DNA from: Dendrolimus kikuchii
Lineage: Eukaryota; Arthropoda; Insecta; Lepidoptera; Lasiocampidae
Length of the DNA stretch: 64,000 nt
NCBI GenBank assembly: GCA_019925095.2
Contig: CM034392.1
Location: 1,991,501 to 2,055,500 of the forward strand
Reading direction: 5' to 3'
The notes below the pieces were generated by a model. The model searched no databases, was not told where the DNA came from, and worked only from the letters and a program-made list of their open reading frames with translations. The position numbers and the translations under genes were made by a program. Positions 1 to 64,000 of the stretch are shown here, in pieces. Numbering within the stretch: position 1 is the stretch's first letter; every line of letters starts with the position of its first letter.

Positions 1-12
1 TAAAAATAAAAT

Positions 13-95
13 ACAATATTGCGCTTCAAACGGTTAAAACTTTTTACCGTTTTATTATGCGTACTAGCCCCAAAAACTTAAAAAAAATATGATCT
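13..95 (+). repeat. Diverged PLE-H terminal segment
   Basis: The stretch resembles the end of PLE-H (see 8098-8756): a GCGCTT...ACGGTTAAAAC block, TTTTATTATG, then CCAAAAACTTAAAAAAAATAT, in the same order and spacing as better copies, with many substitutions. No ribozyme core is present. Confidence 0.45.
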
Positions 96-408
96 GTTTG
101 TACACAATATAAAACAAAGGGCTTACCGTCCCCTACGGACGTTTGAATCACCGGGGCTGTTGCCAACGCAAACTAGCAAAACTGCAAAACCGCCGACAAT
201 GTACATCATAAACTATTACAGACAGCTAAAACGTTGCTCAAACTAGCATTAATATTCCCTAAACTAACTCTACGTTTAGGCATTTATTGTATTAATTAAA
301 CTCAGGGGCGTTCAGACGAACCACTCTTTAACTGCGTATGCACTAAAAAAATGTAGACGGTTATTTGCTTTACACAGAGGTCGTGTTTTGCAGAAACGAT
401 TAAAAAAA
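96..408. other. Unassigned AT-rich stretch
   Basis: No gene seen. Bases about 119-178 resemble, in reverse, the tail of the Jockey-type LINE (TTACCGTC, ACGGACGTTTG, CCGGGGC, GTTGCCAACGC), so a small decayed retroposon end is likely. The short open frames here are overlaps with S1. Confidence 0.4.
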
Positions 409-703
409 AATTATTGCAGGAGATCAGTAGACAGGCAGACGGCCCACTTGATGGAAAGCGGTTACCATCGCCCATGGACCTTTGCAACATCAAAGTTGCT
501 ACAAATGCGCTGCTGCTCTCTTAAGGGAAACTGGAACCTGGTCACTAATGCCGGAACACAACTCAAGGTTGATATGGCGACATACTGTAGACCAATTGGG
601 CAAATGCCCTACCACCTGGCTGTGGGTTGTTAAGTCGCCTCTTACGACAGGCCGCCCCAACGCAGGAAATTGTATACTTTCTCCGTTCCTGCACGGATAA
701 AAA
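409..703 (-). mobile_element. S1 retroposon, long form
   Basis: On the minus strand it begins TTATCCGTGCAGGAACGG, runs through the GGCCGTCTGCCTGTCTACTG block and ends CTCCTGCAATAA plus A-rich sequence. All long-form S1 copies share this start and tail, so they are retroposed units rather than random LINE truncations. An internal GGTTCCAGT resembles a pol III B box, weakly. Non-coding. Confidence 0.85.
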
Positions 704-874
704 GTTTATTTATGTACATACTAGGTTTTGCACGTAGCTTTATAGATAGAGTGAGGATCGGCCGGTGGGAGTCCCACACTCTTGGATCTAGAGATAGTGC
801 ACAAAAACATTACCACCAGCGTTATAAAAAATCGAAATGTGTGCTGGAACACATAGTAGAAGTGAAAGTTACAA

Positions 875-1784
875 CGGACAAGTGGAAAAACGAATCGCAA
901 CGGACAAGTGGAAAAACGAATCGCAACGGACAAGTCGAAAAACGAATGGCAACGGACAAGTGGAAGAACGAATCGCAACGGACAAGTCGAAAAACGAATG
1001 GCAACGGACAAGTGGAAAAACGAATCGCAACGGACAAGTCGAAAAACGAATGGCAACGGACAAGTGGAAAAACGAATCGCAACGGACAAGTGGAAAAACG
1101 AATCGCAACGGACAAGTCGAAAAACGAATGGCAACGGACAAGTCGAAAAACGAATGGCAACGGACAAGTGGAAAAACGAATCGCAACGGACAAGTGGAAA
1201 AACGAATGGCAACGGACAAGTGGAAAAACGAATGGCAACGGACAAGTGGAAAAACGAATCGCAACGGACAAGTCGAAAAACGAATGGCAACGGACAAGTG
1301 GAAAAACGAATCGCAACGGACAAGTCGAAAAACGAATGGCAACGGACAAGTGGAAAAACGAATCGCAACGGACAAGTGGAAAAACGAATGGCAACGGACA
1401 AGTGGAAAAACGAATCGCAACGGACAAGTGGAAAAACGAATGGCAACGGACAAGTGGAAAAACGAATGGCAACGGACAAGTGGAAAAACGAATCGCAACG
1501 GACAAGTGGAAAAACGAATGGCAACGGACAAGTGGAAAAACGAATCGCAACGGACAAGTGGAAAAACGAATGGCAACGGACAAGTGGAAAAACGAATGGC
1601 AACGGACAAGTGGAAAAACGAATCGCAACGGACAAGTGGAAAAACGAATGGCAACGGACAAGTGGAAAAACGAATCGCAACGGACAAGTGGAAAAACGAA
1701 TGGCAACGGACAAGTGGAAAAACGAATCGCAACGGACAAGTCGAAAAGCGAATGGCAACGGACAAGTGGCAAACCGAATCGCCA
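875..1784. repeat. 26-bp minisatellite, 35 units
   Basis: Thirty-five head-to-tail units of exactly 26 bp, each starting CGGACAAGT. Only two positions vary systematically: base 10 (G/C) and base 22 (G/C). Unit 35 is degenerate. The unit has no stop codon in any frame and 26 is not a multiple of 3, so it gives long open frames in all three frames on both strands (for example 670-1800 plus, 721-1785 minus) encoding 26-residue repeats. I regard these as artefacts. Confidence 0.97.
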
Positions 1785-2293
1785 CAAAATGTTCACTTGA
1801 AGTTTTACGGGCCGATTGTACTTGTCTAACTTGAAAACCGCCCGTAAAACTTGTACTAAATAAATTATGAACTCAAGTAAACTATGTAATAAATAAATTA
1901 TGTGTGTGAGGTAAAAGGGTACGCACCTTGCACAAAATTGTCGTGTCCTTCAATAGCTTAATGAGCAGGCACCAGTATAACACTCTCACATCTTCTAATT
2001 TCAATATATTAAAGTTTTATACACGTCGCGGCGCGGATGAATTGATTTTGAGAATTTATTTTTATAAATTTTTTTGAGTGGAGACTTTTAGTACGTGTAC
2101 GTGCGTAGCGAGTGGATTTTGCAACGTCTCGTTTTTGAAAAATGGTGCGGGGTAGAGGGGGGAGATTTTGGGTATGGAATGGGAAGGAATGAAGGAATGG
2201 AATGAATGGCGCGTACAATGTGGAAACTCTGTAGTATGTGCAGGTGTAGTTTGTTTACGATACGTATGAATATACGTACTCTACGTACATATA
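1785..2293. other. Unassigned AT-rich stretch
   Basis: No gene or recognised repeat. About 2170-2212 is a GGAAT/GAATG-rich run resembling a degenerate simple repeat. Confidence 0.4.
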
Positions 2294-2502
2294 TCTTAAT
2301 ATATATAAATTACGTGTCACGTTGTTTGTTCGCGATGGACTCCTAAACTACTTGACCGATTTTAATCAAATTTGCACACCATATGCAGTTTGATCCGACT
2401 TGAAAGATAGGATAGCTTACATTTGGACCCGGTAGGTGGCGCTGGAATCGGGTTCTAAATTTTATTTCTTCAGGGCAGAACAACGTCTGCCGGGACAGCT
2501 AG
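2294..2502 (+). mobile_element. Helitron HelA, complete, 209 bp
   Basis: Starts TCTTAATATATATAAATTAC and ends GGGACAGCTAG. The 3' end has the hairpin GGCAGA-ACAACG-TCTGCC about 10 nt before CTAG. It sits between A and T. TC start, hairpin, CTRR end and AT target are the Helitron hallmarks. Too short to encode Rep/helicase, so non-autonomous. Confidence 0.9.
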
Positions 2503-2599
2503 TTTGTATATGTGTATTTTTATTTACTATTAATATATATATATATATTTTAAACTATGCGCACTGAATACCGACCCATTATTAGATATGTAAAATGAT

Positions 2600-2735
2600 C
2601 TTCAGAAGGTTGTCTGGAAGAAATCGCTGTTAGCGATAAGACCGCCGATTGTACTAGTTATATGATTGTTAACTCATGTGTATTATTTTCTTGTGTGCAA
2701 TAAAGAATATTCTATTCTATTCTATTCTATGAGTG
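2600..2735 (+). mobile_element. R-TTCTA retroposon 3' end
   Basis: Contains GAAGAAATCGCTG, GCGATAAGACCGCC and a CAATAAAG signal followed by (TTCTA)n. The same module recurs at 6590, 20095, and in reverse near 8925 and 60335. The simple-repeat tail after a poly(A) signal indicates a non-LTR retroposon end. No ORF remains. Confidence 0.75.
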
Positions 2736-2773
2736 CTCAAAAATAGTAACATATCTACGTGTAAATATAATTA

Positions 2774-3066
2774 TATCCGTGCAGGAACTGAGAAAGAATA
2801 CAATTTCCTGCGGCCGGGCGGCCTGTCGTAAGAGGCGACTTAACAACCCACAGCCAGGTGGTAGGGCATTTGCCCGACTGGATGGCTACCACCCCTGGTC
2901 TAAAGTATGTCACCATAATAACCTTGAGTTGTGTTCCCAGCATTAGTGACCAGGTTCCGTCCAGATTTGTAACAACTTTGCTGTTGCAAATGTCTATAGG
3001 CGATAGTAACCGCTTTCCATCAAGAGGGCCTTCTGCCTGTCTGCTGATCTCCTGCAATAAAAAAAA
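2774..3066 (+). mobile_element. S1 retroposon, long form
   Basis: Head TATCCGTGCAGGAAC, GGCGGCCTGTCGTAAGAGGC block, and tail CTCCTGCAATAAAAAAAA. It abuts the 3' part of LTR-2 at 3067. Confidence 0.88.
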
Positions 3067-3152
3067 CCTGTGTTATACGTGTTTGTATAGTTCTAATAAA
3101 TTCTATAGTAATTCCAACGGTATTTTTAATTCGAGTCCCGCACTCGTAACAT
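3067..3152 (+). repeat. LTR-2 fragment (3' end)
   Basis: Matches the last ~85 bp of the solo LTR at 27265-27581: TTATACGTGTTTGTATAG, TCTAATAAATTC, and the end CACTCGTAACA. The 5' part is missing, replaced by the S1 copy immediately upstream. Confidence 0.75.
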
Positions 3153-3276
3153 AAGCCTCTAAGCTCCCAGGATTTCTTTCTCTGTACTCTCTGATAACAG
3201 AATAATCATTAATATAAATAATTTAAAATAACATCTGCCTGAATTTGTACGACCACATTTTTGAAGTGAAAAAAAA

Positions 3277-3612
3277 ACTTCGTTTAAAAAAACCGACTTC
3301 AAAAACTAAAAAGTATAAAATAACTTATTTCTAAAGCTATTACTATTAATATATATTATCTAAAACATCTCAAAGTCGGTGCTCAGTAATTTTCAAAATA
3401 AACAAACTTCGTTTAAAAAAACCGACTTCAAAAACTAAAAAACTAAAAAGTATAAAATAACTTATTTCTAAAGCTATTATTATTAATATATATTATCTGA
3501 AACATCTTAAAGTCGGTGCGTAGTAATTTTCAAAATATAGTAATTTTTATGTTTTACTTTGCACGACAACGAGAACTTCCTGCTTTTTTTGAAGTCGGTT
3601 AAAAATGCGGTT
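3277..3612. mobile_element. MITE-like element with internal tandem duplication
   Basis: Bounded by AACCGACTTCAAAAAC at 3291 and its inverse, TTTTTTTGAAGTCGGTT, ending 3600. The left part is duplicated with a 129-bp period (AACCGACTTC at 3291 and 3420), each with TAAAATAACTTATTTC and an AAAGTCGGTG block. Related ends occur near 16615-17042 and 34895. No transposase. Confidence 0.6.
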
Positions 3613-4012
3613 GAACGGTAGTTCGTCTGCAGTTATCTCTAAAAGATAGGTACTTATTCAAATTAACTGCCAGAAACGTCATAATTTATGGCAATAAACA
3701 ATAATGTTTAGGCATGAAATGATCCGCGGATGTGCCATATTTTAACCCCGGTTAGGGGCAATAAAGCCAGCTTTGGTTAATTAAGCGATATCTTAATTAT
3801 GTTTAACGACTTTTGTAGCTGTCTCATTTTAATACAGCACCTGTTCAGATGTTCTTTGTTTTGCTGTTACATTTTTAGAGTTCAATAACCATTTTATCAA
3901 AAAAATAAATACTATAGGCCTCGCTTATAATCGTTTCTTAAATTTAAAGAAACTGCTCAGCAACTGATTAGTGAAAATCGTAAACAACAGGTAATACACG
4001 TTTATAAGTAAA
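3613..4012. other. Unassigned; partly repeated elsewhere
   Basis: No gene. About 3895-4012 recurs inverted at 54940-55110 (blocks AATCGTTTCTTAAATTTAAA, GCTCAGCAACTGATTAGTG and ACAACAGGTAATACACG), with an indel, so it belongs to an unnamed repeat. Both copies carry an L-ATGT insertion at almost the same place. Confidence 0.45.
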
Positions 4013-4172
4013 GGTGATGTCAGGAGCCTTAAGAACAGACGAGCGTGCATGACAAGAGTTATGAATGTCAAAGAAGCAAGTGAGGTGTGTAAGAATAAGC
4101 CTAAATGGCGCTCTGTTGTTCGTGCCTACCCCGCAAGGGAACTGGCGTGAAGTTATGTATGTATGTACAATA
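4013..4172 (+). mobile_element. L-ATGT LINE 3' end
   Basis: 5'-truncated LINE tail. The frame matches the C-terminal segment read at 24893-25201 (GDVRSLKNRRACM, then NVKEASEVC, then [11 protein letters not shown], stop), followed directly by GTTATGTATGTATGTA. The 3' UTR is only a few bases. Confidence 0.85.
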
Positions 4173-4227
4173 TATATAATTAGGATAAATAAAAAGAAAA
4201 TAGACAATAACACATATTAATGTTATA

Positions 4228-4543
4228 TCTATGTATATATATAAAAGAAAGTCGTGTAAGTTACACTATTTGTAACTCAAGAACGGCTGTACCAATTTTC
4301 CAAAATTAGAACCAGAAGACGGACATAAGATACTTTTTATCCCGTTGGAACCGGTAGATGGCGCTGAGATCGGGGTCTAGAATCCTCCTAATCACCTGGT
4401 GCGATTTTGGTGATTTTGTTTTGGTGTCTTTGAGTGGGTCCCCGGATGGTTTAAATCCACAATTGGAACCTGTAGGTGGCGCTGGGATCGGATCCTAAAT
4501 TTATATATCTTCAGAGCAGGACAATGTCTGCCGGGGCCGCTAG
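4228..4543 (+). mobile_element. Helitron HelB, 316 bp
   Basis: TC start with TATATATATAAAAGAAAGTC, end CCGGGGCCGCTAG followed by T, and 3' hairpin GCAGG..AATGT..CTGCC. It has one copy of the GTAGGTGGCGCTGGGATCGG module plus an upstream relative, i.e. the unexpanded form of the array at 49423-50130. Non-autonomous. Confidence 0.85.
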
Positions 4544-4555
4544 TATAATATATAT

Positions 4556-4725
4556 GTAAAGTATTTGCTCGACTGGATGGCTACTACCCCTGGTCTAAAA
4601 TATGCCGCCATAACAACCTTGAATTATGTTCCGGCATTAGTGGCCAGGTTCCAGACTTTCTTTAGTCTCCCAGCTTTCCAACAGGTGGCCCGTCTGCCTG
4701 TCTGCTGAGCTCATTCAATAAAAAA
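4556..4725 (+). mobile_element. S1 retroposon, degenerate short form
   Basis: Matches S1 from GTATTTGCTCGACTGGATGG to CTCATTCAATAAAAAA, with deletions in the second half. Confidence 0.7.
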
Positions 4726-5225
4726 CTATGTGTATACGTATGTATAGTTGTATGGTAATTTTGAAGAGTTCCATACTACAGCGCTCTGAGTGCACAGCTA
4801 AAGGCAATTCATTCCATAACTTTTACACGTACGGTATGAAGAAGCAAGCGTCACTTACCGTTGATTATTCTATAGTACCGAGGAAGTGTGGATGAATTCC
4901 AGTTGCCGTCGAGTGGTACCGTGGAAGAATGGCGGCCCAGGCATCGCAACATCGCATCGCTCTTGGAAGGGCCTCATACCATCGCGCAACAACCAAAGCA
5001 GAAAAATTCCACAACGACAAGAGCCTCACAAAGATCTAGCACCCGGGGCCTCGCAATGGCTAAGAAAGCCCCTGTCTCATTAGATAGACAGCAGAATACA
5101 CCTAGAGTCCCGAAGCCTTTTGTAAGGGTATTAACTCGTATGTCCTAGCAGGAGTAGGAGCATTAGAACTGCATGGTATTGTACGGAATCAAGCGGGAGT
5201 AGCTGATACTAGGATGAGTTATTTG
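4726..5225. other. Unassigned; one unexplained open frame
   Basis: Contains an 86-codon open frame at 4888-5148 (plus), polar and Ser/Thr/Gln-rich, with no motif I recognise and no splice context I can defend. Locally more GC-rich than its surroundings. It could be a decayed exon or element ORF. Confidence 0.25.
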
Positions 5226-5459
5226 TTTATTTTTTGCAGGAGTTCAGCAGACAGGCAGACGGCCCACTTGATGGAAAGCGGTTACCATCGCCTATGGACA
5301 TTTGCAACACCAAAGGTGCTATAAAGGCGCTGCTGTTCTCTTAAGGGAGACTGGAACCTGGTCACCAATGCCGGAACACAACTCAAGATTATTATGGCGA
5401 CATGCTTTAGACCAGGGGAGATAGCCATCCAGTCGGGCAAATGCCCTACCACCTGGCAA
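5226..5459 (-). mobile_element. S1 retroposon, short form
   Basis: From TTTTTGCAGGAGTTCAGCAG (tail side) to CCACCTGGC (head side). The short form always starts at GCCAGGTGGTAGGGCATTTG, the same point as at 17640, 25447, 32683, 50612 and 56680, so it is a distinct subfamily. Confidence 0.85.
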
Positions 5460-5665
5460 AATGTGCATATTGTTAAAATTACCACGTGCTAACAACGGTA
5501 ACGGAAAAAGTTGTGATGACTCCTGCACATCGAGATAGCCGATGTGTTAAACCTGCCAAGTTGCCTTGGATAAGCGCGGCGGGTATATCGTCTGTTCCCC
5601 TACAGTGAGAGGCCCGAACCCAGCAGCGGACGTTTCTGGGCTGTTACATATTACTGAAGAGAATA
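5460..5665 (+). mobile_element. tSINE-2, headless
   Basis: Matches the body and 3' end of the SINE at 52738-53025: ATATTGTTAAAATTACCACG, CACATCGAGATAGCC, AGGCCCGAACCCAGCAGCGG. The tRNA-like head is missing because the unit begins at the S1 junction. Confidence 0.75.
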
Positions 5666-5688
5666 CTTATAATTAACTAACTAACTGA

Positions 5689-6145
5689 CTAACTCCGTTG
5701 AATCAGCGACCCAAAGTGAGCCTCCGAAACGAGAGCACGCCACTTTCCTCTGTCCTGCGCAGTGTCTTGCCAATTGTGGGCTTGTATTGCGGTCAGGTCA
5801 GCTTCCACTCTATCCTTCCATCGATACTTGGGACGACCAATCGCTCGTCGACCGACTGGTCGCCCCAAGTATGCTTTCTTCACTCCCCGATCCTCCTCCA
5901 TGAGATTTTATCTCACCAATTAGGTCTTCTATTTCGGAGTTGGTTCGGACCCTCCAGCTGCCATCTTCTTTTATTGTTGGGTCCAAGATTTTTCTGAGAA
6001 CCTTCCTCTCTGTGACCAACAATTGGTTCTCCTTCAGTGTCAGTGTCCAGGCCTCACAGCCGTACATCAAAATTGGTCTGATGACTGTTTGGTAGACGCG
6101 AATTTTAGTCTTCCTGCTTAGGAGCCTGGACACTAACACCTTATT
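5689..6145 (-). pseudogene. L-YGCEAW LINE reverse-transcriptase C-terminus, 3' part
   Basis: The minus strand encodes VLVSRLLSRKTKIRVYQTVI..., the motif YGCEAWTL, then after a frame change AYLGRPVGRR, GRPKYRW and FGSLIQRS, stop. This is the C-terminal tail typical of insect LINE ORF2. It has frameshifts and lost the WFGHVERM segment. The coding continues at 7350-7452, so this is the downstream half of one LINE interrupted by a later insertion (TSD ACCTTAT at 6139-6145 and 7350-7356). Confidence 0.85.
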
Positions 6146-6182
6146 AATTTAAGTATGTGTATTTAATTATTATGTCCGAAGT

Positions 6183-6490
6183 AACCTCGAAATTGAGAAT
6201 CTCGTGGCCGAGCCTAACATAATAGGAGAAATAAAAGCTCACCGCCTCCGCTGGTTCGGTCACGTAGAACGGATGGGAGAGGATCGCAGCGTGAGTAAAG
6301 CATATTTGGGACGGCCGGTAGGTCGGCGTCCGGTCGGCCGTCCTAAATATCGCTGGGAGGACAGAGTAGAGGCAGACCTGTCGGAGCTAGGAGCCAGTAC
6401 TTGGCAAGAAACCGCACAGGATTGAGAAAAGTGGCATGTTCTCGTTTCGGAGGCCAAGACCCACTTTGGGTCGCTGAGCCAACGGAGTAA
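6183..6490 (+). pseudogene. L-YGCEAW LINE 3' end, opposite orientation
   Basis: Encodes IIGEIKAHRLRWFGHVERMG, then AYLGRPVGRRPVGRPKYRW, then a stop after TAQD, with the expected remainder (KWHVLVSEAKTHFGSLSQRS) continuing downstream. Same family as 5689-6145 but on the other strand, and inside the insertion that splits that copy. Confidence 0.85.
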
Positions 6491-6589
6491 GTATTTAATT
6501 TATAAATTATGTAGTTTAAGTATATTTATTTATGATATACCTACTTAATGATCTGCACCACCTTCATCGCCAGATTAGGTTAAATTATT

Positions 6590-6712
6590 CCTTAAGTTAG
6601 GTTGCCTGGAAGAGATTGCTTTAAGCGATAAGGCCGCCTATTGTTTCTACCATGACAATATTGTAATTGTGTATTTTTGATATTGTATATTTGGTGAGCA
6701 ATAAAGTGTTTT
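6590..6712 (+). mobile_element. R-TTCTA-family 3' end
   Basis: TTAGGTTGCCTGGAAGAG, GCGATAAGGCCGCC and GCAATAAAGTG match the module at 2600-2735, here ending in T/A-rich sequence shared with the tail of the adjoining Jockey copy. Confidence 0.65.
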
Positions 6713-6715
6713 TTT

Positions 6716-7330
6716 TTATTTTTATTGCCTGAAGCAGGCAAACAGGCGGACGGTCCACTTGATGGAAAGCGGTTACCGTCGCCTATGGACGTTTGCAATA
6801 CCAGGGGCGTTGCCAACGCGTTGCCGGCCTCTAAGAAATTTTATAACGCCCTTCTTAAATGACCCCATGTCGTAGCGCAGAGGGAAAACTTCGGCGGGGA
6901 GTTCTCTCCAGATTATTGTTGTACGCGGAATAAACGTTCTAGAGAACCGTTGCGTAGTTGAGCGTGGGAGCTCCAGGAAATGGGGGTGAACACCCCGCCG
7001 ATGGCGAGCGGTACGGTTGTAAAAATGGGGCGTTGGCACCAAATCAAACAGTTCCTCGGAACACACTCCGTTGTACAGGCGGTAGAATACGCAGAGGGAC
7101 GCAAAGTCTCTCCGAAGGCTAAGCGATTCTAAACCGCCTGTTAGTATGGGATCGTCGACTATACGAACGGCGCGACGCTGAATGGAGTCGAGAGGGTCAG
7201 TCTGGTAAGCTGGTGCTCCAGCCCATAAGTGCGAGCAGTATTCCATATGCGGCCTAACTTGTGCTTTGTAAAACACAAGTCTTTGCCGCGGGGTGAAATA
7301 CTGCTTAGACCGGTTTAGCACACCAAGCTT
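6716..7330 (-). mobile_element. Jockey-type LINE ORF2 C-terminus with 3' UTR
   Basis: An uninterrupted 182-codon frame (7321 to 6773) carries FYKAQVRPHMEYCSHLWAG, LDSIQRRAVRIVDDP and a C-terminus VGNAPGIANVHRRR. This region follows the polymerase domain in Jockey-clade LINEs; the catalytic domain is absent, so the copy is 5'-truncated. The 3' UTR ends in the hairpin GCCTG-CTT-CAGGC then AATAAAAATAAAAAAA. Its last ~95 bp match the S1 tail, so this LINE, or a close relative, probably mobilises S1. Confidence 0.9.
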
Positions 7331-7349
7331 TTTTTCTATCTATTTATCT

Positions 7350-7452
7350 ACCTTATGTAGGGAAGCACTGCACCTGAGGGCATTTTGGACACGGATGTGT
7401 ATTTCTTCCTCTCGGAAGTTCGTATCTCTGATCGTGCATCCCAGGTTTTTCC
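7350..7452 (-). pseudogene. L-YGCEAW LINE fragment, upstream half
   Basis: The minus strand reads NLGCTIRDTNFREEEIHIRV then QNALRCSASLHKV, which joins the KVLVSRLLSRKT start of 5689-6145. The duplicated ACCTTAT marks the junction. Truncated about 7452. Confidence 0.75.
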
Positions 7453-7795
7453 AAATACTTATTATTAGAAAAAGTAATACAACATCTTTGAACTAAACAT
7501 AGGCAGCCTTCAGGGCATAAATCTAAATTAACTTATGAGTTGGTAAACGCTCAGGAATCTCTCCGAAATATTACCAATTAATATTCAAGTGACTACGCTG
7601 CCTATGATTTATTCCAATGCGAAATTTTGTGGGAGTGTTTCGTCGGAGAATTTCGAAGGCACAGCGGCTTGAGTGGTAATTATTATTTATTAATTAGTGA
7701 TTTATTACAACCAATTATTTTAGACAAGCCGAGATCTTGTACGGCGAGTATCAGAGTATGAGGGTCATATAAGATGAGCATTATTCGTTAAGTCG
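7453..7795. other. Unassigned stretch
   Basis: No gene or recognised repeat. Confidence 0.4.
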
Positions 7796-8012
7796 TGGAA
7801 GGCCACGACACACCTTCCATGATCAAATTGATCGTGTACTAGCGGAGGGTGATGTCAGGAGCCTTAAGAACAGACGAGCTTGCATGACAAGAGTTATGAA
7901 TGTCAAAGAGGCAAGTGAGGTGTGTAGAAGAATAAGCCTAAATGGCACTCTGTTGTTCGTGCCTACCCCGCAAGGGAACTGGCGTGAAGTTATGTATGTA
8001 TGTATGTATTAT
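7796..8012 (+). mobile_element. L-ATGT LINE 3' end
   Basis: Reads from GTGGAAGGCCACGACACACC through the [19 protein letters not shown] region to GAAGTTATGTATGTATGTATG. A 2-base insertion after GAGGTGTGTA shifts the frame relative to the family. Confidence 0.85.
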
Positions 8013-8191
8013 TCATTAATATTTCTCTGTTTATTGTACTTTATATTTTACTATTTCTACTTACACATTCTTTATAAAAAAATATATGTGTAATATTTTT
8101 TTAAGTTTTCGCGACTTGTATATAGTTTGCTGAATAGTTTCTTGCGCCGCTTCGTCTCTTCAAGCCATAACATGTTGCGAAGCGGTGGTAA

Positions 8192-8515
8192 TTTTTTATT
8201 TTATTTAAGTTTATGGCTGGGCAGCTAGGCCTTTAGGCCAGATCTTAGTTTACAATATAGATTCTTAATTTTCTTAAGCCTATGTGTAGCACAGCTGAAC
8301 TGTAGGTAATCAGCTAGTACCATTCAACGGAGTTCTTGTGACAACTCAAAAGGCCACATTTGACTATACAGTTCACATTTCTCACAAAACACATAATTAC
8401 AGCTTAAAAACTATCAATATCCTACAACTATTGTTCATTTTAGAGTAATTTTACACATTTTTAGAAAATAAAACTACACAGCACAACGTCCCCTTTCAGT
8501 TCCCGCCAAAAACTC
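8192..8515 (-). mobile_element. SINE-D insertion within PLE-H
   Basis: Flanked by a perfect 10-bp TSD, GCGGTGGTAA, at 8182-8191 and 8516-8525; uninterrupted PLE-H copies have one GCGGTAGTAA there. On the minus strand it begins near GAGTTTTTGGCGGGAACTG and ends in an A-rich tail after GCCATAAACTTAAATAAAA. Tail plus TSD indicate retroposition. Same family as the array at 30021-30985. Confidence 0.85.
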
Positions 8516-8656
8516 GCGGTGGTAAATTAGATTAGGCTCCCATAGAGTAAATAATAACCATAAACAAAATTAAAACTAAACAATTAAAATGAACAAGTTG
8601 GCGGTAAGCTAAATAAAACTTTAACAATACTCGTTGACACATGATATCTTTGTCCT

Positions 8657-8694
8657 CCGTGATCACGGCCACTGAAAAGTGGCCGAAACGTCGG
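8657..8694 (+). ncRNA. Hammerhead-like ribozyme motif in PLE-H
   Basis: Core GTGATCA (canonical CTGATGA), stem II GGCCACT/AGTGGCC closed by a GAAA loop, then GAAA, then palindromic ACGT, then C. In better copies the flanks TTCC and GGAA form stem I; here TCC/GGA remains. An extra C follows GTGATCA. Activity is untested. Confidence 0.5.
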
Positions 8695-8756
8695 AAAAAC
8701 CAAAATCAAATAAAATTACCGCGCTTAAAACCGTTAAAACGTAGTTTTATTATATT

Positions 8757-9122
8757 TTTTTTGTGTTTAGCACGGGTCGCATCCTATATGTAATTCACGG
8801 GCACTGAAAATCAGCACTGATTGAAAACATTTAATTGTTTTTTTTTTAATTTATTTTTTATTGCAGGTGTTCAGCAGACAGACAGACGGTTCTTAAAACT
8901 AGGTACCTACAGTAAATGTTGAACAAAGGGCGGCCTTATCGCTTAAAGCAATTTCTTCCAGGCAACCCCCTAAACTAAGGACAATATCAAGACTACAGTG
9001 GCGGTGAAGCCAATAAATAATATGAAACATTCCAAGAATAAGTGAAAAATAAATAATAAAATAATTAATATACTATACAAAAATAGGATATATCATACTA
9101 TATATAGAATCAGCAGCATGTT
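8757..9122. other. Decayed retroposon ends
   Basis: About 8850-8895 is an S1 tail fragment in minus orientation (TTTATTGCAGGTGTTCAGC). About 8925-8985 is an R-TTCTA fragment, minus (GGGCGGCCTTATCGC, TTTCTTCCAGGCAACC). The rest is unassigned. Confidence 0.5.
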
Positions 9123-9320
9123 TTAGAGTTGCGAGGACCAAAGATATTTAGTAACCACCAGTTTAAAAGACAATATGGATTTAGCTTGTCTGATGTCGAG
9201 TGGCAATGAGTTCCATGAACGGACAGCCTGTACCGTGAAAGAGTTATCAACGAAGGAAGAATGCTGAGTGCCAACCTCATTTCCAAATTGCGGCATATAA
9301 ATTTGTATATATTTCATATT
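9123..9320 (-). pseudogene. LINE C-terminal fragment
   Basis: A 64-codon frame contains NSFTVQAVRSWNSLPLDIRQ and KSILSFKLVVTKYL, the extreme C-terminus pattern of CR1/Jockey-superfamily ORF2. It resembles the end of the LINE at 18990-19593. Confidence 0.7.
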
Positions 9321-9329
9321 TTATTAAGT

Positions 9330-9385
9330 TACTATTAGTCTTGTGTTTCGCTGTAAGAAATAAAATACTTTCTTTCTTTCTTTTT
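9330..9385 (+). repeat. Retroposon tail with (TTTC)n
   Basis: TGTTTCGCTGTAAGAAATAA then (CTTT)n. Similar tails occur inverted at 37415 and 63775 and upstream of S1 at 58855. Confidence 0.5.
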
Positions 9386-9439
9386 ATATATATTCTTCTT
9401 AATATTACTAAATTATAGATTATAATTATTAATTATCAC

Positions 9440-9857
9440 TTCACGTCATGCAACACTTAATGACATAATCCGTCGGGCTCTTGTCACCGCCGGGATACCT
9501 GCCTTCCTAGAACCGAACGGCCTGTGCCGCGACGATGGCAGGAGACCCGATGGTATGTCATTGGTGCCCTGGAAGATGGGTCGCCCTTTAGTATGGGACG
9601 CGTCTTGTGTCGATACTTTGGCAGCGTCCCATCTTCCAGCTACTAGCATGTCTGCCGGTACAGGAGGCCCTAAAACGCCGCAAATACTCAGCCATCGGAA
9701 ATGGCTACATATTTGCGGCTTTTGGGGTCAAGACTCTGGGACCATGGGGGCCTGAGGTGCACAAGCTTTATCGAGACATAGTCAAACGTCTGGTGGATGT
9801 CTCACGTGACCAAAAGACTGGTTTATACCTCGGACAACGCATCAGCATTGCCATTTA
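9440..9857 (+). pseudogene. L-RLE: LINE C-terminal domain with RPD...WD motif
   Basis: Conceptual reading: [53 protein letters not shown], then after a frameshift near 9655 [12 protein letters not shown] and GLYLGQRISIAI, stop. The family consensus continues QRGNVASLLGTFP, present just past the stop. I know this domain as recurrent in invertebrate repeats, usually downstream of a reverse transcriptase. RPD followed about 15 residues later by WD resembles the restriction-like endonuclease of R2/R4/NeSL-type LINEs (inference). Broken by one frameshift and one stop. Confidence 0.65.
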
Positions 9858-9902
9858 GAGAGGCAACGTGGCCAGTCTTTTGGGCACGTTTCCGACTACA
9901 TT

Positions 9903-10190
9903 TTATAGACGGCCCACTTGATAGAAAGCGGTTACCATCACCTATGGACATTTGCAACACCAAAGGTGATACAAATGCGCTGCTGATCTCTTAAGGGAGA
10001 CTGGAACCAGATCACTAATGCCGGAACACAACTCAAGGTTGTTATGACGGCATACTCTAGACCAGGGGTGGTAGCCATCCAGTCGGGCAAATGCCCTACC
10101 ACCTGACTGTGGGTTGTTTTGTCGCCTCTTACGACAGGCCGCCTGGCCGCAGGAAATCGTATTCTTTCTCCGTTCCTACACGGATGAAAG
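9903..10190 (-). mobile_element. S1 retroposon, long form, tail-truncated
   Basis: Begins inside the tail at AGACGGCCCACTTGAT and extends to the head CTCCGTTCCTACACGGAT. It is fused directly to the end of L-RLE (9440-9857) without the usual GCAATAAA tail. Confidence 0.8.
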
Positions 10191-10596
10191 TAGAACTTGA
10201 TCGTATTTTATTGTCATTGAATATTAAGCTTGATATAAATAATTAACATAATTCACACAATATTACGTGTTTCGAGGCGACCGCCCCTGAAATACTAATT
10301 AATATACAATTACCGTAATACTATGGGATGTTACGGTAATTGTGTATAAATTAGTACTCCACACACGCCCATACCGAAAATGTAACCTTGAACAAGGGGA
10401 ATTTCTTAATAACAGTTAGGAAACTGTCGTTATAGGGAAATGTTTTTGTAATATAGAGTTGTTTAATAGTACATTATGGTACTAGTGTGTAACATTGGTG
10501 ATTACCGCCGAGGCGCCATTGAGACTCGAGCCGTAGGCGAGGGTCTTAAGAGAGCCGAGGACGGTAATCATCAATACACACGTGTATCATACGACG
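10191..10596. repeat. Two hairpin-forming segments
   Basis: Arms at 10291-10318 and 10331-10358 (core CAATTACCGTAA / TTACGGTAATTG) form a ~28-bp stem with few mismatches. A second pair, GTGATTACCG near 10498 and CGGTAATCATCAAT near 10562, flanks a GC-richer centre. Both look like short foldback or MITE remnants. No gene. Confidence 0.5.
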
Positions 10597-10964
10597 TTTT
10601 TCAACACACTTGTGAATAAAATAACAACAAAAACTCATTTTATTTAGTAGATAAAAAAAAGTTATATATGAGTGAAAGTTTTATTTATTAAACACGTACG
10701 AGTTAAAATTATCTATTTAAATAAGAAGTTGCATGAAATGAGCAAGCAATAGGAACATTAATTTATTTGTTCTATAGAAAACGATTTTTTTTTTGAATAA
10801 AAACTTTTTTAAGAACAAAGCAACACAACCAATAAAATTTAAAAAAAAAATCTATAACTCACTAGTGAGTTATAATGTTTTTTACTCACAGTTTGATAAT
10901 GGGTGTCATTCTGTGCCTAATTGCGGTGACCATAGAGCCACTTTATGAGCAAGTGTGTTGAAAA
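10597..10964. mobile_element. TIR element, 368 bp
   Basis: Left terminus TTTTCAACACACTTGTGAAT is inverted on the right as GAGCAAGTGTGTTGAAAA. Internally AT-rich with CTCACTAGTGAG. No ORF and no clear TSD, so superfamily unknown. Confidence 0.55.
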
Positions 10965-11002
10965 TGATTTTATTTTTATTATAGTTTATATACATTCTGA
11001 CG

Positions 11003-11152
11003 AACCTTAAGAACAGATGAGCGTGCATGACAAGAGTTATGAATGTCAAAGAAGCAAGTGAGGTGTGTAAGAATAAACCTAAATGGCGCTCTGTTGTTCG
11101 TGCCTACCCCGCAAGGGAACTGGCGTGAAGTTATGTATGTATGTATGTATAC
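11003..11152 (+). mobile_element. L-ATGT LINE 3' end
   Basis: From ACCTTAAGAACAGATGAGCG to TTATGTATGTATGTAT. The flanking phrase ATACATTCTGACG occurs at 10990 and 11150, a probable 13-bp TSD. Confidence 0.88.
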
Positions 11153-11186
11153 ATTCTGACGGCAACTTTGTAATTTTATATAATTA

Positions 11187-11575
11187 CTAGCTGACCCGGC
11201 AAACTTCGTACCGCCTCAGAATTAATAAATAGAAATCGTTGATTTCTGAACGACGAGACGAACATCAAATGTTTGACATTCAAAACAAAAAAAAACTTCA
11301 CTTTTAAATTTAATTTGAGTTCTGAACGACTCTTAAATTTAATTGATTTTTTAACGACGGGACGAATATCACATGTTTGACAGGTAAGAATAGTTTCTAA
11401 GGGAAGGCGAAATTGTTGTTTTTACTATATTACAAGCATTTTTTCATATTTACCACCTTTTAAACCTTCTCTGAACTTCCACAAATAATTCAAAGCCATA
11501 ATTAGCCATATCACTCCAACCGTTCTCGAGTTTCAACGAGACTAACGAACAGCAATTGATTTATGTATATATAGA
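11187..11575 (-). mobile_element. Helitron, non-autonomous
   Basis: The plus strand starts CTAGCTGACCCGGCAAAC after A and runs to ...TATATATAGA before T, so on the minus strand it begins TC and ends CTAG. CTAGCTGACCCGGCAAAC is a familiar insect Helitron 3' end. Internal near-duplicate blocks: ACGACGAGACGAACATCAAA and ACGACGGGACGAATATCACA. Confidence 0.7.
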
Positions 11576-11599
11576 TATAGATATATATATATATATATA

Positions 11600-11657
<58 letters not shown>

Positions 11658-11670
11658 TATAGATAGTATA
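11576..11670. repeat. (TA)n microsatellite
   Basis: Nearly pure TA with minor GATA interruptions, directly abutting the Helitron terminus. Confidence 0.95.
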
Positions 11671-11740
11671 AATGGCCGGGTAAAAATATGTGATCTCTAG
11701 TATCCGTCCAATGTGGATGAAGTCGCAGGCGAATCCTAGT

Positions 11741-11816
11741 TACACACACCCACACACACACACACACCCACCCACACACCCACACACCCACCCACACACA
11801 CACACACCCACCCACA

Positions 11817-11888
<72 letters not shown>

Positions 11889-11889
11889 T
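11741..11889. repeat. (CA)n microsatellite with CCCACA interruptions
   Basis: First half mixes ACACACCC and ACCCACCC blocks, second half is pure (CA)n. It gives spurious Thr-His or Val-Cys open frames at 11561-11920. Confidence 0.97.
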
Positions 11890-12365
11890 ACACCCACACA
11901 AATATATGTGTAGTTTTTGAAAAGTATAAAACAGAGTTAGATTGCGCTGCTTATTTGTTGGAGGAACTTAAAAAATCTTTTACGAGTTGGCCACTCGGTC
12001 GTAATGGCCGCGAGGGTTTGCCTTCCTGCAATTTTAATAAATACGGAATCCTTAAAGGTGCGATTATGGCGAGTAAAATCTTTCGCGTTTTTATTATGTA
12101 TATATTAATTGTTATTACTGCTGTGAGTTAGGGATTATTTTTGGTTTTTGTAGAGAGAAATAAAGAATTGTGTTTGTCTTTGTAGAAAGAAAGAAACGAA
12201 AGAAAAAATATTTATTCGAATTTCGAAATTTGTTGTCTTCTTAATGTCTCACAATGTAGTGAGACAGAAAAAAAAATATAGAAATAAAAAAACACCCAAA
12301 TTTCAATAGAGAAGATGGTTGGCAAGTACTACCTATTTGGGATCCAATCATCAAAACTATTAAGA
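11890..12365. other. Unassigned stretch
   Basis: No gene. AT-rich with a homopurine run near 12180-12215. Confidence 0.4.
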
Positions 12366-12836
12366 CGCAAACCCAGCAAAAACCAGCTGCAACACCTCAA
12401 GACACTGAGCTCTTTCTGCGTACAATGGAACACAAACCAACTTGACTGATAATTACTTTTATTTTTCCTTCCACCCATTTTAATATTATATAAAATTATT
12501 AGACCTAGGCATGTTTGCTGAAGAGTTTCTTGCGTCGCTTCTTCTCTTCAAGCCATAACATGTTGCGAAGCGGTAGTAAATTAGATTAGGCCCCCATAGA
12601 GTAAATAATAGCCATAAACAAAATTAAAACTAAATAATTAAAATGAACAAGTTGGCGGTAGGCTAAATAAAACTTTAACAATACTCGTTGACACTTGATA
12701 TCTTTGTCTTCCGTGATCACGGCCACTGAAAAGTGGGCGAAATGTCGGAAAAACTAAAATCAAATAAAATTACCGCGCTTAAAACCGTTAAAACGAAGTT
12801 TTATTATGTATACAAGTCGCGAAAACTTAAGAAAAT
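12366..12836 (+). mobile_element. PLE-H copy with upstream module end
   Basis: Bases 12366-12500 match the end of the GC-rich module seen in full at 52110-52490 (CAAACCCAGCAAAAACCAGC, CTCTTTCTGCGTACA, ACACAAACCAACTTGA). PLE-H follows from GCATGTTTGCTGAAGAG to CGCGAAAACTTAAGAAAATA. The same module-to-PLE junction occurs at 52010-52110, so they form one element. The ribozyme-like motif at 12711-12748 has two substitutions (GGGCGAAAT). Confidence 0.65.
12711..12748 (+). ncRNA. Hammerhead-like motif, mutated copy
   Basis: Core GTGATCA retained; stem II is GGCCACT/AGTGGGC (one mismatch) and GAAACGTC has become GAAATGTC, breaking the ACGT palindrome. Probably inactive. Confidence 0.45.
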
Positions 12837-12954
12837 ATTATGTGAGACAGAAGAAGACAGCAATAGGAATATAACACACATATTACCGACTTAAATTTAC
12901 ATACATAAATTATAAGCTAGTATAATGCAGAAATTTATAAATAATCGAATACAA

Positions 12955-13065
12955 TAAAAGAAAACTTAACTTATTTGTATTGTATTCTACCCATAGTCCC
13001 TCAAGACTATAAGTAGAATGCTGAGCCTAGATCACAGTCTTCTATGGGTAAAGTGCCCAGTTTAT
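12955..13065 (-). mobile_element. L-RLE LINE 3' end
   Basis: Inverse match to 21405-21500: GTAGAATACAATACAAATAA, AGTTTTCTT, ATAGTCTTGAGGGA and the upstream ATAGAAGACTGTGATC. Only the 3' UTR and last codons are present. Confidence 0.7.
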
Positions 13066-13598
13066 AACAAACTAAATACTTAGTCTCGCTATGGTACCAA
13101 ATGTACCGTAAATGTCAGACACAACCTGACGCTGGTTTTCAACTGCACCCTGTGACGGACGGATGTCGCACTGTTATTTATTTAACAATAATAAATATAT
13201 TATATTGATAAATAATAATAACAATATAACAAATAGAAAAAAATCTTAGGTCCATTTTGAATAGTTCAGCTACAAATAATATTTTAAATCAATGAAAAAA
13301 AAAAATGTTCTTACATTCGACTTGGCACTACTTGTGTATCTAGCCAGTGTCAAGTATCAACGAGTATTCAAATTTAGAAATTATCTTCAAGCAAAAAAGC
13401 ATCAGCCGAATTGGAGGTCTTTGAAAATCGCGAAACGAGTTCTCGGGACGGCCTGAATAGATGCATTTCGCTAAACAAGTAATTTTTTTTATTTATATAC
13501 ATTTTTTTAGTTTAAAACAACCCTTATCCTACAATTATTGTCCAGATCTGGATACTGGAGCTGATTCGGACAAAAGCAATAGTCAAAAAGTTCTCGGC
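13066..13598. other. Unassigned AT-rich stretch
   Basis: No gene or recognised repeat. Confidence 0.4.
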
Positions 13599-13758
13599 GA
13601 AAACCCATTAAAAAATTAAAGGATGGTGTCATCATGTGGTTCTGTTGACTAATTCCTTTGGCTGCAAAACGATAGGTTACCAGGCCATAATAATATTATG
13701 AATTAGTCAATAGAACCACATGACGACACCATCCTTCAATTTTTTTAAGGGGTTTTTG
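13599..13758. mobile_element. Foldback element, ~57-bp arms
   Basis: The left arm contains GGATGGTGTC, ATGTGGTTCT and TTGACTAATTC; the right arm 13700-13758 contains GAATTAGTCAA, AGAACCACATGA and GACACCATCC, the reverse complement with a few mismatches, around a ~45-nt loop. The whole unit can fold into one hairpin. No ORF. Confidence 0.75.
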
Positions 13759-14324
13759 TTTTTGCTAAAAAAAAGAAATTAAATATTTATCAAATGTACC
13801 CTAAATTAATACTTTTTAATATTTAGATTTGACGTACGAAAATTACAAATATAATTAAAAATATTCTGTCTTAATTCCATTGTTAAAGAGAGATTGGCAA
13901 CGTAATGGAATAGACAAAACTAGAATCCTTTTTCAGTGCATGAAAAGTTTTTAATAGCATCTCATAAACTTGTAGACGATTGACAATTTAAAGTGAACGA
14001 CAAATCTCGAAATCCCGGCAGCGAAGGTCCTTCTTATAAAATGCATGTCGTTATGACACGACAAAGGAAAATGTATCTTATGTATATAGAATAAGGTGGA
14101 TAATTAAATGTTATGTTGTGAATGCTTATAAGAATCATAGAGGTGAACGCTCTTTTAAATGCTGGCTGTATGTTTACGTGAATTTCAAATTTAGAATGAA
14201 TTTTTAAGAATAAAATAGAAAAATCTCATTTTGACACTGACGACTGAGTGACGGGATTGAGTGATTACATATTGCAGTTATGTTGTTATTAGCAACGCAT
14301 CTTATAATCTTTGTTACATTATTT
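13759..14324. other. Unassigned AT-rich stretch
   Basis: No gene or recognised repeat. Confidence 0.4.
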
Positions 14325-14635
14325 TATCCGTGCAGGAACGGAGAAATAATACGATTTCCTGCGGCCGGGCGGCCTGTCGTAAGAGGCGACAAAACAACCC
14401 ACAGCCAGGAGGTAGGGCATTTCAGGGCTGGATGGCTACCACACCTGGTCTAAAGTATGCCACCATAACAACCTTGAGTTGTGTTCCGGCATTAGTGACC
14501 AGATTCCAGTCTCCCTTAAGAGAGCAGCAGCGTATTTGTAGCAGCTTTGGTGTTGCAAATGTCCATAGGCGATGGTAACCCCGCTTTCCATCAAGTGGGC
14601 CGTCTGCCTGTCTACTGAACTCCTGCAATAAAAAA
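14325..14635 (+). mobile_element. S1 retroposon, long form
   Basis: Head TTATCCGTGCAGGAACGG, tail CTCCTGCAATAAAAAAAA. A G insertion in the TAACCCCGCTTTCC block distinguishes this copy. Confidence 0.88.
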
Positions 14636-14763
14636 AATATTTTTGGTCTTCAAATAAGTATAAAAGCTCAGGAAGACCTTCATCAAAATGCATTATAGTA
14701 TGGTCTGGATATTTGAATAGATTTACGAAATTAACACTAATTAAGTTTTGATTAAGGAGATGG

Positions 14764-14905
14764 TTTTTTTTATTGCCTGCAGCAGACAAACAGGCAGACG
14801 GCCCACCTGATGGAAAGTGGTCACTGTCACTTATGGACGTTTGTAACAGCAAGGGCGTCGCTAACGCATTGCCGACCTTTAGAGAATATCCATTTGTAGA
14901 AAACT
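14764..14905 (-). mobile_element. Jockey-type LINE 3' tail
   Basis: Minus-strand tail: GCCGTCTGCCTGTTTGTCTG, CTGCAGGCAATAAAAAAA, and upstream remnants of the ORF2 end. Related to 6716-7330 but truncated ~140 bp from the end. Confidence 0.75.
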
Positions 14906-15379
14906 TAGTGCGCTGGCGAACGCTTCCAAAGAAGAAGTCTCTTAATAGGAGATCAATGTACTCTGTGAGAAGAAGTAACCCCCTTTTTTAAAGATAGCCT
15001 CTCCACTACCATAGACACAAGTTGCTGCTGGAATGACATTAACAATATATTACTTTTGACAATGACATTTCAATGACCCTCTGACCAAAATCAGTGTTTT
15101 GCATTGAATCTATATAGATAAAAAAAATGTAGTGTGTGTGTGTGCGTTCATACGCACACACAATTATAATTCTACTGTAACTTATATTAATATAAATATT
15201 ATTCCTTTAGCCTACATCCGTCAACATATTATAATTTAAAATAAACCTCTGGTATCACTGTCAATTTTTCACTGTATTAGTCTAAAAAATATTATTATCA
15301 CTTTTATTTCGGTCCAAATTGGACCTATGTCTAATCATCGGTCTTATTGACTCTCTAATCTGTGCTACACAATATAAAA
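14906..15379. other. Unassigned AT-rich stretch
   Basis: No gene. A short (GT)n/(CA)n patch near 15132-15160. The 156-codon open frame at 15319-15789 crosses two different repeats and is not credible. Confidence 0.4.
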
Positions 15380-15510
15380 CTCGTATCTCATTCTCTCGCA
15401 GGCTTAGTCCTATAGATTTATGTGTTTATCTCTTTTCAGTGTCGCTTTTTCGTTTCATCCAGTTTGAAATCATAACGATTCTAAAGAAGTTTCACTTCAA
15501 AAAGTATCAA
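15380..15510 (+). repeat. Unnamed dispersed repeat
   Basis: Blocks TCGCAGGCTTAGTCCTATAG, TTATCTCTTTT, GTGTCGCTTTT and GAAGTTTCACTTC recur in inverse at 61890-62025 and partly at 63855-63930. No ORF or terminus recognised. Confidence 0.6.
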
Positions 15511-15644
15511 ATAAAAAATACGTCGAGAGGTGTTCTATCGCTTTTGTCCATGGATTATGGCGACATATGCCCCTTTTCTAACTTTCACAATGGCCAAAAT
15601 CAAACTAAGGCGGGTCACCTCAGTGATACTAGATCGATACTAAA

Positions 15645-16050
15645 TTTATTAATATTTCCTTTTTTTTATTATTATTTATTATATATATCTCTGCAGACTC
15701 GAGTTCCGTACCCTTTTTTAATACTTAATTTCTATGAAAAATTTGAGACTCCGTACACGCTTATTGTCTATTTTTGTTTGTGTATGTGACATTATATGTA
15801 GTACTTTTTCTGTTTTGGTGTACCTTAAGAATAACTTATTATATTAATTTATTCTAATTTTAATACTAAACTTATACTAATGTAGAGTGTATCTGTTACA
15901 TGCTGGTATTGTGAGGAAGTGCATGTGCAGTGTTGGCCTTATATCTATACTTATATATAGTCGTATCTAGTGCCATGTGTGTTGTTTTTTCTTTTCTGGG
16001 TTATTAATTTTTAGGCTCTTCGTGTGTCTTGGTTTGTTTGTGGAGTGTGT
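15645..16050 (+). repeat. Dispersed repeat, copy 1
   Basis: Matches 57465-57845 in the same orientation: ACTCGAGTTCCGTACCC, ACACGCTTATTGT, TACCTTAAGAATAACTTATT, GTAGAGTGTATCTGTTACAT, GTGCATGTGCAGTG. No protein motif and no tail seen. Confidence 0.7.
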
Positions 16051-16614
16051 TAATATTTGCTTACATACTTATAGTAGCAAAATGTAAACCATACCGCGAT
16101 CTATTGTTTGACTAGCGCCATCTATCGATGTACAAAATAAGTTTTGCTCCATACTTAACCACTTTCAATATTATTTATACTCACTCGCGTTAATACACAG
16201 CGACATTTATATACTTTCGAGTAACCTCTGAATATTCCGAGTGCGCAGACCCTAATTCATTCCCGGGCATTATTCTGTTTAGTCGTTGACAGCCTTCGTG
16301 TTGGGGACCAAAGGTCGCCGAAAAGTCTGCCTGTTAACTCAGAACGAACAAACGAAGGAAGAATAACCTTTTATGTCATTTTCGCCATTTTGTTTTCAGT
16401 TTTTCACGCCAACACGCCTCGGCGATGCATTTGAAAAATACCGTTGTTACGAGTGCTCGATTTTTTTGTTGCTTTCTATTCACATTGCTATATTCACACC
16501 TCGTTGTTGTCAAAAATATTTGTGTACATGAACATATTATTATTGCTGACTAGTTATTCGGTGCTATTATAGTGCCAAGCCAAATGTAATAAATAATAGT
16601 AGGTACCACACTCG
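16051..16614. other. Unassigned stretch
   Basis: No gene or recognised repeat. Confidence 0.4.
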
Positions 16615-17042
16615 CACCGACTTCAAACCTATCAATAGGTAGCAACATACAAATAATAGTATTTCATTAATATTAAAGTTATTAGGTTTGCATGAGAGGT
16701 GTATTAAATTAAATAATTATTAAGTTATTTTATACTTTTTAGTTTTTGAAGTCTTTTTAATTTGTTACTTTTTAGTGTCTAGCCATGGTTAGGCCTATGA
16801 AAGGTGCCGCGCGCCTAAAAAATATATGTCCCAAGAAACCGGGAACGGAAACAAAAATGTTATAAAATGAAAACTACCAAGCCAAATTATGTTAAATTTT
16901 TAAGGGACCATATGACAAATATTCCGCATCAAATTAAAGAAGAATCACGTAAATCGGATCATAAATCTCAACGTAATCGGTGTACATCCATAAAAAAATA
17001 TCAATCCAGTTGGGAACCTCTTCCTTTTTGAAGTCGGTTAAT
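16615..17042. mobile_element. MITE-like element with GAAGTCGGTT end
   Basis: Left end CACCGACTTCAAACC and right end CTTTTTGAAGTCGGTTAA are related to the termini at 3291-3600. No transposase. Confidence 0.5.
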
Positions 17043-17402
17043 AAAATGAGGTGATGTTTAATTAATGTATGGTAAATAGAACATTTTTGTTGAAAACATC
17101 ACTTTCCCTGGGTTTGTCGTTTGGTATTCCTTCACAGAAATTGATCCTAACAAACTACACTATGATTTGGTACAATAATACAGATTGTGTTTATTTTTAA
17201 TTAATCAGCTGATTCGATTCCCGACACGGGTAATTGATGTTTCAAAAATCTAGATTTTCGCCATAACTTTAAGACCCTTTTGAGTGTTTTTCACTATTTC
17301 ATATAGTTTAGGATTCGGTCCTGAAAGGCCACTTGAGAAATTCATCTGTATAGTTGAAAATCTATAGAATCTATAATATAGGGCTAGTTTACTGAAGTTA
17401 TT
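17043..17402. other. Unassigned stretch
   Basis: No gene or recognised repeat. Confidence 0.4.
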
Positions 17403-17640
17403 TTTTTATTGCAGGAGATCAGCAGACAGGCAGACGGCGCACTTGATGGAAAGCGGTTACCATCGCCTATGGACCTTTGCAACACCAAAGTTGCTACAAA
17501 TGCGCTGCTGCTCTCTTAAGGAAGACTGAGACTGGAACCTGGTCACTAATGCCGGAACACAACTCAAGGTTGTTATGGCGACATACTTTAGACCAGGGGT
17601 GGTAGCCATCCAGTCGGGCAAATGCCCTACCACCTGGAAG
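17403..17640 (-). mobile_element. S1 retroposon, short form
   Basis: Tail TTTTTTTATTGCAGGAGATC; head ends at CTACCACCTGG, the short-form boundary. It has a 7-base internal duplication (GACTGAGACTGG). Confidence 0.85.
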
Positions 17641-18674
17641 TTGGAAGAAAGTTTTGATTTACGACGTATCTCGGAACCCTTAATTCCCGCAACCAGGGAG
17701 TCCAATAAAAATAATTCTCACTGAAATTTACATGAATAAAACCCAACGTTTTTCCGTTAGGTCTCCGTTCGGACTTCAGTCAGTTTCCACTGTCAGATTT
17801 CAAATCGATTAAAAATGTCGGCCCGTTAAAATATCGTGTGTCAATTTTTGTCTGATAAAAATATGTTAATTAAATTTTTAAACTACACTAAGCTGATTGA
17901 TATACAGAATTTGGTTTATTAATTATAATATATCCTGACAAACATATAGTTGCGTATATATTATATTAAAAATCTAAGTCTTTAGGTTCGATCGCAGTAT
18001 CACGTAAGCATAAGAAATGATTTGTTATGTTCGTTACTTTCCTTAATTTTATTATGTTGGCTATCAAATAAGAAGTTAATGTTACATTAATAGATCACAC
18101 CGTATCTAGAGACAAAATGTTACAAATTAAAAATGAGCCAAGTGCGTATTATTCTATGTTTGAATACAAGTTTCCTTTAAGGTATTAATATACACTGTTT
18201 GAATTCAAAATATCCCATATCTAAAAATTTTCAATGGATCTTGTTTAGATGAATTTTCGTTGAAAGTATTTTTCGAGTTTACTAACTTATTTTTATTTCA
18301 ATTTGCAACTTATACTATAAAAGAGAGAGACAAACAATATTCAAAAATTTTAAAAGTTGAATCTGAGAAAATTTTATGTGTATATCCCGCCGCCTGTTGA
18401 TATAAAAAAAGTCATTAAAGAACTTTATCATTGACCTTAAGGTCTGGTTAAAGATATTCAATATGACTGTACTATGATTTTTTTTCCACGGTCAGTTACA
18501 TAGCGGCTCTTAATCCATAATTTATTCGTAGTTTCAGTACATTTTATAGCTGCAAATATAGAATATCTTCCTGTTAAATTTCATTCGTATATATCAAAAA
18601 TATTTACTATGACATATAAAGACTGATAGACGGACGAGAATGGCGATATTATAAGATTTACGTTGTTATCAATA
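17641..18674. other. Unassigned AT-rich stretch, ~1 kb
   Basis: No gene or repeat that I can place. Confidence 0.4.
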
Positions 18675-18930
18675 CTAGTGGTCGCCCAGTGGTCGAAATT
18701 CGACCATAATTAATTTAAATTATAAGTTTGAACACAATTAAAGTTGTCAAACACTATGCTTCTATAATCACAGATTTCACCAAGACTACACTGTTAATTT
18801 GACTTTAACAATAAACAAAAGAGCATATATGCGTATGTGTGTCAAATACATGGTAGTGTGTGTAATGTTTTTTTTATTGATTTAATATATTTTCATGCAT
18901 GATTTAAAAAAATATTATCATTCTGCACTC
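18675..18930 (-). mobile_element. Helitron-like HelN
   Basis: The plus strand begins CTAGTGGTCGCCCAGT then the near-palindrome GGTCGAAATTCGACC, i.e. on the minus strand a hairpin about 10 nt before CTAG. The same family lies in plus orientation at 24299-24718. Confidence 0.55.
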
Positions 18931-18989
18931 CTTTTCTATATAAACTATAAGTGTGCGTAATTTTATACTCCTCTGTCGGCGCAATTTTC

Positions 18990-19593
18990 GTAAAAAGGGG
19001 TATACTTGGGCATTTATTTAGATAAATTCATATCGTGGGGATCACAGGTCCAAGAGGTCAGTCGGAAAGTGTTTGCGTCGGCTGCTAGTTTAAGACGCTT
19101 ACGGAACTTTTTACCGTTTACCACCAAGATCTCACTTGCTCAGTCTCTTCTCCTTCCCATCCTCGTCTACGCTGATGTCGTCTATCTTGACCTCGCAGAA
19201 TATCAACTTGATAAACTTGAGCAGCTTCAAAACCTTTGCATTCGTTTCATATTTGGGTTACGCAAATATGATCATATATCTGAATTTCACATTAAACTCA
19301 AGTGGCTTCCCATCCGCCTTCGCCGGATTTCGCATATCCTGTCTCTTCTTCACAACATATTGTTTAATCCCAAGTCCTCTGATTATCTCAAGGAACGCTT
19401 TCAGTTCCTCAATTACAGTGATTCAAGATTCTTTAGATTGTCAGAGAATTTGGAACTGAAAACGCCTTTCAACAGAACCAGTTTTTACAACAAGTCTTTT
19501 ATCGTCTAGGCCATTCAACTCTGGAATTCACTACCACTAAACATCAAGCAGACACGATCATTACCTTCTTTTAACAGATTAGTTAAAGATTAA
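18990..19593 (+). pseudogene. LINE ORF2 C-terminus (CR1/Jockey superfamily), one internal stop
   Basis: Frame from VYLGIYLDKFISWG through RRLRNFLPFTTKISLAQSLL, LEQLQNLCIRFIFGLRKYDH and SFYNKSFIV, then TAG at 19507-19509, then AIQLWNSLPLNIKQTRSLPS and a TAA at 19591-19593. The TAG occupies the place of the Gln in the family pattern FTVQA, so a C-to-T change probably created it. Catalytic RT motifs lie upstream and are absent. Confidence 0.85.
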
Positions 19594-19749
19594 TACCTCA
19601 AGCTATAGTGTTATTGTTTACATTTTTATATGTATAATATAATATGTGTATTTATGTATGTATATATATATTATCATATTTGATTATGAATTATGAATAT
19701 ATATTATTATGAATATTTATTATGAATAAACTAAATTACTGTACAAGTG

Positions 19750-20078
19750 CCGTTTTATCCATGCAGGAACGGAGAAAGAATACAATTTCCTGCGGCCAGG
19801 CGGCCTGTCGTAAGAGGCGACAAAACAACCCACAGCCAGGTGGTAGGGCATTTGCCCGACTGGATGGCTACCACCCCTGGTCTAAAGCATGTCGCCATAA
19901 CAACCTTGAGTTGTGTTCCGGCATTAGTGTCCAGGTTCCAGTCTCCCTTAAGAGAGCAGCAGCGCATTTGTAGCACCTTTGGTGTTGCAAATGTCCATAG
20001 GCGATGGTAACCGCTTTCCATCAAGTGGGCCGTCCGCCTGTCTGCTGAATTCCTGCAATAAAAAAAAATAAAAAAAAT
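19750..20078 (+). mobile_element. S1 retroposon, long form
   Basis: Head TTATCCATGCAGGAACGG, tail TTCCTGCAATAAAAAAAAAT. One of the best-preserved copies; its apparent frames (19722-20010) are shared by other S1 copies and are not a conserved protein. Confidence 0.9.
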
Positions 20079-20094
20079 TAGCAACTACCGACTT

Positions 20095-20232
20095 TTGTTG
20101 TCCTTCTATACTCCATCCAAAGGCGGAAGAAATCGCCTTGGGCGATAAGACCGCCGATTGTACTTGTGTATTAATGTTCTTGATTTTATGTTGCATTTTT
20201 GTACAATAAAGTATATTCTATTCTATTCTACA
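20095..20232 (+). mobile_element. R-TTCTA retroposon 3' end
   Basis: GGCGGAAGAAATCGCC, GCGATAAGACCGCCG, GTACAATAAAGTAT, then (TTCTA)n. It follows the S1 tail by under 20 bp. Confidence 0.78.
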
Positions 20233-20684
20233 AAGCTTTTGCTTTACGTATTAATAAAATGATACCTACACCTTAAAAGGACAAAAGACAGTAAAAAAAT
20301 CGTCCACCGTTTAGTGTATTGGAAACAAGCATTTGCCTTATTCAACGCGTCGAGTTCTTAAGCAAAGATAATAAATTTTTCTTTTATATTTTACATATTA
20401 ATGCGACGCCAGAGTTCTTTTAACGCTTCACAATCTAGTTTATACACATAATAAAGCAGGTAGATTCTTAAAAAGTTTCGTCACTCCCAAAATATCCCTC
20501 GTTCTATATTTAATTTTGTATTTATTTTGATCTTAGCTCCGACGCTAATTTGGTAGGGAGAGATTAATTATATTAATCTGTTTTCTTTTAGCTTTTTTCG
20601 GAATAACCTTTCTTTTTATAAGGACTTCTAATTTTGTTTTGTGTTCTTTTGTTGTATTAAATCTATTTAAAGTTCTTTTTTTTT
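20233..20684. other. Unassigned AT-rich stretch
   Basis: No gene or recognised repeat. Confidence 0.4.
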
Positions 20685-21065
20685 GGCTAGGGGAAATCGG
20701 TTTGAGGATTAGGCCGCGACAGACACAGAAGCTTGGGGGGATGTTCGCGACCCGTGTGAGTGTGAGATTCGCCAGATCGGGGGTGGCACTAGCGTGCCCA
20801 GTCAGGACTGGTGATACAGTTAGGGATACTCACTAAAACCCCTGTGTGTTCCGTCCTGTGCCTTATGCCAGGGCTACGGGAGAGCGGGATTGCCAACTCC
20901 GCGTGCCCTGGCAGGCGTGGGTCTCCCTTACTAGGCCTCTTCCAATACCGAGGGAGCGTCTCCCTAGCGTCTTCCAGGTCTATTCCAGGCGTGGGGCGGT
21001 TTGTAACGCGGACTTGTCGGAGGTTAAGGCGGGAGTTCCTCTTGGTTTCGCTCCCGCCTTAACCT
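20685..21065 (+). repeat. GC-rich module (PLE-H upstream module or LINE 5' region)
   Basis: Matches 52110-52490 in inverse: GGGGAAATC, CGCCAGATCGGGGGTGGCAC, TCACTAAAACCCC, CTTATGCCAGGGCTACG, CGTGCCCTGGCAGGCGTGGG. It ends in a perfect 15-bp hairpin, AGGTTAAGGCGGGAG at 21021-21035 with its complement at 21051-21065, absent from the other copy. Far more GC-rich than its surroundings. Open frames here are not conserved in the other copy. Confidence 0.65.
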
Positions 21066-21299
21066 TCTAACTTATATTAAAAGAATTAGGATCTATTCAT
21101 AATAAATAAAAGTACTATATAACTATACCCTACCCTTAAATGAATTAAACTTACATAATTATTATGGAAAGCTAACTAGTAGGGCAGTATTCATACTGCC
21201 TGGTCCAAGTGACCAAGTGGTTCAAGTGATTTAAATCCAAGTTATCTCAAACGACGAAAAAGTCGTTTCGATATTTATCGAAACGATTCATTGACTCTT

Positions 21300-21515
21300 C
21301 GGGTGATCAGAGGGCTGGTGCTTACCTCGGCCAACGCATCAGTATGGCGATCCAGCGAGGAAACGTAGCCAGCCTTCTGGGCACCTTACCCATAGAAGAC
21401 GGTGATCTGGGCTCAGTATTCTACTTATAGTCTTGAGGGATTATGAGTAGAATACAATACAAATAAGTTAAGTTTTCTTGCATTTTATTCGATTATATGT
21501 TTTTATGTAATTCAT
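21300..21515 (+). mobile_element. L-RLE LINE 3' end
   Basis: Encodes AGAYLGQRISMAIQRGNVAS and LLGTLPIEDGDLGSVFYL, stop: the last ~40 residues of the domain at 9440-9857, without a break. The 3' UTR to ~21515 matches 12955-13065 in inverse. A palindrome CGTTTCGATA-TT-TATCGAAACG lies just upstream (21264-21285). Confidence 0.75.
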
Positions 21516-21569
21516 TAAAAAAAAAATTAACATAAAAAATAATCTCAAACCATGATTTTTTAAATGGAC

Positions 21570-21690
21570 CACAGGCCATCGGGCATTATTAATATGAGCC
21601 GGCCAAAGTAATTAATTTATCAAATTGGCCGACGCTCTTGGTCATTATTCGTAATGATCGATCCGTATTAGTAATGCCCGATTGATCAAA
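21570..21690. repeat. Foldback with CGGGCATTA arms
   Basis: ATCGGGCATTATTAATATGA near 21579 is inverted as GTATTAGTAATGCCCGAT near 21662; inside, TCAAATTGGCC recurs. Probably a short MITE. Confidence 0.45.
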
Positions 21691-22090
21691 TTGCCCGTAA
21701 CATATATATACAATGACCGATTTTAATTTTTTTCTTTATTCGAAAGAGTATATTTCCAAGGTGGCCTATCATCACCAACTCCGGATCTGATGAGTGGATC
21801 CCAAGTAAGTCCAGAGCAACCCTTTTTGAAGAGCTCTGAGTGTCTACACTTTACGACAGGGCAACTTGTATACGTGTGCACTAGTATTATAATTCTTACA
21901 GGCGCTTAATTACGTATATTTTACTTTGTAATTTGAAGTAGGATTTGTTTTTAATAAAAAATAAATAGTTTTTACTCTTTGATTGCGCAAATACTTGAAT
22001 AGTTTTTGAAATAGTATATTAAGCGCCTGTAAAAATTGTATAACTAGTACTTGTATTGTTATGAAGCCTGATAATTTTGATTAAGATACA
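21691..22090. other. Unassigned stretch with inverted repeat
   Basis: AGGCGCTTAATTACGTATATTTTAC (start about 21900) is echoed inversely by ATAGTATATTAAGCGCCTGT ending ~22031, suggesting a ~130-bp TIR element. No gene. Confidence 0.35.
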
Positions 22091-22100
22091 CGGGCCAACA

Positions 22101-22200
22101 TACATATATACATAACTTCACGCCAGTTCCCTTGCGGGGTAGGCACGAACAACAGAGCGCCATTTAGGCCCATTCTTACACACCTCACTTGCTTCTTTGA
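22101..22200 (-). mobile_element. L-ATGT LINE 3' end, 100 bp, with TSD
   Basis: Insert of 100 bp flanked by a perfect TSD CGGGCCAACA (22091-22100 and 22201-22210). On the minus strand it starts in GTCAAAGAAGCAAGTGAGG and ends GAAGTTATGTATATATGTATG. Severely 5'-truncated yet a complete insertion event. Confidence 0.93.
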
Positions 22201-22210
22201 CGGGCCAACA

Positions 22211-23269
22211 TGATTGCCATAATATTTCTGCAGGCGTTCATTATATTTGTATCAAGTGAACATCGTATATTTGTATTCATTCCATTACGTGTAACTTTTT
22301 AAGGCATTATACAGCAAGATTAACCACGTATCCCGAATTTCATGTTTCTTCTCTAAGTTCTCACCATGTATACAACTTTGCGATCTTAGTCTTCGGTGTT
22401 GACGCTCTTCAATAAGGGTTGCTCTCGGTTTCCCTGCGATTCACTCATCAGATCCTGGCCTAGTGACTATGGGCCTACTTCGGGAGTGTACACTTGCGAA
22501 TAAGAAAATCAATTTTGAAATCACACATCTCGCATATCATTTATATTTTACAAAATATATTATTTTTGTCTTCATGGTAGGTCCACATATAGAGAGAACT
22601 GAAATAGTTTTGCATGTACGCAAATTGAATCAATTTTTCAGGAAAAATCACATGTCTTCCGATACGACGGCGAGAGTAGAGCTAGAGGGATGAGGACGTT
22701 TCGAAAAATCGCTTAGATTTCTCGCTATCTTCTTGATGCTTCAATTTATTATTTATAGCAAAGTTATAGTATTAAATTCAAATTCAAATTCAAAAGTTTT
22801 TATTCAAAATAATTTCCACTGGAGAACACTTTTTGAAGGTCATACATGTAAGTTAAAATTTAATTTTTTACTTCTTATTCTATGTACACCACTTCGCAAC
22901 GTGTTGATGCTGTAAAGGAGAAGAAGCGGCAAGAAACTCCCCAGCAACACGTCTAGCTAAATATTGTTTTTCTTTATATTTCATATTCTATTTATATCTC
23001 AAATTCTTTTTTTTAATAAGTTTTGTACAGAAGTATGTTACAGAATCACTTTTTGAAGAATTAATGGAGTTGTAGCAAACAATGCATACTCAATAAGACT
23101 AAGACAATAAAAGGAAAGAAAAATAATATTATAGTTATAATAATGACATGACGTGCTAAAATGTTATGCTGCAATATGTCTCCACAAATTCCTTACAAGC
23201 ATGGCAAGATTAAAAAACTAAAAAAAAAAAAAAACGTTATACAAAATTTAGTATAAGAGATTGGAGCTA
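22211..23269. other. Unassigned, with a PLE-H-like patch
   Basis: About 22880-22955 (ACTTCGCAACGTGTTG, AGAAGAAGCGG, CAAGAAACTCCCCAGCAAC) resembles the start of PLE-H in inverse, consistent with a related diverged element. The rest is unassigned. Confidence 0.4.
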
Positions 23270-23530
23270 GGTGCTATGTAAATGAATTTTTGTCATTTCA
23301 ATATTCTTCAATAGTGTAGTATCCCTTTTTTAGCAAGATGCTTTTTAATTTATTTTAAATTTAGTGAAAGGCAGATCTAACATTTCACTCGGAATCTTAT
23401 TGAAGAAGCGTATACCAACCCCCAAGAAAGAGGACAGTACTTTTTGTAATCTAAAGGATGGCAATATTAGTCTATTACAATGCCTGGTGTTGAAATTGTG
23501 AGAAATGTAATTTAAAAAGGATTTTGCAAA
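23270..23530 (-). pseudogene. LINE ORF2 C-terminal fragment
   Basis: The minus strand has an open frame FLNYISHNFNTRHCNRLILP, SFRLQKVLSSFLGVGIRFFN, KIPSEMLDLPFTKFKIN, stop. The NTR..NRL.LP.FR and FYNKIP-like motifs mark the end of a LINE ORF2. The following KGYYTIEEY-like stretch is out of frame, so it is decayed. Confidence 0.75.
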
Positions 23531-23812
23531 CAGGGGCTCGTTAACGTAAATTGATCACCGTCGCTTAGATAGTTTGAAATACCAGGAGCGATTAGCTATT
23601 AGCCTATTGATTCAACCAAATTGAAACACAGAAACGAGCCGTCTAATATTGGCTTAATACATTAATTTTAATTTGTTATTAATATAAATTAGATTTAAAA
23701 TCACGTTGAAAAACCCAGTATCTACGAGTATATATTAATACGTGATGCAAAAACTTTGGACTCCTTTTTACGAAAATTGCGCGGACGGAGGAGTATGAAA
23801 TTTCGCACACTT

Positions 23813-23817
<5 letters not shown>

Positions 23818-23876
<59 letters not shown>
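23818..23876. repeat. (TA)n microsatellite
   Basis: About 29 TA units, at the 3' end of the LINE that follows on the minus strand; may have grown from that LINE's tail. Confidence 0.95.
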
Positions 23877-23878
<2 letters not shown>

Positions 23879-24124
23879 GTAAGTATAGGTTTGCGTTTAA
23901 CCATCTTTCACCTGATGTTGAGTGATGACGCAGTCTAGGGTGGAGCACGCCTAACTAGAAGTCGTGACTTGAAGACTTGAAGATTGTATTTGTCAGGAGA
24001 AATGGACTCCGGCAAATTATTCCACTCTTCGGCAGTGCGCACCAGAGAGGATGAAGCGAAACGCTTGGTTCTGACTGGTGGTGTTTCCACCATGTAACCG
24101 TGGCGCAAACCGGTGCGTCTGGTT
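23877..24124 (-). pseudogene. LINE ORF2 C-terminus, interrupted
   Basis: The minus strand reads [56 protein letters not shown], stop at 23935-23937. The 3' UTR contains CATCACTCAACATCAGGTG. Its upstream coding is cut by the L-ATGT insertion at 24136-24249. Confidence 0.82.
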
Positions 24125-24135
24125 GTCCGATGGTA

Positions 24136-24249
24136 CATACATACATACATAACTTCACGCCAGTTCCCTTGCGGGGTAGGCACGAACAACAGAGTGCCAT
24201 TTAGGCTTATTCTTACACACCTCACTTGCCTCTTTGACATTCATAAATG
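24136..24249 (-). mobile_element. L-ATGT LINE 3' end, with TSD
   Basis: Flanked by the 11-bp TSD GTCCGATGGTA (24125-24135 and 24250-24260). The insert spans from ATGAATGTCAAAGAGGC to the (ATGT)n tail. It interrupts the older LINE fragment at 23877-24124. Confidence 0.92.
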
Positions 24250-24298
24250 GTCCGATGGTAAATGGTTATATAGAGAAGGAGTGCAGAAAGCTAATATT

Positions 24299-24718
24299 TC
24301 TTAAAAATTATGCATATAAAAATACATTAAATCAATAAAAAAAACATTACACACACTACCATGTATTTGACACACTCGCATATATAGGTAGTCTTTTGTT
24401 TTTTGTTAATGCAGGAGTTCAGCAGACAGGCAGACGGCCCACTTGATGGAAAGCGGTTACCGCCGCCTATGGACATTTGCAACACCAAAGGTGCTACAAA
24501 TGCGCTGCTGCTTTCTTAAGGGAGACTGGAACCTGGTCACTAATGTCGGGACACAACTGAAGGTTGTTATGGCGATATACTTTAGATCAGGGGTGGTAGC
24601 TATCCCTTTTGTTTATTATTCAAGTCAAATTAACAGTGTAGCCTTATCGAAATATGTGAATATAGTACAGTCTTTGACATTAATTATTATGGTCGAATTT
24701 CGACCACGGGCGACCAGT
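24299..24718 (+). mobile_element. Helitron-like HelN, interrupted by S1
   Basis: Shares AAATCAATAAAAAAAACATT, ACACACTACCATGTATTTGA, AAGTCAAATTAACAGTGTAG and the terminal hairpin GGTCGAATTTCGACC plus GGGCGACCAGTAG (CTAG mutated to GTAG) with the inverse of 18675-18930. S1 at 24403-24605 lies within it. Confidence 0.55.
24403..24605 (-). mobile_element. S1 retroposon, short form
   Basis: From TTTTTTGTTAATGCAGGAGTTC to GGGGTGGTAGCTATCC. Flanked by CTTTTGTT on the left and CTTTTGTT on the right, a short likely TSD in HelN. Confidence 0.82.
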
Positions 24719-24789
24719 AGTACATATAAATTCACAATAACACTACATTAGGAGCTATTCCCTCTAGTCGGGATCAATATACGATGTGG

Positions 24790-25223
24790 TGTCTATAAAT
24801 ACAGGATACTGGCACCCGATTCTGCCCATCTTAATATATGGAAGTTCATGAACCGTGAAACAAGAATTCTTGGATGCGTAGTCTGATTTGCATCTGCATT
24901 AGTTAAGGTAAGGAAAGGATTGCTCCGGTGGTTCGGGCATGTGGAAAGAATGCACGATGAAAGAATGACTAAACAGATATACAATGCAAAAGTGGATGGA
25001 TGCAGAAGTCGTGGAAGGCCACGACACACCTTCCATGATCAAATTGATCGTGTACTAGCAGAAGGTGATGTCAGGAGCCTTAAGAACAGACGAGCTTGCA
25101 TGACAAGAGTTATGAATGTCAAAGAGGCAAGTGAGGTGTGTAAGAATAAGCCTAAATGGCACTCTGTTGTTCGTGCCTACCCCGCGAGGGAACTGGCGTG
25201 AAGTTATGTATGTATGTATGTAA
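24790..25223 (+). mobile_element. L-ATGT LINE 3' end, longest copy
   Basis: Open from VRKGLLRWFGHVERMHDERM through YNAKVDGCRSRGRPRHTFHD, QIDRVLAEGDVRSLKNRRAC and [11 protein letters not shown], stop at ~25201, then GTTATGTATGTATGTATG. Upstream (24790-24890) more ORF2 is visible but a TGA interrupts it. The WFGHVERM...GRPR...NRRACM string is the C-terminal tail of an insect LINE; I cannot fix the clade. This copy defines the family. Confidence 0.88.
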
Positions 25224-25446
25224 TGGATATATACAAACTTCAGTTACGTTTATTAAAAACAATAGTAATTAGTAGTTAGTAATTATCCAAATATTGTAAA
25301 GTTGTGAGTATATTTGACAAGGTTAAATTTTCAATACTAACTGAATGTAACAAACCAGAATTCTTAGTTAAGAAGACTAGACCTAATGACTTGAGAGTGA
25401 GATCTGACTCATGTAATATATTATTCCTAAATATAAATATCCTTTG
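25224..25446. other. Unassigned stretch
   Basis: No gene or recognised repeat. Confidence 0.4.
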
Positions 25447-25685
25447 CCAGGTGGTAGAGTATTTGCTCGACTGGATGGCGACCACCCCTGGTCTAGAGTA
25501 TGCCGCTATAACAATCTTGCATTGTGTTCCGGCATTAGTGACCAGGTTCCAGTCTCCTTTAAGAGAGCAGCAGCGCATTTGTAGCACCTTTGGTGTTGCA
25601 AATGTCCATAGGCGATGGTAACCGCTTTCCACTAAGTGGGCCGTCTGACTGTCTGCTGAACTCCTGCAATAAAAAAAATATATAT
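25447..25685 (+). mobile_element. S1 retroposon, short form
   Basis: Starts GCCAGGTGGTAGAGTATTTG and ends CTCCTGCAATAAAAAAAATA. Confidence 0.87.
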
Positions 25686-25722
25686 ATAATAATGTGTATG
25701 GAACAAGGCGCGAGGAATATAT

Positions 25723-26449
25723 TGTGGCGACCGAGGGCAGAACTTTCTGGCAGCGTAAGCCGGTCTCAAGACTTCTAGAAAAAGGTAGAAAATTCTGGAA
25801 GGAAAAGACAAGGACGGATATATTTTAGAAAGGGATAGACGATGAACGAAAGTTCTAGAATAGAAAGTTTAGAAAGGAAAAGACAAAGATAGATAGATGT
25901 TAGAAAGGGATAGATGTATAAACGAAAGTTTTCGAATAGAAGGTTCGGGAAGGAAAAGACAGAGATAGATAGATGTTTAGAAAGGGACAGATAGTAAATA
26001 AAAGAATAACGAAATTATGGGTTCTAGAAGATTCTTCCGAGTATATAAGCAGCGTAAGGCGCGCCTACCGGCCAGTTTAGAGTTGAGTTTAGTTCAAGAC
26101 AGCGAAGCGACGAGAAGTTTAATAGAGGACAGTGACGAGTTTAGTGACAAGTCTAGTGGACAGTTAAGTGAAGGAGGAGTGTAGCGTAGTTCGAGAGACG
26201 GACCAGAGGCGAGCTACACGCGTTAATATCGGAGGTGTGCACTGCAGTAGCAGAGGGTGGTATACGCAGTATCGGCGACGGTATTGTGAGTGAGACCCTT
26301 ATAGTCGGGACAGTGCATCGTTAGTCGTGCGTATAGGGCAACCATGCAGAGAAGTATTACGTGTGGCTGTGTAAGTCAATAAAGGCGTTACTTAAAAGAA
26401 CTGGTATTTCCTTCTAATCTCAAGTGCGTACCCCCGCTCGCACGTAACA
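25723..26449 (+). mobile_element. Solo LTR, family LTR-1 (727 bp)
   Basis: Begins TGTGGCGACCGAGGGCAG, ends CGCACGTAACA, flanked by the 4-bp TSD ATAT (25719-25722, 26450-26453). U3 holds three imperfect ~75-bp tandem units (GGAAAAGACA at 25801, 25876, 25952). A TATA box (GTATATAAGC) lies at ~26041-26050 and a poly(A) signal AATAAA at 26378-26383, so U3-R-U5 order is plus strand. TG...CA with a 4-bp TSD suits Ty3/gypsy. No gag-pol adjoins, so it formed by LTR-LTR recombination. Confidence 0.9.
26040..26050 (+). promoter_or_regulatory. TATA box of LTR-1
   Basis: AGTATATAAGC, about 330 bp before the AATAAA of the same LTR. Predicted transcription start is ~25-30 bp downstream. Confidence 0.6.
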
Positions 26450-26452
26450 ATA

Positions 26453-26606
26453 TGATACCAAAAATTATGAATGATCTCCCAAAGGACCTGCAATCCAAGT
26501 ACAAAAATAACCACAAATCAATCAAGTATAATGTGAAAAAATTCTATACTGATAACCAAAGCGGGAACATCATTCTCACATGTGCAGACTTGGGCCTAAA
26601 ATGAGA
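26453..26606 (+). pseudogene. Possible retroelement ORF C-terminus
   Basis: A short frame MIPKIMNDLPKDLQSKYKNN then KSIKYNVKKFYTDNQSGN, stop. It has the NDLP..L...FKK feel of a LINE ORF2 end but is too short to be sure. LTR-1 inserted at its upstream edge. Confidence 0.35.
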
Positions 26607-27264
26607 ATCATATACTAGAATGATGATAACCCCGCTTTATTATCAAATCAGAATTAAGCACTAGAATGATGACAACTATTACTCGCCTCTGCTCCTATTT
26701 TTGATATAACAATATTGTGTACACGACTCCCTGCGGTACGAATAAACCCATGGGGTTTCTGTGGCACAGTTCAAATGTTTGTAATGTATATGAATGTAAG
26801 CATATTGGATAATAATAAAAAAAAATAAAAAAATGGGGATCAAATGTTACATTTGTTTACAAAACAGGCGCTAATCACAGAATAAATAAAAATATAACAC
26901 TATTATTTAATTAAGGAAATGGCCGATTGTGTAGTTTAGAAATAAGAGGGTACATAACAAAATTAATTATTAATCTTTAAAAGAAATGATAATAATAATT
27001 ATGCAACTCAATAAATGTAACACTATCATGAAAAATTGTGGATGATCTCCTACGATCATTTTCGTGTAGCTGCAAGTGTTAAGGTACTTCCCCTTACTGC
27101 CCCGCTGAAAATTTTCACCCAGTATATAGAAATAATGTTGTTATATGCCGTAAAGGAGTGCGCACACCTGCCTGTCGTAAAGCGCAGTTTTATTACCTTC
27201 CCGGATTTAGGAATTCTTTTGTTTACTTTGTGTTTACAATTTTCAATTAAGAAAATCATTATAT
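26607..27264. other. Unassigned AT-rich stretch
   Basis: No gene. An A-rich run near 26815-26835 may be a retroposon tail. Confidence 0.4.
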
Positions 27265-27581
27265 TGTTATGATACTTGTTTTATGGCTGTCATTAGTGCC
27301 GGACTAATCTTTATTGTTATTGTTTTTAACTTTGTTGGCCATTCGCAGGCGTGAAAATTACATATTCTTGGAAGAACCCAGCCCACGAGCGATTACGATA
27401 CGAGTAAAACGTAGATTCGACAAGCGATATAGTGACGTACTTTGCGTGTGTTATTGAATCGTGCAGTTGTACTTGTAATGTATAACTATATTTGTACCTA
27501 TGTTATACGTGTTTGTATAGTTCTAATAAATTCAATAGTAATTCTAACGGGATTTTAATTTCGAGTCCCACACTCGTAACA
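27265..27581 (+). mobile_element. Solo LTR, family LTR-2 (317 bp)
   Basis: TGTTATGATACTTG start, CACTCGTAACA end, TSD ATAT (27261-27264, 27582-27585). It has TCTAATAAATTC before the U5 end. Shares its 3' half with 3067-3152 and, in inverse, 55494-55970. Confidence 0.8.
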
Positions 27582-27585
27582 ATAT

Positions 27586-27808
27586 AATACCATCTTCGAA
27601 CGATATTAGACGCTCCATGGCGTGTGTGTCGCGCTGTTCAACGGAAGCGATCAATCAAGGAGTAGATAGTAGCAATGGAAAACAATGTAGGGCTCCGGAC
27701 TGGCCCCGACTCAGCCTTTGTCTGAAACATAAATAACACTAATCTTATAAAAACGATCATTTATATTGTCTTTGGACTTTTACGATTTTGTTTAACTCTT
27801 AATATTTC
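27586..27808. other. Unassigned stretch
   Basis: No gene or recognised repeat. Confidence 0.4.
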
Positions 27809-27821
27809 TTAGCTATTTACA

Positions 27822-28040
27822 TACATACATACATACATAACTTCACACTTCCCTTGCGGGGTAGGCACGAACAACAGAGTGCCATTTAGGCTTATTCTTA
27901 CACACCTCACTTGCCTCTTTGACATTCATAACTCTTGTCATGCAAGGTCGTCTGTTCTTAAGGCTCCTGACATCACCTTCTGCTAGTACACGATCAATTT
28001 GATCATGGAAGGTGTGTCGTTGCCTTCCACGACTTCTGCA
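27822..28040 (-). mobile_element. L-ATGT LINE 3' end, with TSD
   Basis: TSD TTAGCTATTTACA at 27809-27821 and 28041-28053. The insert runs from TGCAGAAGTCGTGGAAGGC to the tail on the minus strand. It sits 28 bp from an opposite-strand copy. Confidence 0.92.
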
Positions 28041-28068
28041 TTAGCTATTTACAGCATTTATATAATAG

Positions 28069-28286
28069 GATGCAGAAGTCGTGGAAGGCCACGACACACC
28101 TTCCATGATCAAATTGATCGTGTACTAGCAGAAGGTGATGTCAGGAGCCTTAAGAACAGACGAGCGTGCATGACAAGAGCTATGAATGTCAAAGAAGCAA
28201 GGGAGGTGTGTAAGAATAAGCCTAAATGGCGCTCTGTTGTTCGTGCCTACCCCGCAAGGGTACTGGCGTGAAGTTATGTATGTATG
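28069..28286 (+). mobile_element. L-ATGT LINE 3' end, with TSD
   Basis: TSD TATATAATAG at 28059-28068 and 28287-28296. Starts GATGCAGAAGTCGTGG and ends in the ATGT tail. The start nearly coincides with the 5' truncation of the neighbour at 27822-28040. Confidence 0.9.
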
Positions 28287-28397
28287 TATATAATAGTCAG
28301 GTCTGTTCCTCGGCTCGTCTGTCTTTCACCGAAACTACTGCGTTTATATATAGGTGAATTTTTCATGCGGGCCTTCGTGGCCAAACCCCAAACTATA

Positions 28398-29042
28398 GAC
28401 CGAGATCCCGCTGTAAGATTACTACGTTCGTGTGTTATTTAATTAAAATCTAGTTTTTATATATAATTATATATGGGGGAATATATTTTTGTTAGGTTGC
28501 CTATAACAATGTGGCAGCTAGTATTTTTAATTAAAATAATATTAGTTTGATATTTTGTTTCACTTATTTTTAAAGTAAAATATGTATTCATTTAAAGCTC
28601 ATTTTTCTGTGTGTATGATGGAATAGGGTTGCCTATGTAAAAGTGGCCGCAAAAGGGGGTTGCCAGCTGTTAAAGATAGCGCGCTACGAGGGACGCTACG
28701 CTGCTTTACGCTAACGAAGGACGTAACGCGTTAACTGTCTTTCACTCTAATTTATATTTAACAGCTGGCAACCCCTATTCACGGTCACTTTTACATAGGC
28801 AACCCTATTCCATCGTATATAGAAAAAAATAGCTTTAATTTGATATATAATTTACTTTAAAAACAAGTGAATGAAATTTTTCCCAAAATATCAAACTATA
28901 ATCATTTTAATTAAAAATACTAGCGGCCACATTTTTATAGGCAACCTAGCAATTATGTATTTCCCATATATAATTATCTATATAAACTAGACTTTAATTA
29001 AATAAGACATGGACGTAATAATCTTGCAGCCGGATCTCGGTC
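28398..29042. mobile_element. FB foldback element, intact, 645 bp
   Basis: Near-perfect palindrome end to end: GACCGAGATCCCGCTGTAAG at the left is inverted as CTTGCAGCCGGATCTCGGTC at the right; arms continue through TTAGGTTGCCTATAACAATG / TTTTTATAGGCAACCTAG and GGGTTGCCAGCTGTTAAA / TTTAACAGCTGGCAACCCC to a small core near 28690-28735. Flanked by TA on both sides, as for Tc1/mariner-type MITEs. No ORF. Confidence 0.88.
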
Positions 29043-29194
29043 TACTAGTATAAGATATAGCGAAAAATTCTCAAAGGAGTTTCAATGTACGACTTCGATG
29101 AAAAATAAAGCGGTATTATTTGACTTTTGAAAAATCAATCACCTGATCAGGAATCGAATGAACTAATTTAGAAAAAAAATCCACAAATAATAAA
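29043..29194. other. Unassigned stretch
   Basis: No gene. Confidence 0.4.
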
Positions 29195-29335
29195 ATTGGA
29201 TTTAAACGGTTTTTAGCGCGATATTTTATTTGATTTTGTTCCGACGTTTCTGCTACTTTTCAATAAGTAGCCATGATCATGGAATACAAAGATGTCATGT
29301 GTCAATGAGTAATGTTTTTTTTAAATTTATTGAGA
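29195..29335 (-). mobile_element. PLE-H, diverged fragment
   Basis: ACGGTTTTTAGCGCGATATT, CCGACGTTTCTGCTACTTTT, AAGATGTCATGTGTCAATGA match PLE-H in inverse. The ribozyme region keeps a stem II of different sequence (GCTACTT/AAGTAGC) and TTCC/GGAA flanks. Confidence 0.65.
29241..29282 (-). ncRNA. Diverged hammerhead-like motif with compensatory stem II
   Basis: Minus strand: TTCC, ATGATCA core, stem GCTACTT/AAGTAGC, then GAAACGTC and GGAA. Stem II changed on both sides while staying paired. Confidence 0.4.
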
Positions 29336-30020
29336 ACAATGAACAAATCATGCGCTAGTACATATATCTTTTTATGTTATTACACTAAGTTCTTAGTCTA
29401 AGTGCGGATTTAATTCTAGGTTGTCGCACCATACTGTAGAATAATACATTTTTTTTACAATTATTCTTTAGTACAGTTGTAATGTTAACGCATGTGTGTG
29501 TATGTATGTAATGTTAAAGCTTTTATAGTGTAAACTATAACTAAAGTAACCATACTAACAAGCTACAAGCTTGTAAGTATGAATTCCTGTAATGCTCGGG
29601 CTTCACCTGCGATAACATTATTTACTGTGACCAGATGTGTCTACAACTAGATAAGTGTATATACATACGTAATCTATCATTATTTAAAATCATAAAATTA
29701 TTAACAATCGCATAACGAAATATCGGCTTGAAACGGTCAATAACTATAACATTATTCCTGATGAAGCAGTAGCAGTAAGGAGTGTCAAAACTCCAATTAA
29801 GGTAAAGAGTTGTTGTAAACATTAAATTGCGCTGGTTATTTGTATTGCATTATTAAAAACCTTAGAATAGTTAACGTTAGTGTTGGAATCTCCAACAAAA
29901 AGTTTTTATTAATTTGCTGTGTTTTGGTACTGGCCACCAAACATATTAAATGTTTAAATTTAGAACATAGATATTCTTTTGTTTTTTTTAATCTGTTTTC
30001 CCTCCATTAATATTAAAATC
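29336..30020. other. Unassigned AT-rich stretch
   Basis: No gene or recognised repeat. Confidence 0.4.
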
Positions 30021-30985
30021 GTCGAGAGTATTTGGCGGGAACTGAAAGGAGACGTTGTGCTGTGCAGTTTTATTTTCTAAAAATGTGTAAAATTACTCTA
30101 AAATGAACAATAGTTGTAGGATATTGATAGTTTTTGAGTAGTAATTATGTGTTTTTGTGAGAAATGTGAACTGTATAGTCAAATGTGGCCTTTTGAGTTG
30201 TCACAATAACTCCGTTGAATGGCACCAGCTGATAACCTACAGTTCAGCTGTGCTACACATAGGCTTACGAGAATGAAGAAACTATATTGTAAACTAAGAT
30301 CTGGCTTAAAGGCCTAGCTGCCAAGTCATAAACTTAAATAAATAATAAAATATTAAAATCGTCGAGAGTTTTCGGCTGGAACTGAAAGGAGACGTTGTGT
30401 TGTGCAGTTTTATTTTCTAAAAATGTGTAAAATTACTCTAAAATGAACAAGAGTTGTAGGATATTGATAGTTTTTGAGTAGTAATTATGTGTTTTTGTGA
30501 GAAATGTGAACTGTATAGTCAAATGTGGCCTTTTGAGTTGTCACAATAACTACGTTGAATGGCACCAGCTGATAACCTACAGTTCAGCTGTGCTACACAT
30601 AGGCTTAAGAGAATGAAGAAACTATATTGTAAACTAAGATCTGGCTTAAAGGCCTAGCTGCCAAGCCATAAACCTAAATAAATAATAAAATATTAAAATC
30701 GTCGAGAGTTTTCGGCTGGAACTGAAAGGAGACGTTGTGTTGTGCAGTTTTATTTTCTAAAAATGTGTAAAATTACTCTAAAATGAACAAGAGTTGTAGG
30801 ATATTGATAGTTTTTGAGTTGTAATTATGTGTTTTTGCGAGAAATGTGAACTAATTAACCAAATGTGGCCTTTCGAGTTTTCACAAGAACTCCATTGAAT
30901 GACGTCGATTGTAGCCTACAATACAACGGCGCCTGGCTTAAAGGCCTAGTTGCCAAGCCTTAAACATAAAAAAAATATTAAAATC
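30021..30985 (+). repeat. Tandem array of SINE-D, 340-bp period, three units
   Basis: Each unit starts GTCGAGAGT (30021, 30361, 30701), then GGAACTGAAAGGAGACGTTG, AAAATGTGTAAAATTACTC, AAATGTGGCCTTTTGAGTTG, CTGTGCTACACATAGGC, and ends in ATAAATAATAAAATATTAAAATC. Units 1 and 2 differ at few sites; unit 3 is shortened (~280 bp) and more diverged. The A-rich tail of one unit is the linker to the next. Confidence 0.92.
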
Positions 30986-31556
30986 GTCATTATGTCACGA
31001 ACGTGCAGTTTTCTTTTATAATTAAAATAAATACAGTCCACAACAAATTATTATTTAATCAAGTCTTTGTTTAACAGTTAGTTTTGTCTCCCTGCCACGC
31101 ATCTACTTGGCGAGCTGTACCTTATTCTACGTAAGGATGAAAAGCATCTGTTTTATTACAGCGTTCAAATATATTACCTGGAAGCCTTTAAAACTCCAAC
31201 TACAAAATGTGAAATAGTAATGAAATATTCGAAACATAAACTTAGTATCATGGCCGCGGCTTCAATAAAATAATAAAATATTGAAAATTTGAATACTGAA
31301 CACAAGAATGTATGTTGACATCGTAAAGAGATGCACCGTGCGCCCTGTGCCTCGTGCGGTTTTAGTGCCGCATAAAATTATTGATGCAGCACAAAGTCGT
31401 ATGTCGTGTGTCGACGCGGCGTCTTTTATGAGTTACGTATTACGTGACATGTCGTTTCAATGTGGCGGCGTTTCTATTTATTGCGTCCACATTAGTGTTT
31501 GTATGAAATTTGAGTGCGAATATTTTGTATTGGAATTGAGTAGCTCGAAAATCTTA
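30986..31556. other. Unassigned; one unexplained 84-codon frame
   Basis: The open frame 31308-31562 (plus) has Cys/Ser/Val-rich content and no motif I recognise, and runs into HelA. Probably chance. Confidence 0.3.
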
Positions 31557-31765
31557 TCTTAATATATATAAATTACGTGTCACGTTGTTTGTCCGCGATG
31601 GACTCCTAAACTACTTGACCGATTTTAATCAAATTCGCACACCGTGTGCAGTTTGATCGGACTTGAAAGATAGGCGAGCTTACATTTGGACCCGGTAGGT
31701 GGCGCTGGAATCGGGTTCTAAATTTTATTTCTTCAGAGCAGAACAACGTCTGCCGGGACAGCTAG
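31557..31765 (+). mobile_element. Helitron HelA, first of three in tandem
   Basis: TCTTAATATATATAAATTAC to GGGACAGCTAG, same length as 2294-2502. The next Helitron starts at the very next base. Confidence 0.9.
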
Positions 31766-31969
31766 TCTTTATATATATAATTCTTCTGTACGTGTGTTGA
31801 CAGTGAACTCCTCCTAAACGGCTGGATCGATTTGAATGAATTTTTTTTTGTGTGTTCAAGTGGATTCGAGGATGGTTTAGATTCACAATTGGACCCGGTA
31901 GGTGGCACTGCAATCGGGTTCTAAATTTTATTTCTTTCCCGGCAGAACAACGTCTGCCGGGACAGCTAG
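31766..31969 (+). mobile_element. Helitron (HelA/HelB relative), second of three
   Basis: Starts TCTTTATATATATAATTC and ends GCCGGGACAGCTAG. It shares the GGTAGGTGGC, GGGTTCTAAATTTTATTTCT and hairpin region with HelA but has a different 5' half (GACAGTGAACTCCTCC). Confidence 0.87.
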
Positions 31970-32170
31970 TACTAATATATAAAGATGAAGAGTTTGTTTG
32001 TTTGAAAGCGCTAACCTCAGGAACTACTAGTCTGATTTGAAAAATTCTTTCAGTGTTAGATAGCCCATTTATTGAGGACGACTATAGGAGCGGATCACTA
32101 ATGAAGAATGTTTCAAAATCGGGGGGCTTTTCCACTATTCCACGCGGACGAAGTTTCAGGCACAAGCTAG
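31970..32170 (+). mobile_element. Helitron HelC, third of three
   Basis: TACTAATATATAAAGATGAA, TTTGAAAAATTCTTTCAGTG, AATGTTTCAAAATCGG, end AGGCACAAGCTAG. Other HelC copies (40837, 45726) have a TC-bearing leader before TACTAATATATAAAG that is missing here, so the 5' tip was lost at the junction. Confidence 0.82.
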
Positions 32171-32346
32171 TGAGAGATAAGACTGAGCTAGTTTCCATTA
32201 TAAAACTTATCTTTCATTCGCTAAGTTAGTGACTTAATAGCTCAACTGCCCAATCGACTCAGTTGCCGACACGGACCATATTGTCATCAACATGTACTTT
32301 ATACAGTGTAAATAGATATTTGTACATATAAAAATGAAGTTCAGAT
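32171..32346. other. Unassigned stretch
   Basis: No gene. Confidence 0.4.
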
Positions 32347-32385
32347 ACTTGAGCCAGGGCTGTAGCTAGAGTCGAGTCGTTTGAG

Positions 32386-32429
32386 GTAGGGCAGCATTGG
32401 TTACATACCTGTAACCAATGCCGCCCTAC
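32386..32429. repeat. Hairpin, ~20-bp stem
   Basis: GTAGGGCAGCATTGGTTACA, 4-nt loop TACC, then TGTAACCAATGCCGCCCTAC. Nearly perfect pairing. Confidence 0.75.
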
Positions 32430-32564
32430 CGCCGTACCTTCCGGGCGGAATTAAAAAAACAATTGTATTGATTATTGACTAAACCTCTGTTTGCCGTACA
32501 CTTCACTTAATCAAACTACAAACAATCATAATCAATCTCTAGTTTATGTTTATTTTAGTTTAAA

Positions 32565-32632
32565 AGGGGCTTCCCCGTACCATAGATTGCAATATAGCCC
32601 ATATTGCAAACTATGGTACGGGGAAATCCCCT
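32565..32632. repeat. Hairpin, ~31-bp stem
   Basis: AGGGGCTTCCCCGTACCATA and ATTGCAATAT pair with ATATTGCAAA and CTATGGTACGGGGAAATCCC around a 5-nt loop AGCCC; about 3 mismatches. Confidence 0.75.
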
Positions 32633-32682
32633 CTGCATCACAGATATTATAATTAAATAAACCCATCGCTTCATATGATTTG

Positions 32683-32915
32683 CCAGGTGGTAGGGCATTT
32701 GTCCGACTGGATGGCTACCACCCCTGGTCTAAAGTATGTCGCCATAACAACCTTGAGTTGTGTTCCGGAATTAGTGACCAGCTTCCAGTCTCTCTTAAGA
32801 GAGCAGCAGCGCATTTGTAGCACTTCTGGTGTTGCAAATGTCTATAGGCGATGGTAACCGCTTTCCATCAAGTGGGCCGTCTGCCTGTCTGCTGAACTCC
32901 TGCAATAAAAAAAAT
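32683..32915 (+). mobile_element. S1 retroposon, short form
   Basis: GCCAGGTGGTAGGGCATTTG to CTCCTGCAATAAAAAAAATG, nested in the hAT-type element. Confidence 0.87.
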
Positions 32916-33289
32916 GATGGCGCTTCAAATGCCATCTATACACAGAACAAAGAATTATTATAATATGAAATGAATGTCACAAACTGTGGTATTTTCGAAA
33001 AAGTTTAGATACATATCGCTACATTTTTTTAAAATCTGAAACTATGGACAAACAATTTAATAATAATAATTTATCTTAGTTTTTGTTATTTTTAAGGTAG
33101 GGCGTAGTGATTTCAAGGTAGGCCATTGCCCCACAATGCCCCCCCCTCCCAGCTACGGTCGTGACTTGAGCACATCTATTTATAAATGAGTAGCATACAC
33201 AATCAAAAGGACGGTAGTTATATTTTGGGTAGATACGTCGATTCTGGTTTTCTAAATATTTCTTCAGACTCGACCGATGTTTGAAGTCT

Positions 33290-33612
33290 AGGCTTAGCAG
33301 TAAAGCTTTTTTAAAAAGGTTTTTAAATACAAGCTTTTGAGATCCTGGATATCATGTAGCAGCAGATTCCTAGACAAGACAAGTGAAACGAGCCCAAACA
33401 CGACGGGTCTATCTTGTTTAGTACAGGAGTTCCTGTGGCCACCTTCCGACTCCATCACCAGATCAGCTCCATGGTACCATATTCTTGCATTGTCACGTGA
33501 TATACACATACGTGCAAAATTTCAACTCAATCGGAAACCGGGAAGTTGGTCAAATTTAACTTGCAAGATTCCACCCAAACTTACATACATACATACATCC
33601 ATTGCAAATTAA
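33290..33612 (+). mobile_element. Retroposon family E
   Basis: GGTTTTTAAATACAAGCTTT, GGCCACCTTCCGACTCCATC, ACATACGTGCAAAATTTC, CGGAAACCGGGAAGTTGG, then an ACATACATACATA-type tail. Also at 37995-38307 (plus) and 48350-48610 (minus). Probably a LINE 3' UTR or SINE; the repeat-type tail supports retroposition. Confidence 0.65.
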
Positions 33613-33848
33613 ATAAAAGCTTGTAAATAAGCAAGTACTTACCGGAGACTGCTGTTAATACCTCTACATTGTAGTAGTTTTATTTTATTACATTTTTATC
33701 CCGATAATTGAAGTCGTTTCCTTATAATAGGCGGATTAGCAAAAATAGATGGCGCTGGAATCGAGTATATGAATATTATTATAATTAACGTACAATACAG
33801 TCCAATATGGAACAACTAGCACTAATAATAATATTAATATTATACCGC
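33613..33848. other. Unassigned stretch
   Basis: No gene. Confidence 0.4.
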
Positions 33849-34560
33849 AGGGGGGCTTTGTGGCGAAGCCTTAGGTGAGTAGCGACACCTCGTACCTGAC
33901 TCCGGGGGCCAAAGCAAGGCCCCAGCCTCCGTGCTTGCCTTCGCCAACTGGCACGGAGTGGAGATCGCTAGAGTGGAGTGGAAGTGATAAATGGTATCAC
34001 GTCAGAAGTAGCTTCGGTGAACCTGCAGCCCACCTCTACACCCATGTTGCCTTCTATGGCATTTTTTGGGGCCCATGCAGGGAGTAGCGAGTCACCGTCT
34101 GCACATTTTTCCAAGTTCCCCGAACATTGCGACGGGTAGACGCCATAGTCCCCATATTCTCAGACTCCTAGCACCACTAGTTCACCCCAATAGCCCGGTA
34201 CTTTTTGATCTCATTTCCTACAATAGTCCTATACTGGCCGGGGCTTGTCCTTGGGTGCATTATTATATGGTGTAGACAGGGATAATCGCCGGTCAGTGTT
34301 ACACCACATTTACATTAAATTTGTCAAGGGGCTCCAAAAGTCCGGATCCATTTTTATAGGCCGTGGTTTAAACGACATACAGTATATTAATAAACTAATA
34401 ACCGCATAACTTGGCCAAAAAGTGCCTTAAACGATTCATATTGCAAACAGGCGAGCCCTGTAATTGGGCAGGCGCATTACAGCGGGCCGTGTGCCGGCAC
34501 AATTGAAACACCCGTCACAAGCCGAGACATGTTTACGAGCCACTTAATAAAACTAGTGGT
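33849..34560 (+). repeat. GC-rich block, possible retroelement 5' region
   Basis: Markedly GC-richer than its surroundings (GGGGGCTTTGTGGCGAAGCC, ACTCCGGGGGCCAAAGC). Around 34044-34131 one frame reads MLPSMAFFGAHAGSSESPSA then HFSKFPEHCDG, stop. I cannot identify it. A 5' UTR or degenerate ORF1 of a LINE is a guess from composition only. Confidence 0.3.
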
Positions 34561-34648
34561 TAACGACGATATAATTTATTTTATTACCGCACCGTTGAGT
34601 AGAAAAATTTGTTCAAATATATGAAGCGGAAATTAAATCGTGTAATGA

Positions 34649-34850
34649 ATTGGACCTACTTATGCAAAACAGAACCAATCCAGAAACATGCCAAAATTGG
34701 GTTAAGGATGCGAAAGACTTTCAAAATGCACCATATGTTTTTTCCAAAATATAGACATATTTTTTTGTACGCAAAATTTTAATAAAAACGACTTTTTCTC
34801 AAAACTGTTAGTATGTGGGTTGGTTCTATTTTGCATAAGTAGGTCCAATT
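34649..34850. mobile_element. TIR element, ~202 bp
   Basis: ATTGGACCTACTTATGCAAA / ACAGAACCAA at the left is inverted at the right as TTGGTTCTATTTTGCATAAG / TAGGTCCAAT, ~29-bp TIRs with one mismatch. Flanks share ATCGTGT (left ends 34643, right begins 34851). No ORF. Confidence 0.75.
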
Positions 34851-35298
34851 ATCGTGTGAATAAAAAGACTTGTTACATCTATTTGCTTTTTAACAGACTT
34901 CAAAAAGGAGGTTCTTAATTCGTCTGTATGTTGTTTTTTTGTATGTTCGTTACTCGATTTCTCTATCAATTGTAAACCGATTTTCAAAATTTTTCTTTTA
35001 ATCGAAAGGTTATACTCCCAAATAAGCTACATTTAAAGACTAATTCATGAATATTAACTACGTATAGGCAGTCATTATAATTCAAATGAAATTTTATGTA
35101 AGCACTAATTTCAGAATTTTTTTTCAGGTTTTTTTTACAATAATGCGGTAGTGAAATGGAGTCAAGCTTAGGCGATACGAAAGCCGGTAAGTTTAGCCTA
35201 TTTCTATATTAACGCGAGATGCGTGATAACTTTGATACTGTGTTTCAAGCGAACTTAGACAAATTGTAGTTTTTGTTTTTGTTGTATTGTATTATTTA
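34851..35298. other. Unassigned, starts with a GACTTCAAAAAGGAGG MITE end
   Basis: CAGACTTCAAAAAGGAGGTT near 34895 resembles the ACCGACTTCAAAAA terminus at 3291. No gene. Confidence 0.4.
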
Positions 35299-35344
35299 CA
35301 TACATACATAACTTCACGCCAGTTCCCTTGCGGGGTAGGCACGA
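35299..35344 (-). mobile_element. L-ATGT LINE 3' end of only 46 bp, with TSD
   Basis: The insert is the tail (ATGT repeats) plus ~34 bp of LINE (TCGTGCCTACCCCGCAAGGG, AACTGGCGTGAAGT). Flanked by a perfect 12-bp TSD TTGTATTATTTA at 35287-35298 and 35345-35356. Confidence 0.93.
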
Positions 35345-35504
35345 TTGTATTATTTAATTCCTTTTTTTTTATTTTATATCTAATTTTCCAATATTGCATC
35401 AAATTTATTATAATTTTCTTATAGTTGTATGAGCCAAATGCGTAACATGAATTATTTTTTTAGTGGAAACTTAGTTGATATATGTATTAAGTTATAATAA
35501 TATA

Positions 35505-35722
35505 ATAATCGGCAGACAAACACACACATTGTATATCCCCAAATTAAGCAAGTTACGCTTGTGTTATGGATAATATACAACGGACTACTCTGGGGCCGAT
35601 CCCAGACACCCAGACCATAGTAAATAAGGGAGAAAATACGTTTCCGAAATTTACTATACCAGGAATCGAACCCGGAACCTCTGCGTTGCAGTGAGGTACG
35701 CCGGCAAAGGCTTAGCCTAGTT
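35505..35722 (-). mobile_element. tSINE-1 (tRNA-derived SINE), A-box damaged
   Basis: The minus strand has GGTTCCGGGTTCGATTCCTG (B box GGTTCGATTCC) and body CCAGAGTAGTCCGTTGTATA, CAAGCGTAACTTGCTTAATT. The A-box side is diverged compared with 35937-36175. Confidence 0.75.
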
Positions 35723-35936
35723 ATGTGTTTTATATTGACGAATTATAATTATTGTATGTTTCCCAAATAAATTAAATAAATAAACTTACTTTTCAGACCG
35801 AAAAACCGTAAAAAAATAATCACAAGCTTCCCACTTTAAGGTAAGGACATTTCCATTTCAGAGTAAGCAGCTGTATTTAAACACACTCTTGTCTACTGAC
35901 TACTGACACTACTGACCGTAGACACAACTGAACGAA

Positions 35937-36175
35937 TTTGACGGCCTCTGTGGTTAAGCGGGTTAAGCCTTTGCCGGCGTACCTCACTGCAACGCAGAGG
36001 TTCCGGGTTCGATTCCTGTTATAGTAAATTTCGGAAAACGTATTTTCTCCGTTATTTACTATGGTCTGGGTATCTGGGATCGGCCCGAGAGTAGTCCGTT
36101 GTATATTACCCATAACACAAGCGTAACTTGCTTAATTTGCGGATATATAATATGTATGTTTGTCTGCCGATTATT
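35937..36175 (+). mobile_element. tSINE-1 (tRNA-derived SINE)
   Basis: A box TGGTTAAGCGGG at 35951-35962, B box GGTTCGATTCC near 36006-36016, ~44 bp apart as in tRNA genes; both are needed for pol III transcription. The body matches 35505-35722 (inverse) and 49040-49250. Not a functional tRNA: no acceptor stem closes the head. Confidence 0.8.
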
Positions 36176-36187
36176 ATAAATAATTTA

Positions 36188-36413
36188 CATACATATATAA
36201 CTTCACGCCAGTTCCCTTGCGGGGTAGGCACGAAGAACAGAGCGCCATTTAGGCCCATTCTTACACACCTCACTTGCTTCTTTGACATTCATAACTCTTG
36301 TCATGCACGCTCGTCTGTTCTTAAGGCTCCTGACATCACCCTCTGCTAGTACGATGAATTTGATCATGGAAGGTGTGTCGTGGCCTTCCACGACTGGAAG
36401 GCCACGACACACC
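36188..36413 (-). mobile_element. L-ATGT LINE 3' end with 5' inversion and TSD
   Basis: TSD TTATAAATAATTTA (14 bp) at 36174-36187 and 36414-36427. The body is minus-strand LINE up to GTGGCCTTCCACGACT; then GGAAGGCCACGACACACC is present in the opposite orientation. A terminal 5' inversion within one TSD-bounded insert is the signature of twin priming. Confidence 0.9.
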
Positions 36414-36589
36414 TTATAAATAATTTACTGGATTATTGTCATTAAAAAAAATGAAACTCGTCACAAAGCTAGCTTATATCTCGTGGAAACACTTAGGGTA
36501 TGTTTTGTCTTCAGTACCAGTATTGCTATTCACTAACAAATGTGTTGTCGTCATTGAAACGTGAAAGAAGTTTCGCTAGCTGAGAGGAA

Positions 36590-36925
36590 CTGATTGATCT
36601 GGTGACAACGCCTCGCTTTTACAACCACACCGCTCGCCAGCGACGGGATATTCAACCCCATTTCCTTGAGCTCCCACGCTCAACTACGCAACGGTTTTCT
36701 AGAACATTTATTCCGCTTACAACAATGATCTGGAGGGAAATTCCCGCCAAGGTTTTCCCTTTGCGCTATGATATGGTGTTCTTTAAGAAGAGAGTTATAA
36801 AATTTCTTAGAGGTCGCTTACGCGTTGGTGACACCACTGGTGTTGCAAATGTCCTTAGGCGACGGTAACCCCTTTCCATCCGGTGGGCGGTCTGCCTGTT
36901 TGCCTGCTTCAGGCTATATAAAAAA
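36590..36925 (+). mobile_element. Jockey-type LINE ORF2 C-terminus with tail
   Basis: FYNHTARQRRDIQPHFLELP, RSTTQRFSRTFIPLTTMIWR, GDTTGVANVLRRR, stop at 36868, then CCATCCGGTGGGCGGTCTG and the hairpin tail GCCTGCTTCAGGC. Homologous to 6716-7330 but begins ~95 residues before the end; intact over that span. Confidence 0.87.
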
Positions 36926-37414
36926 TTCCTCATGCTGGTACATATATTTTTGGCAAGTAAAAAAATCTTAATTTGTTTACCTACAACAAACAAACAGTTG
37001 TAACAACGACCTATAGAACCCACAGAAGTTCACTATGCAGAGAATAGATGAGTATGTGATATCAGGTACGACTCCACTTTCCCTCTTTTCCGCGAATCTA
37101 CAAGAATCCCATCCGTCAAAGTCGGCTCGGCTTTTGTATAAGCTGAATCAGTGACCGACCCCTGCCACCACGCTGTATGTGATTATACAAGATATTATGA
37201 CGTATCACTTAGGTACCAGTTCGTCAAGTATGCATACGAAGTAATAATCCTTTTGTAGCTTATAATAAAAAGTGGCCAAGTGCTTATTGGCCTAGTTGAT
37301 GAAAGTGTATTATTCTTAGTTAATTACTACAAGGTTTTAAAAAAGCAGTGAGCTGTTTAAGTTGTATAAATCTTTGTTTTAATCTGCACATATATCATTT
37401 CTTGATCTAAAGAG
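36926..37414. other. Unassigned stretch
   Basis: No gene or recognised repeat. Confidence 0.4.
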
Positions 37415-37660
37415 AGAAAGAAAGAAAGAAAAACTTTATTTATACATATAATAACTTATACATTACTATACAGAGAGCATATTTTGAGAATTTGTAAGCC
37501 GCATTTTCAGTAAACAAGGGTTGCACTCAGCATATTGCTGTGCCGGAATTATATCTGAAACAACGCCGATTTTCACTGCAAACCTTCTGATGATATGTGT
37601 TCTCATCTCATGTGTGATGAGTGAACTGACTGATTGACTAGGACCACGAATATTTCATGT
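37415..37660 (-). mobile_element. Retroposon 3' end with (TTTC)n tail
   Basis: Minus strand: ACAGCAATATGCTGAGTGCA, ATAAATAAAGTTTTTC then (TTTC)n. A similar tail with ACTTTATTT occurs at 63775. Confidence 0.5.
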
Positions 37661-37684
37661 GGGTTCTTTCTATACTGTAATAAA

Positions 37685-37888
37685 ATAATAATAATAGTTT
37701 AAAAAAGAAACTAAAAAAATACGCTTTTATAGAAAATCCAACTAAAAAATAGAAAATAAATTTTAATAAATTTGAATTAAAAATAGTGTAATAAAAAATG
37801 ATTTTATTGTAAAAAAATATTTTCTATTTTTTAGTTGAATTTTATATAAAAGTGTATTTTTTAGTTTCTTTTTTTAACTATTATTTAT
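37685..37888. mobile_element. AT-rich foldback, ~70-bp arms
   Basis: AATAATAGTTTAAAAAAGAA, AATCCAACTAAAAAATAGAA on the left are inverted as TTTCTATTTTTTAGTTGAAT, TTTCTTTTTTTAACTATTAT on the right, ~60-nt loop. No ORF. Confidence 0.65.
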
Positions 37889-37994
37889 TTTTAATTATTT
37901 GGTGATTATTTAGTGATTTAATTCCCTTCTCCGTGGAAACTTTGAAAAAAGAATTAAATACACTCTTATGATAAAATGTAACGTTATGTAAAAA

Positions 37995-38307
37995 TAAGCT
38001 TTTTTAAAAAGGTTTTTAAATACAAGCTTTTGAGATCCTGCATATCATGTAGCAGCAAAGTGCTAGCCAAGACAAGTAAAACGAGCCCAAACACGACAGG
38101 TCTATCTTGTTTATTAGTACAGGAGTTTCTATGGCCACCTTCCGACTCCATCATCAGATCAGCTCCATGGTACCATATTATTGCATTGTCACGCGATATA
38201 CACATACGTGCAAAATTTCAGCTCAATCGGAAACCGGGAAGTCGATCAAATTTAACTTGAAAGATTCCGTTACTAACATACGCATGAAGCCAATAAAAGC
38301 GTATTAA
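37995..38307 (+). mobile_element. Retroposon family E
   Basis: Close to 33290-33612 over ~290 bp; the tail differs (CTAACATACGCATGAAGCC). Confidence 0.65.
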
Positions 38308-39691
38308 TAAAAGAAAAGAATATTATTGTGATTATAATAATGCCGAGATGTACTAAACGTTTATACTGCAACGTTTATATTAATTTGATTGATTAATATT
38401 ATATAAAGGCCAGGCAACATTATGAACTGCCTGTATTGTACGTCGGAAAGGACAAACTGTCGTACTTATAAAGAATACATCTTTTCTATCGTGTGTTTAT
38501 GTGACAGTTTACGCAATAAATAATATTCTATTCGATAACATCTAATATAATATGGCTCATGGCTAAAACATTTTTATTCGTTACTAAATAATCCAAAAAT
38601 AGTCGAAATTTACGATCTGCTTAAACCGCTACGACCGGTTTCCCAACAACCGGTTTCTCAGGTTAACCGGTAGTGTGGACAGTTATAGCCGTTATAAATT
38701 GCAAGCAAACAAGTGCCTGTTGTACTCGTGCGGCGTACGAAAACAGTTCCGTGTAAAAAATATGAAGAGATATATTATGAAATTATTAAAACGATTTTAA
38801 GCGTAGTTTTATTATGTCTACTAGTGGCGAAAACTTAATAAAATATTATTATAACAAGTTATTCCGAATGTATGTAAGAGAATGTGTGTAAGGTGTTCGT
38901 AACGTACTGAAAACTATTGAGGAATATCAATTGAAAATGAGGTTTTATTTATTCGATTAATATTTAACCGACCTATTTCTTGGTTTCCCATAATGTTTAA
39001 ATAGAACTATGAGTTTCCATTTGAGATTTCACTTAATAATTTCGATCCTTTCCATCATCCAATTTCAAAGTATCTTCATCCATCATCACTAATATTCAAA
39101 TTAGGTTAAAAGCCCAATCAAAGTAGCTTATAGCTAGTATTATCATGTAGACTTGTGTTATTGTATAATAAATAACATAGACGTATATTATTATACATTA
39201 ACACACGTCAATCGATTGTCACGATTGACAAGTTATTATAACTGATTCCACAGCTGAGGAGTAGATATAAATATAAATAAAGTATTTATTGTACAATAAC
39301 GTTGATGTAACTATCCAATTTATCTTTACAATTTGAAAATGCCTCTTTAAAACAGTTTGCCTCGGTTAGACTCTCAAACAATTTGGACCGGTTAACCCGG
39401 TTCTTCTATTCCACTGGGTGGTTTGCAAAGTTATGTGCGTTGTAAATCGTGTGTAAACAAGTCACAGTAGCCCCGTGATGGTCCCGGTCGCGGGAATGAG
39501 GTGTTAAACGCCGGAGGCCGACACGAACCGGATAAATCCGGACATTGACATGTAAAACCGGGTCGCGGTGTTTTCGGTATGACGTATTGATACTTCGTGC
39601 GTGATTGCGTGGTGTTATGCAAGGTTTGTAAAGGTGTAAGGGTTACATATATCATATCATATAACGCTTTGGGCAAAATCAAAATAAATAA
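38308..39691. other. Mostly unassigned, ~1.4 kb
   Basis: About 38788-38850 matches a PLE-H terminus (AAACGATTTTAAGCG, GTAGTTTTATTATG, GCGAAAACTTAATAAAATA). About 39455-39600 is GC-richer and unidentified. The minus-strand frame 39431-39817 overlaps PLE-H and is not credible. Confidence 0.4.
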
Positions 39692-39763
39692 TAAATTAAT
39701 TAATATAATAAAACTACGTTTTAACGGTTTTAAGCGCGGTAATTTTATTTGATTTTGGTGTTT

Positions 39764-39801
39764 CCGACGTTTCGGCCACTTTTCAGTGGCCGTGATCACG
39801 G
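39764..39801 (-). ncRNA. Hammerhead-like ribozyme motif
   Basis: Full set on the minus strand: stem I TTCC/GGAA, core GTGATCA, stem II GGCCACT/AGTGGCC with GAAA loop, GAAA, ACGT, C. Confidence 0.55.
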
Positions 39802-40100
39802 AAGACAAAGATGTCAAGTGTCAACGAGTATTGTTAAAGTTTTATTTAGCCTACCGCCAACTTATTAATTTTAATTATTTAATTTTATTTTTAATTTTGT
39901 TTATGGTTATTATTTACTCTATGGGAGCCTAATCTAATTTTTTTTATTGCGAAGCGGTAGTAAATTAGATTAAGCTCCCATAGAGTAAATAATAACCATA
40001 AACAAAATTAAAAATAAAATTAAATAATTAAAATTAATAAGTTGGCGGTAGGCTAAATAAAACTTTAACAATACTCGTTGACACTTGACATCTTTGTCTT

Positions 40101-40138
40101 CCGTGATCACGGCCACTGAAAAGTGGCCGAAACGTCGG
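40101..40138 (+). ncRNA. Hammerhead-like ribozyme motif
   Basis: Mirror of 39764-39801 in the other palindrome arm; identical core and stems. Confidence 0.55.
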
Positions 40139-40228
40139 AAAAACCAAAATCAAATAAAATTACCGCGCTTAAAACCGTTAAAACGTAGTTTTATTATGTA
40201 TACAAGTCGCGAAAACTTAAGAAAATAT

Positions 40229-40655
40229 TAAATTAATTAATACTTTCGTTTGGGTAAACGGAAAAAGTGGTTTTGTTTGGGTATTTATAAGCTGTTAGTT
40301 CTCACTTGGAAACAAATCGATTATCATGAAATTTGGTATGTAATTTCGTCGATAAACGGGGTAATTGTAAGTTACTTTTATCCCAGAAGAAGGGATAATT
40401 ACTTCCGGATAAGGATAAGCCGTTTTTAAATTGGCAAAAGAACACACATGTTGTATATCCCTAAAGTAAGCCAGTTACGCTTGTATTACGTAGTAGTATC
40501 AGAATTACTGTATTTTAAATACTAGTTTACAATATTTGTTCTTTCATTTATTTATCTGTAATACTATAAAATTCTAAACATGCCGTGTCTGTACATTGAA
40601 GCTATTAAAAAAAACTGAAATAGACTACTTAAACGCGCAAGAACAAGATGCAATT
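40229..40655. other. Mostly unassigned; tSINE-1 fragment
   Basis: About 40440-40492 matches the tSINE-1 3' end in minus orientation (TGTTGTATATCCCTAAAGT, GTTACGCTTGTATTACG). No gene. Confidence 0.45.
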
Positions 40656-40708
40656 TTATAATAAAACTACGTTTTAACAGCGCGGCAATTTATTTGATTT
40701 TTGTTATT

Positions 40709-40746
40709 CCGACGTTTCGGCCACTTTTCAGTGGCCGTGATCACGG
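40709..40746 (-). ncRNA. Hammerhead-like ribozyme motif
   Basis: Same fold as 39764-39801 with intact stem I, core GTGATCA, stem II and GAAACGTC. Confidence 0.55.
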
Positions 40747-40836
40747 AAGACAGAGATGTCATGTGTCAACGAGTATTGTTAAAGTTTTATTTAAATTACC
40801 GCGCTTAAAACCGTTAAAACGTAGTTTTATTATGTA

Positions 40837-41074
40837 CTAGCTGTGCCCGCGACGTCGTTCGCGTGGAATTTGTTTTCAAGACCCCTCCGATTTTGACACA
40901 TTCTTCATTGGTGCTTCGCTCCTATTGGTCTTAGCGTGTTATATAGCTTATAGTCTTCCTCGATAAATGGGCTATTTAAAACTGAAAGAATTTTTCAAAT
41001 CAGACCAGTAGTTCCTGAGATTAGTATGTTCAGTCAAATAAACAAACTCTTCAGCTTTATATATTAGTATATGA
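40837..41074 (-). mobile_element. Helitron HelC, 238 bp, exact boundaries
   Basis: Plus strand CTAGCTGTGCCCGCGACGTC ... TATTAGTATATGA, between A and T of the PLE-H sequence GTA-TAC. On the minus strand: TCATATACTAATATATAAAG to GGGCACAGCTAG. Confidence 0.92.
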
Positions 41075-41100
41075 TACAAGTCGCGAAAACTTAAGAAATG

Positions 41101-41614
41101 TTACAATGCATTTTTTTTTAGATTTCTTGTGCGTTTGGTCGGGATTCACGTATAAACTATTGGACCGATTTCAATGTGGTTTTATAATAAGAAATAAAAT
41201 ATAATGCAACTTAGTCAACGTGTCGTATGAGCTTGGTGATCTCCAAACATTTAGTAACCGCGACTACCTTATTTTAGTTTCCGGAGAAAGGGCAACATGA
41301 GCGCTTCACTGCGCCTGTTTTTGCGCTCTACGACGCACCAGGGCGCCGTGGCGCACACTTTGGGAACCCCTGTCATAGAAAAAAGTTGTTTATGTGGAAT
41401 TCTATTTCAAAAATACTTCAATAAAAAATGTCGAACTAAAAGCAAAATCTTTGAAGAAAAGATTGTGCTATGTTCTTTACATTTTTACCACTTATAGTTT
41501 CAAAATTATTTACAATACGTTCCCTATTCCAGCCAGTGTCGGTACAGAAAACCTCAAGGACCCCTGGCGCTAAAGGTATCTTGAGCTACCTTTACTCTTA
41601 TCGTATTAAAAAAG
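41101..41614. other. Helitron-like remnant and hAT-like terminus
   Basis: About 41130-41215 resembles Helitron interior (TATTGGACCGATTTCAAT). Ending near 41372, the inverse reads CAGGGGTTCCCAAAGTGTG, typical of a hAT end; I did not find its partner. The 66-codon frame at 41297-41497 is unexplained. Confidence 0.35.
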
Positions 41615-41615
41615 C

Positions 41616-42479
41616 ATGTCAAAGAAGCAAGTGAGGTGTGTAAGAATAAGCCTAAATGGCGCTCTGTCGTTCGTGCCTACCCCGCAAGGGAACTGGCGTG
41701 AAGTTATGTATGTATGTATTAAAAAAGCCTTAAGAACAGACGAGCGTGCATAACAAGAGCTATGAATGTCAAAGAAGCAAGTGAAATGTGTAAGAATAAG
41801 CCTAAATGGCGCTCAGTTGCTCGTACCTAACCCGCAAGGGAACTGGCGTGAAGTTATGTATGTATGTATGTATTAAAAAAGCCTTAAGAACAGACGAGCG
41901 TGCATAACAAGAACTATGAACGTCAAAGAAGCAAGTGAAGTGTGTAAGAATAAGCCTAAATGGCGCTCAGTTGCTTGTGCCTACCCCGCAAGGGAACTGG
42001 CGTGAAGTTATGTATGTATGTATTAAAAAAGCCTTAAGAACAGACGAGCGTCCATGACAAGAACTATGAATGTCAAAGAAGCAAGTGAGGTGTGTAAGAA
42101 TAAGCCTGAATGGCACTCTGTTGTTCGTGCCTACCCCGCAAGAGAACTGGCGTGAAGTTATGTATGTATGTATTAAAAAAGCCTTAAGAACAGACGAGCG
42201 TCCATGACAAGAACTATGAATGTCAAAGAAGCAAGTGAGGTGTGTAAGAATAAGCCTGAATGGCACTCTGTTGTTCGTGCCTACCCCGCAAGAGAACTGG
42301 CGTGAAGTTATGTATGTATGTATTAAAAAAGCCTTAAGAACAGACGAGCGTCCATGACAAGAACTATGAATGTCAAAGAAGCAAGTGAGGTGTGTAAGAA
42401 TAAGCCTGAATGGCACTCTATTGTTCGTGCCTACCCCGCAAGGGAACTGGCGTGAGGTTATGTATGTATGTATGTATAA
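41616..42479 (+). repeat. Tandem array of L-ATGT LINE tails, 150-bp unit
   Basis: A partial lead copy (41616-41720), then five units starting GCCTTAAGAACAGACGAGCG at 41727, 41881, 42031, 42181 and 42331 (spacing 154, 150, 150, 150). Each ends with its own ATGT tail plus ATTAAAAAA. Units 3-5 are nearly identical; units 1-2 carry other substitutions. 150 is divisible by 3, so the minus strand has a 189-codon frame (41967-42536) with a 50-residue repeat, an artefact. Confidence 0.95.
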
Positions 42480-42689
42480 TATTTCAAAATATTTCCAATG
42501 AGCCAGACAAATCTGACGGGCCGAACATCGTCCCATGGTTATTTTCCACCTTTGACAGCTGCTACCTGAAAAACGGCCCCGCTTTCAGCTTAGCGAGTAA
42601 TCATTCCTTTCTAAGGTTACATTAAACTACCGATCGTAAGAATTTCATCTTTCCTAAAATCACGTAAGTCTTGGGTGACTGGGATCTCT

Positions 42690-42842
42690 ATCTATAAAGC
42701 ATGCCGCTATAACAACCTTGAGTTGTGTTCCGGGATTAGTAGCCAGGTTCCAATCTTCCTTTAGAGAGCGTTAGCACATCGGGAACACCTTTGATGTTTC
42801 CATCAGGCCGTCTGCCTGTCTGCTGAACTCATGCAATAAACA
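42690..42842 (+). mobile_element. S1 retroposon fragment
   Basis: AAGCATGCCGCTATAACAAC to CTCATGCAATAAACAAAA, with internal deletions. Confidence 0.75.
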
Positions 42843-43318
42843 AAAGTCGCTTAAATTGTTTCTGTATACATAGCTTTCTCCCCAAAGGCAATCTACGACA
42901 ACATGAAAGTTTTATCCAACAAAGCTGAACGTATCATCACGCTTGCGTACGTCTGATAAAGGAGATGAGAGGATCCATTACGTTTCAAATGTTCGATATG
43001 AGTGTGTATAAATTTGAAATCAACTCCGTCCCAGTTCGCTCTCATATCTTGTATAAACATGAAAACTTTCTCAAATCGCCGTCCGGGGCATCTGATCGCT
43101 GTTCTGTCAATAATTGATAATGGATGACGTCATTACGTCACTTGTGATTGATTGGTTCCGGTGCATCCCTCCCCCCGCTGTCCCCGAGGAGGCCCAAATG
43201 CCTTGGCACATTTAAAATGATATGGGTCATGTTCACCTCCATTATAGTTGAAGACTATCGATATTAAATTTTGGACTACTTAGAACCTTCAGCTGATTTT
43301 GCGATCCGAATTTTCATA
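42843..43318. other. Unassigned stretch
   Basis: No gene or recognised repeat. A GC-rich patch near 43150-43205. Confidence 0.4.
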
Positions 43319-43387
43319 GACCGAGATCCGGCTGCAAGATTACTACGTTCGTGTGTTATTTAATTAAAGTCTAGTTTTTATAGATAA

Positions 43388-43709
43388 CTAGCGGCCCCGG
43401 CAGACGTTGTCCTGCTCTGAAAAAATAAAAATCTAGAACCCGATCCCCGCGCCACCTACCGGTTCCAATTGTGGATTTAAACCATCCGGAAACCCACTCA
43501 AACACACAAGAACAAAATCAGTTGATTAGGAGGATTCTAGAGCCCGATCTCAGCGCCACCTACCGGTTCCAACGGGATAAATAGTATCCTATGTCCGTCT
43601 CCTGGTTCTAAGCTACCTCCCCACCAATTTTCAGCCAAATCGATACAGCCGTTCTTGAGTTATAAATAGTGTAATTAACACGACTTTCTTTTATATATAA
43701 GTATATAGA
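43388..43709 (-). mobile_element. Helitron HelB in FB
   Basis: CTAGCGGCCCCGGCAGACGT to AAGTATATAGA, between A and T. Same layout as 4228-4543. Confidence 0.87.
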
Positions 43710-43851
43710 TTATATGTGGGGGAATACATAGTTGCTAGGTTGCCTATAAAAATGTGGCTGCTAGTATTATTAATTAAAATAATATTAGGTTGATATTTTG
43801 GGAGAAATTTCATTCAATTGTTTTTAAAATAAGTTATATTTTAATTATTTT

Positions 43852-44161
43852 TTTTTAAATTGCAGTAGTTCAGCAGACAGGCAGACGGCCCACTTGATGG
43901 AAAGCGGTTACCATCGCCTATGGACATTTGCAACACCAAAGGTGCTATAAATGCGCTGCTGCTCTCTTAAAGACTGGAACCTGGTCACTAATGCCGGAAT
44001 ACAACACAAGGTTGTTATGGCGGCATACGCTAGATCAGGGGTGGTCGCCATCCAGTCGAGTAAATACCCTACCACCTGGCTGTGGGCCGTTTAGACGTCT
44101 CTTACGACAGGCCGCTAGGCCGCAGGAACTTGTATTCTTTCTCCATTCCTGCACGGATAAA
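43852..44161 (-). mobile_element. S1 retroposon, long form, in FB
   Basis: Tail TTTTTTTTAAATTGCAGTAGTTC; head CATTCCTGCACGGATAAAA. Confidence 0.87.
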
Positions 44162-44440
44162 ATATATCACGTTAACTTTTTTTCTGTGTATGATGGAATA
44201 AGGTTGCCTATGTAAAAGTTGCCCCAAAAAGGGGTTGCCAGCTATTAAAAATAGCGCGCTATGAGGAACGCTACGCTGCGTTACGCTAACGAGGGACGTA
44301 GCGCGTTAACTCTTTTTCACTCCAATTTATCTTTAACAGCTGGCGCCTAGTCAGCTTAGACTGCCCTATTCGCGATCACTTTTACATAGGCAACCATCCA
44401 CAGACCCAGTCCATCATACACAGAAAAAAATCAGCTATAA

Positions 44441-44652
44441 TCTTAATATACATATATAAATTACGTGCCACGTTGTTTGCCCGCCATGGACTCCTAAACT
44501 ACTTGACCGATTTTAATCAAATTTGCACACCGTGTGCAGTTTGATCCGACTTGAAAGATAGGATAGCTTACATTTGGACCCGGTAGGTGGCGCTGGAATC
44601 GGGTTTTAAATTTTATTTCTTCAGGGCAGAACAACGTCTGTCGGGACAGCAG
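44441..44652 (+). mobile_element. Helitron HelA, first of tandem pair, in FB
   Basis: TCTTAATATACATATATAAA to GTCGGGACAGCAG; the CTAG terminus has lost its T. The next base starts another HelA. Confidence 0.87.
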
Positions 44653-44864
44653 TCTTAATATATATAAAATACGTGTCACGTTGTTTGTCCGCGATGGACT
44701 CCTAAACTACATGACCGATTTTAATCAAATTTGCACGCCGTGTGCAGTTTGATCCAACTTGAAAGATAGGATAGCTTACAACCGTTGGAACTCGTAGGTG
44801 GCGCTGAGATCGGGTTCTAAATTTTATTTCTTCAGGGCAGAACAACGTCTGCCGCGACAGCTAG
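44653..44864 (+). mobile_element. Helitron HelA, second of tandem pair, in FB
   Basis: TCTTAATATATATAAAATAC to GCCGCGACAGCTAG. It differs from its neighbour at many sites, e.g. CAACCGTTGGAACTCGTAGG instead of CATTTGGACCCGGTAGG, so it is not a fresh duplicate. Confidence 0.87.
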
Positions 44865-45047
44865 TTTGATATATAATTTATTTTAAAAACAAATGATTTT
44901 TTTTTTACAAAATATCAAAGTAATATTATTTAATTAAAAATACTAGCGGCCACATTTTTATAGCCAACCTAGCAATTATGTATTCCCCAAATATAATTAT
45001 GTCTAAAAACTTGATATGAATTAAATAACAGATGAACGTAGTAATCT

Positions 45048-45354
45048 TTTATCCGTGCAGGAACGGAGAAAGAATACAATTTCCTGCGGCCGGGCGGCCT
45101 GTCGTAAGAGGCGACTAAACAACCCACAGCCAGGTGGTAGGGCATTTGCCCGACTGGATGGCTACCACCTCTGGTCTAGGGTATGCCGCCATAACAACCT
45201 TGAGTTGTGTTCCGGCATTAGTGACCAGGTTCCAGTTCCCCTTAAGAGAGCAGCAGCGCATTTGTAGCACCTTTGATGTTGCAAGTGTCCATAGGCGACT
45301 GTCAAGTGGGCCGTCTGCCTGTCTGCTGATCTCCTGCAATAAAAAAAAAAAAAA
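45048..45354 (+). mobile_element. S1 retroposon, long form, in FB
   Basis: TTTATCCGTGCAGGAACGG to CTCCTGCAATAAAAAAAAAA. It splits the FB phrase AATCTTGCAGCC, leaving CTT on both sides. Confidence 0.88.
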
Positions 45355-45375
45355 ACTTGCAGCCGGATCTCGGTC

Positions 45376-45725
45376 TATCAGTATGTTGCTGTCGTTTAAT
45401 TCTGACTTTAATTTACTTTTTTTTTTCAGCTGCAACTTCACTAATTCTATAATTTGTTTAGATTTAAAAAAGGTTGAGCCATAAAAATTATTTAAAATAA
45501 AAAAATCTATCAAAAAAGAAGCCGACGTTAAGAATAACAAAAAAGCAAAAATGAAATTTACATGGAACTATATTGGACCTATACTGAAACCAGCGCAAAA
45601 AAAAAACACCAATATCGGTTCAGAAACAGATGGTATGGCTGAACATACTATTATTAACACTTATTCGTAGTAGTGCCACCTATAATTGTACTATTGTTAT
45701 ATTTGCGGGTAGTTATGTTTACTAA
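45376..45725. other. Unassigned AT-rich stretch
   Basis: No gene. Confidence 0.4.
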
Positions 45726-45961
45726 TCCTATACTAATATATAAAGTTGAAGAGTTTGTTTGTTTGAACGCGCTAATCTCAGAAACTACTGGTCTGATTTG
45801 AAAAATTCTTTCAGTGTTAGATAGCCTATTTATCGAGGAATGCTATAGGCTATATATCATCACGCTAAGATTAATAGGAACGGAGCACCAATGAAGAATG
45901 TTTCAAAATCGGCGGGTTTTAAAAACGATTTCCACGCGGACGACGTCGCGGGCACAGTTAG
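45726..45961 (+). mobile_element. Helitron HelC
   Basis: TCCTATACTAATATATAAAG to CGGGCACAGTTAG (CTAG changed to TTAG). Length and interior match 40837-41074. Confidence 0.82.
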
Positions 45962-46189
45962 TCGAATATAAAAGCGAGCGGGCGTAGTTTCTCACTTCGG
46001 CTTTGGTCGGACGCACATTTTTTTATATTAATTCATTAACAAAAACATTTCTGTCTGAATATTAATACGTAGTCATAATTACCTTTATTAAAATTTCAAA
46101 TTTATAATAAATATTATTAATTTTACAAAAATATGTCGATATGAAGGCATTTTTACATAATCATGTATCACATGTCATAGTAGTTTAGG
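45962..46189. other. Unassigned stretch
   Basis: No gene. Confidence 0.4.
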
Positions 46190-46735
46190 GATGTCACGTA
46201 GCGGTGTGTAACTCCTGAGTGATTAACTCAAAAGATATATATATCCGACGTGAAGAGTGTTTAGATCTGTATATCACTTGCGTTCAAAATGTGTCTTTAT
46301 ATCTTTAACTCTTTAGTTCATTCCTGTTCCACACGATGACTATAGTCCGAATGAGAAGAAACTAGACTAAAAAGAAAAGAGAAAGAATGATTAGCTGATT
46401 AGCGTAGCTAGAACAGGAAACCGAATATAATACCAAGCCAAAATAAATCGTAACACTATAGTTTTATGGTGTAATTTTGTTCTAATGTAATTAATTTTAT
46501 TATATTTTTTCTCTCTATTTGTTTATATTTTTTTCATATCAGTTAACAGTATTCAATATATCACTCACAGATAATAACTCATCTTGTCTGCAATTGACAG
46601 TGACACTATTCGCTGTAAAGATAAAGAGTTAAAGATATAAAACAATGATATATATCTTTGTATCAAAAAGATATATATCACTCTTTTCTTCTTGGTGAGT
46701 GATTTTTCCCATGACTAATGTCACGACTAAGCAGA
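46190..46735. repeat. Possible nested-inverted-repeat element
   Basis: TATATCTTTAACTCTTTAG near 46300 is inverted as AAAGAGTTAAAGATATA near 46624; GATATATATATCC near 46233 and AAAGATATATATCACT near 46666 also face each other. No tight termini or TSD. Confidence 0.35.
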
Positions 46736-47070
46736 GGAGCGAGATGGAATGCTTACCTGTCTCAAAGGAAGATTTTCCAGCGAAGCTATTGCTGTGCCTC
46801 GCAGGCCTAGGCCCATGTATTATTGTTGGAAAATTGTATAAATTCTTTGTACGTTTCGGGAATTGTTTGCGACTTCAATTATTGTACAGCGCCATCTATT
46901 GGCTTGTAAATAATACACTACAGTAGCGTCCTATGATATCTAATGGTTGTGCGAGAATCATAACTTATATTATAATTAATTGTACTTTAAATCGGAATTC
47001 TTCTGAATTCAAATTAAACAGTTCTACGTCTTTCGTCATATAAATCCTGCACTAACAATACCTACATCTA
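46736..47070. other. Unassigned stretch
   Basis: The 75-codon frame 46699-46926 is not recognised. No supportable gene. Confidence 0.35.
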
Positions 47071-47266
47071 TCTTATAAAAATGAATCGTAAAAATGTATA
47101 TATGCGCATAACTTGAGAACGACTTTACCGATTTTGATGATTTTTTTTGTACGTGTTTCAGTGGATACTCAGATTATTTAGATCCACGATTGTAACGGGT
47201 AGGTTGCGCTGGGATCGAATTCTAGATATTTATTTTACAGGGCAGGATGTCTGCCGGGACCTCTAG
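47071..47266 (+). mobile_element. Helitron (HelA/HelB relative)
   Basis: TCTTATAAAAATGAATCG to CTGCCGGGACCTCTAG, hairpin GGGCAGGATGTCTGCC, core GGTAGGTTGCGCTGGGATCG. Non-autonomous. Confidence 0.78.
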
Positions 47267-47569
47267 TAAAAAATATTTACAAGACACGACAAATTGCCAA
47301 CCGCCTCATTTTTATAAAGTTGGTTAATAATAACTTACAACGCTCTAAAATATGCTCAAAACTATACTTGGCATTCATCGGAATTAATTCAGTCGTTTTA
47401 TCTGTCCCGTACGCGTCATGTTAATCCTCCTATTGTCTTGTTAAACAACGTCGTGATGGACAAACGACGGCTTAGGTCGACGATGCGACTGGACGGCTCT
47501 GCCATTTGTCATTGTGTACACGCCCTTATTGTTACCTACACCATAGAAGTATTAAGTAGACTGGCGAGT
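47267..47569. other. Unassigned stretch
   Basis: No gene. Confidence 0.4.
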
Positions 47570-47957
47570 AAATCTTTTGGCTGATTTATTTTGCGTGCGA
47601 GGGTGGATGAGGGCTTACTCCATCCAGCCCAGCTCCTCCAGGAAGTCCACCAGCTTCTTGACGTTGCTGAAGACTTCTCGGAGGCTACCTGGGGCGTCCA
47701 GATACTTCGCCCTGTATTGGGCCACCTCTCCGCATTCAAGCAGGACATGGGCGGCTGTTTCTTCTTCCTCCAAGCATGCTCTGCACGGGGGGCTGTCGGT
47801 GACACCTATATTGGAGAGATGTCTGTTAAAATTGCCATGTCCAGTGGCTGCACTAATAACTAGTCTCAGCCGGGACCGACTGAGCTTTAAGATATTCCTG
47901 GAGAAACGCAGGTTTACTCGAGGCGTTGCCAGCTTGGCTTGCCTGCAATCCTCCAGG
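47570..47957 (-). pseudogene. LINE ORF2 C-terminus with CCHC motif
   Basis: The minus strand encodes KFLEDCRQAKLATPRVNLRF, LVISAATGHGNFNRHLSNIG, CRACLEEEETAAHVLLEC and VDFLEELGWME, stop at 47615. C-x2-C-x(8-9)-H-x4-C after a TGH..NRHL..IG segment is the end of ORF2 in several LINE clades with RNase H. No break in ~113 residues. The open frame continues through the adjoining S1 only by chance. Confidence 0.85.
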
Positions 47958-48247
47958 AATTTCCTGCGGCCGGGTGGCCTGTCGTAAGAGGCGACTAAAC
48001 AATCCACAGCCAGGTGGTAGGGCATTTGCCCGACTGGATGGCTACCACCCCTGGGCTAGAGCATGCCGCCATAACAACTTTGAGTTGTGTTCCGGCATTA
48101 GTAACCAGGTTCCAGACTCACTTAAGAGAGCAGCAGCGCATTTGTAGCACCTTTGGTGTTGCAAATGTCCATAGGCGATGGTTACCGCTTTCTATCCAGT
48201 GGGCCGTCTGCCTGTCTGTTGAACTTCTGCAATAAAAAAAAAAAAAA
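47958..48247 (+). mobile_element. S1 retroposon, head-truncated long form
   Basis: Starts AATTTCCTGCGGCCGGGTGG, at the broken end of the LINE fragment; tail CTTCTGCAATAAAAAAAAAA. Confidence 0.87.
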
Positions 48248-48325
48248 AGCACCAATGAAAAATGTTTCAAAATCAGGGGGTTTTGAAAACAAATTCCACG
48301 TGAACGACGTCGCGGGCTCAACTAG
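48248..48325 (+). mobile_element. Helitron HelC 3' end
   Basis: AGCACCAATGAAAAATGTTT to CGCGGGCTCAACTAG. It joins the S1 poly(A), so S1 probably entered the Helitron and the 5' part was lost. Confidence 0.75.
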
Positions 48326-48349
48326 TTGTAATACACTTTTTACAAGCTT

Positions 48350-48610
48350 TTATTTAACTTGCAATGGATGTACCTATGTATGTATAATATGTAAGTTCCG
48401 GTGGAATCTTGCAAGTTAAATTTGTCCAACTTCCCGGTTTCCGATTGAGCTGAAATTTTGCACGCATATGTGTATCGCGTGACAATGCAATAATATGGTA
48501 CCATGAAGCTGATCTGATGATGGAGTCGGAAGGTGGCCATAGGAACTCCTGTACTAAACAAGACAGACCCGTCGTGTTTGGGCTCGTTTTACTTGTATTG
48601 GCTAACACTC
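48350..48610 (-). mobile_element. Retroposon family E
   Basis: Inverse of 33290-33612: ATTTGCAAG-type end, TTCCCGGTTTCCGATTGAGC, GATGGAGTCGGAAGGTGGCC. Confidence 0.65.
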
Positions 48611-48882
48611 TGCGGCTACGTGATAATAAAAAACTTAAAAAAAAAAATTATTTAAAGGCTTCATCTGCGTTATTGTTAAAGATTTAGGCTGTCTCACGAA
48701 GATATGGCGATGGGTTCAATGCTTTATTTGAGATGCGAGATTATTAATGACATTACATTTTGAAAGATAACGTATATGTATACAATAATGAGGCTATTCG
48801 TTAACGGCGTTATTTTTTAACGCTTTAAATAAGGCTAATTTGGAAACAGCCTAAAACTTTAACATCATCGGTAATAAACAAC
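48611..48882. other. Unassigned stretch
   Basis: No gene. A-rich run near 48628-48645. Confidence 0.4.
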
Positions 48883-49250
48883 AACGGCCTCTATGTTTGA
48901 GCGGGCTAAGCCTTTTTTATTTTTATTGCCTGAAGTAGGCAAACAGGTAGAAGGCCCACGTGGTGGAAAGTGGTTACCGTCGCCTATACACGTTTGCAAC
49001 ACCAGGGGTGTCGCCAACGCATTGCCAACCGCTAAGAAAGGGGAAAACCTTTGTCGACTGACTTCACTGCAACGCAGAGGCTCCGGGTTCGATTTCTGGT
49101 ATGGTAAATTTCGGAAACGAATTTTCTCCGTTACCTGCAATAGTCTGGGTGTCTGGGATCGGCCCCAGAGTAGTCCGTTGTATATTACCAATAACACAAG
49201 CGTAACTTGCTTAATTTGGGGATATACGATATGTGTGTTTGTCTGAAAGA
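48883..49250 (+). mobile_element. tSINE-1, interrupted by a LINE tail
   Basis: Head AACGGCCTCTATGTTTGAGC GGGCTAAGCC, then a minus Jockey-type tail (48911-49040), then CTTTGTCGACTGACTTCACTG, B box GGTTCGATTTC and the tSINE-1 body. The inserted tail separates the A and B boxes. Confidence 0.8.
48911..49040 (-). mobile_element. Jockey-type LINE 3' tail in tSINE-1
   Basis: Hairpin tail GCCTACTTCAGGCAATAAAA on the minus strand, preceded by GGCGACGGTAACCACTTTCC and TTGGCAATGCGTTGGCGACA. 5'-truncated, non-coding. Confidence 0.78.
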
Positions 49251-49284
49251 AGATATTTATTTCTAAATATGCGACACTTAACAA

Positions 49285-50204
49285 TCTATATATATAAAAG
49301 AAAGTCGTGTTAGTTACACTATTTATAACTCAAGAACGGCTGTACCGATTTGGCTGAAAATTAGTGGGGAGGTAGCTTAGAACCAGGAGACGGACATAGG
49401 ATACTTTTTATCCCGTTGGAACCGGTAGGTGGCGCTGAGATCGGGTTCTAGAATCCTCCTAATCAGTTGGAGCGATTTTGGTGATTTTGTTTTTGTGTGT
49501 TTGAGTGGGTTCCCAGATGGTTTAGATTCACAATTAAAACCGATAGGTGGCGCTGAGATCGGGTTCTAGAATCCTTCTAATCACCTGGAGCGATTCTGGT
49601 GATTTTGTTTTTGTGTATTTGAGTAGGTTCCCAGATGGTTTAGATTCACAAGTAAAACCGATAGGTGGCGCTGAGATCGGGTTCAAGAATCCTCCCAATC
49701 ACCTGGAGCGACTTTGGTGATTTTGTTTTTGTATGTTTGAGTGGGTTCCCAGATGGTTTAGATTCACAATTAAAACCGATAGGTGGCGCTGAGATCGGGT
49801 TCTAGAATCCTCCTAATCACCTGGAGCGATTTTGGTGATTTTGTTTTTGTGTGTTTGAGTGGGTTCCCGGATGGTGTAGATTCACAATTAAAACCGATAG
49901 GTGGCGCTGAGATCGGATTCTAGAATCCTCCTAATCACCTGGAGCGATTTTGGTGATTTTGTTTTTGTGTGTTTGAGTGGGTTCCCAGATGGTTTAGATT
50001 CACAATTAAAACCGATAGGTGGCGCTGAGATCGGATTCTAGAATCCTCCTAATCACCTGGAGCGATTTTGGTGATTTTGTTTTTGTGTGTTTGAGTGGGT
50101 TCCCAGATGGTTTAGATTCACAATTAAAACCGATAGGTGGCGCTGGGATCGGGTCCTAGATTTTTATTTTTTCAGAGCAGGACAACGTCCGCCGGGGCCG
50201 CTAG
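49285..50204 (+). mobile_element. Helitron HelB with internal 118-bp array, 920 bp
   Basis: TCTATATATATAAAAGAAAG to GCCGGGGCCGCTAG, flanked by A and T. It differs from the 316-bp copy at 4228-4543 by expansion of one internal segment into six 118-bp units (next entry). Confidence 0.9.
49423..50130 (+). repeat. 118-bp tandem repeat inside HelB, six units
   Basis: CGGTAGGTGGCGCTGAGATC or CGATAGGTGGCGCTGAGATC at 49423, 49541, 49659, 49777, 49895 and 50013; a seventh start at 50131 leads into the 3' end. Spacing is exactly 118 each time. Open frames here are artefacts. Confidence 0.96.
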
Positions 50205-50362
50205 TAATTTATAATAATAACAATAACAATGAAAATGTGTGCCGCAATTTGCGAAATGAGGTTGGCACTTAGTTTTTGATCTGCCGAAACATAGTCCGAC
50301 ACTGCACTGATTTTCAGTGCCCACCTCCTTAATCAAAAAAGTCAACGATACTACTACTACTA

Positions 50363-50612
50363 ATACTTTTTTTTTTTTTTTTTTTATTGCAGGAGATCAG
50401 CAGACAGGCAGACGGCTCACTTGATGGAAAGCAGTTACCATCGCCTATGGACATTTGCAACACCAAAGTTGCTACAAATGCGCTGCTGCTCTCTTAAAGG
50501 AAACTGGAACCTGGTCACTAATGCCGGAACACAACTCAAGGTTGTTATGGCGGCATGCTCTTGACCAGGGGTGGTAGCCATCCAGTCGGGCAAATGCCCT
50601 ACCACCTGGCAA
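50363..50612 (-). mobile_element. S1 retroposon, short form
   Basis: Long T-run (about 20) before ATTGCAGGAGATCAGC, i.e. a long poly(A) tail, suggesting youth; head ends CTACCACCTGGC. AATACTAC(TACTAAT) flanks both sides, a probable TSD. Confidence 0.88.
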
Positions 50613-51708
50613 TACTACTACTAATAAATACTACGAGTCTGCCGTGTATTTATTTATTTAAAGTCACATCATAGGACTGTATAAAAAATATAGAGAAAAC
50701 ATGACTAAAATACGCTGTATTTTTGTATAAATTCCTTTTATTAATATCCGTAATGGATTATTGTGGAACTTTCAAAAGCCCGGATAGACTTATTAAGTGT
50801 GCTTATGGAAAGTGAAGTCGTCTTTCAACTGAAGCCATTCATGACGTCATACTCCATAATCCTTTTCGATTTGAAAAGCTAAAGTGGGTTATTTTTGGAG
50901 TTCCATAAACTTTTTTGAATTAAAGAAATCTTTAATCAGACGTGATCTTCGCTTGCCCATCTAGCCTCTTTAGATTATGTATTCTATATGTATGTGTTTT
51001 AAATATATGCAGTTATGTAGTAATGTACAGGATGGCAAAATAGAGTAGAAAATGATAGGGGCGCCACTTTCGCAAATTTGTCTAAACTTTAGAAACTCGA
51101 ATATTAATTAGGTCAAGAGTAATTTCGATACTTACTAGTGATTTTTAGTATGACATCAGACATCGTGCAAGTATCAAGTTGTTTTAGTTATGGCTGTATG
51201 TTTACTTGAATAATAATGACTATAATTTTGTAAGCAAGAGCTTTAACACCTTGTAACAGTTAACAGAATTATTATTTGATTAAAAGAAGCTAAACTAACC
51301 ATTACATACCTATCATGTCGGCTGTTCTTTGGTAAATATCGTCGAATTATAACCAACAGATATTAGCCTCAAATTCCACTAGACGTGAAATTTGGTATTG
51401 TTACATGAGTATTTAGTTATTTTTAGCGGATTTTAGACTCGGATCAACGTTAAAATTAAAATAACATGGATAAATTCGCGTTGTTTATGATTCGCTGACC
51501 TTGACTTCAGATAAAATAGATTATTACCAGAAGGCAAAGAATAGTTCTCGTTCTAGACATTACGTTCAGGCTATAGTGAAATTGAGAAATACCTAAAACC
51601 TTTGTGTGGCCGCCATACATGTTTGTAACTGAAGTCTAATTCTTTTTCTTTAATGTATATAAGTATAGGCATGTGGGGTATTGTCAAACAGACCATTAGA
51701 AATCCCAA
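50613..51708. other. Unassigned, ~1.1 kb
   Basis: No gene or repeat I can place; among the longest repeat-poor stretches. Confidence 0.4.
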
Positions 51709-51723
51709 ATGTTTCTTAGTAAT

Positions 51724-52558
51724 ATTTTCTTAAGTTTATGCAACTAGTATACATAATAAAACTACGTTTTAACGGTTTAAAGCGCGGTAATTTATTTGAT
51801 TTTTATCATTCCGTGATCATGGAAAACAAAGATGTCAAGTGTCAATGAGTATTGTTAAAGTTTTATTTAGCCTTTTAATTATTTAGTTTTAATTTTGTTT
51901 ATGGTTATTATTTACTCTATGGGACTCTAAATTTAATTTACCACCGTTTCGCAACATGTTGTGGCTTGAAGACAAGAGGCGGCGCAAGAAACTCTTCAGC
52001 AAACATGCCTAGCTCTAATAATTTTATATATTATAATATTAAAATGGGTGGGAGGCATAATAAAAAGAAATGATCAATCAAGTTGGTTTGTGCTCAGGTG
52101 TACGCAGAAAGAGCTCACAGTGTCTTGAGGTCTGTCTGGCAGTTGGTTTTTGCTGGGTTTGGGTCGTAATAGTTAGACCTAGTAGTAGCCGGGGGACACG
52201 TCCCCTGGCATAGGAAGAGGCCCAGTGAAGGAGGCCCACGCCTGCCAGGGCACGCGGAGTTGGGAAGCTCGCTTTCACGTAGCCCTGGCATAAGGCGCAG
52301 GACAGAACACCCAAGGGTTTTAGTGGGTCTCCCTAACTGGGGCGTGGCAATAGCGTGGCACCAGTTCTGACCGGGCACGCTAGTGCCACCCCCGATCTGG
52401 CGAATCCCACACACTCACACGGGTCGCATGTTCCCTCCAGGCTTCTGTGCCTGTCGCGGCTTAGTCCTCAAACGGATTTCCCCGGGCCAAAAAAAAAATG
52501 GGTAGTAATAGTTACAAATAAATTACCGCGCATAAAACTGTTAAAACGTAGTTTTATT
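51724..52558 (-). mobile_element. PLE-H with GC-rich module, 835 bp, 15-bp TSD
   Basis: TSD ATGTTTCTTAGTAAT at 51709-51723 and 52559-52573. Minus-strand order: terminus AATAAAACTACGTTTTAACA to GCGCGGTAATTT, GC-rich module (52490-52110; CGCCAGATCGGGGGTGGCAC), PLE-H body, the same terminus in opposite orientation, then tail ACTTAAGAAAAT. In the ribozyme region only CCGTGATCATGG remains; stem II and GAAA are deleted (51811-51822). Most complete copy in the window; still lacks any RT. Confidence 0.8.
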
Positions 52559-52573
52559 ATGTTTCTTAGTAAT

Positions 52574-52737
52574 TTTTAATTTTTTAATATAAGCATATTA
52601 TAGAAGGGAGATTCAACGTTGAACTGTAGGTGTAATTAAATTCCATTTTATAAAATGTGTAATTTTATAAAAATGAAGGTAAAAGAAAGATACGTACTTA
52701 TACGTACTACAGTAATACCTTATATTTAAATAATTGA
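52574..52737. other. Unassigned stretch
   Basis: No gene. Confidence 0.4.
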
Positions 52738-53025
52738 AAGTCGTGGTAGCGTAACGCTTAGCGCACACGTCCCAAACTCAAAGGGCGCGGGTTCGATCCT
52801 GGCCGGAACGCATGCACCACTTAGGCAGTTTTCTGACCTAATGTGTATATTGTTACAATTACCATGTGCTAACAACGGTGAAGGAAAACATCGTGATGCA
52901 CCTTGCACATCGAGATATCCGATGTTTCAAACCTGCTAAGCCGCCTTGGACAAGCGTGGCGGGTATGCTGTCCGTTCCCCTATAGTCGGAGGCCCGAGCC
53001 CAGCAGTGGGACGTTTATGGGCTAA
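52738..53025 (+). mobile_element. tSINE-2 (tRNA-derived SINE)
   Basis: A box GTGGTAGCGTAACGC near 52743, B box GGTTCGATCC at 52790-52799, then CATGTGCTAACAACGGTGAA, GCACATCGAGATATCCGATG, AGGCCCGAGCCCAGCAGTGG. Pol III-type head with a body ending in a module common to LINE 3' ends. Confidence 0.82.
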
Positions 53026-53087
53026 TATTATATATGTATATACACATATATATACACCCACGTATATATAAATATGAGAATACGTCA

Positions 53088-53410
53088 TAGTTTTTTTTAA
53101 TTTTTTTATTGCAGGAGTTCAGCAGACAGGCAGATGGCCCACTTGAGGGATATCGGTTACCATCGCCTATGGACATTTGCAACACCAAAGGTGCTACAAA
53201 TGCGCTGCTGATCTCTTAAGTGAGTCTGGAACCTGGTCACTAATGCTGGAACAAAACTCAAAGTTGTTATGGCGGCATGCTCTAGACCAGGGGTGGTTGC
53301 CATTCAGTCGAGCAAATGCCCTACCACCTGGCTGTGGGTTGTTTAGTCGTCTCTTACGACAGGCCGCAGGAAATTGTATTCTTTCTCCGTTCCTGCACGG
53401 ATAAAAAAAA
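53088..53410 (-). mobile_element. S1 retroposon, long form
   Basis: Tail TTTTTTTATTGCAGGAGTTC; head TTCCTGCACGGATAAAAAA. A deletion removes part of the GGCCGCCCGGCCG block. Confidence 0.87.
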
Positions 53411-54044
53411 ATATATTTTAGTTTATACCTTTTTCATTTTCCATTTTACAATAAGAAGTAATAAGAATAAAGTTGTAGACAATTTAATTTGCTACAAATA
53501 ATGTTTTATAAAAAATTCTGTAGGGTTACTAGTTTACGAGATACAGCGCGAAAGCCCTTTGCACCCATTTTTCCAAGATGGCGGCCGGAGGATAAGGGCA
53601 GCGACCTCGCAAACTTGAACTAAGGCTTCTACTAAGCCCCCTACACTTAAAAAAAATAAAATTGCGTCCTCCGAGAAGCCCACGCTAAGGCCTAAAAATT
53701 TAAGATTTCAATGGCCTATTTGTTGATATTAGGAATAAATATCTAATAATAGCCCCATATCCAATGAAAAAAAGTCCGATTTCAATAGTGAAACGTAATA
53801 CATCACCGAGGTCACTGTTATCCGTGGCGACAAGTTTGAAATAGAAAAACTTGGGTCGTTAGTGTGGACGCGGGTTTATCTGTAGTTCGGTAACTAATGG
53901 TGGGACTTTAAAGATGTGCTCTCAGCTTAAAGATTTCCTATGCAGCTCCCTACTTAAACTTTATCCGAGTAATGATGATCTTAGAAGAATTGGAAGGTTT
54001 TAAAATGGATAAAATTTATATCATAAAAAAATACCACCATTTTA
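53411..54044. other. Unassigned stretch
   Basis: No gene or recognised repeat. Confidence 0.4.
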
Positions 54045-54650
54045 CATACATACATACATAACTTCACGCCAGTTCCCTTGCGGGGTAGGCACGAACAACA
54101 GAGCGCCATTTAGGCCCATTCTTACACACCTCACTTGCTTCTTTGACATTCATAACTCTTGTCATGCAAGCTCGTCTGTTCTTAAGACTCCTGACATCAC
54201 CCTCCGCTAGTACACGATCAATTTGATCATGGAAGGTGTGTCGTGGCCTTCCACGACTTCTGCATCCATCCGCTAATAATAAATAAAGGTAATAAATATT
54301 ATCCAGGTTACATAAAAGGTACTTAATAAAATAAATAGGAACTACATACATACATACATACATAACTTCACGCCAGTTCCCTTGCGGGGTAGGCACGAAC
54401 AACAGAGCGCCATTTAGGCCCATTCTCACACACCTCACTCGCTTCTTTGACATTCATAACTCTTGTCATGCAAGCTCGTCTGTTCTTAAGACTCCTGACA
54501 TCACTCTCCGCTAGTACACGATCAATTTGATCATGGAAGGTGTGTCGTGGCCTTCCACGACTTCTGCATCCATCCGCTAATAATAAATAAAGGTAATAAA
54601 TATTATTCAGGTTACATGAAAGGTACTTAATAAAATAAATAGGAACTCAC
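54045..54650 (-). repeat. Tandem duplication (~304 bp) containing L-ATGT ends
   Basis: Two units; ACTTCACGCC starts at 54061 and 54365. Each holds a minus L-ATGT end (tail to GGATGCAGAAGTCGTGG) plus the same ~85-bp flank (CCGCTAATAATAAATAAAGG, AATAAATAGGAACT). Shared flank means segmental duplication, not two insertions. Unit 2 has a few substitutions. Confidence 0.9.
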
Positions 54651-54800
54651 TATTTAAATAACAACTATTAAGATCCTGCTTACTTGCACACCAGTTGAAC
54701 TGGTAAAATATACTGAACCATGTATTTCTAAGAATGACACCTGTATACAACTACATTTATGCAAGAATAAATATTTCATTTCATTTCATCAATGAATATC
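54651..54800. other. Unassigned stretch
   Basis: No gene. GAATAAATATTTCATTTCAT resembles a retroposon tail. Confidence 0.35.
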
Positions 54801-54813
54801 TTTTTTTTCACTT

Positions 54814-54938
54814 ACATACATACATACATAACTTCACGCCAGTTCCCTTGCGGGATAGGCACGAACAACAGAGTGCCATTTAGGCTTATTCTTACACACC
54901 TCACTTGCCTCTTTGACATTCATAACTCTTGTCATAAC
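54814..54938 (-). mobile_element. L-ATGT LINE 3' end, with TSD
   Basis: TSD TTTTTCACTTACA at 54801-54813 and 54939-54951. The body covers ATGACAAGAGTTATGAATGTC to the tail. Confidence 0.92.
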
Positions 54939-54951
54939 TTTTTCACTTACA

Positions 54952-55364
54952 AACGTGTATTACCTGTTGTTTACCTCAGAGGAGCACAGATATACGAAAT
55001 TTGAATGATTAACGTAGGTTGTTCCCTAAATATTCGATTAGAGAGGAGTTTATGGGTAAGATTTTCACTAATCAGTTGCTGAGCAGTTTCTTTAAATTTA
55101 AGAAACGATTATAAGTAAGGCCCTTAATTGCTAAGACACTAATGATCTTATTGAATTATAGTAGGTTTGTAGGCTTTCTTAACAACCTTTCTTTAAGACC
55201 GTAAATATTTAACACTAACCGATGATTCCGCAGTATTAGGTATAGGAACCATTAATCGATGCTCATGTGTTGTGGCTCTCTAGAAGTACCGAGACATCAA
55301 TTTCAAGATTGTCAGTATTAACTGATAAAAGATTAGAGCAGGGACATCAGTGCACAGATTATAT
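54952..55364. other. Unassigned; inverse of 3895-4012 region at left
   Basis: 54952-55110 carries the repeat described at 3613-4012 with an additional ~80 bp absent there. No gene. Confidence 0.4.
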
Positions 55365-55493
55365 AATAGGAGCAGTGGCGTAGCTTGCCTTAGACGGGCC
55401 CTGTATCAAAATGTGTTGGGGGGGCCCAAAGGAAGGGTAATTTTTTTTATAAAAGAAACAAAAAATGCTCGAATTGAATTAAAATAATTATAT

Positions 55494-55970
55494 TGTTACG
55501 AGTTAGCGGAACCCGAATTAAAATGCCGTTAGATTTATTATAGAGTTTATTAGAACTATACAAACACGAATAACACAGGTACAAATATAACCGAACACAA
55601 GAAATCCCAAAAGTAATGCAGAAGGTCGTAATTCATTAAAATTCGCAAAGCCCGTCACTATAGATTCCCAAACGTACACATGTCACGTCTGTATCGTAGT
55701 TGTAGCTCATCTGACTCCCTCCTTCAATCAGGCCGTCGTTTTATACTTCACAAATGCAAATGTGCCCGCCCGGCAACGTCGACACAATTTCCTAGAATTA
55801 GCTTGTAGTTGTAATCCACAATACATGGCTAATGATGCTCCAATAAATAATTAAACAAAAGAAGACGATCATAAAAGGACTACAATCAGTTCAAATGCCG
55901 ACAGGTATTAAAATGTGTTTTTACAGATCTGAACGTGGAATTTATGTTTGTCGGGGCCTAAGTTATAACA
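55494..55970 (-). mobile_element. Solo LTR, family LTR-2 (477 bp)
   Basis: Plus strand TGTTACGAGTTAGCGG to CTAAGTTATAACA; TSD ATAT at 55490-55493 and 55971-55974. The minus-strand 3' half matches 27265-27581. Confidence 0.87.
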
Positions 55971-56114
55971 ATATATTGAATACAAGTTATTACTTTTACT
56001 TACTGCTTCTAAGAGCTAAGTGAGACAAACAATTCAAATCAAAGATAAAGTTTTCTCGCCTTTTTATCGGCAAATTTATTTATCAAATCATCTATAGTTG
56101 AAGACAATTTCAGT

Positions 56115-56428
56115 CTGTCCGTGCAGGAACGGAGAGAGAATACAATTTCTTGCGGCCGGGCGGCCTGTCGTAAAAGGCGACTAAACAACCCACAGCCAGG
56201 TTATAGGGCATTTTCCCGACTGGATGGCTACCATCCCTGGTCTAAAGCATGTCGCCATAACAACATTGAGTTGTGTTCCGGCATTAGTGACCAGGTTCCA
56301 GCCCTTAAGAGAGCAGCAGCGCATTTGTACCACCTTTGGTGTTGTAAATGTCTACAAGCGATGGTAACCGCTTTCTATAAAGTGGACCGTCTGCCTGTCT
56401 GCTGCACTCCTGCAATAAAAAAAAAAGT
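56115..56428 (+). mobile_element. S1 retroposon, long form
   Basis: GTCCGTGCAGGAACGG to CTCCTGCAATAAAAAAAAAA; tail faces the next S1. Confidence 0.87.
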
Positions 56429-56435
56429 TTTTCGG

Positions 56436-56680
56436 TATATTTTTTTTTATTGCAGGAGATCAGCAGACAGGCAGATGGCCCACTTGATGGAAAGCGGTTA
56501 CCATCACCTATGGACATTTGCAACACTAAAGTTGCTACAAATGCGCTGCTGCTCTCTTAAGAGAAACTGGAACCTGGTCACTATCGCCAGAACACAACTC
56601 AAGGTTGTTATGGCGACATGCTCTAGACCAGGGTGGCTACCAAGCCATCCAGTCGGGCAAATGCCCTACCACCTGGCAAT
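56436..56680 (-). mobile_element. S1 retroposon, short form
   Basis: TTTTTTTTATTGCAGGAGATC to CTACCACCTGGC. With 56115-56428 it forms a tail-to-tail inverted pair with a ~10-20-nt gap. The 201-codon frame 56121-56726 is a read-through of both. Confidence 0.87.
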
Positions 56681-56914
56681 ATACTTTCTATATTTATTTA
56701 TACACCTATATTTTCTGTCTCTATAGACAATAATGAGAAGTCTGATAGCCGTTTCTGTTGACCCAGCAGTTATTCTCAAAAATGTTACTAATCTATCAAA
56801 GATTGTGGATAATATTTTAGGAATGTTTGCTTACACTTTCGGGGCCCCTGTAGCCTGGGGGGCCCGTATCATTGATACGGCTGATACCGCGGCAGCTACG
56901 CCCCTGAATAGGGG

Positions 56915-57117
56915 ACATCAGTGCAACAACAGATACCGAACGCTTGACACGAATTACAAATCGCGAGCGCAAATGAGTTATATCCCGCTATCCGCCGATT
57001 TTGGTACGTACAAATTTTTACATCGTTGCTGGGAGTTTTCGCTTGCCCTGTGCGTAAACTTTACATCTATTCATAACGATGTTTTTTGGTTATTTAAAAA
57101 TTAGTCCACTCACAGCC
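56915..57117. other. Unassigned stretch
   Basis: No gene. GGGACATCAGTGCA at 56912 also occurs at 55341, outside the left TSD of the hAT-type element. Confidence 0.4.
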
Positions 57118-57365
57118 CGTTCCATTAAAAGTTCACAACGTCCAAATGCTCCGTTAGCTGTTCTACAAGGCGACCGCGGTCGTTGTGGTCGTGGCAAAAA
57201 TGTCACTAATGACGTCATCATTTTCGATTACACAACGCTCACAACGACATGTCAAGAGGTGGGTCGAATAATCGTTCCACTTGGGTACACGATTGTAACG
57301 CCGGCAAGCAAGTGGAAGGAGAAAAATCGCGGTGAACGTGGTCGTTGTGAGTCTCTAATGGAACG
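57118..57365. mobile_element. TIR element, 248 bp
   Basis: CGTTCCATTAAAAGTTCACA at the left and TGTGAGTCTCTAATGGAACG at the right: 23-bp TIRs with about 3 mismatches. Interior has GGTCGTTGTGGTCGTGG and ACGTGGTCGTTGTG. Superfamily unknown. Confidence 0.65.
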
Positions 57366-57464
57366 TAGCCGTGTGTTAAATTATGTGTCTTTCAAACAAA
57401 TTAATTACATTTTATTGATACGTCTAAAATCAGCATTAAATTTTTGTTTAATTTTATTATTATT

Positions 57465-57845
57465 AACATCTCTACGGACTCGAGTTCCGTACCCTTTTTA
57501 CAACTTAATTTCTATGAAAGATTTTAGAGTCCATACACGCTTATTGTTTATTTTTGTTACTGTGTGTGACATTAATTTAGTGATTTTTATGTTGTGGTGT
57601 ACCTTAAGAATAACTTATTATATTAATTTATTCTAATTTGAATACTAAACTTATACTAATGTAGAGTGTATCTGTTACATGCTGGTGTTGTGAGGAAGTG
57701 CATGTGCAGTGTGAGCCTTATATCTGTACTTATATATATAGTCCTATCTAGTGCCATGTGTGTTGTTTTTTTATTTTCTGTGCCTGGGTTATTAATGTTT
57801 AGGCTCTTTGTGTGTCTTGGTTTGTTTGTGAAGTGTGCATGTAAT
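57465..57845 (+). repeat. Dispersed repeat, copy 2
   Basis: Direct copy of 15645-16050. Differences are scattered substitutions and small indels, e.g. TGCCTGGGTTATTAATG. Confidence 0.7.
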
Positions 57846-57892
57846 GCAATGCGATGGTAGTGCGCGTTGGTTATTAAAATATAACGGTCATA

Positions 57893-57948
57893 TTGAGTTG
57901 GTGCAAGTTTGTAGTCATAAAGAAGCCTACAAACTTACACTAACTCAA
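57893..57948. mobile_element. Mariner-like micro-MITE, 56 bp
   Basis: TTGAGTTGGTGCAAGTTTGT and its inverse ACAAACTTACACTAACTCAA flank a ~12-nt loop, with TA on both sides (57891-57892, 57949-57950). GTTGGTGCAA is a hallmark of mariner termini. The unit folds into one hairpin like MADE1-type elements. Confidence 0.65.
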
Positions 57949-57953
57949 TATGA

Positions 57954-58150
57954 ATAAGAGTTCTTTTTTATTCCATTTTGTAACATGTACAGTCCCGGTA
58001 TTAAAATGTTCGTCACCTTAAAGTCGACTTTTGCTTGCACGAGTATAAGAAACAGTACTGTCAACATTTTAATAAATGTTTTGTTACGTTTACTATCGAA
58101 TAAAGTTTTTGCTTACTGTTTTACCGACTTCATTTTGTCAATTTTAGCAA
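57954..58150. other. Unassigned stretch
   Basis: No gene. Confidence 0.4.
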
Positions 58151-58159
58151 AATGACAAT

Positions 58160-58470
58160 TTTATCCGTGCAGGAACGGGGAAAGAATACAATTTCCTGCG
58201 GCCGGGCGGCCTGTCGTAAGAGGCGACTTAACAACCCACAGCCAGGTGGTAGGGCATTTGCCCGACTGGATGGCTATCACCCCTGGTCTAAATTATGTCG
58301 CCATAACAACCTTGAGTTGTGTTCCGGCATCAGTGACCAGGTTCCAGTCTCCCTTAAGAGAGCAGCAGCGCATTTGTAGCAATTTTGGTGGTGCAAATGT
58401 CGATAGGCGATGGTAACCGCTTTCCAGCCGTCTGCCTGTCTGCTGATCTACTGCAATAAAAAAAAAATAC
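58160..58470 (+). mobile_element. S1 retroposon, long form
   Basis: TTTATCCGTGCAGGAACGG to CTACTGCAATAAAAAAAAA. Confidence 0.87.
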
Positions 58471-58850
58471 CCAAATCAACAAGGTTTTTATATATTTGTA
58501 AATAAACGTTGTTATTACGGGTAATCTTTATTTATAATATATTTCGCCGCACAGTAAGTTTTATTGACAAAGATATCATTGTCGGGGTTAATGGCTTTGC
58601 AGATAAGATTAGCCTCATTCTTGACCGAAAATGAAATAATAGTACGAACAAGTATTATAATGATATTATTTTATTTAATAACGAATATAACACTATTAGC
58701 ATCAATCACACATTGCAACCTGTTTCTCATGTAACCTACAGGGTGAGAGTATAGGTCTGTCCCTCTTGTATCTTCCCAAAGGATCTGGGAATGGTCTTGT
58801 ATAGCCTTCTTGGTCCGTTCATTTCTATTTTCCTATCGCTGCATCAATAA
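58471..58850. other. Unassigned; may contain transposase remnant
   Basis: No clear gene. Since S1 at 58885 interrupts the Tc1/mariner pseudogene, part of its C-terminus might lie in 58740-58850, but I could not read it convincingly. Confidence 0.3.
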
Positions 58851-58854
58851 ACTC

Positions 58855-59190
58855 CTTTCTTTTCTTTCTTTCTTTCTTTATTCCTGCAGGAACGGAGAAA
58901 GAATACAATTTCCTGCGGTCCGGCGGTCTGTCGTAAGAGGCGACAAAACAACCTACAGCCAAGTGGTAGGGCATTTGCCCGACTGGATGGCTACCACCCC
59001 TGGTCTACAGCATGCCGCCATAATAACTTTGAGTTGTGTTCCGGCATTAGTGACCAGGTTCCAGACTCACTTAAGAAAGCAGCAGCGCATTTGTCGTACC
59101 TTTGGTGTTGCAAATGTCCATAGGCGATGATAACCGCTTTCCATCAAGTGGGCCGTTTGCCTGTCTGCTGAACTCCTGCAATAAAAAGAA
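58855..59190 (+). mobile_element. S1 retroposon, long form, preceded by (CTTT)n
   Basis: CTTTCTTTCTTTATTCCTGC then GGAACGGAGAAAG, to CTCCTGCAATAAAAAGAAAA. It is inserted in a decayed transposase. Confidence 0.85.
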
Positions 59191-60200
59191 AATTCTCTAT
59201 CGGGCTTAAATCTGCAGCTTTTGCTGGCTAGGTAATCACCTCTATATCACTGGGCCGATTGAACCACTCATTAACAATACGAGCAGTGTGCGTACGAGAA
59301 TTGTCCTGAATGTAGCTGATCTGAGGTAAATCATCAGCTGGATATACGTTACAGTCTTCCAGATCAGTCAGATCGTGGGTTGCATTTGCCTTTGAAGGAA
59401 GAGGAACGGGCTCGCCCACTCCATCCGCTGGCATCCACCTCCATATATTGGCAGAGATTCCTCCAGAACTGAAATTGAGCACTGCATGGCCTTCTGTATA
59501 TCTCTACAAATGAAGTCTCCTATGTTGGCTTGACATAAAAGATTTTTATATCTATGAACTTGAGAAATGATTGGTCTCATCCAAACTTTTATCCTCTATT
59601 TCAAACCGCCCTAGTTTTATTTATCTATCCCCCGTCAATGAAAACTATAAAAATGACAAAAAGGACAAAAACAGGAAAAGGACAAAAAATCAAAAAGGAC
59701 AAAAAGAGCTAAAAGGACAAAAAGAGCAAAAGGAGAAAAAAGATCAAAATGGACAAAAAGGGCAAAAAGAGCAAAAAGAGCGAAATATAGTAGTAAATAT
59801 AGTAGTACTCCAATCGAAGTTCAAATAAGTCTCTGCAAATCTTAAACGGTGTTAGAGCAACTTTTTTTGAGGGTCGTTTATGATGTAATCCCATTGAGTG
59901 TAATGCATTTCTTACTAGGACAAACTTCATACATTTGAAATGGTTGGTTGACACTATACCGTTTTAATCATATTGCCGCCTCATGTCGGCTTTTTGTGCA
60001 GCATTAGGGATAGGACGGCGACCAGAATGGTTGTGACGATGATCTAAAATTTCACCTTCGTCACCATGTTTCCTGACCCAAAATCTTGCACCCTCCCGGG
60101 TTACATTAAGACAACGCGCACGTCACTGATATTGTAGCCAGCTTCGTGTTCGGCAATAATTACTGCTATTTCTTCAACACTTAAACATCTCGGCTTTATA
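59191..60200 (-). pseudogene. Tc1/mariner-type transposase, decayed
   Basis: Minus-strand pieces in order: helix-turn-helix part SVEEIAVIIAEHEAGYNISD then NVTREGARFWVRKHGDEGEI (60190-60020), linker NGIVSTNHF...MGLHHKRP (59954-59860), SANIWRWMPADGVGEPVPLP (~59440) and the catalytic-region string YIQDNSRTHTARIVNEWF, holding the second Asp of the DDE/D triad. Then EVIT, a stop where Trp is expected, PAKAADLSPIEN. A purine-rich minisatellite replaces the first-Asp region (59640-59780). Several frameshifts and stops. Confidence 0.85.
59640..59785 (+). repeat. Homopurine minisatellite (AAAAAGGACAAA-type)
   Basis: About 12 imperfect units of 9-15 bp built on GGACAAAAA / GAGCAAAAAG; plus strand almost all A and G with sparse C and T. 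It gives a Lys/Gln-rich frame (59571-59828), an artefact. Confidence 0.85.
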
Positions 60201-60234
60201 AAAAATAAATACTTGTATAGATAAAAATTTAATG

Positions 60235-60300
60235 TTTTTTTTATCGCCGGAGTACAGCAGACAGGCAGACGGCCCACCTGATGGAAAGCGGTTACCGTCG
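60235..60300 (-). mobile_element. S1/Jockey tail fragment
   Basis: TTTTTTTATCGCCGGAGTACAGC to GGTTACCGTCGCC. Confidence 0.65.
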
Positions 60301-60324
60301 CCTAATGTATACCATTATAGAACT

Positions 60325-60395
60325 AGTATTATTCTAACTGTGTACAAAGGGCGGTCTTATCGCTAAAAAGCGATCTCTTCCAGACAACCCGTGGC
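60325..60395 (-). mobile_element. R-TTCTA fragment
   Basis: TGTACAAAGGGCGGTCTTATC, AAGCGATCTCTTCCAGACAA: inverse of the 2600-2735 core. Confidence 0.6.
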
Positions 60396-60584
60396 AAGAA
60401 TATTGCCGAATAGGAGTGTCGATGGATGGATGGACGAATGTAGTTATAATTATTATATATAATAATTATAACTACATAAATATATAAATATACTATATAT
60501 ACACATAATATATATATAAGTATATAACGTATAGCTATATGCAATATAATACTAATTATATAAAATTACATATCATTATAGGGG

Positions 60585-60748
60585 GACGAACAGTAAACCC
60601 GCCACGCTTGTCCAAGGCGGCTTGGCAGGTTTGACACATCAGTTATCTCGATGTGCAGGTTGCATCACGATGTTTTCCTTCACCGTTGTTAGCACATGTT
60701 AATTATAACAATATGCACATTAGATCAGAAACTGACTAAGTCAGTCAC
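60585..60748 (-). mobile_element. tSINE-2, headless
   Basis: CCACGCTTGTCCAAGGCGGC, TATCTCGATGTGCAGGTTGC, TTCACCGTTGTTAGCACATG: inverse of 52840-53000. Confidence 0.72.
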
Positions 60749-60749
60749 T

Positions 60750-61045
60750 CAAATACACATCTCGGCAGACTTTGTCCTGCCCTGAAAAAATGAAAATATA
60801 GAACCCGATTCCAGCGCCACCTACCGGGTCTAATTGTGAATCTAAACTACCCCGGGACCCACTCAAACACACATCTCGGCAGATGTTGTCCTGCCCTGAA
60901 AATATAAAAATCTAAAACCCAATTCCAGTGCCACCTACCGGGTCTAATTATGAATCTAAACCACCCTAGGACCCGACTCGAACACACATCTCGGCAGACG
61001 TTGTCCTGCCTTTAAAAAATGAAAATCTAGAACCCGTTTCCAGCG
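60750..61045 (-). repeat. Helitron-derived tandem repeat, ~114-bp unit, three units
   Basis: ACACATCTCGGCAG starts at 60755, 60869 and 60984. On the minus strand each unit holds GGTAGGTGGCGCTGGAATCG plus the 3' hairpin GGGCAGGACAACGTCTGCCG, so the repeat includes the Helitron terminus that the 118-bp array (49423) lacks. Confidence 0.85.
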
Positions 61046-61146
61046 CCAAGTATTTTGTTTAGTTTGATGGGTTACATTATTGAAGTTTTAGTAGGGATCC
61101 CTATATTTTATATATTAATCAGGGATAATGTAGCATTCGAATGGTG

Positions 61147-61547
61147 CGGGGGGCCTTTAGCTTGCTAGGAAGAGCAAAGGACCTTCTACCCCCGCACAAC
61201 GAAGTGGGGTGTGTTCTCCCAGGGCACACTCCAGGCACTTTATTGCGCTGGATCGGCTGGGCGTAACTATGTTCTAAATCTCAGCCTTTCCAACACATAC
61301 AAAGCGCAGGGTCGTCAGGGAGGAGGGGGTTTTTAGTGGGTATTGGGGTTGCTCGCTCGTGTAGCAACGCTCGGAGTCTTCCACACTATTCTGTGACGTC
61401 GATCGCGGACGGAGCGCTGCCAAGAGCATACTATTGCTGCAGTGTTATCGCCCCCGACCGACGCGTGTCGTTCCCCTAGCAACGACCCAGTTTGTGCGTA
61501 AATCGGTTAAGCATTTTCCCTCGCCTCAAAACAAAAAAAAAAAAAAA
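61147..61547 (+). mobile_element. Young ~400-bp retroposon with poly(A) and 13-bp TSD
   Basis: Flanked by perfect CATTCGAATGGTG (61134-61146, 61548-61560). Starts CGGGGGGCCTTTAGCTTGC; has TTTTTAGTGGGTATTGGGGT; ends CAAAAC plus ~15 A. GC-rich, no long ORF. TTTTAGTGGGT is shared with the GC-rich module at 52317, so it may be a LINE 5' UTR fused to a 3' end by internal deletion. A pol III promoter is not evident. Confidence 0.8.
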
Positions 61548-61560
61548 CATTCGAATGGTG

Positions 61561-61889
61561 AAAGAATTATTGAAATCGGTCCAGTAGTTTTGACTTTATA
61601 CGTTACGAACATACAAGAATACAAATCTTACCAAAGGTATGCAAGCGGAGTCGTATAAACGAATCCTACTGTACACATATAAAGTTTTTTTTTTTATTAT
61701 CTCCATGACGACTGTTGACAATGGCGCTTCACCGCGAGGCCTTTTCCAGGGATCGTAAACCAACCCCTGATTGTCCAATTACATAATAAAACAAGAATGA
61801 ATTTTAATAATTTACTATGTAATTAGATCTCTCCCGGAATGCTGGCGAAATTGGATTTATTAGGCACTTATTATAATTTTAATGGAACG
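61561..61889. other. Mostly unassigned
   Basis: Helitron-like interior around 61555-61600 (AAATCGGTCCAGTAGTTTTG). No gene. Confidence 0.4.
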
Positions 61890-62025
61890 TTCAAGTTTCT
61901 GAAGTGAAACTTCTTTGGAATTGTTGTGATTTGAAACTCGATAAAATGAAAAGCGACACTAAAAAGAGATAAACACATAAATCTATAGGACTAAGCCTGC
62001 GAGAAAATGAGATAGAATACACATT
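61890..62025 (-). repeat. Unnamed dispersed repeat
   Basis: Inverse of 15380-15510: GAAGTGAAACTTCTTTGG, AAAAGCGACACTAAAAAGAG, TATAGGACTAAGCCTGCGAG. Confidence 0.6.
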
Positions 62026-62388
62026 ATATTCAACAATTTAAATATATTATTTTTAACAAAAACAAAACCGATTTCATACAAAAGAGCAAAAACATTTTAA
62101 AGTCGATGCCAATTCAACAACAATATTGTAAAATGCTCCGACTTCAAGATGTTGTGGTTTTTTTTCCCTACATATATATATCTGTATATATAGTTATATA
62201 TCGAGAGCTTAATAACATATAGGCGTATACGCAAAAATGCCATTTTTTGTTGTTTACTAAAAGCTATGCATGTTACAATAAAGAAAGTCTTACCAGTATG
62301 GAGGTGTACCTAAAAAGAAGGGTATTCCTAATTTTGTCCCTTGTGTAAAATTACACTTTTGCATGTACGCCCATTTATTATGAAGCCC

Positions 62389-62393
<5 letters not shown>
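62026..62393. other. Unassigned stretch
   Basis: No gene or recognised repeat. Confidence 0.4.

Positions 62394-62472
<79 letters not shown>
62394..62472. repeat. (TA)n microsatellite
   Basis: Pure TA up to the Helitron start. Confidence 0.97.
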
Positions 62473-62475
<3 letters not shown>

Positions 62476-62681
62476 TAATATATATTAATTACGTGTCACG
62501 TTGTTTGTCCGCGATGGACTCCTAAACTACTTGACTGATTTTAATCAAATTTGCACACCGTGTGCACTTTGATCCGAATTGAAAGATAGGATAGCTTACA
62601 TTTGGACCCGGTAGGTGGCGCTGGAATCGGGTTCTAAATTTTATTTCTTCAGGGCAGAACAACGTCTGCCGGGACAGCTAG
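62473..62681 (+). mobile_element. Helitron HelA, 209 bp
   Basis: TCTTAATATATATTAATTAC to GGGACAGCTAG, between A and T within TA repeats. Confidence 0.92.
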
Positions 62682-62884
62682 TATATATATATACGATGGA
62701 AAATCGTTATATTTTGGACAATTCACACTATATCTTTATAAATTGTAGCCTGTGTTATTCTGACGTGTAAGCTATATTATTGTAAAGTTTCAACAAAATT
62801 CATTCAGTAGTTTTTGCGTGAAAGAGTAACAAACATACATACATCCATATATTCTTACAAACTTTCGCGTTTATAATCTTAGTA

Positions 62885-62886
<2 letters not shown>

Positions 62887-62927
<41 letters not shown>
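62887..62927. repeat. (TA)n microsatellite
   Basis: About 20 TA units adjoining the inverted HelA. Confidence 0.95.
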
Positions 62928-62928
<1 letters not shown>

Positions 62929-62929
62929 A

Positions 62930-63138
62930 CTAGCTGTCCCGGCAGCCGTTGTTCTGTCCTGAAGAAATAAAAATAAGAACCCGATTGCAGCGCCACCTAC
63001 CGGGTCCAAATGTAAGCTATCCTATCTTTCAAGTCGGATCAAACTGCACACGATGTGCAAATTTGATTAAAATCGGTCAAGTAGTTTAGTAGTCCATCGC
63101 GGACAAACAACGTGACACGTAATTTATATATATTAAGA
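62930..63138 (-). mobile_element. Helitron HelA, 209 bp, inverted
   Basis: CTAGCTGTCCCGGCAGCCGT to TATATATATTAAGA. Same length as the copy at 62473, opposite strand. Confidence 0.92.
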
Positions 63139-63504
63139 TTAATTGTACAAACTTGAACCTTCTATGGATTGTTATAATTATATATTTTAGATTGATTTAG
63201 AATTTATTGTAGAATATGTCACCTAATTAATTATCTACAAAACTTGTTCTTAGACTTTTTCCTTAGAATGACTCCTGGAACCTATAGGACCCTTCAGTAT
63301 GCGCGCGACACGCATTTGACTTGTGTTTATATAATAATTTCATGAAGTTCATAACGGACGTGTAAAAATAGTACAATAAATATCGAATACGTCAATAATA
63401 GACTGGACCCATGTCAGACATAGTTGGATGCATTTGACACGTCGTAATTTGACTTGCGTACTATTCTCGTATACATGTTACGAAATTACTGTGATTATGT
63501 AACT
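63139..63504. other. Unassigned stretch
   Basis: No gene or recognised repeat. Confidence 0.4.
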
Positions 63505-63755
63505 GCTAGAAGTTTTTTTTTATTGCTTTAGTTCAGCAGACAAGCAGAAGACCTGGTGGAAAGTGGTTACCATTGCCTATGGTCATTCACAACGCCAAAG
63601 GTTCTTTCTACAAATGCGCTGCTACTCTGTAAAGGGAGACTGGAACCTGGCCCCTAATGCCGGAACACAACCCAAGGTTGTTATGGCGGCATACCCTAGA
63701 CCAGGGGTGGTAGCCATCCAGATGGGCGAATGCCCTACCACCTGACACCTGGCAA
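63505..63755 (-). mobile_element. S1 retroposon, short form, diverged
   Basis: TTTTTTTTATTGCTTTAGTTC to CTACCACCTGACACCTGGC; the CACCTG near the head is duplicated. Confidence 0.8.
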
Positions 63756-63960
63756 GGTTACGGTTTCAGCCAAAGAAAGAAAAAGACTTTATTTGAAGAC
63801 ATAGCGACGTGATTACATAATAGAGGGAGTAAAGTGAAGCGTATGTCTCTTTTTGATGTGAAACTTCTTTTAAATCGTTGTGATTTGAAACTCGATGAAA
63901 CGAGAAAGCGAAACGAAAAGCGACACTAATCATTAGCTACTCATTTTGGTAATTTTGTAT
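63756..63960. other. Retroposon tail and unnamed repeat
   Basis: 63773-63800 is an inverted (TTTC)n-type tail (AAAGAAAGAAAAAGACTTTA). 63855-63930 repeats the 61890-62025 family (GTGAAACTTCTTTTAAATC, AAAAGCGACACTAA). No gene. Confidence 0.5.
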
Positions 63961-63965
63961 TATTG

Positions 63966-64000
63966 GATGGCATGTGGAAAGAATGCATGATGAAAGAATG
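63966..64000 (+). mobile_element. L-ATGT LINE, cut by window end
   Basis: GATGGCATGTGGAAAGAATG then CATGATGAAAGAATG encodes the GHVERMHDERM region seen at 24935-24970. The copy continues beyond the window. Confidence 0.8.

What the first reader, a model, noticed from the sequence alone, without database searches (positions are those of the whole stretch)
8657..40746. Hammerhead-like ribozyme with swapped C3-G8 pair in a dispersed element (PLE-H)
Copies at 8657-8694, 39764-39801 (-), 40101-40138 and 40709-40746 (-) share one fold. Stem I is TTCC immediately before the core and GGAA immediately after GTC (weaker in the first copy). Stem II is GGCCACT/AGTGGCC closed by a GAAA loop. Then come GAAA, a palindromic ACGT and C. 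That is the hammerhead order: stem I, CUGAUGA, stem II, GAAA, short stem III, NUH. The core reads GTGATCA, so C3 is G and G8 is C. In the hammerhead structure C3 and G8 pair with each other, so this is a compensatory exchange, not two random hits. Penelope-like elements are known to carry minimal hammerheads with very short stem III that act as dimers, and ACGT would allow that. Caveat: an extra C lies between GTGATCA and stem II, and the CCGTGATCACGG palindrome could exist for another reason. A natural G3-C8 hammerhead family would be notable.
Basis: partly seen in the sequence, partly recalled or inferred. Interest (0 to 1): 0.9.

Follow-up and report, generated by a model that had tools for sequence, protein, structure and literature searches.

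The report
Hammerhead-like motif in moth retrotransposon
A very abundant moth retrotransposon carries, just before its gene, an RNA motif built like a known self-cutting RNA but with one core base pair reversed; whether it still cuts is unknown and needs a simple test-tube assay.

Summary
The four copies are real; a fifth near-intact copy (12711+) was missed. They are 3' ends of a Penelope-like element (PLE) in what I infer to be the Dendrolimus kikuchii genome. A genomic copy carries a reverse transcriptase/GIY-YIG-like ORF; the species' protein is 48% identical to an Anolis PLE protein. The motif lies about 260 nt after the ORF stop and about 60 nt before the next ORF's ATG. At least 7083 genomic copies match a strict pattern (control 0).

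The motif has hammerhead order: stem I, G-UGAU-C-A, an extra C, stem II, GAAA, ACGU, GUC. C3-G8 has become G3-C8. Against activity: the best fold pairs G3 with C17 and the extra C with G12; 4 of 13 sampled copies have A5; covariation does not beat shuffles. One genomic copy has canonical C3-G8 in register; chance could give it. Artificial C3G/G8C partly restores a PLE hammerhead; natural U3-A8 is reported. Verdict: probable PLE-hammerhead homologue with an unusual core, activity unproven.

The parts
40099..40140 (+). hammerhead-like motif, intact copy (G3-C8; extra C at 40110; predicted cut after C40136)
39762..39803 (-). hammerhead-like motif, intact copy
40707..40748 (-). hammerhead-like motif, intact copy
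8655..8696 (+). hammerhead-like motif, stem I one pair weaker (CTCC)
29234..29281 (-). old copy: core ATGATCA, extra T, stem II with one C-G to U-A change
39705..40230 (.). inverted pair of PLE 3' units (236-nt arms, 99% complementary, 21 nt apart); left arm ends before the ATG, right arm ends with the tail
40196..40230 (+). tail: first 35 nt of the PLE ORF, reads MYTSRENLRKY, compare MYNGRENLRHHY at the start of P0008
12269..12840 (+). 3' part of a PLE copy: end of the RT/GIY-YIG ORF (12269-12446), spacer, motif, tail
51720..52174 (-). 3' part of a second PLE copy with the end of the ORF; the motif has lost stem II

Best explanation
The motif is the pLTR hammerhead of a Penelope-like retrotransposon, in a form with the core pair 3-8 written G-C instead of C-G and with one extra pyrimidine between A9 and stem II. 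It lies between the end of one ORF and the start of the next, so in tandem transcripts it would cut just upstream of the ORF (after C40136 in the copy at 40099-40140). I think it most likely cleaves weakly, as a dimer through the ACGU stem III and/or helped by the PLE protein. Shown here: the sequence and order of parts, the PLE, the position at the ORF junction, the copy number. Inferred: homology to known PLE hammerheads, and cleavage.
For: PLE ORF with RVT_1 (E 1.9e-09) and a GIY-YIG-like end; P0001 is 48% identical over 637 positions to an A. carolinensis PLE protein. The motif precedes the ORF start, the junction where the PAc hammerhead lies. Stem I, stem II, GAAA, ACGU and GUC are in register. 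At least 7083 pattern matches, reversed control 0. In PAc single C3G or G8C eliminates and C3G/G8C partly restores cleavage (passages). Natural U3-A8 covariation at this pair is reported (passages). Minimal PLE hammerheads are said to work perhaps as dimers (passage). The relaxed scaffold is rare in shuffled DNA, and sliding the partners drops paired cells from 88.1% to at most 55.4%, though the structure was drawn from these sequences.
Against: The minimum-energy fold (-21.9 kcal/mol) pairs G3 with C17 and the extra C with G12, hiding two active-site bases; the hammerhead scaffold alone gives -16.2 (no tertiary terms, no dimer). Covariation not above shuffles. A5 in 4, A16.1 in 2 and G12 lost in 3 of 13 sampled copies. 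CUGANGA consensus not met. No Rfam hammerhead match, but Rfam also misses the canonical-core copy. No DNA from another species could be compared. In vitro insertion by PAc did not need cleavage.
Confidence: 0.5

Rival explanations
1. The motif descends from a PLE hammerhead but no longer cuts. It persists as a stable hairpin with an internal loop in the pLTR-ORF RNA, either as part of what the PLE protein handles near the start of reverse transcription, or simply because it sits in an efficient source copy.
For: The minimum-energy fold is a plain stem with an internal loop that buries G12 and C17. Some old copies have A5 or A16.1. No significant covariation. In PAc, templates cut back to +20 of the ORF still insert and the required RNA lies in the first 172 nt of the ORF, so the ribozyme region seems dispensable.
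Against: All other catalytic residues (U4, G5, A6, A9, G12, A13, A14, A15.1, C17) are intact in the young copies, at least 7083 of which match the strict pattern.
Confidence: 0.38
2. The hammerhead order is a coincidence: the palindrome CCGTGATCACGG and the GGCCACT hairpin serve something else, such as a DNA-binding or promoter element in the pLTR.
For: The palindrome is perfect in young copies and stays a palindrome in the old copy at 29280 (CCATGATCATGG), though both changes there are CpG transitions.
Against: The relaxed scaffold occurs only 2 times in three shuffled sets of 359 kb; the motif sits at the pLTR-ORF junction of a PLE, where hammerheads are reported.
Confidence: 0.08

Closest known systems
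Hammerhead of PAc, the Poseidon PLE of Anolis carolinensis (PMC11167929: outline, passages and section 3 part 1 seen)
   Same: PLE pLTR-ORF junction; [quoted passage not shown] a tail between two reverse-transcription start sites at the genomic ends; the moth protein is 48% identical to an A. carolinensis PLE protein
   Different: PAc has C3-G8, and the G3-C8 form is only a laboratory double mutant with partial activity; its ORF begins at stem II and the cut is 26 bp inside the ORF, whereas here the ATG used is about 60 nt after the predicted cut. PAc nucleotides were not seen, so the extra base after A9 could not be compared.
Minimal PLE hammerheads (Cervera and De la Pena 2014; Lunse et al. 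2017; neither paper held, known here through passages in PMC7761336, PMC6155905 and PMC7229834)
   Same: type I layout with little or no stem III, in PLE pseudo-LTRs, possibly acting as dimers
   Different: core reads GUGAUCA plus an extra C instead of CUGANGA; whether those papers contain such variants could not be checked
Natural U3-A8 hammerheads (Perreault et al. 2011, PMC3088659: passages seen)
   Same: natural exchange of the 3-8 pair that keeps pairing
   Different: U-A there, G-C here

Membership tests
Penelope-like element | single ORF with RT and GIY-YIG endonuclease | tested here: met
   L051 ORF: RVT_1 by Pfam; GVYKLDCECGLSYIGQTKRS aligns with the A. carolinensis PLE protein. Pfam gave no separate GIY-YIG hit.
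Penelope-like element | tail at the genomic ends, between two RT start sites | tested here: met
   Two end points 35 nt apart; 8 of 11 distinct inverted pairs have one of each
Penelope-like element | tandem or partial-tandem copies forming pLTRs | tested here: inconclusive
   Inverted partial copies seen; no direct tandem with two full units seen in the DNA held
Hammerhead ribozyme | stems I and II around the core | tested here: met
   stem I only 4 pairs, 3 in the first copy
Hammerhead ribozyme | core CUGANGA | tested here: not met
   GUGAUCA in the young copies, plus one extra C; canonical in one genomic copy
Hammerhead ribozyme | GAAA and a cleavable NUH | tested here: met
   GAAA, ACGU, GUC in the intact copies
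Hammerhead ribozyme | covariation in stems | tested here: inconclusive
   2 pairs with changes on both sides; 166 of 500 shuffles do as well
Hammerhead ribozyme | match to Rfam hammerhead models | tested here: inconclusive
   None, but the canonical-core copy gives none either, so the test is insensitive
Hammerhead ribozyme | site-specific self-cleavage | not testable with these tools
   needs an RNA assay

The most novel reading that the evidence does not exclude
A natural, catalytically competent hammerhead with a G3-C8 core pair, fixed in the source copies of a PLE with thousands of genomic copies, working as a dimer or with the PLE protein.
Probability: 0.3. Interest if true: 0.65.

Novelty: new variant of a known kind. 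Interest (0 to 1): 0.45.

Why it matters
The C3-G8 pair is a near-invariant part of the hammerhead core. The laboratory exchange works partly, and a natural U-A exchange has been reported. A G-C exchange carried by a very successful retrotransposon would show evolution using this rescue and would mean that consensus-based searches miss PLE hammerheads. It also bears on the open question of what PLE hammerheads are for: a PLE that reached thousands of copies with a weak or dead ribozyme would argue that cutting is dispensable.

Tried and rejected
Rfam: no hammerhead match; uninformative, because a canonical-core copy is missed too. One search gave 22 weak matches, all below gathering scores; the strongest are microRNA models fitting the long inverted repeat. 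Pattern and protein scans of viral contigs, genome contigs and plasmids found no relative. A DNA query of the own genome returned nothing because very common words are skipped. Canonical-core search: 409 matches against a reversed control of 10; most listed rows are another repeat without stem II; C2:20576933 and C1:3783944 are at inverted junctions of this element (L053, L054). Paired changes CCGTGATCACGG to CCATGATCATGG were not counted as covariation because both are CpG transitions. Rows dropped before the 14-row alignment: the copy without stem II (51825), the copy with an insertion (L002), and partial copies (such as C6 148523, 151333, 155874 and L020); w40101 and L012, identical, were given as one row. 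L052 was added because of its core, so its 3-8 change is not an unbiased observation.

Not obtained: counts for CTGATCA and GTGATCA with N{12,26}GGCCGAAACG, the free-core listing and the Rfam family search of the genome; none was answered. Statements about print rest on searches; the two main PLE-hammerhead papers are not held.
Full report
What is there. The four stated copies are present. They share TTCC (CTCC in the first), GTGATCA, C, GGCCACT-GAAA-AGTGGCC, GAAA, CGT, C, GGAA. A fifth near-intact copy at 12711 (+) was missed, and older or damaged copies lie near 29280 (-), near 51825 (-) and across the window start. The window is G000:C6:1991501-2055500 of a 705-Mb genome in 49 contigs. P0001, 99% identical to this element's ORF, is named for Dendrolimus kikuchii, and another protein of that species (P0067) lies on a contig of exactly the length of C9; the species is inferred, not given.

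The element is a Penelope-like retroelement. Genomic place C1:5725300-5729400 (L051) holds an inverted pair of copies of one ORF with a Pfam reverse-transcriptase hit. P0001 is 48% identical over 637 positions to an Anolis carolinensis PLE protein, GIY-YIG-like end included. Of 7974 candidates scored, 3895 match at E <= 0.001; most of the named proteins at the top of the 120 listed are from Lepidoptera. In the window, 12269-12446 and 52173-52077 are ends of this ORF, and in the first of these copies the motif follows about 260 nt after the stop. The last 35 nt of the long copies (ATGTATACAAGTCGCGAAAACTTAAGAAAATATTA) read MYTSRENLRKY, like the start MYNGRENLRHHY of the 807-residue PLE protein P0008. 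So the motif lies between one ORF and the start of the next, the junction where the tested PAc hammerhead lies.

Ends. Of 52 motif copies in held DNA (30 loci were chosen by the motif and two pairs of loci overlap), 32 end just before that ATG, 15 end 35 nt inside the ORF, 5 otherwise. Among 11 distinct -/+ pairs within 4 kb, 8 have one end of each kind, 1 has two short ends, 2 a short end and another; none has two tails. A twelfth neighbouring pair, +/- in the window, also has one of each. This fits the two reverse-transcription start sites and the extension of both target strands reported for PAc. L051 is flanked by a direct repeat AGATCTACAAC (read by eye).

Copy number. The pattern GTGATCACGGCCACTN{3,6}AGTGGCCGAAACGTCGG matches 3548 + 3535 times; read backwards, 0. 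The tool calls such counts lower bounds.

Is it a hammerhead? Order of parts: yes. Core: GUGAUCA instead of CUGANGA, plus one extra C before stem II. Residues 3 and 8 of the hammerhead pair with each other, so G3-C8 could keep the fold. PMC11167929 reports for a PLE hammerhead that single C3G or G8C eliminates and C3G/G8C partly restores cleavage, and that this hammerhead cut only when protein was added (passages). PMC3088659 reports natural U3-A8 covariation and various core insertions (passages). An extra nucleotide at this place in a viroid hammerhead is recalled, not checked.

Evidence against. (1) Folding prefers a plain stem: stem I extended by G3-C17, stem II extended by the extra C with G12 (-21.9 against -16.2 kcal/mol for the bare hammerhead scaffold). 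Both extensions hide active-site bases. Tertiary contacts and dimers are not in these energies. (2) In the 13 rows not chosen for their core, position 3 is G in 12, position 5 is G in 9 and A in 4, position 8 is C in 12, G12 is kept in 10, A13 in 12, U16.1 in 11, C17 in 13. The A5 rows are diverged copies. Genome-wide GTAATCA with an intact GGCCGAAACG end numbers 217 (reversed control 2) against at least 7083 for GTGATCA. (3) Covariation in 14 rows: two pairs with changes on both sides, one of them 3-8 through L052, which was added for its core; 166 of 500 shuffles do as well, and for the covariation score 49 of 500. In favour, sliding the partners by 1-3 columns lowers the paired cells from 88.1% to 29-55%, but the structure was drawn from these sequences.

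Direction of the exchange. CTGATGAN{12,26}GGCCGAAACG matches 3 times in the genome (control 0): one in-register copy (C1:15523944, L052), one chimera of the inverted ORF with the motif (L053), and one CTGATGA upstream of a mutated core. GTGATGA in the same pattern matches 56 times (control 0); of the 21 rows that showed letters 20 are in register. If CTGATCA were as common as GTGATGA (not measured), double mutation would give about 0.4 copies, so the one C3-G8 copy is no evidence of an ancestral state.

Rfam. No match at gathering scores in the window and no hammerhead among 22 weak matches around 39700-40850. L052, with its canonical core, gives no match either, so Rfam does not decide.

Reading. 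The PLE assignment is shown. Homology with PLE hammerheads is likely from order, position and minimal stem III. Catalysis is open: 0.5 for a weak, dimer- or protein-assisted ribozyme, 0.38 for an inactive descendant kept as a hairpin, 0.08 for coincidence. As CUGANGA is not met, I do not file it as a consensus hammerhead: it is a hammerhead-like motif in a true PLE. Searches listed no report of a natural G3-C8 hammerhead, but few of the listed papers were opened and the two main PLE-hammerhead papers are not held, so novelty in print is not established.

Noticed in passing
window 40110-40198: In the copy at 40099 the frame from stem II through the predicted cut to the ORF's ATG is open (ACG GCC ACT GAA AAG TGG ... 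ATT ATG), with ACG where two old copies (L009, window 29280) have ATG; PAc is reported to start its ORF at stem II.
   Followed up: partly
window 8125-8753: The PLE copy is split by an insert at 8189-8518 that matches the 340-nt tandem unit at 30009-30988 (93% and 92%).
   Followed up: no
L002:482-752: A PLE copy with an insertion inside the motif that repeats its GAAACGTC part in inverted order.
   Followed up: no
window 51794-51827 (-): The motif has lost everything between two CGG triplets, as by a jump between short direct repeats (by eye).
   Followed up: no
G000, listing: A separate repeat, CTGATGAACTCATTTAATACGTCACATATGAAACGTC and variants, has CTGATGA and GAAACGTC but no stem II between them.
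   Followed up: no
window 742-1795; 30009-30988; 49302-50309: Tandem arrays with 26-nt, 340-nt and 118-nt units.
   Followed up: no
P0014: A protein 68% identical to this moth element is labelled Escherichia coli by its source; probably insect contamination of an assembly.
   Followed up: no
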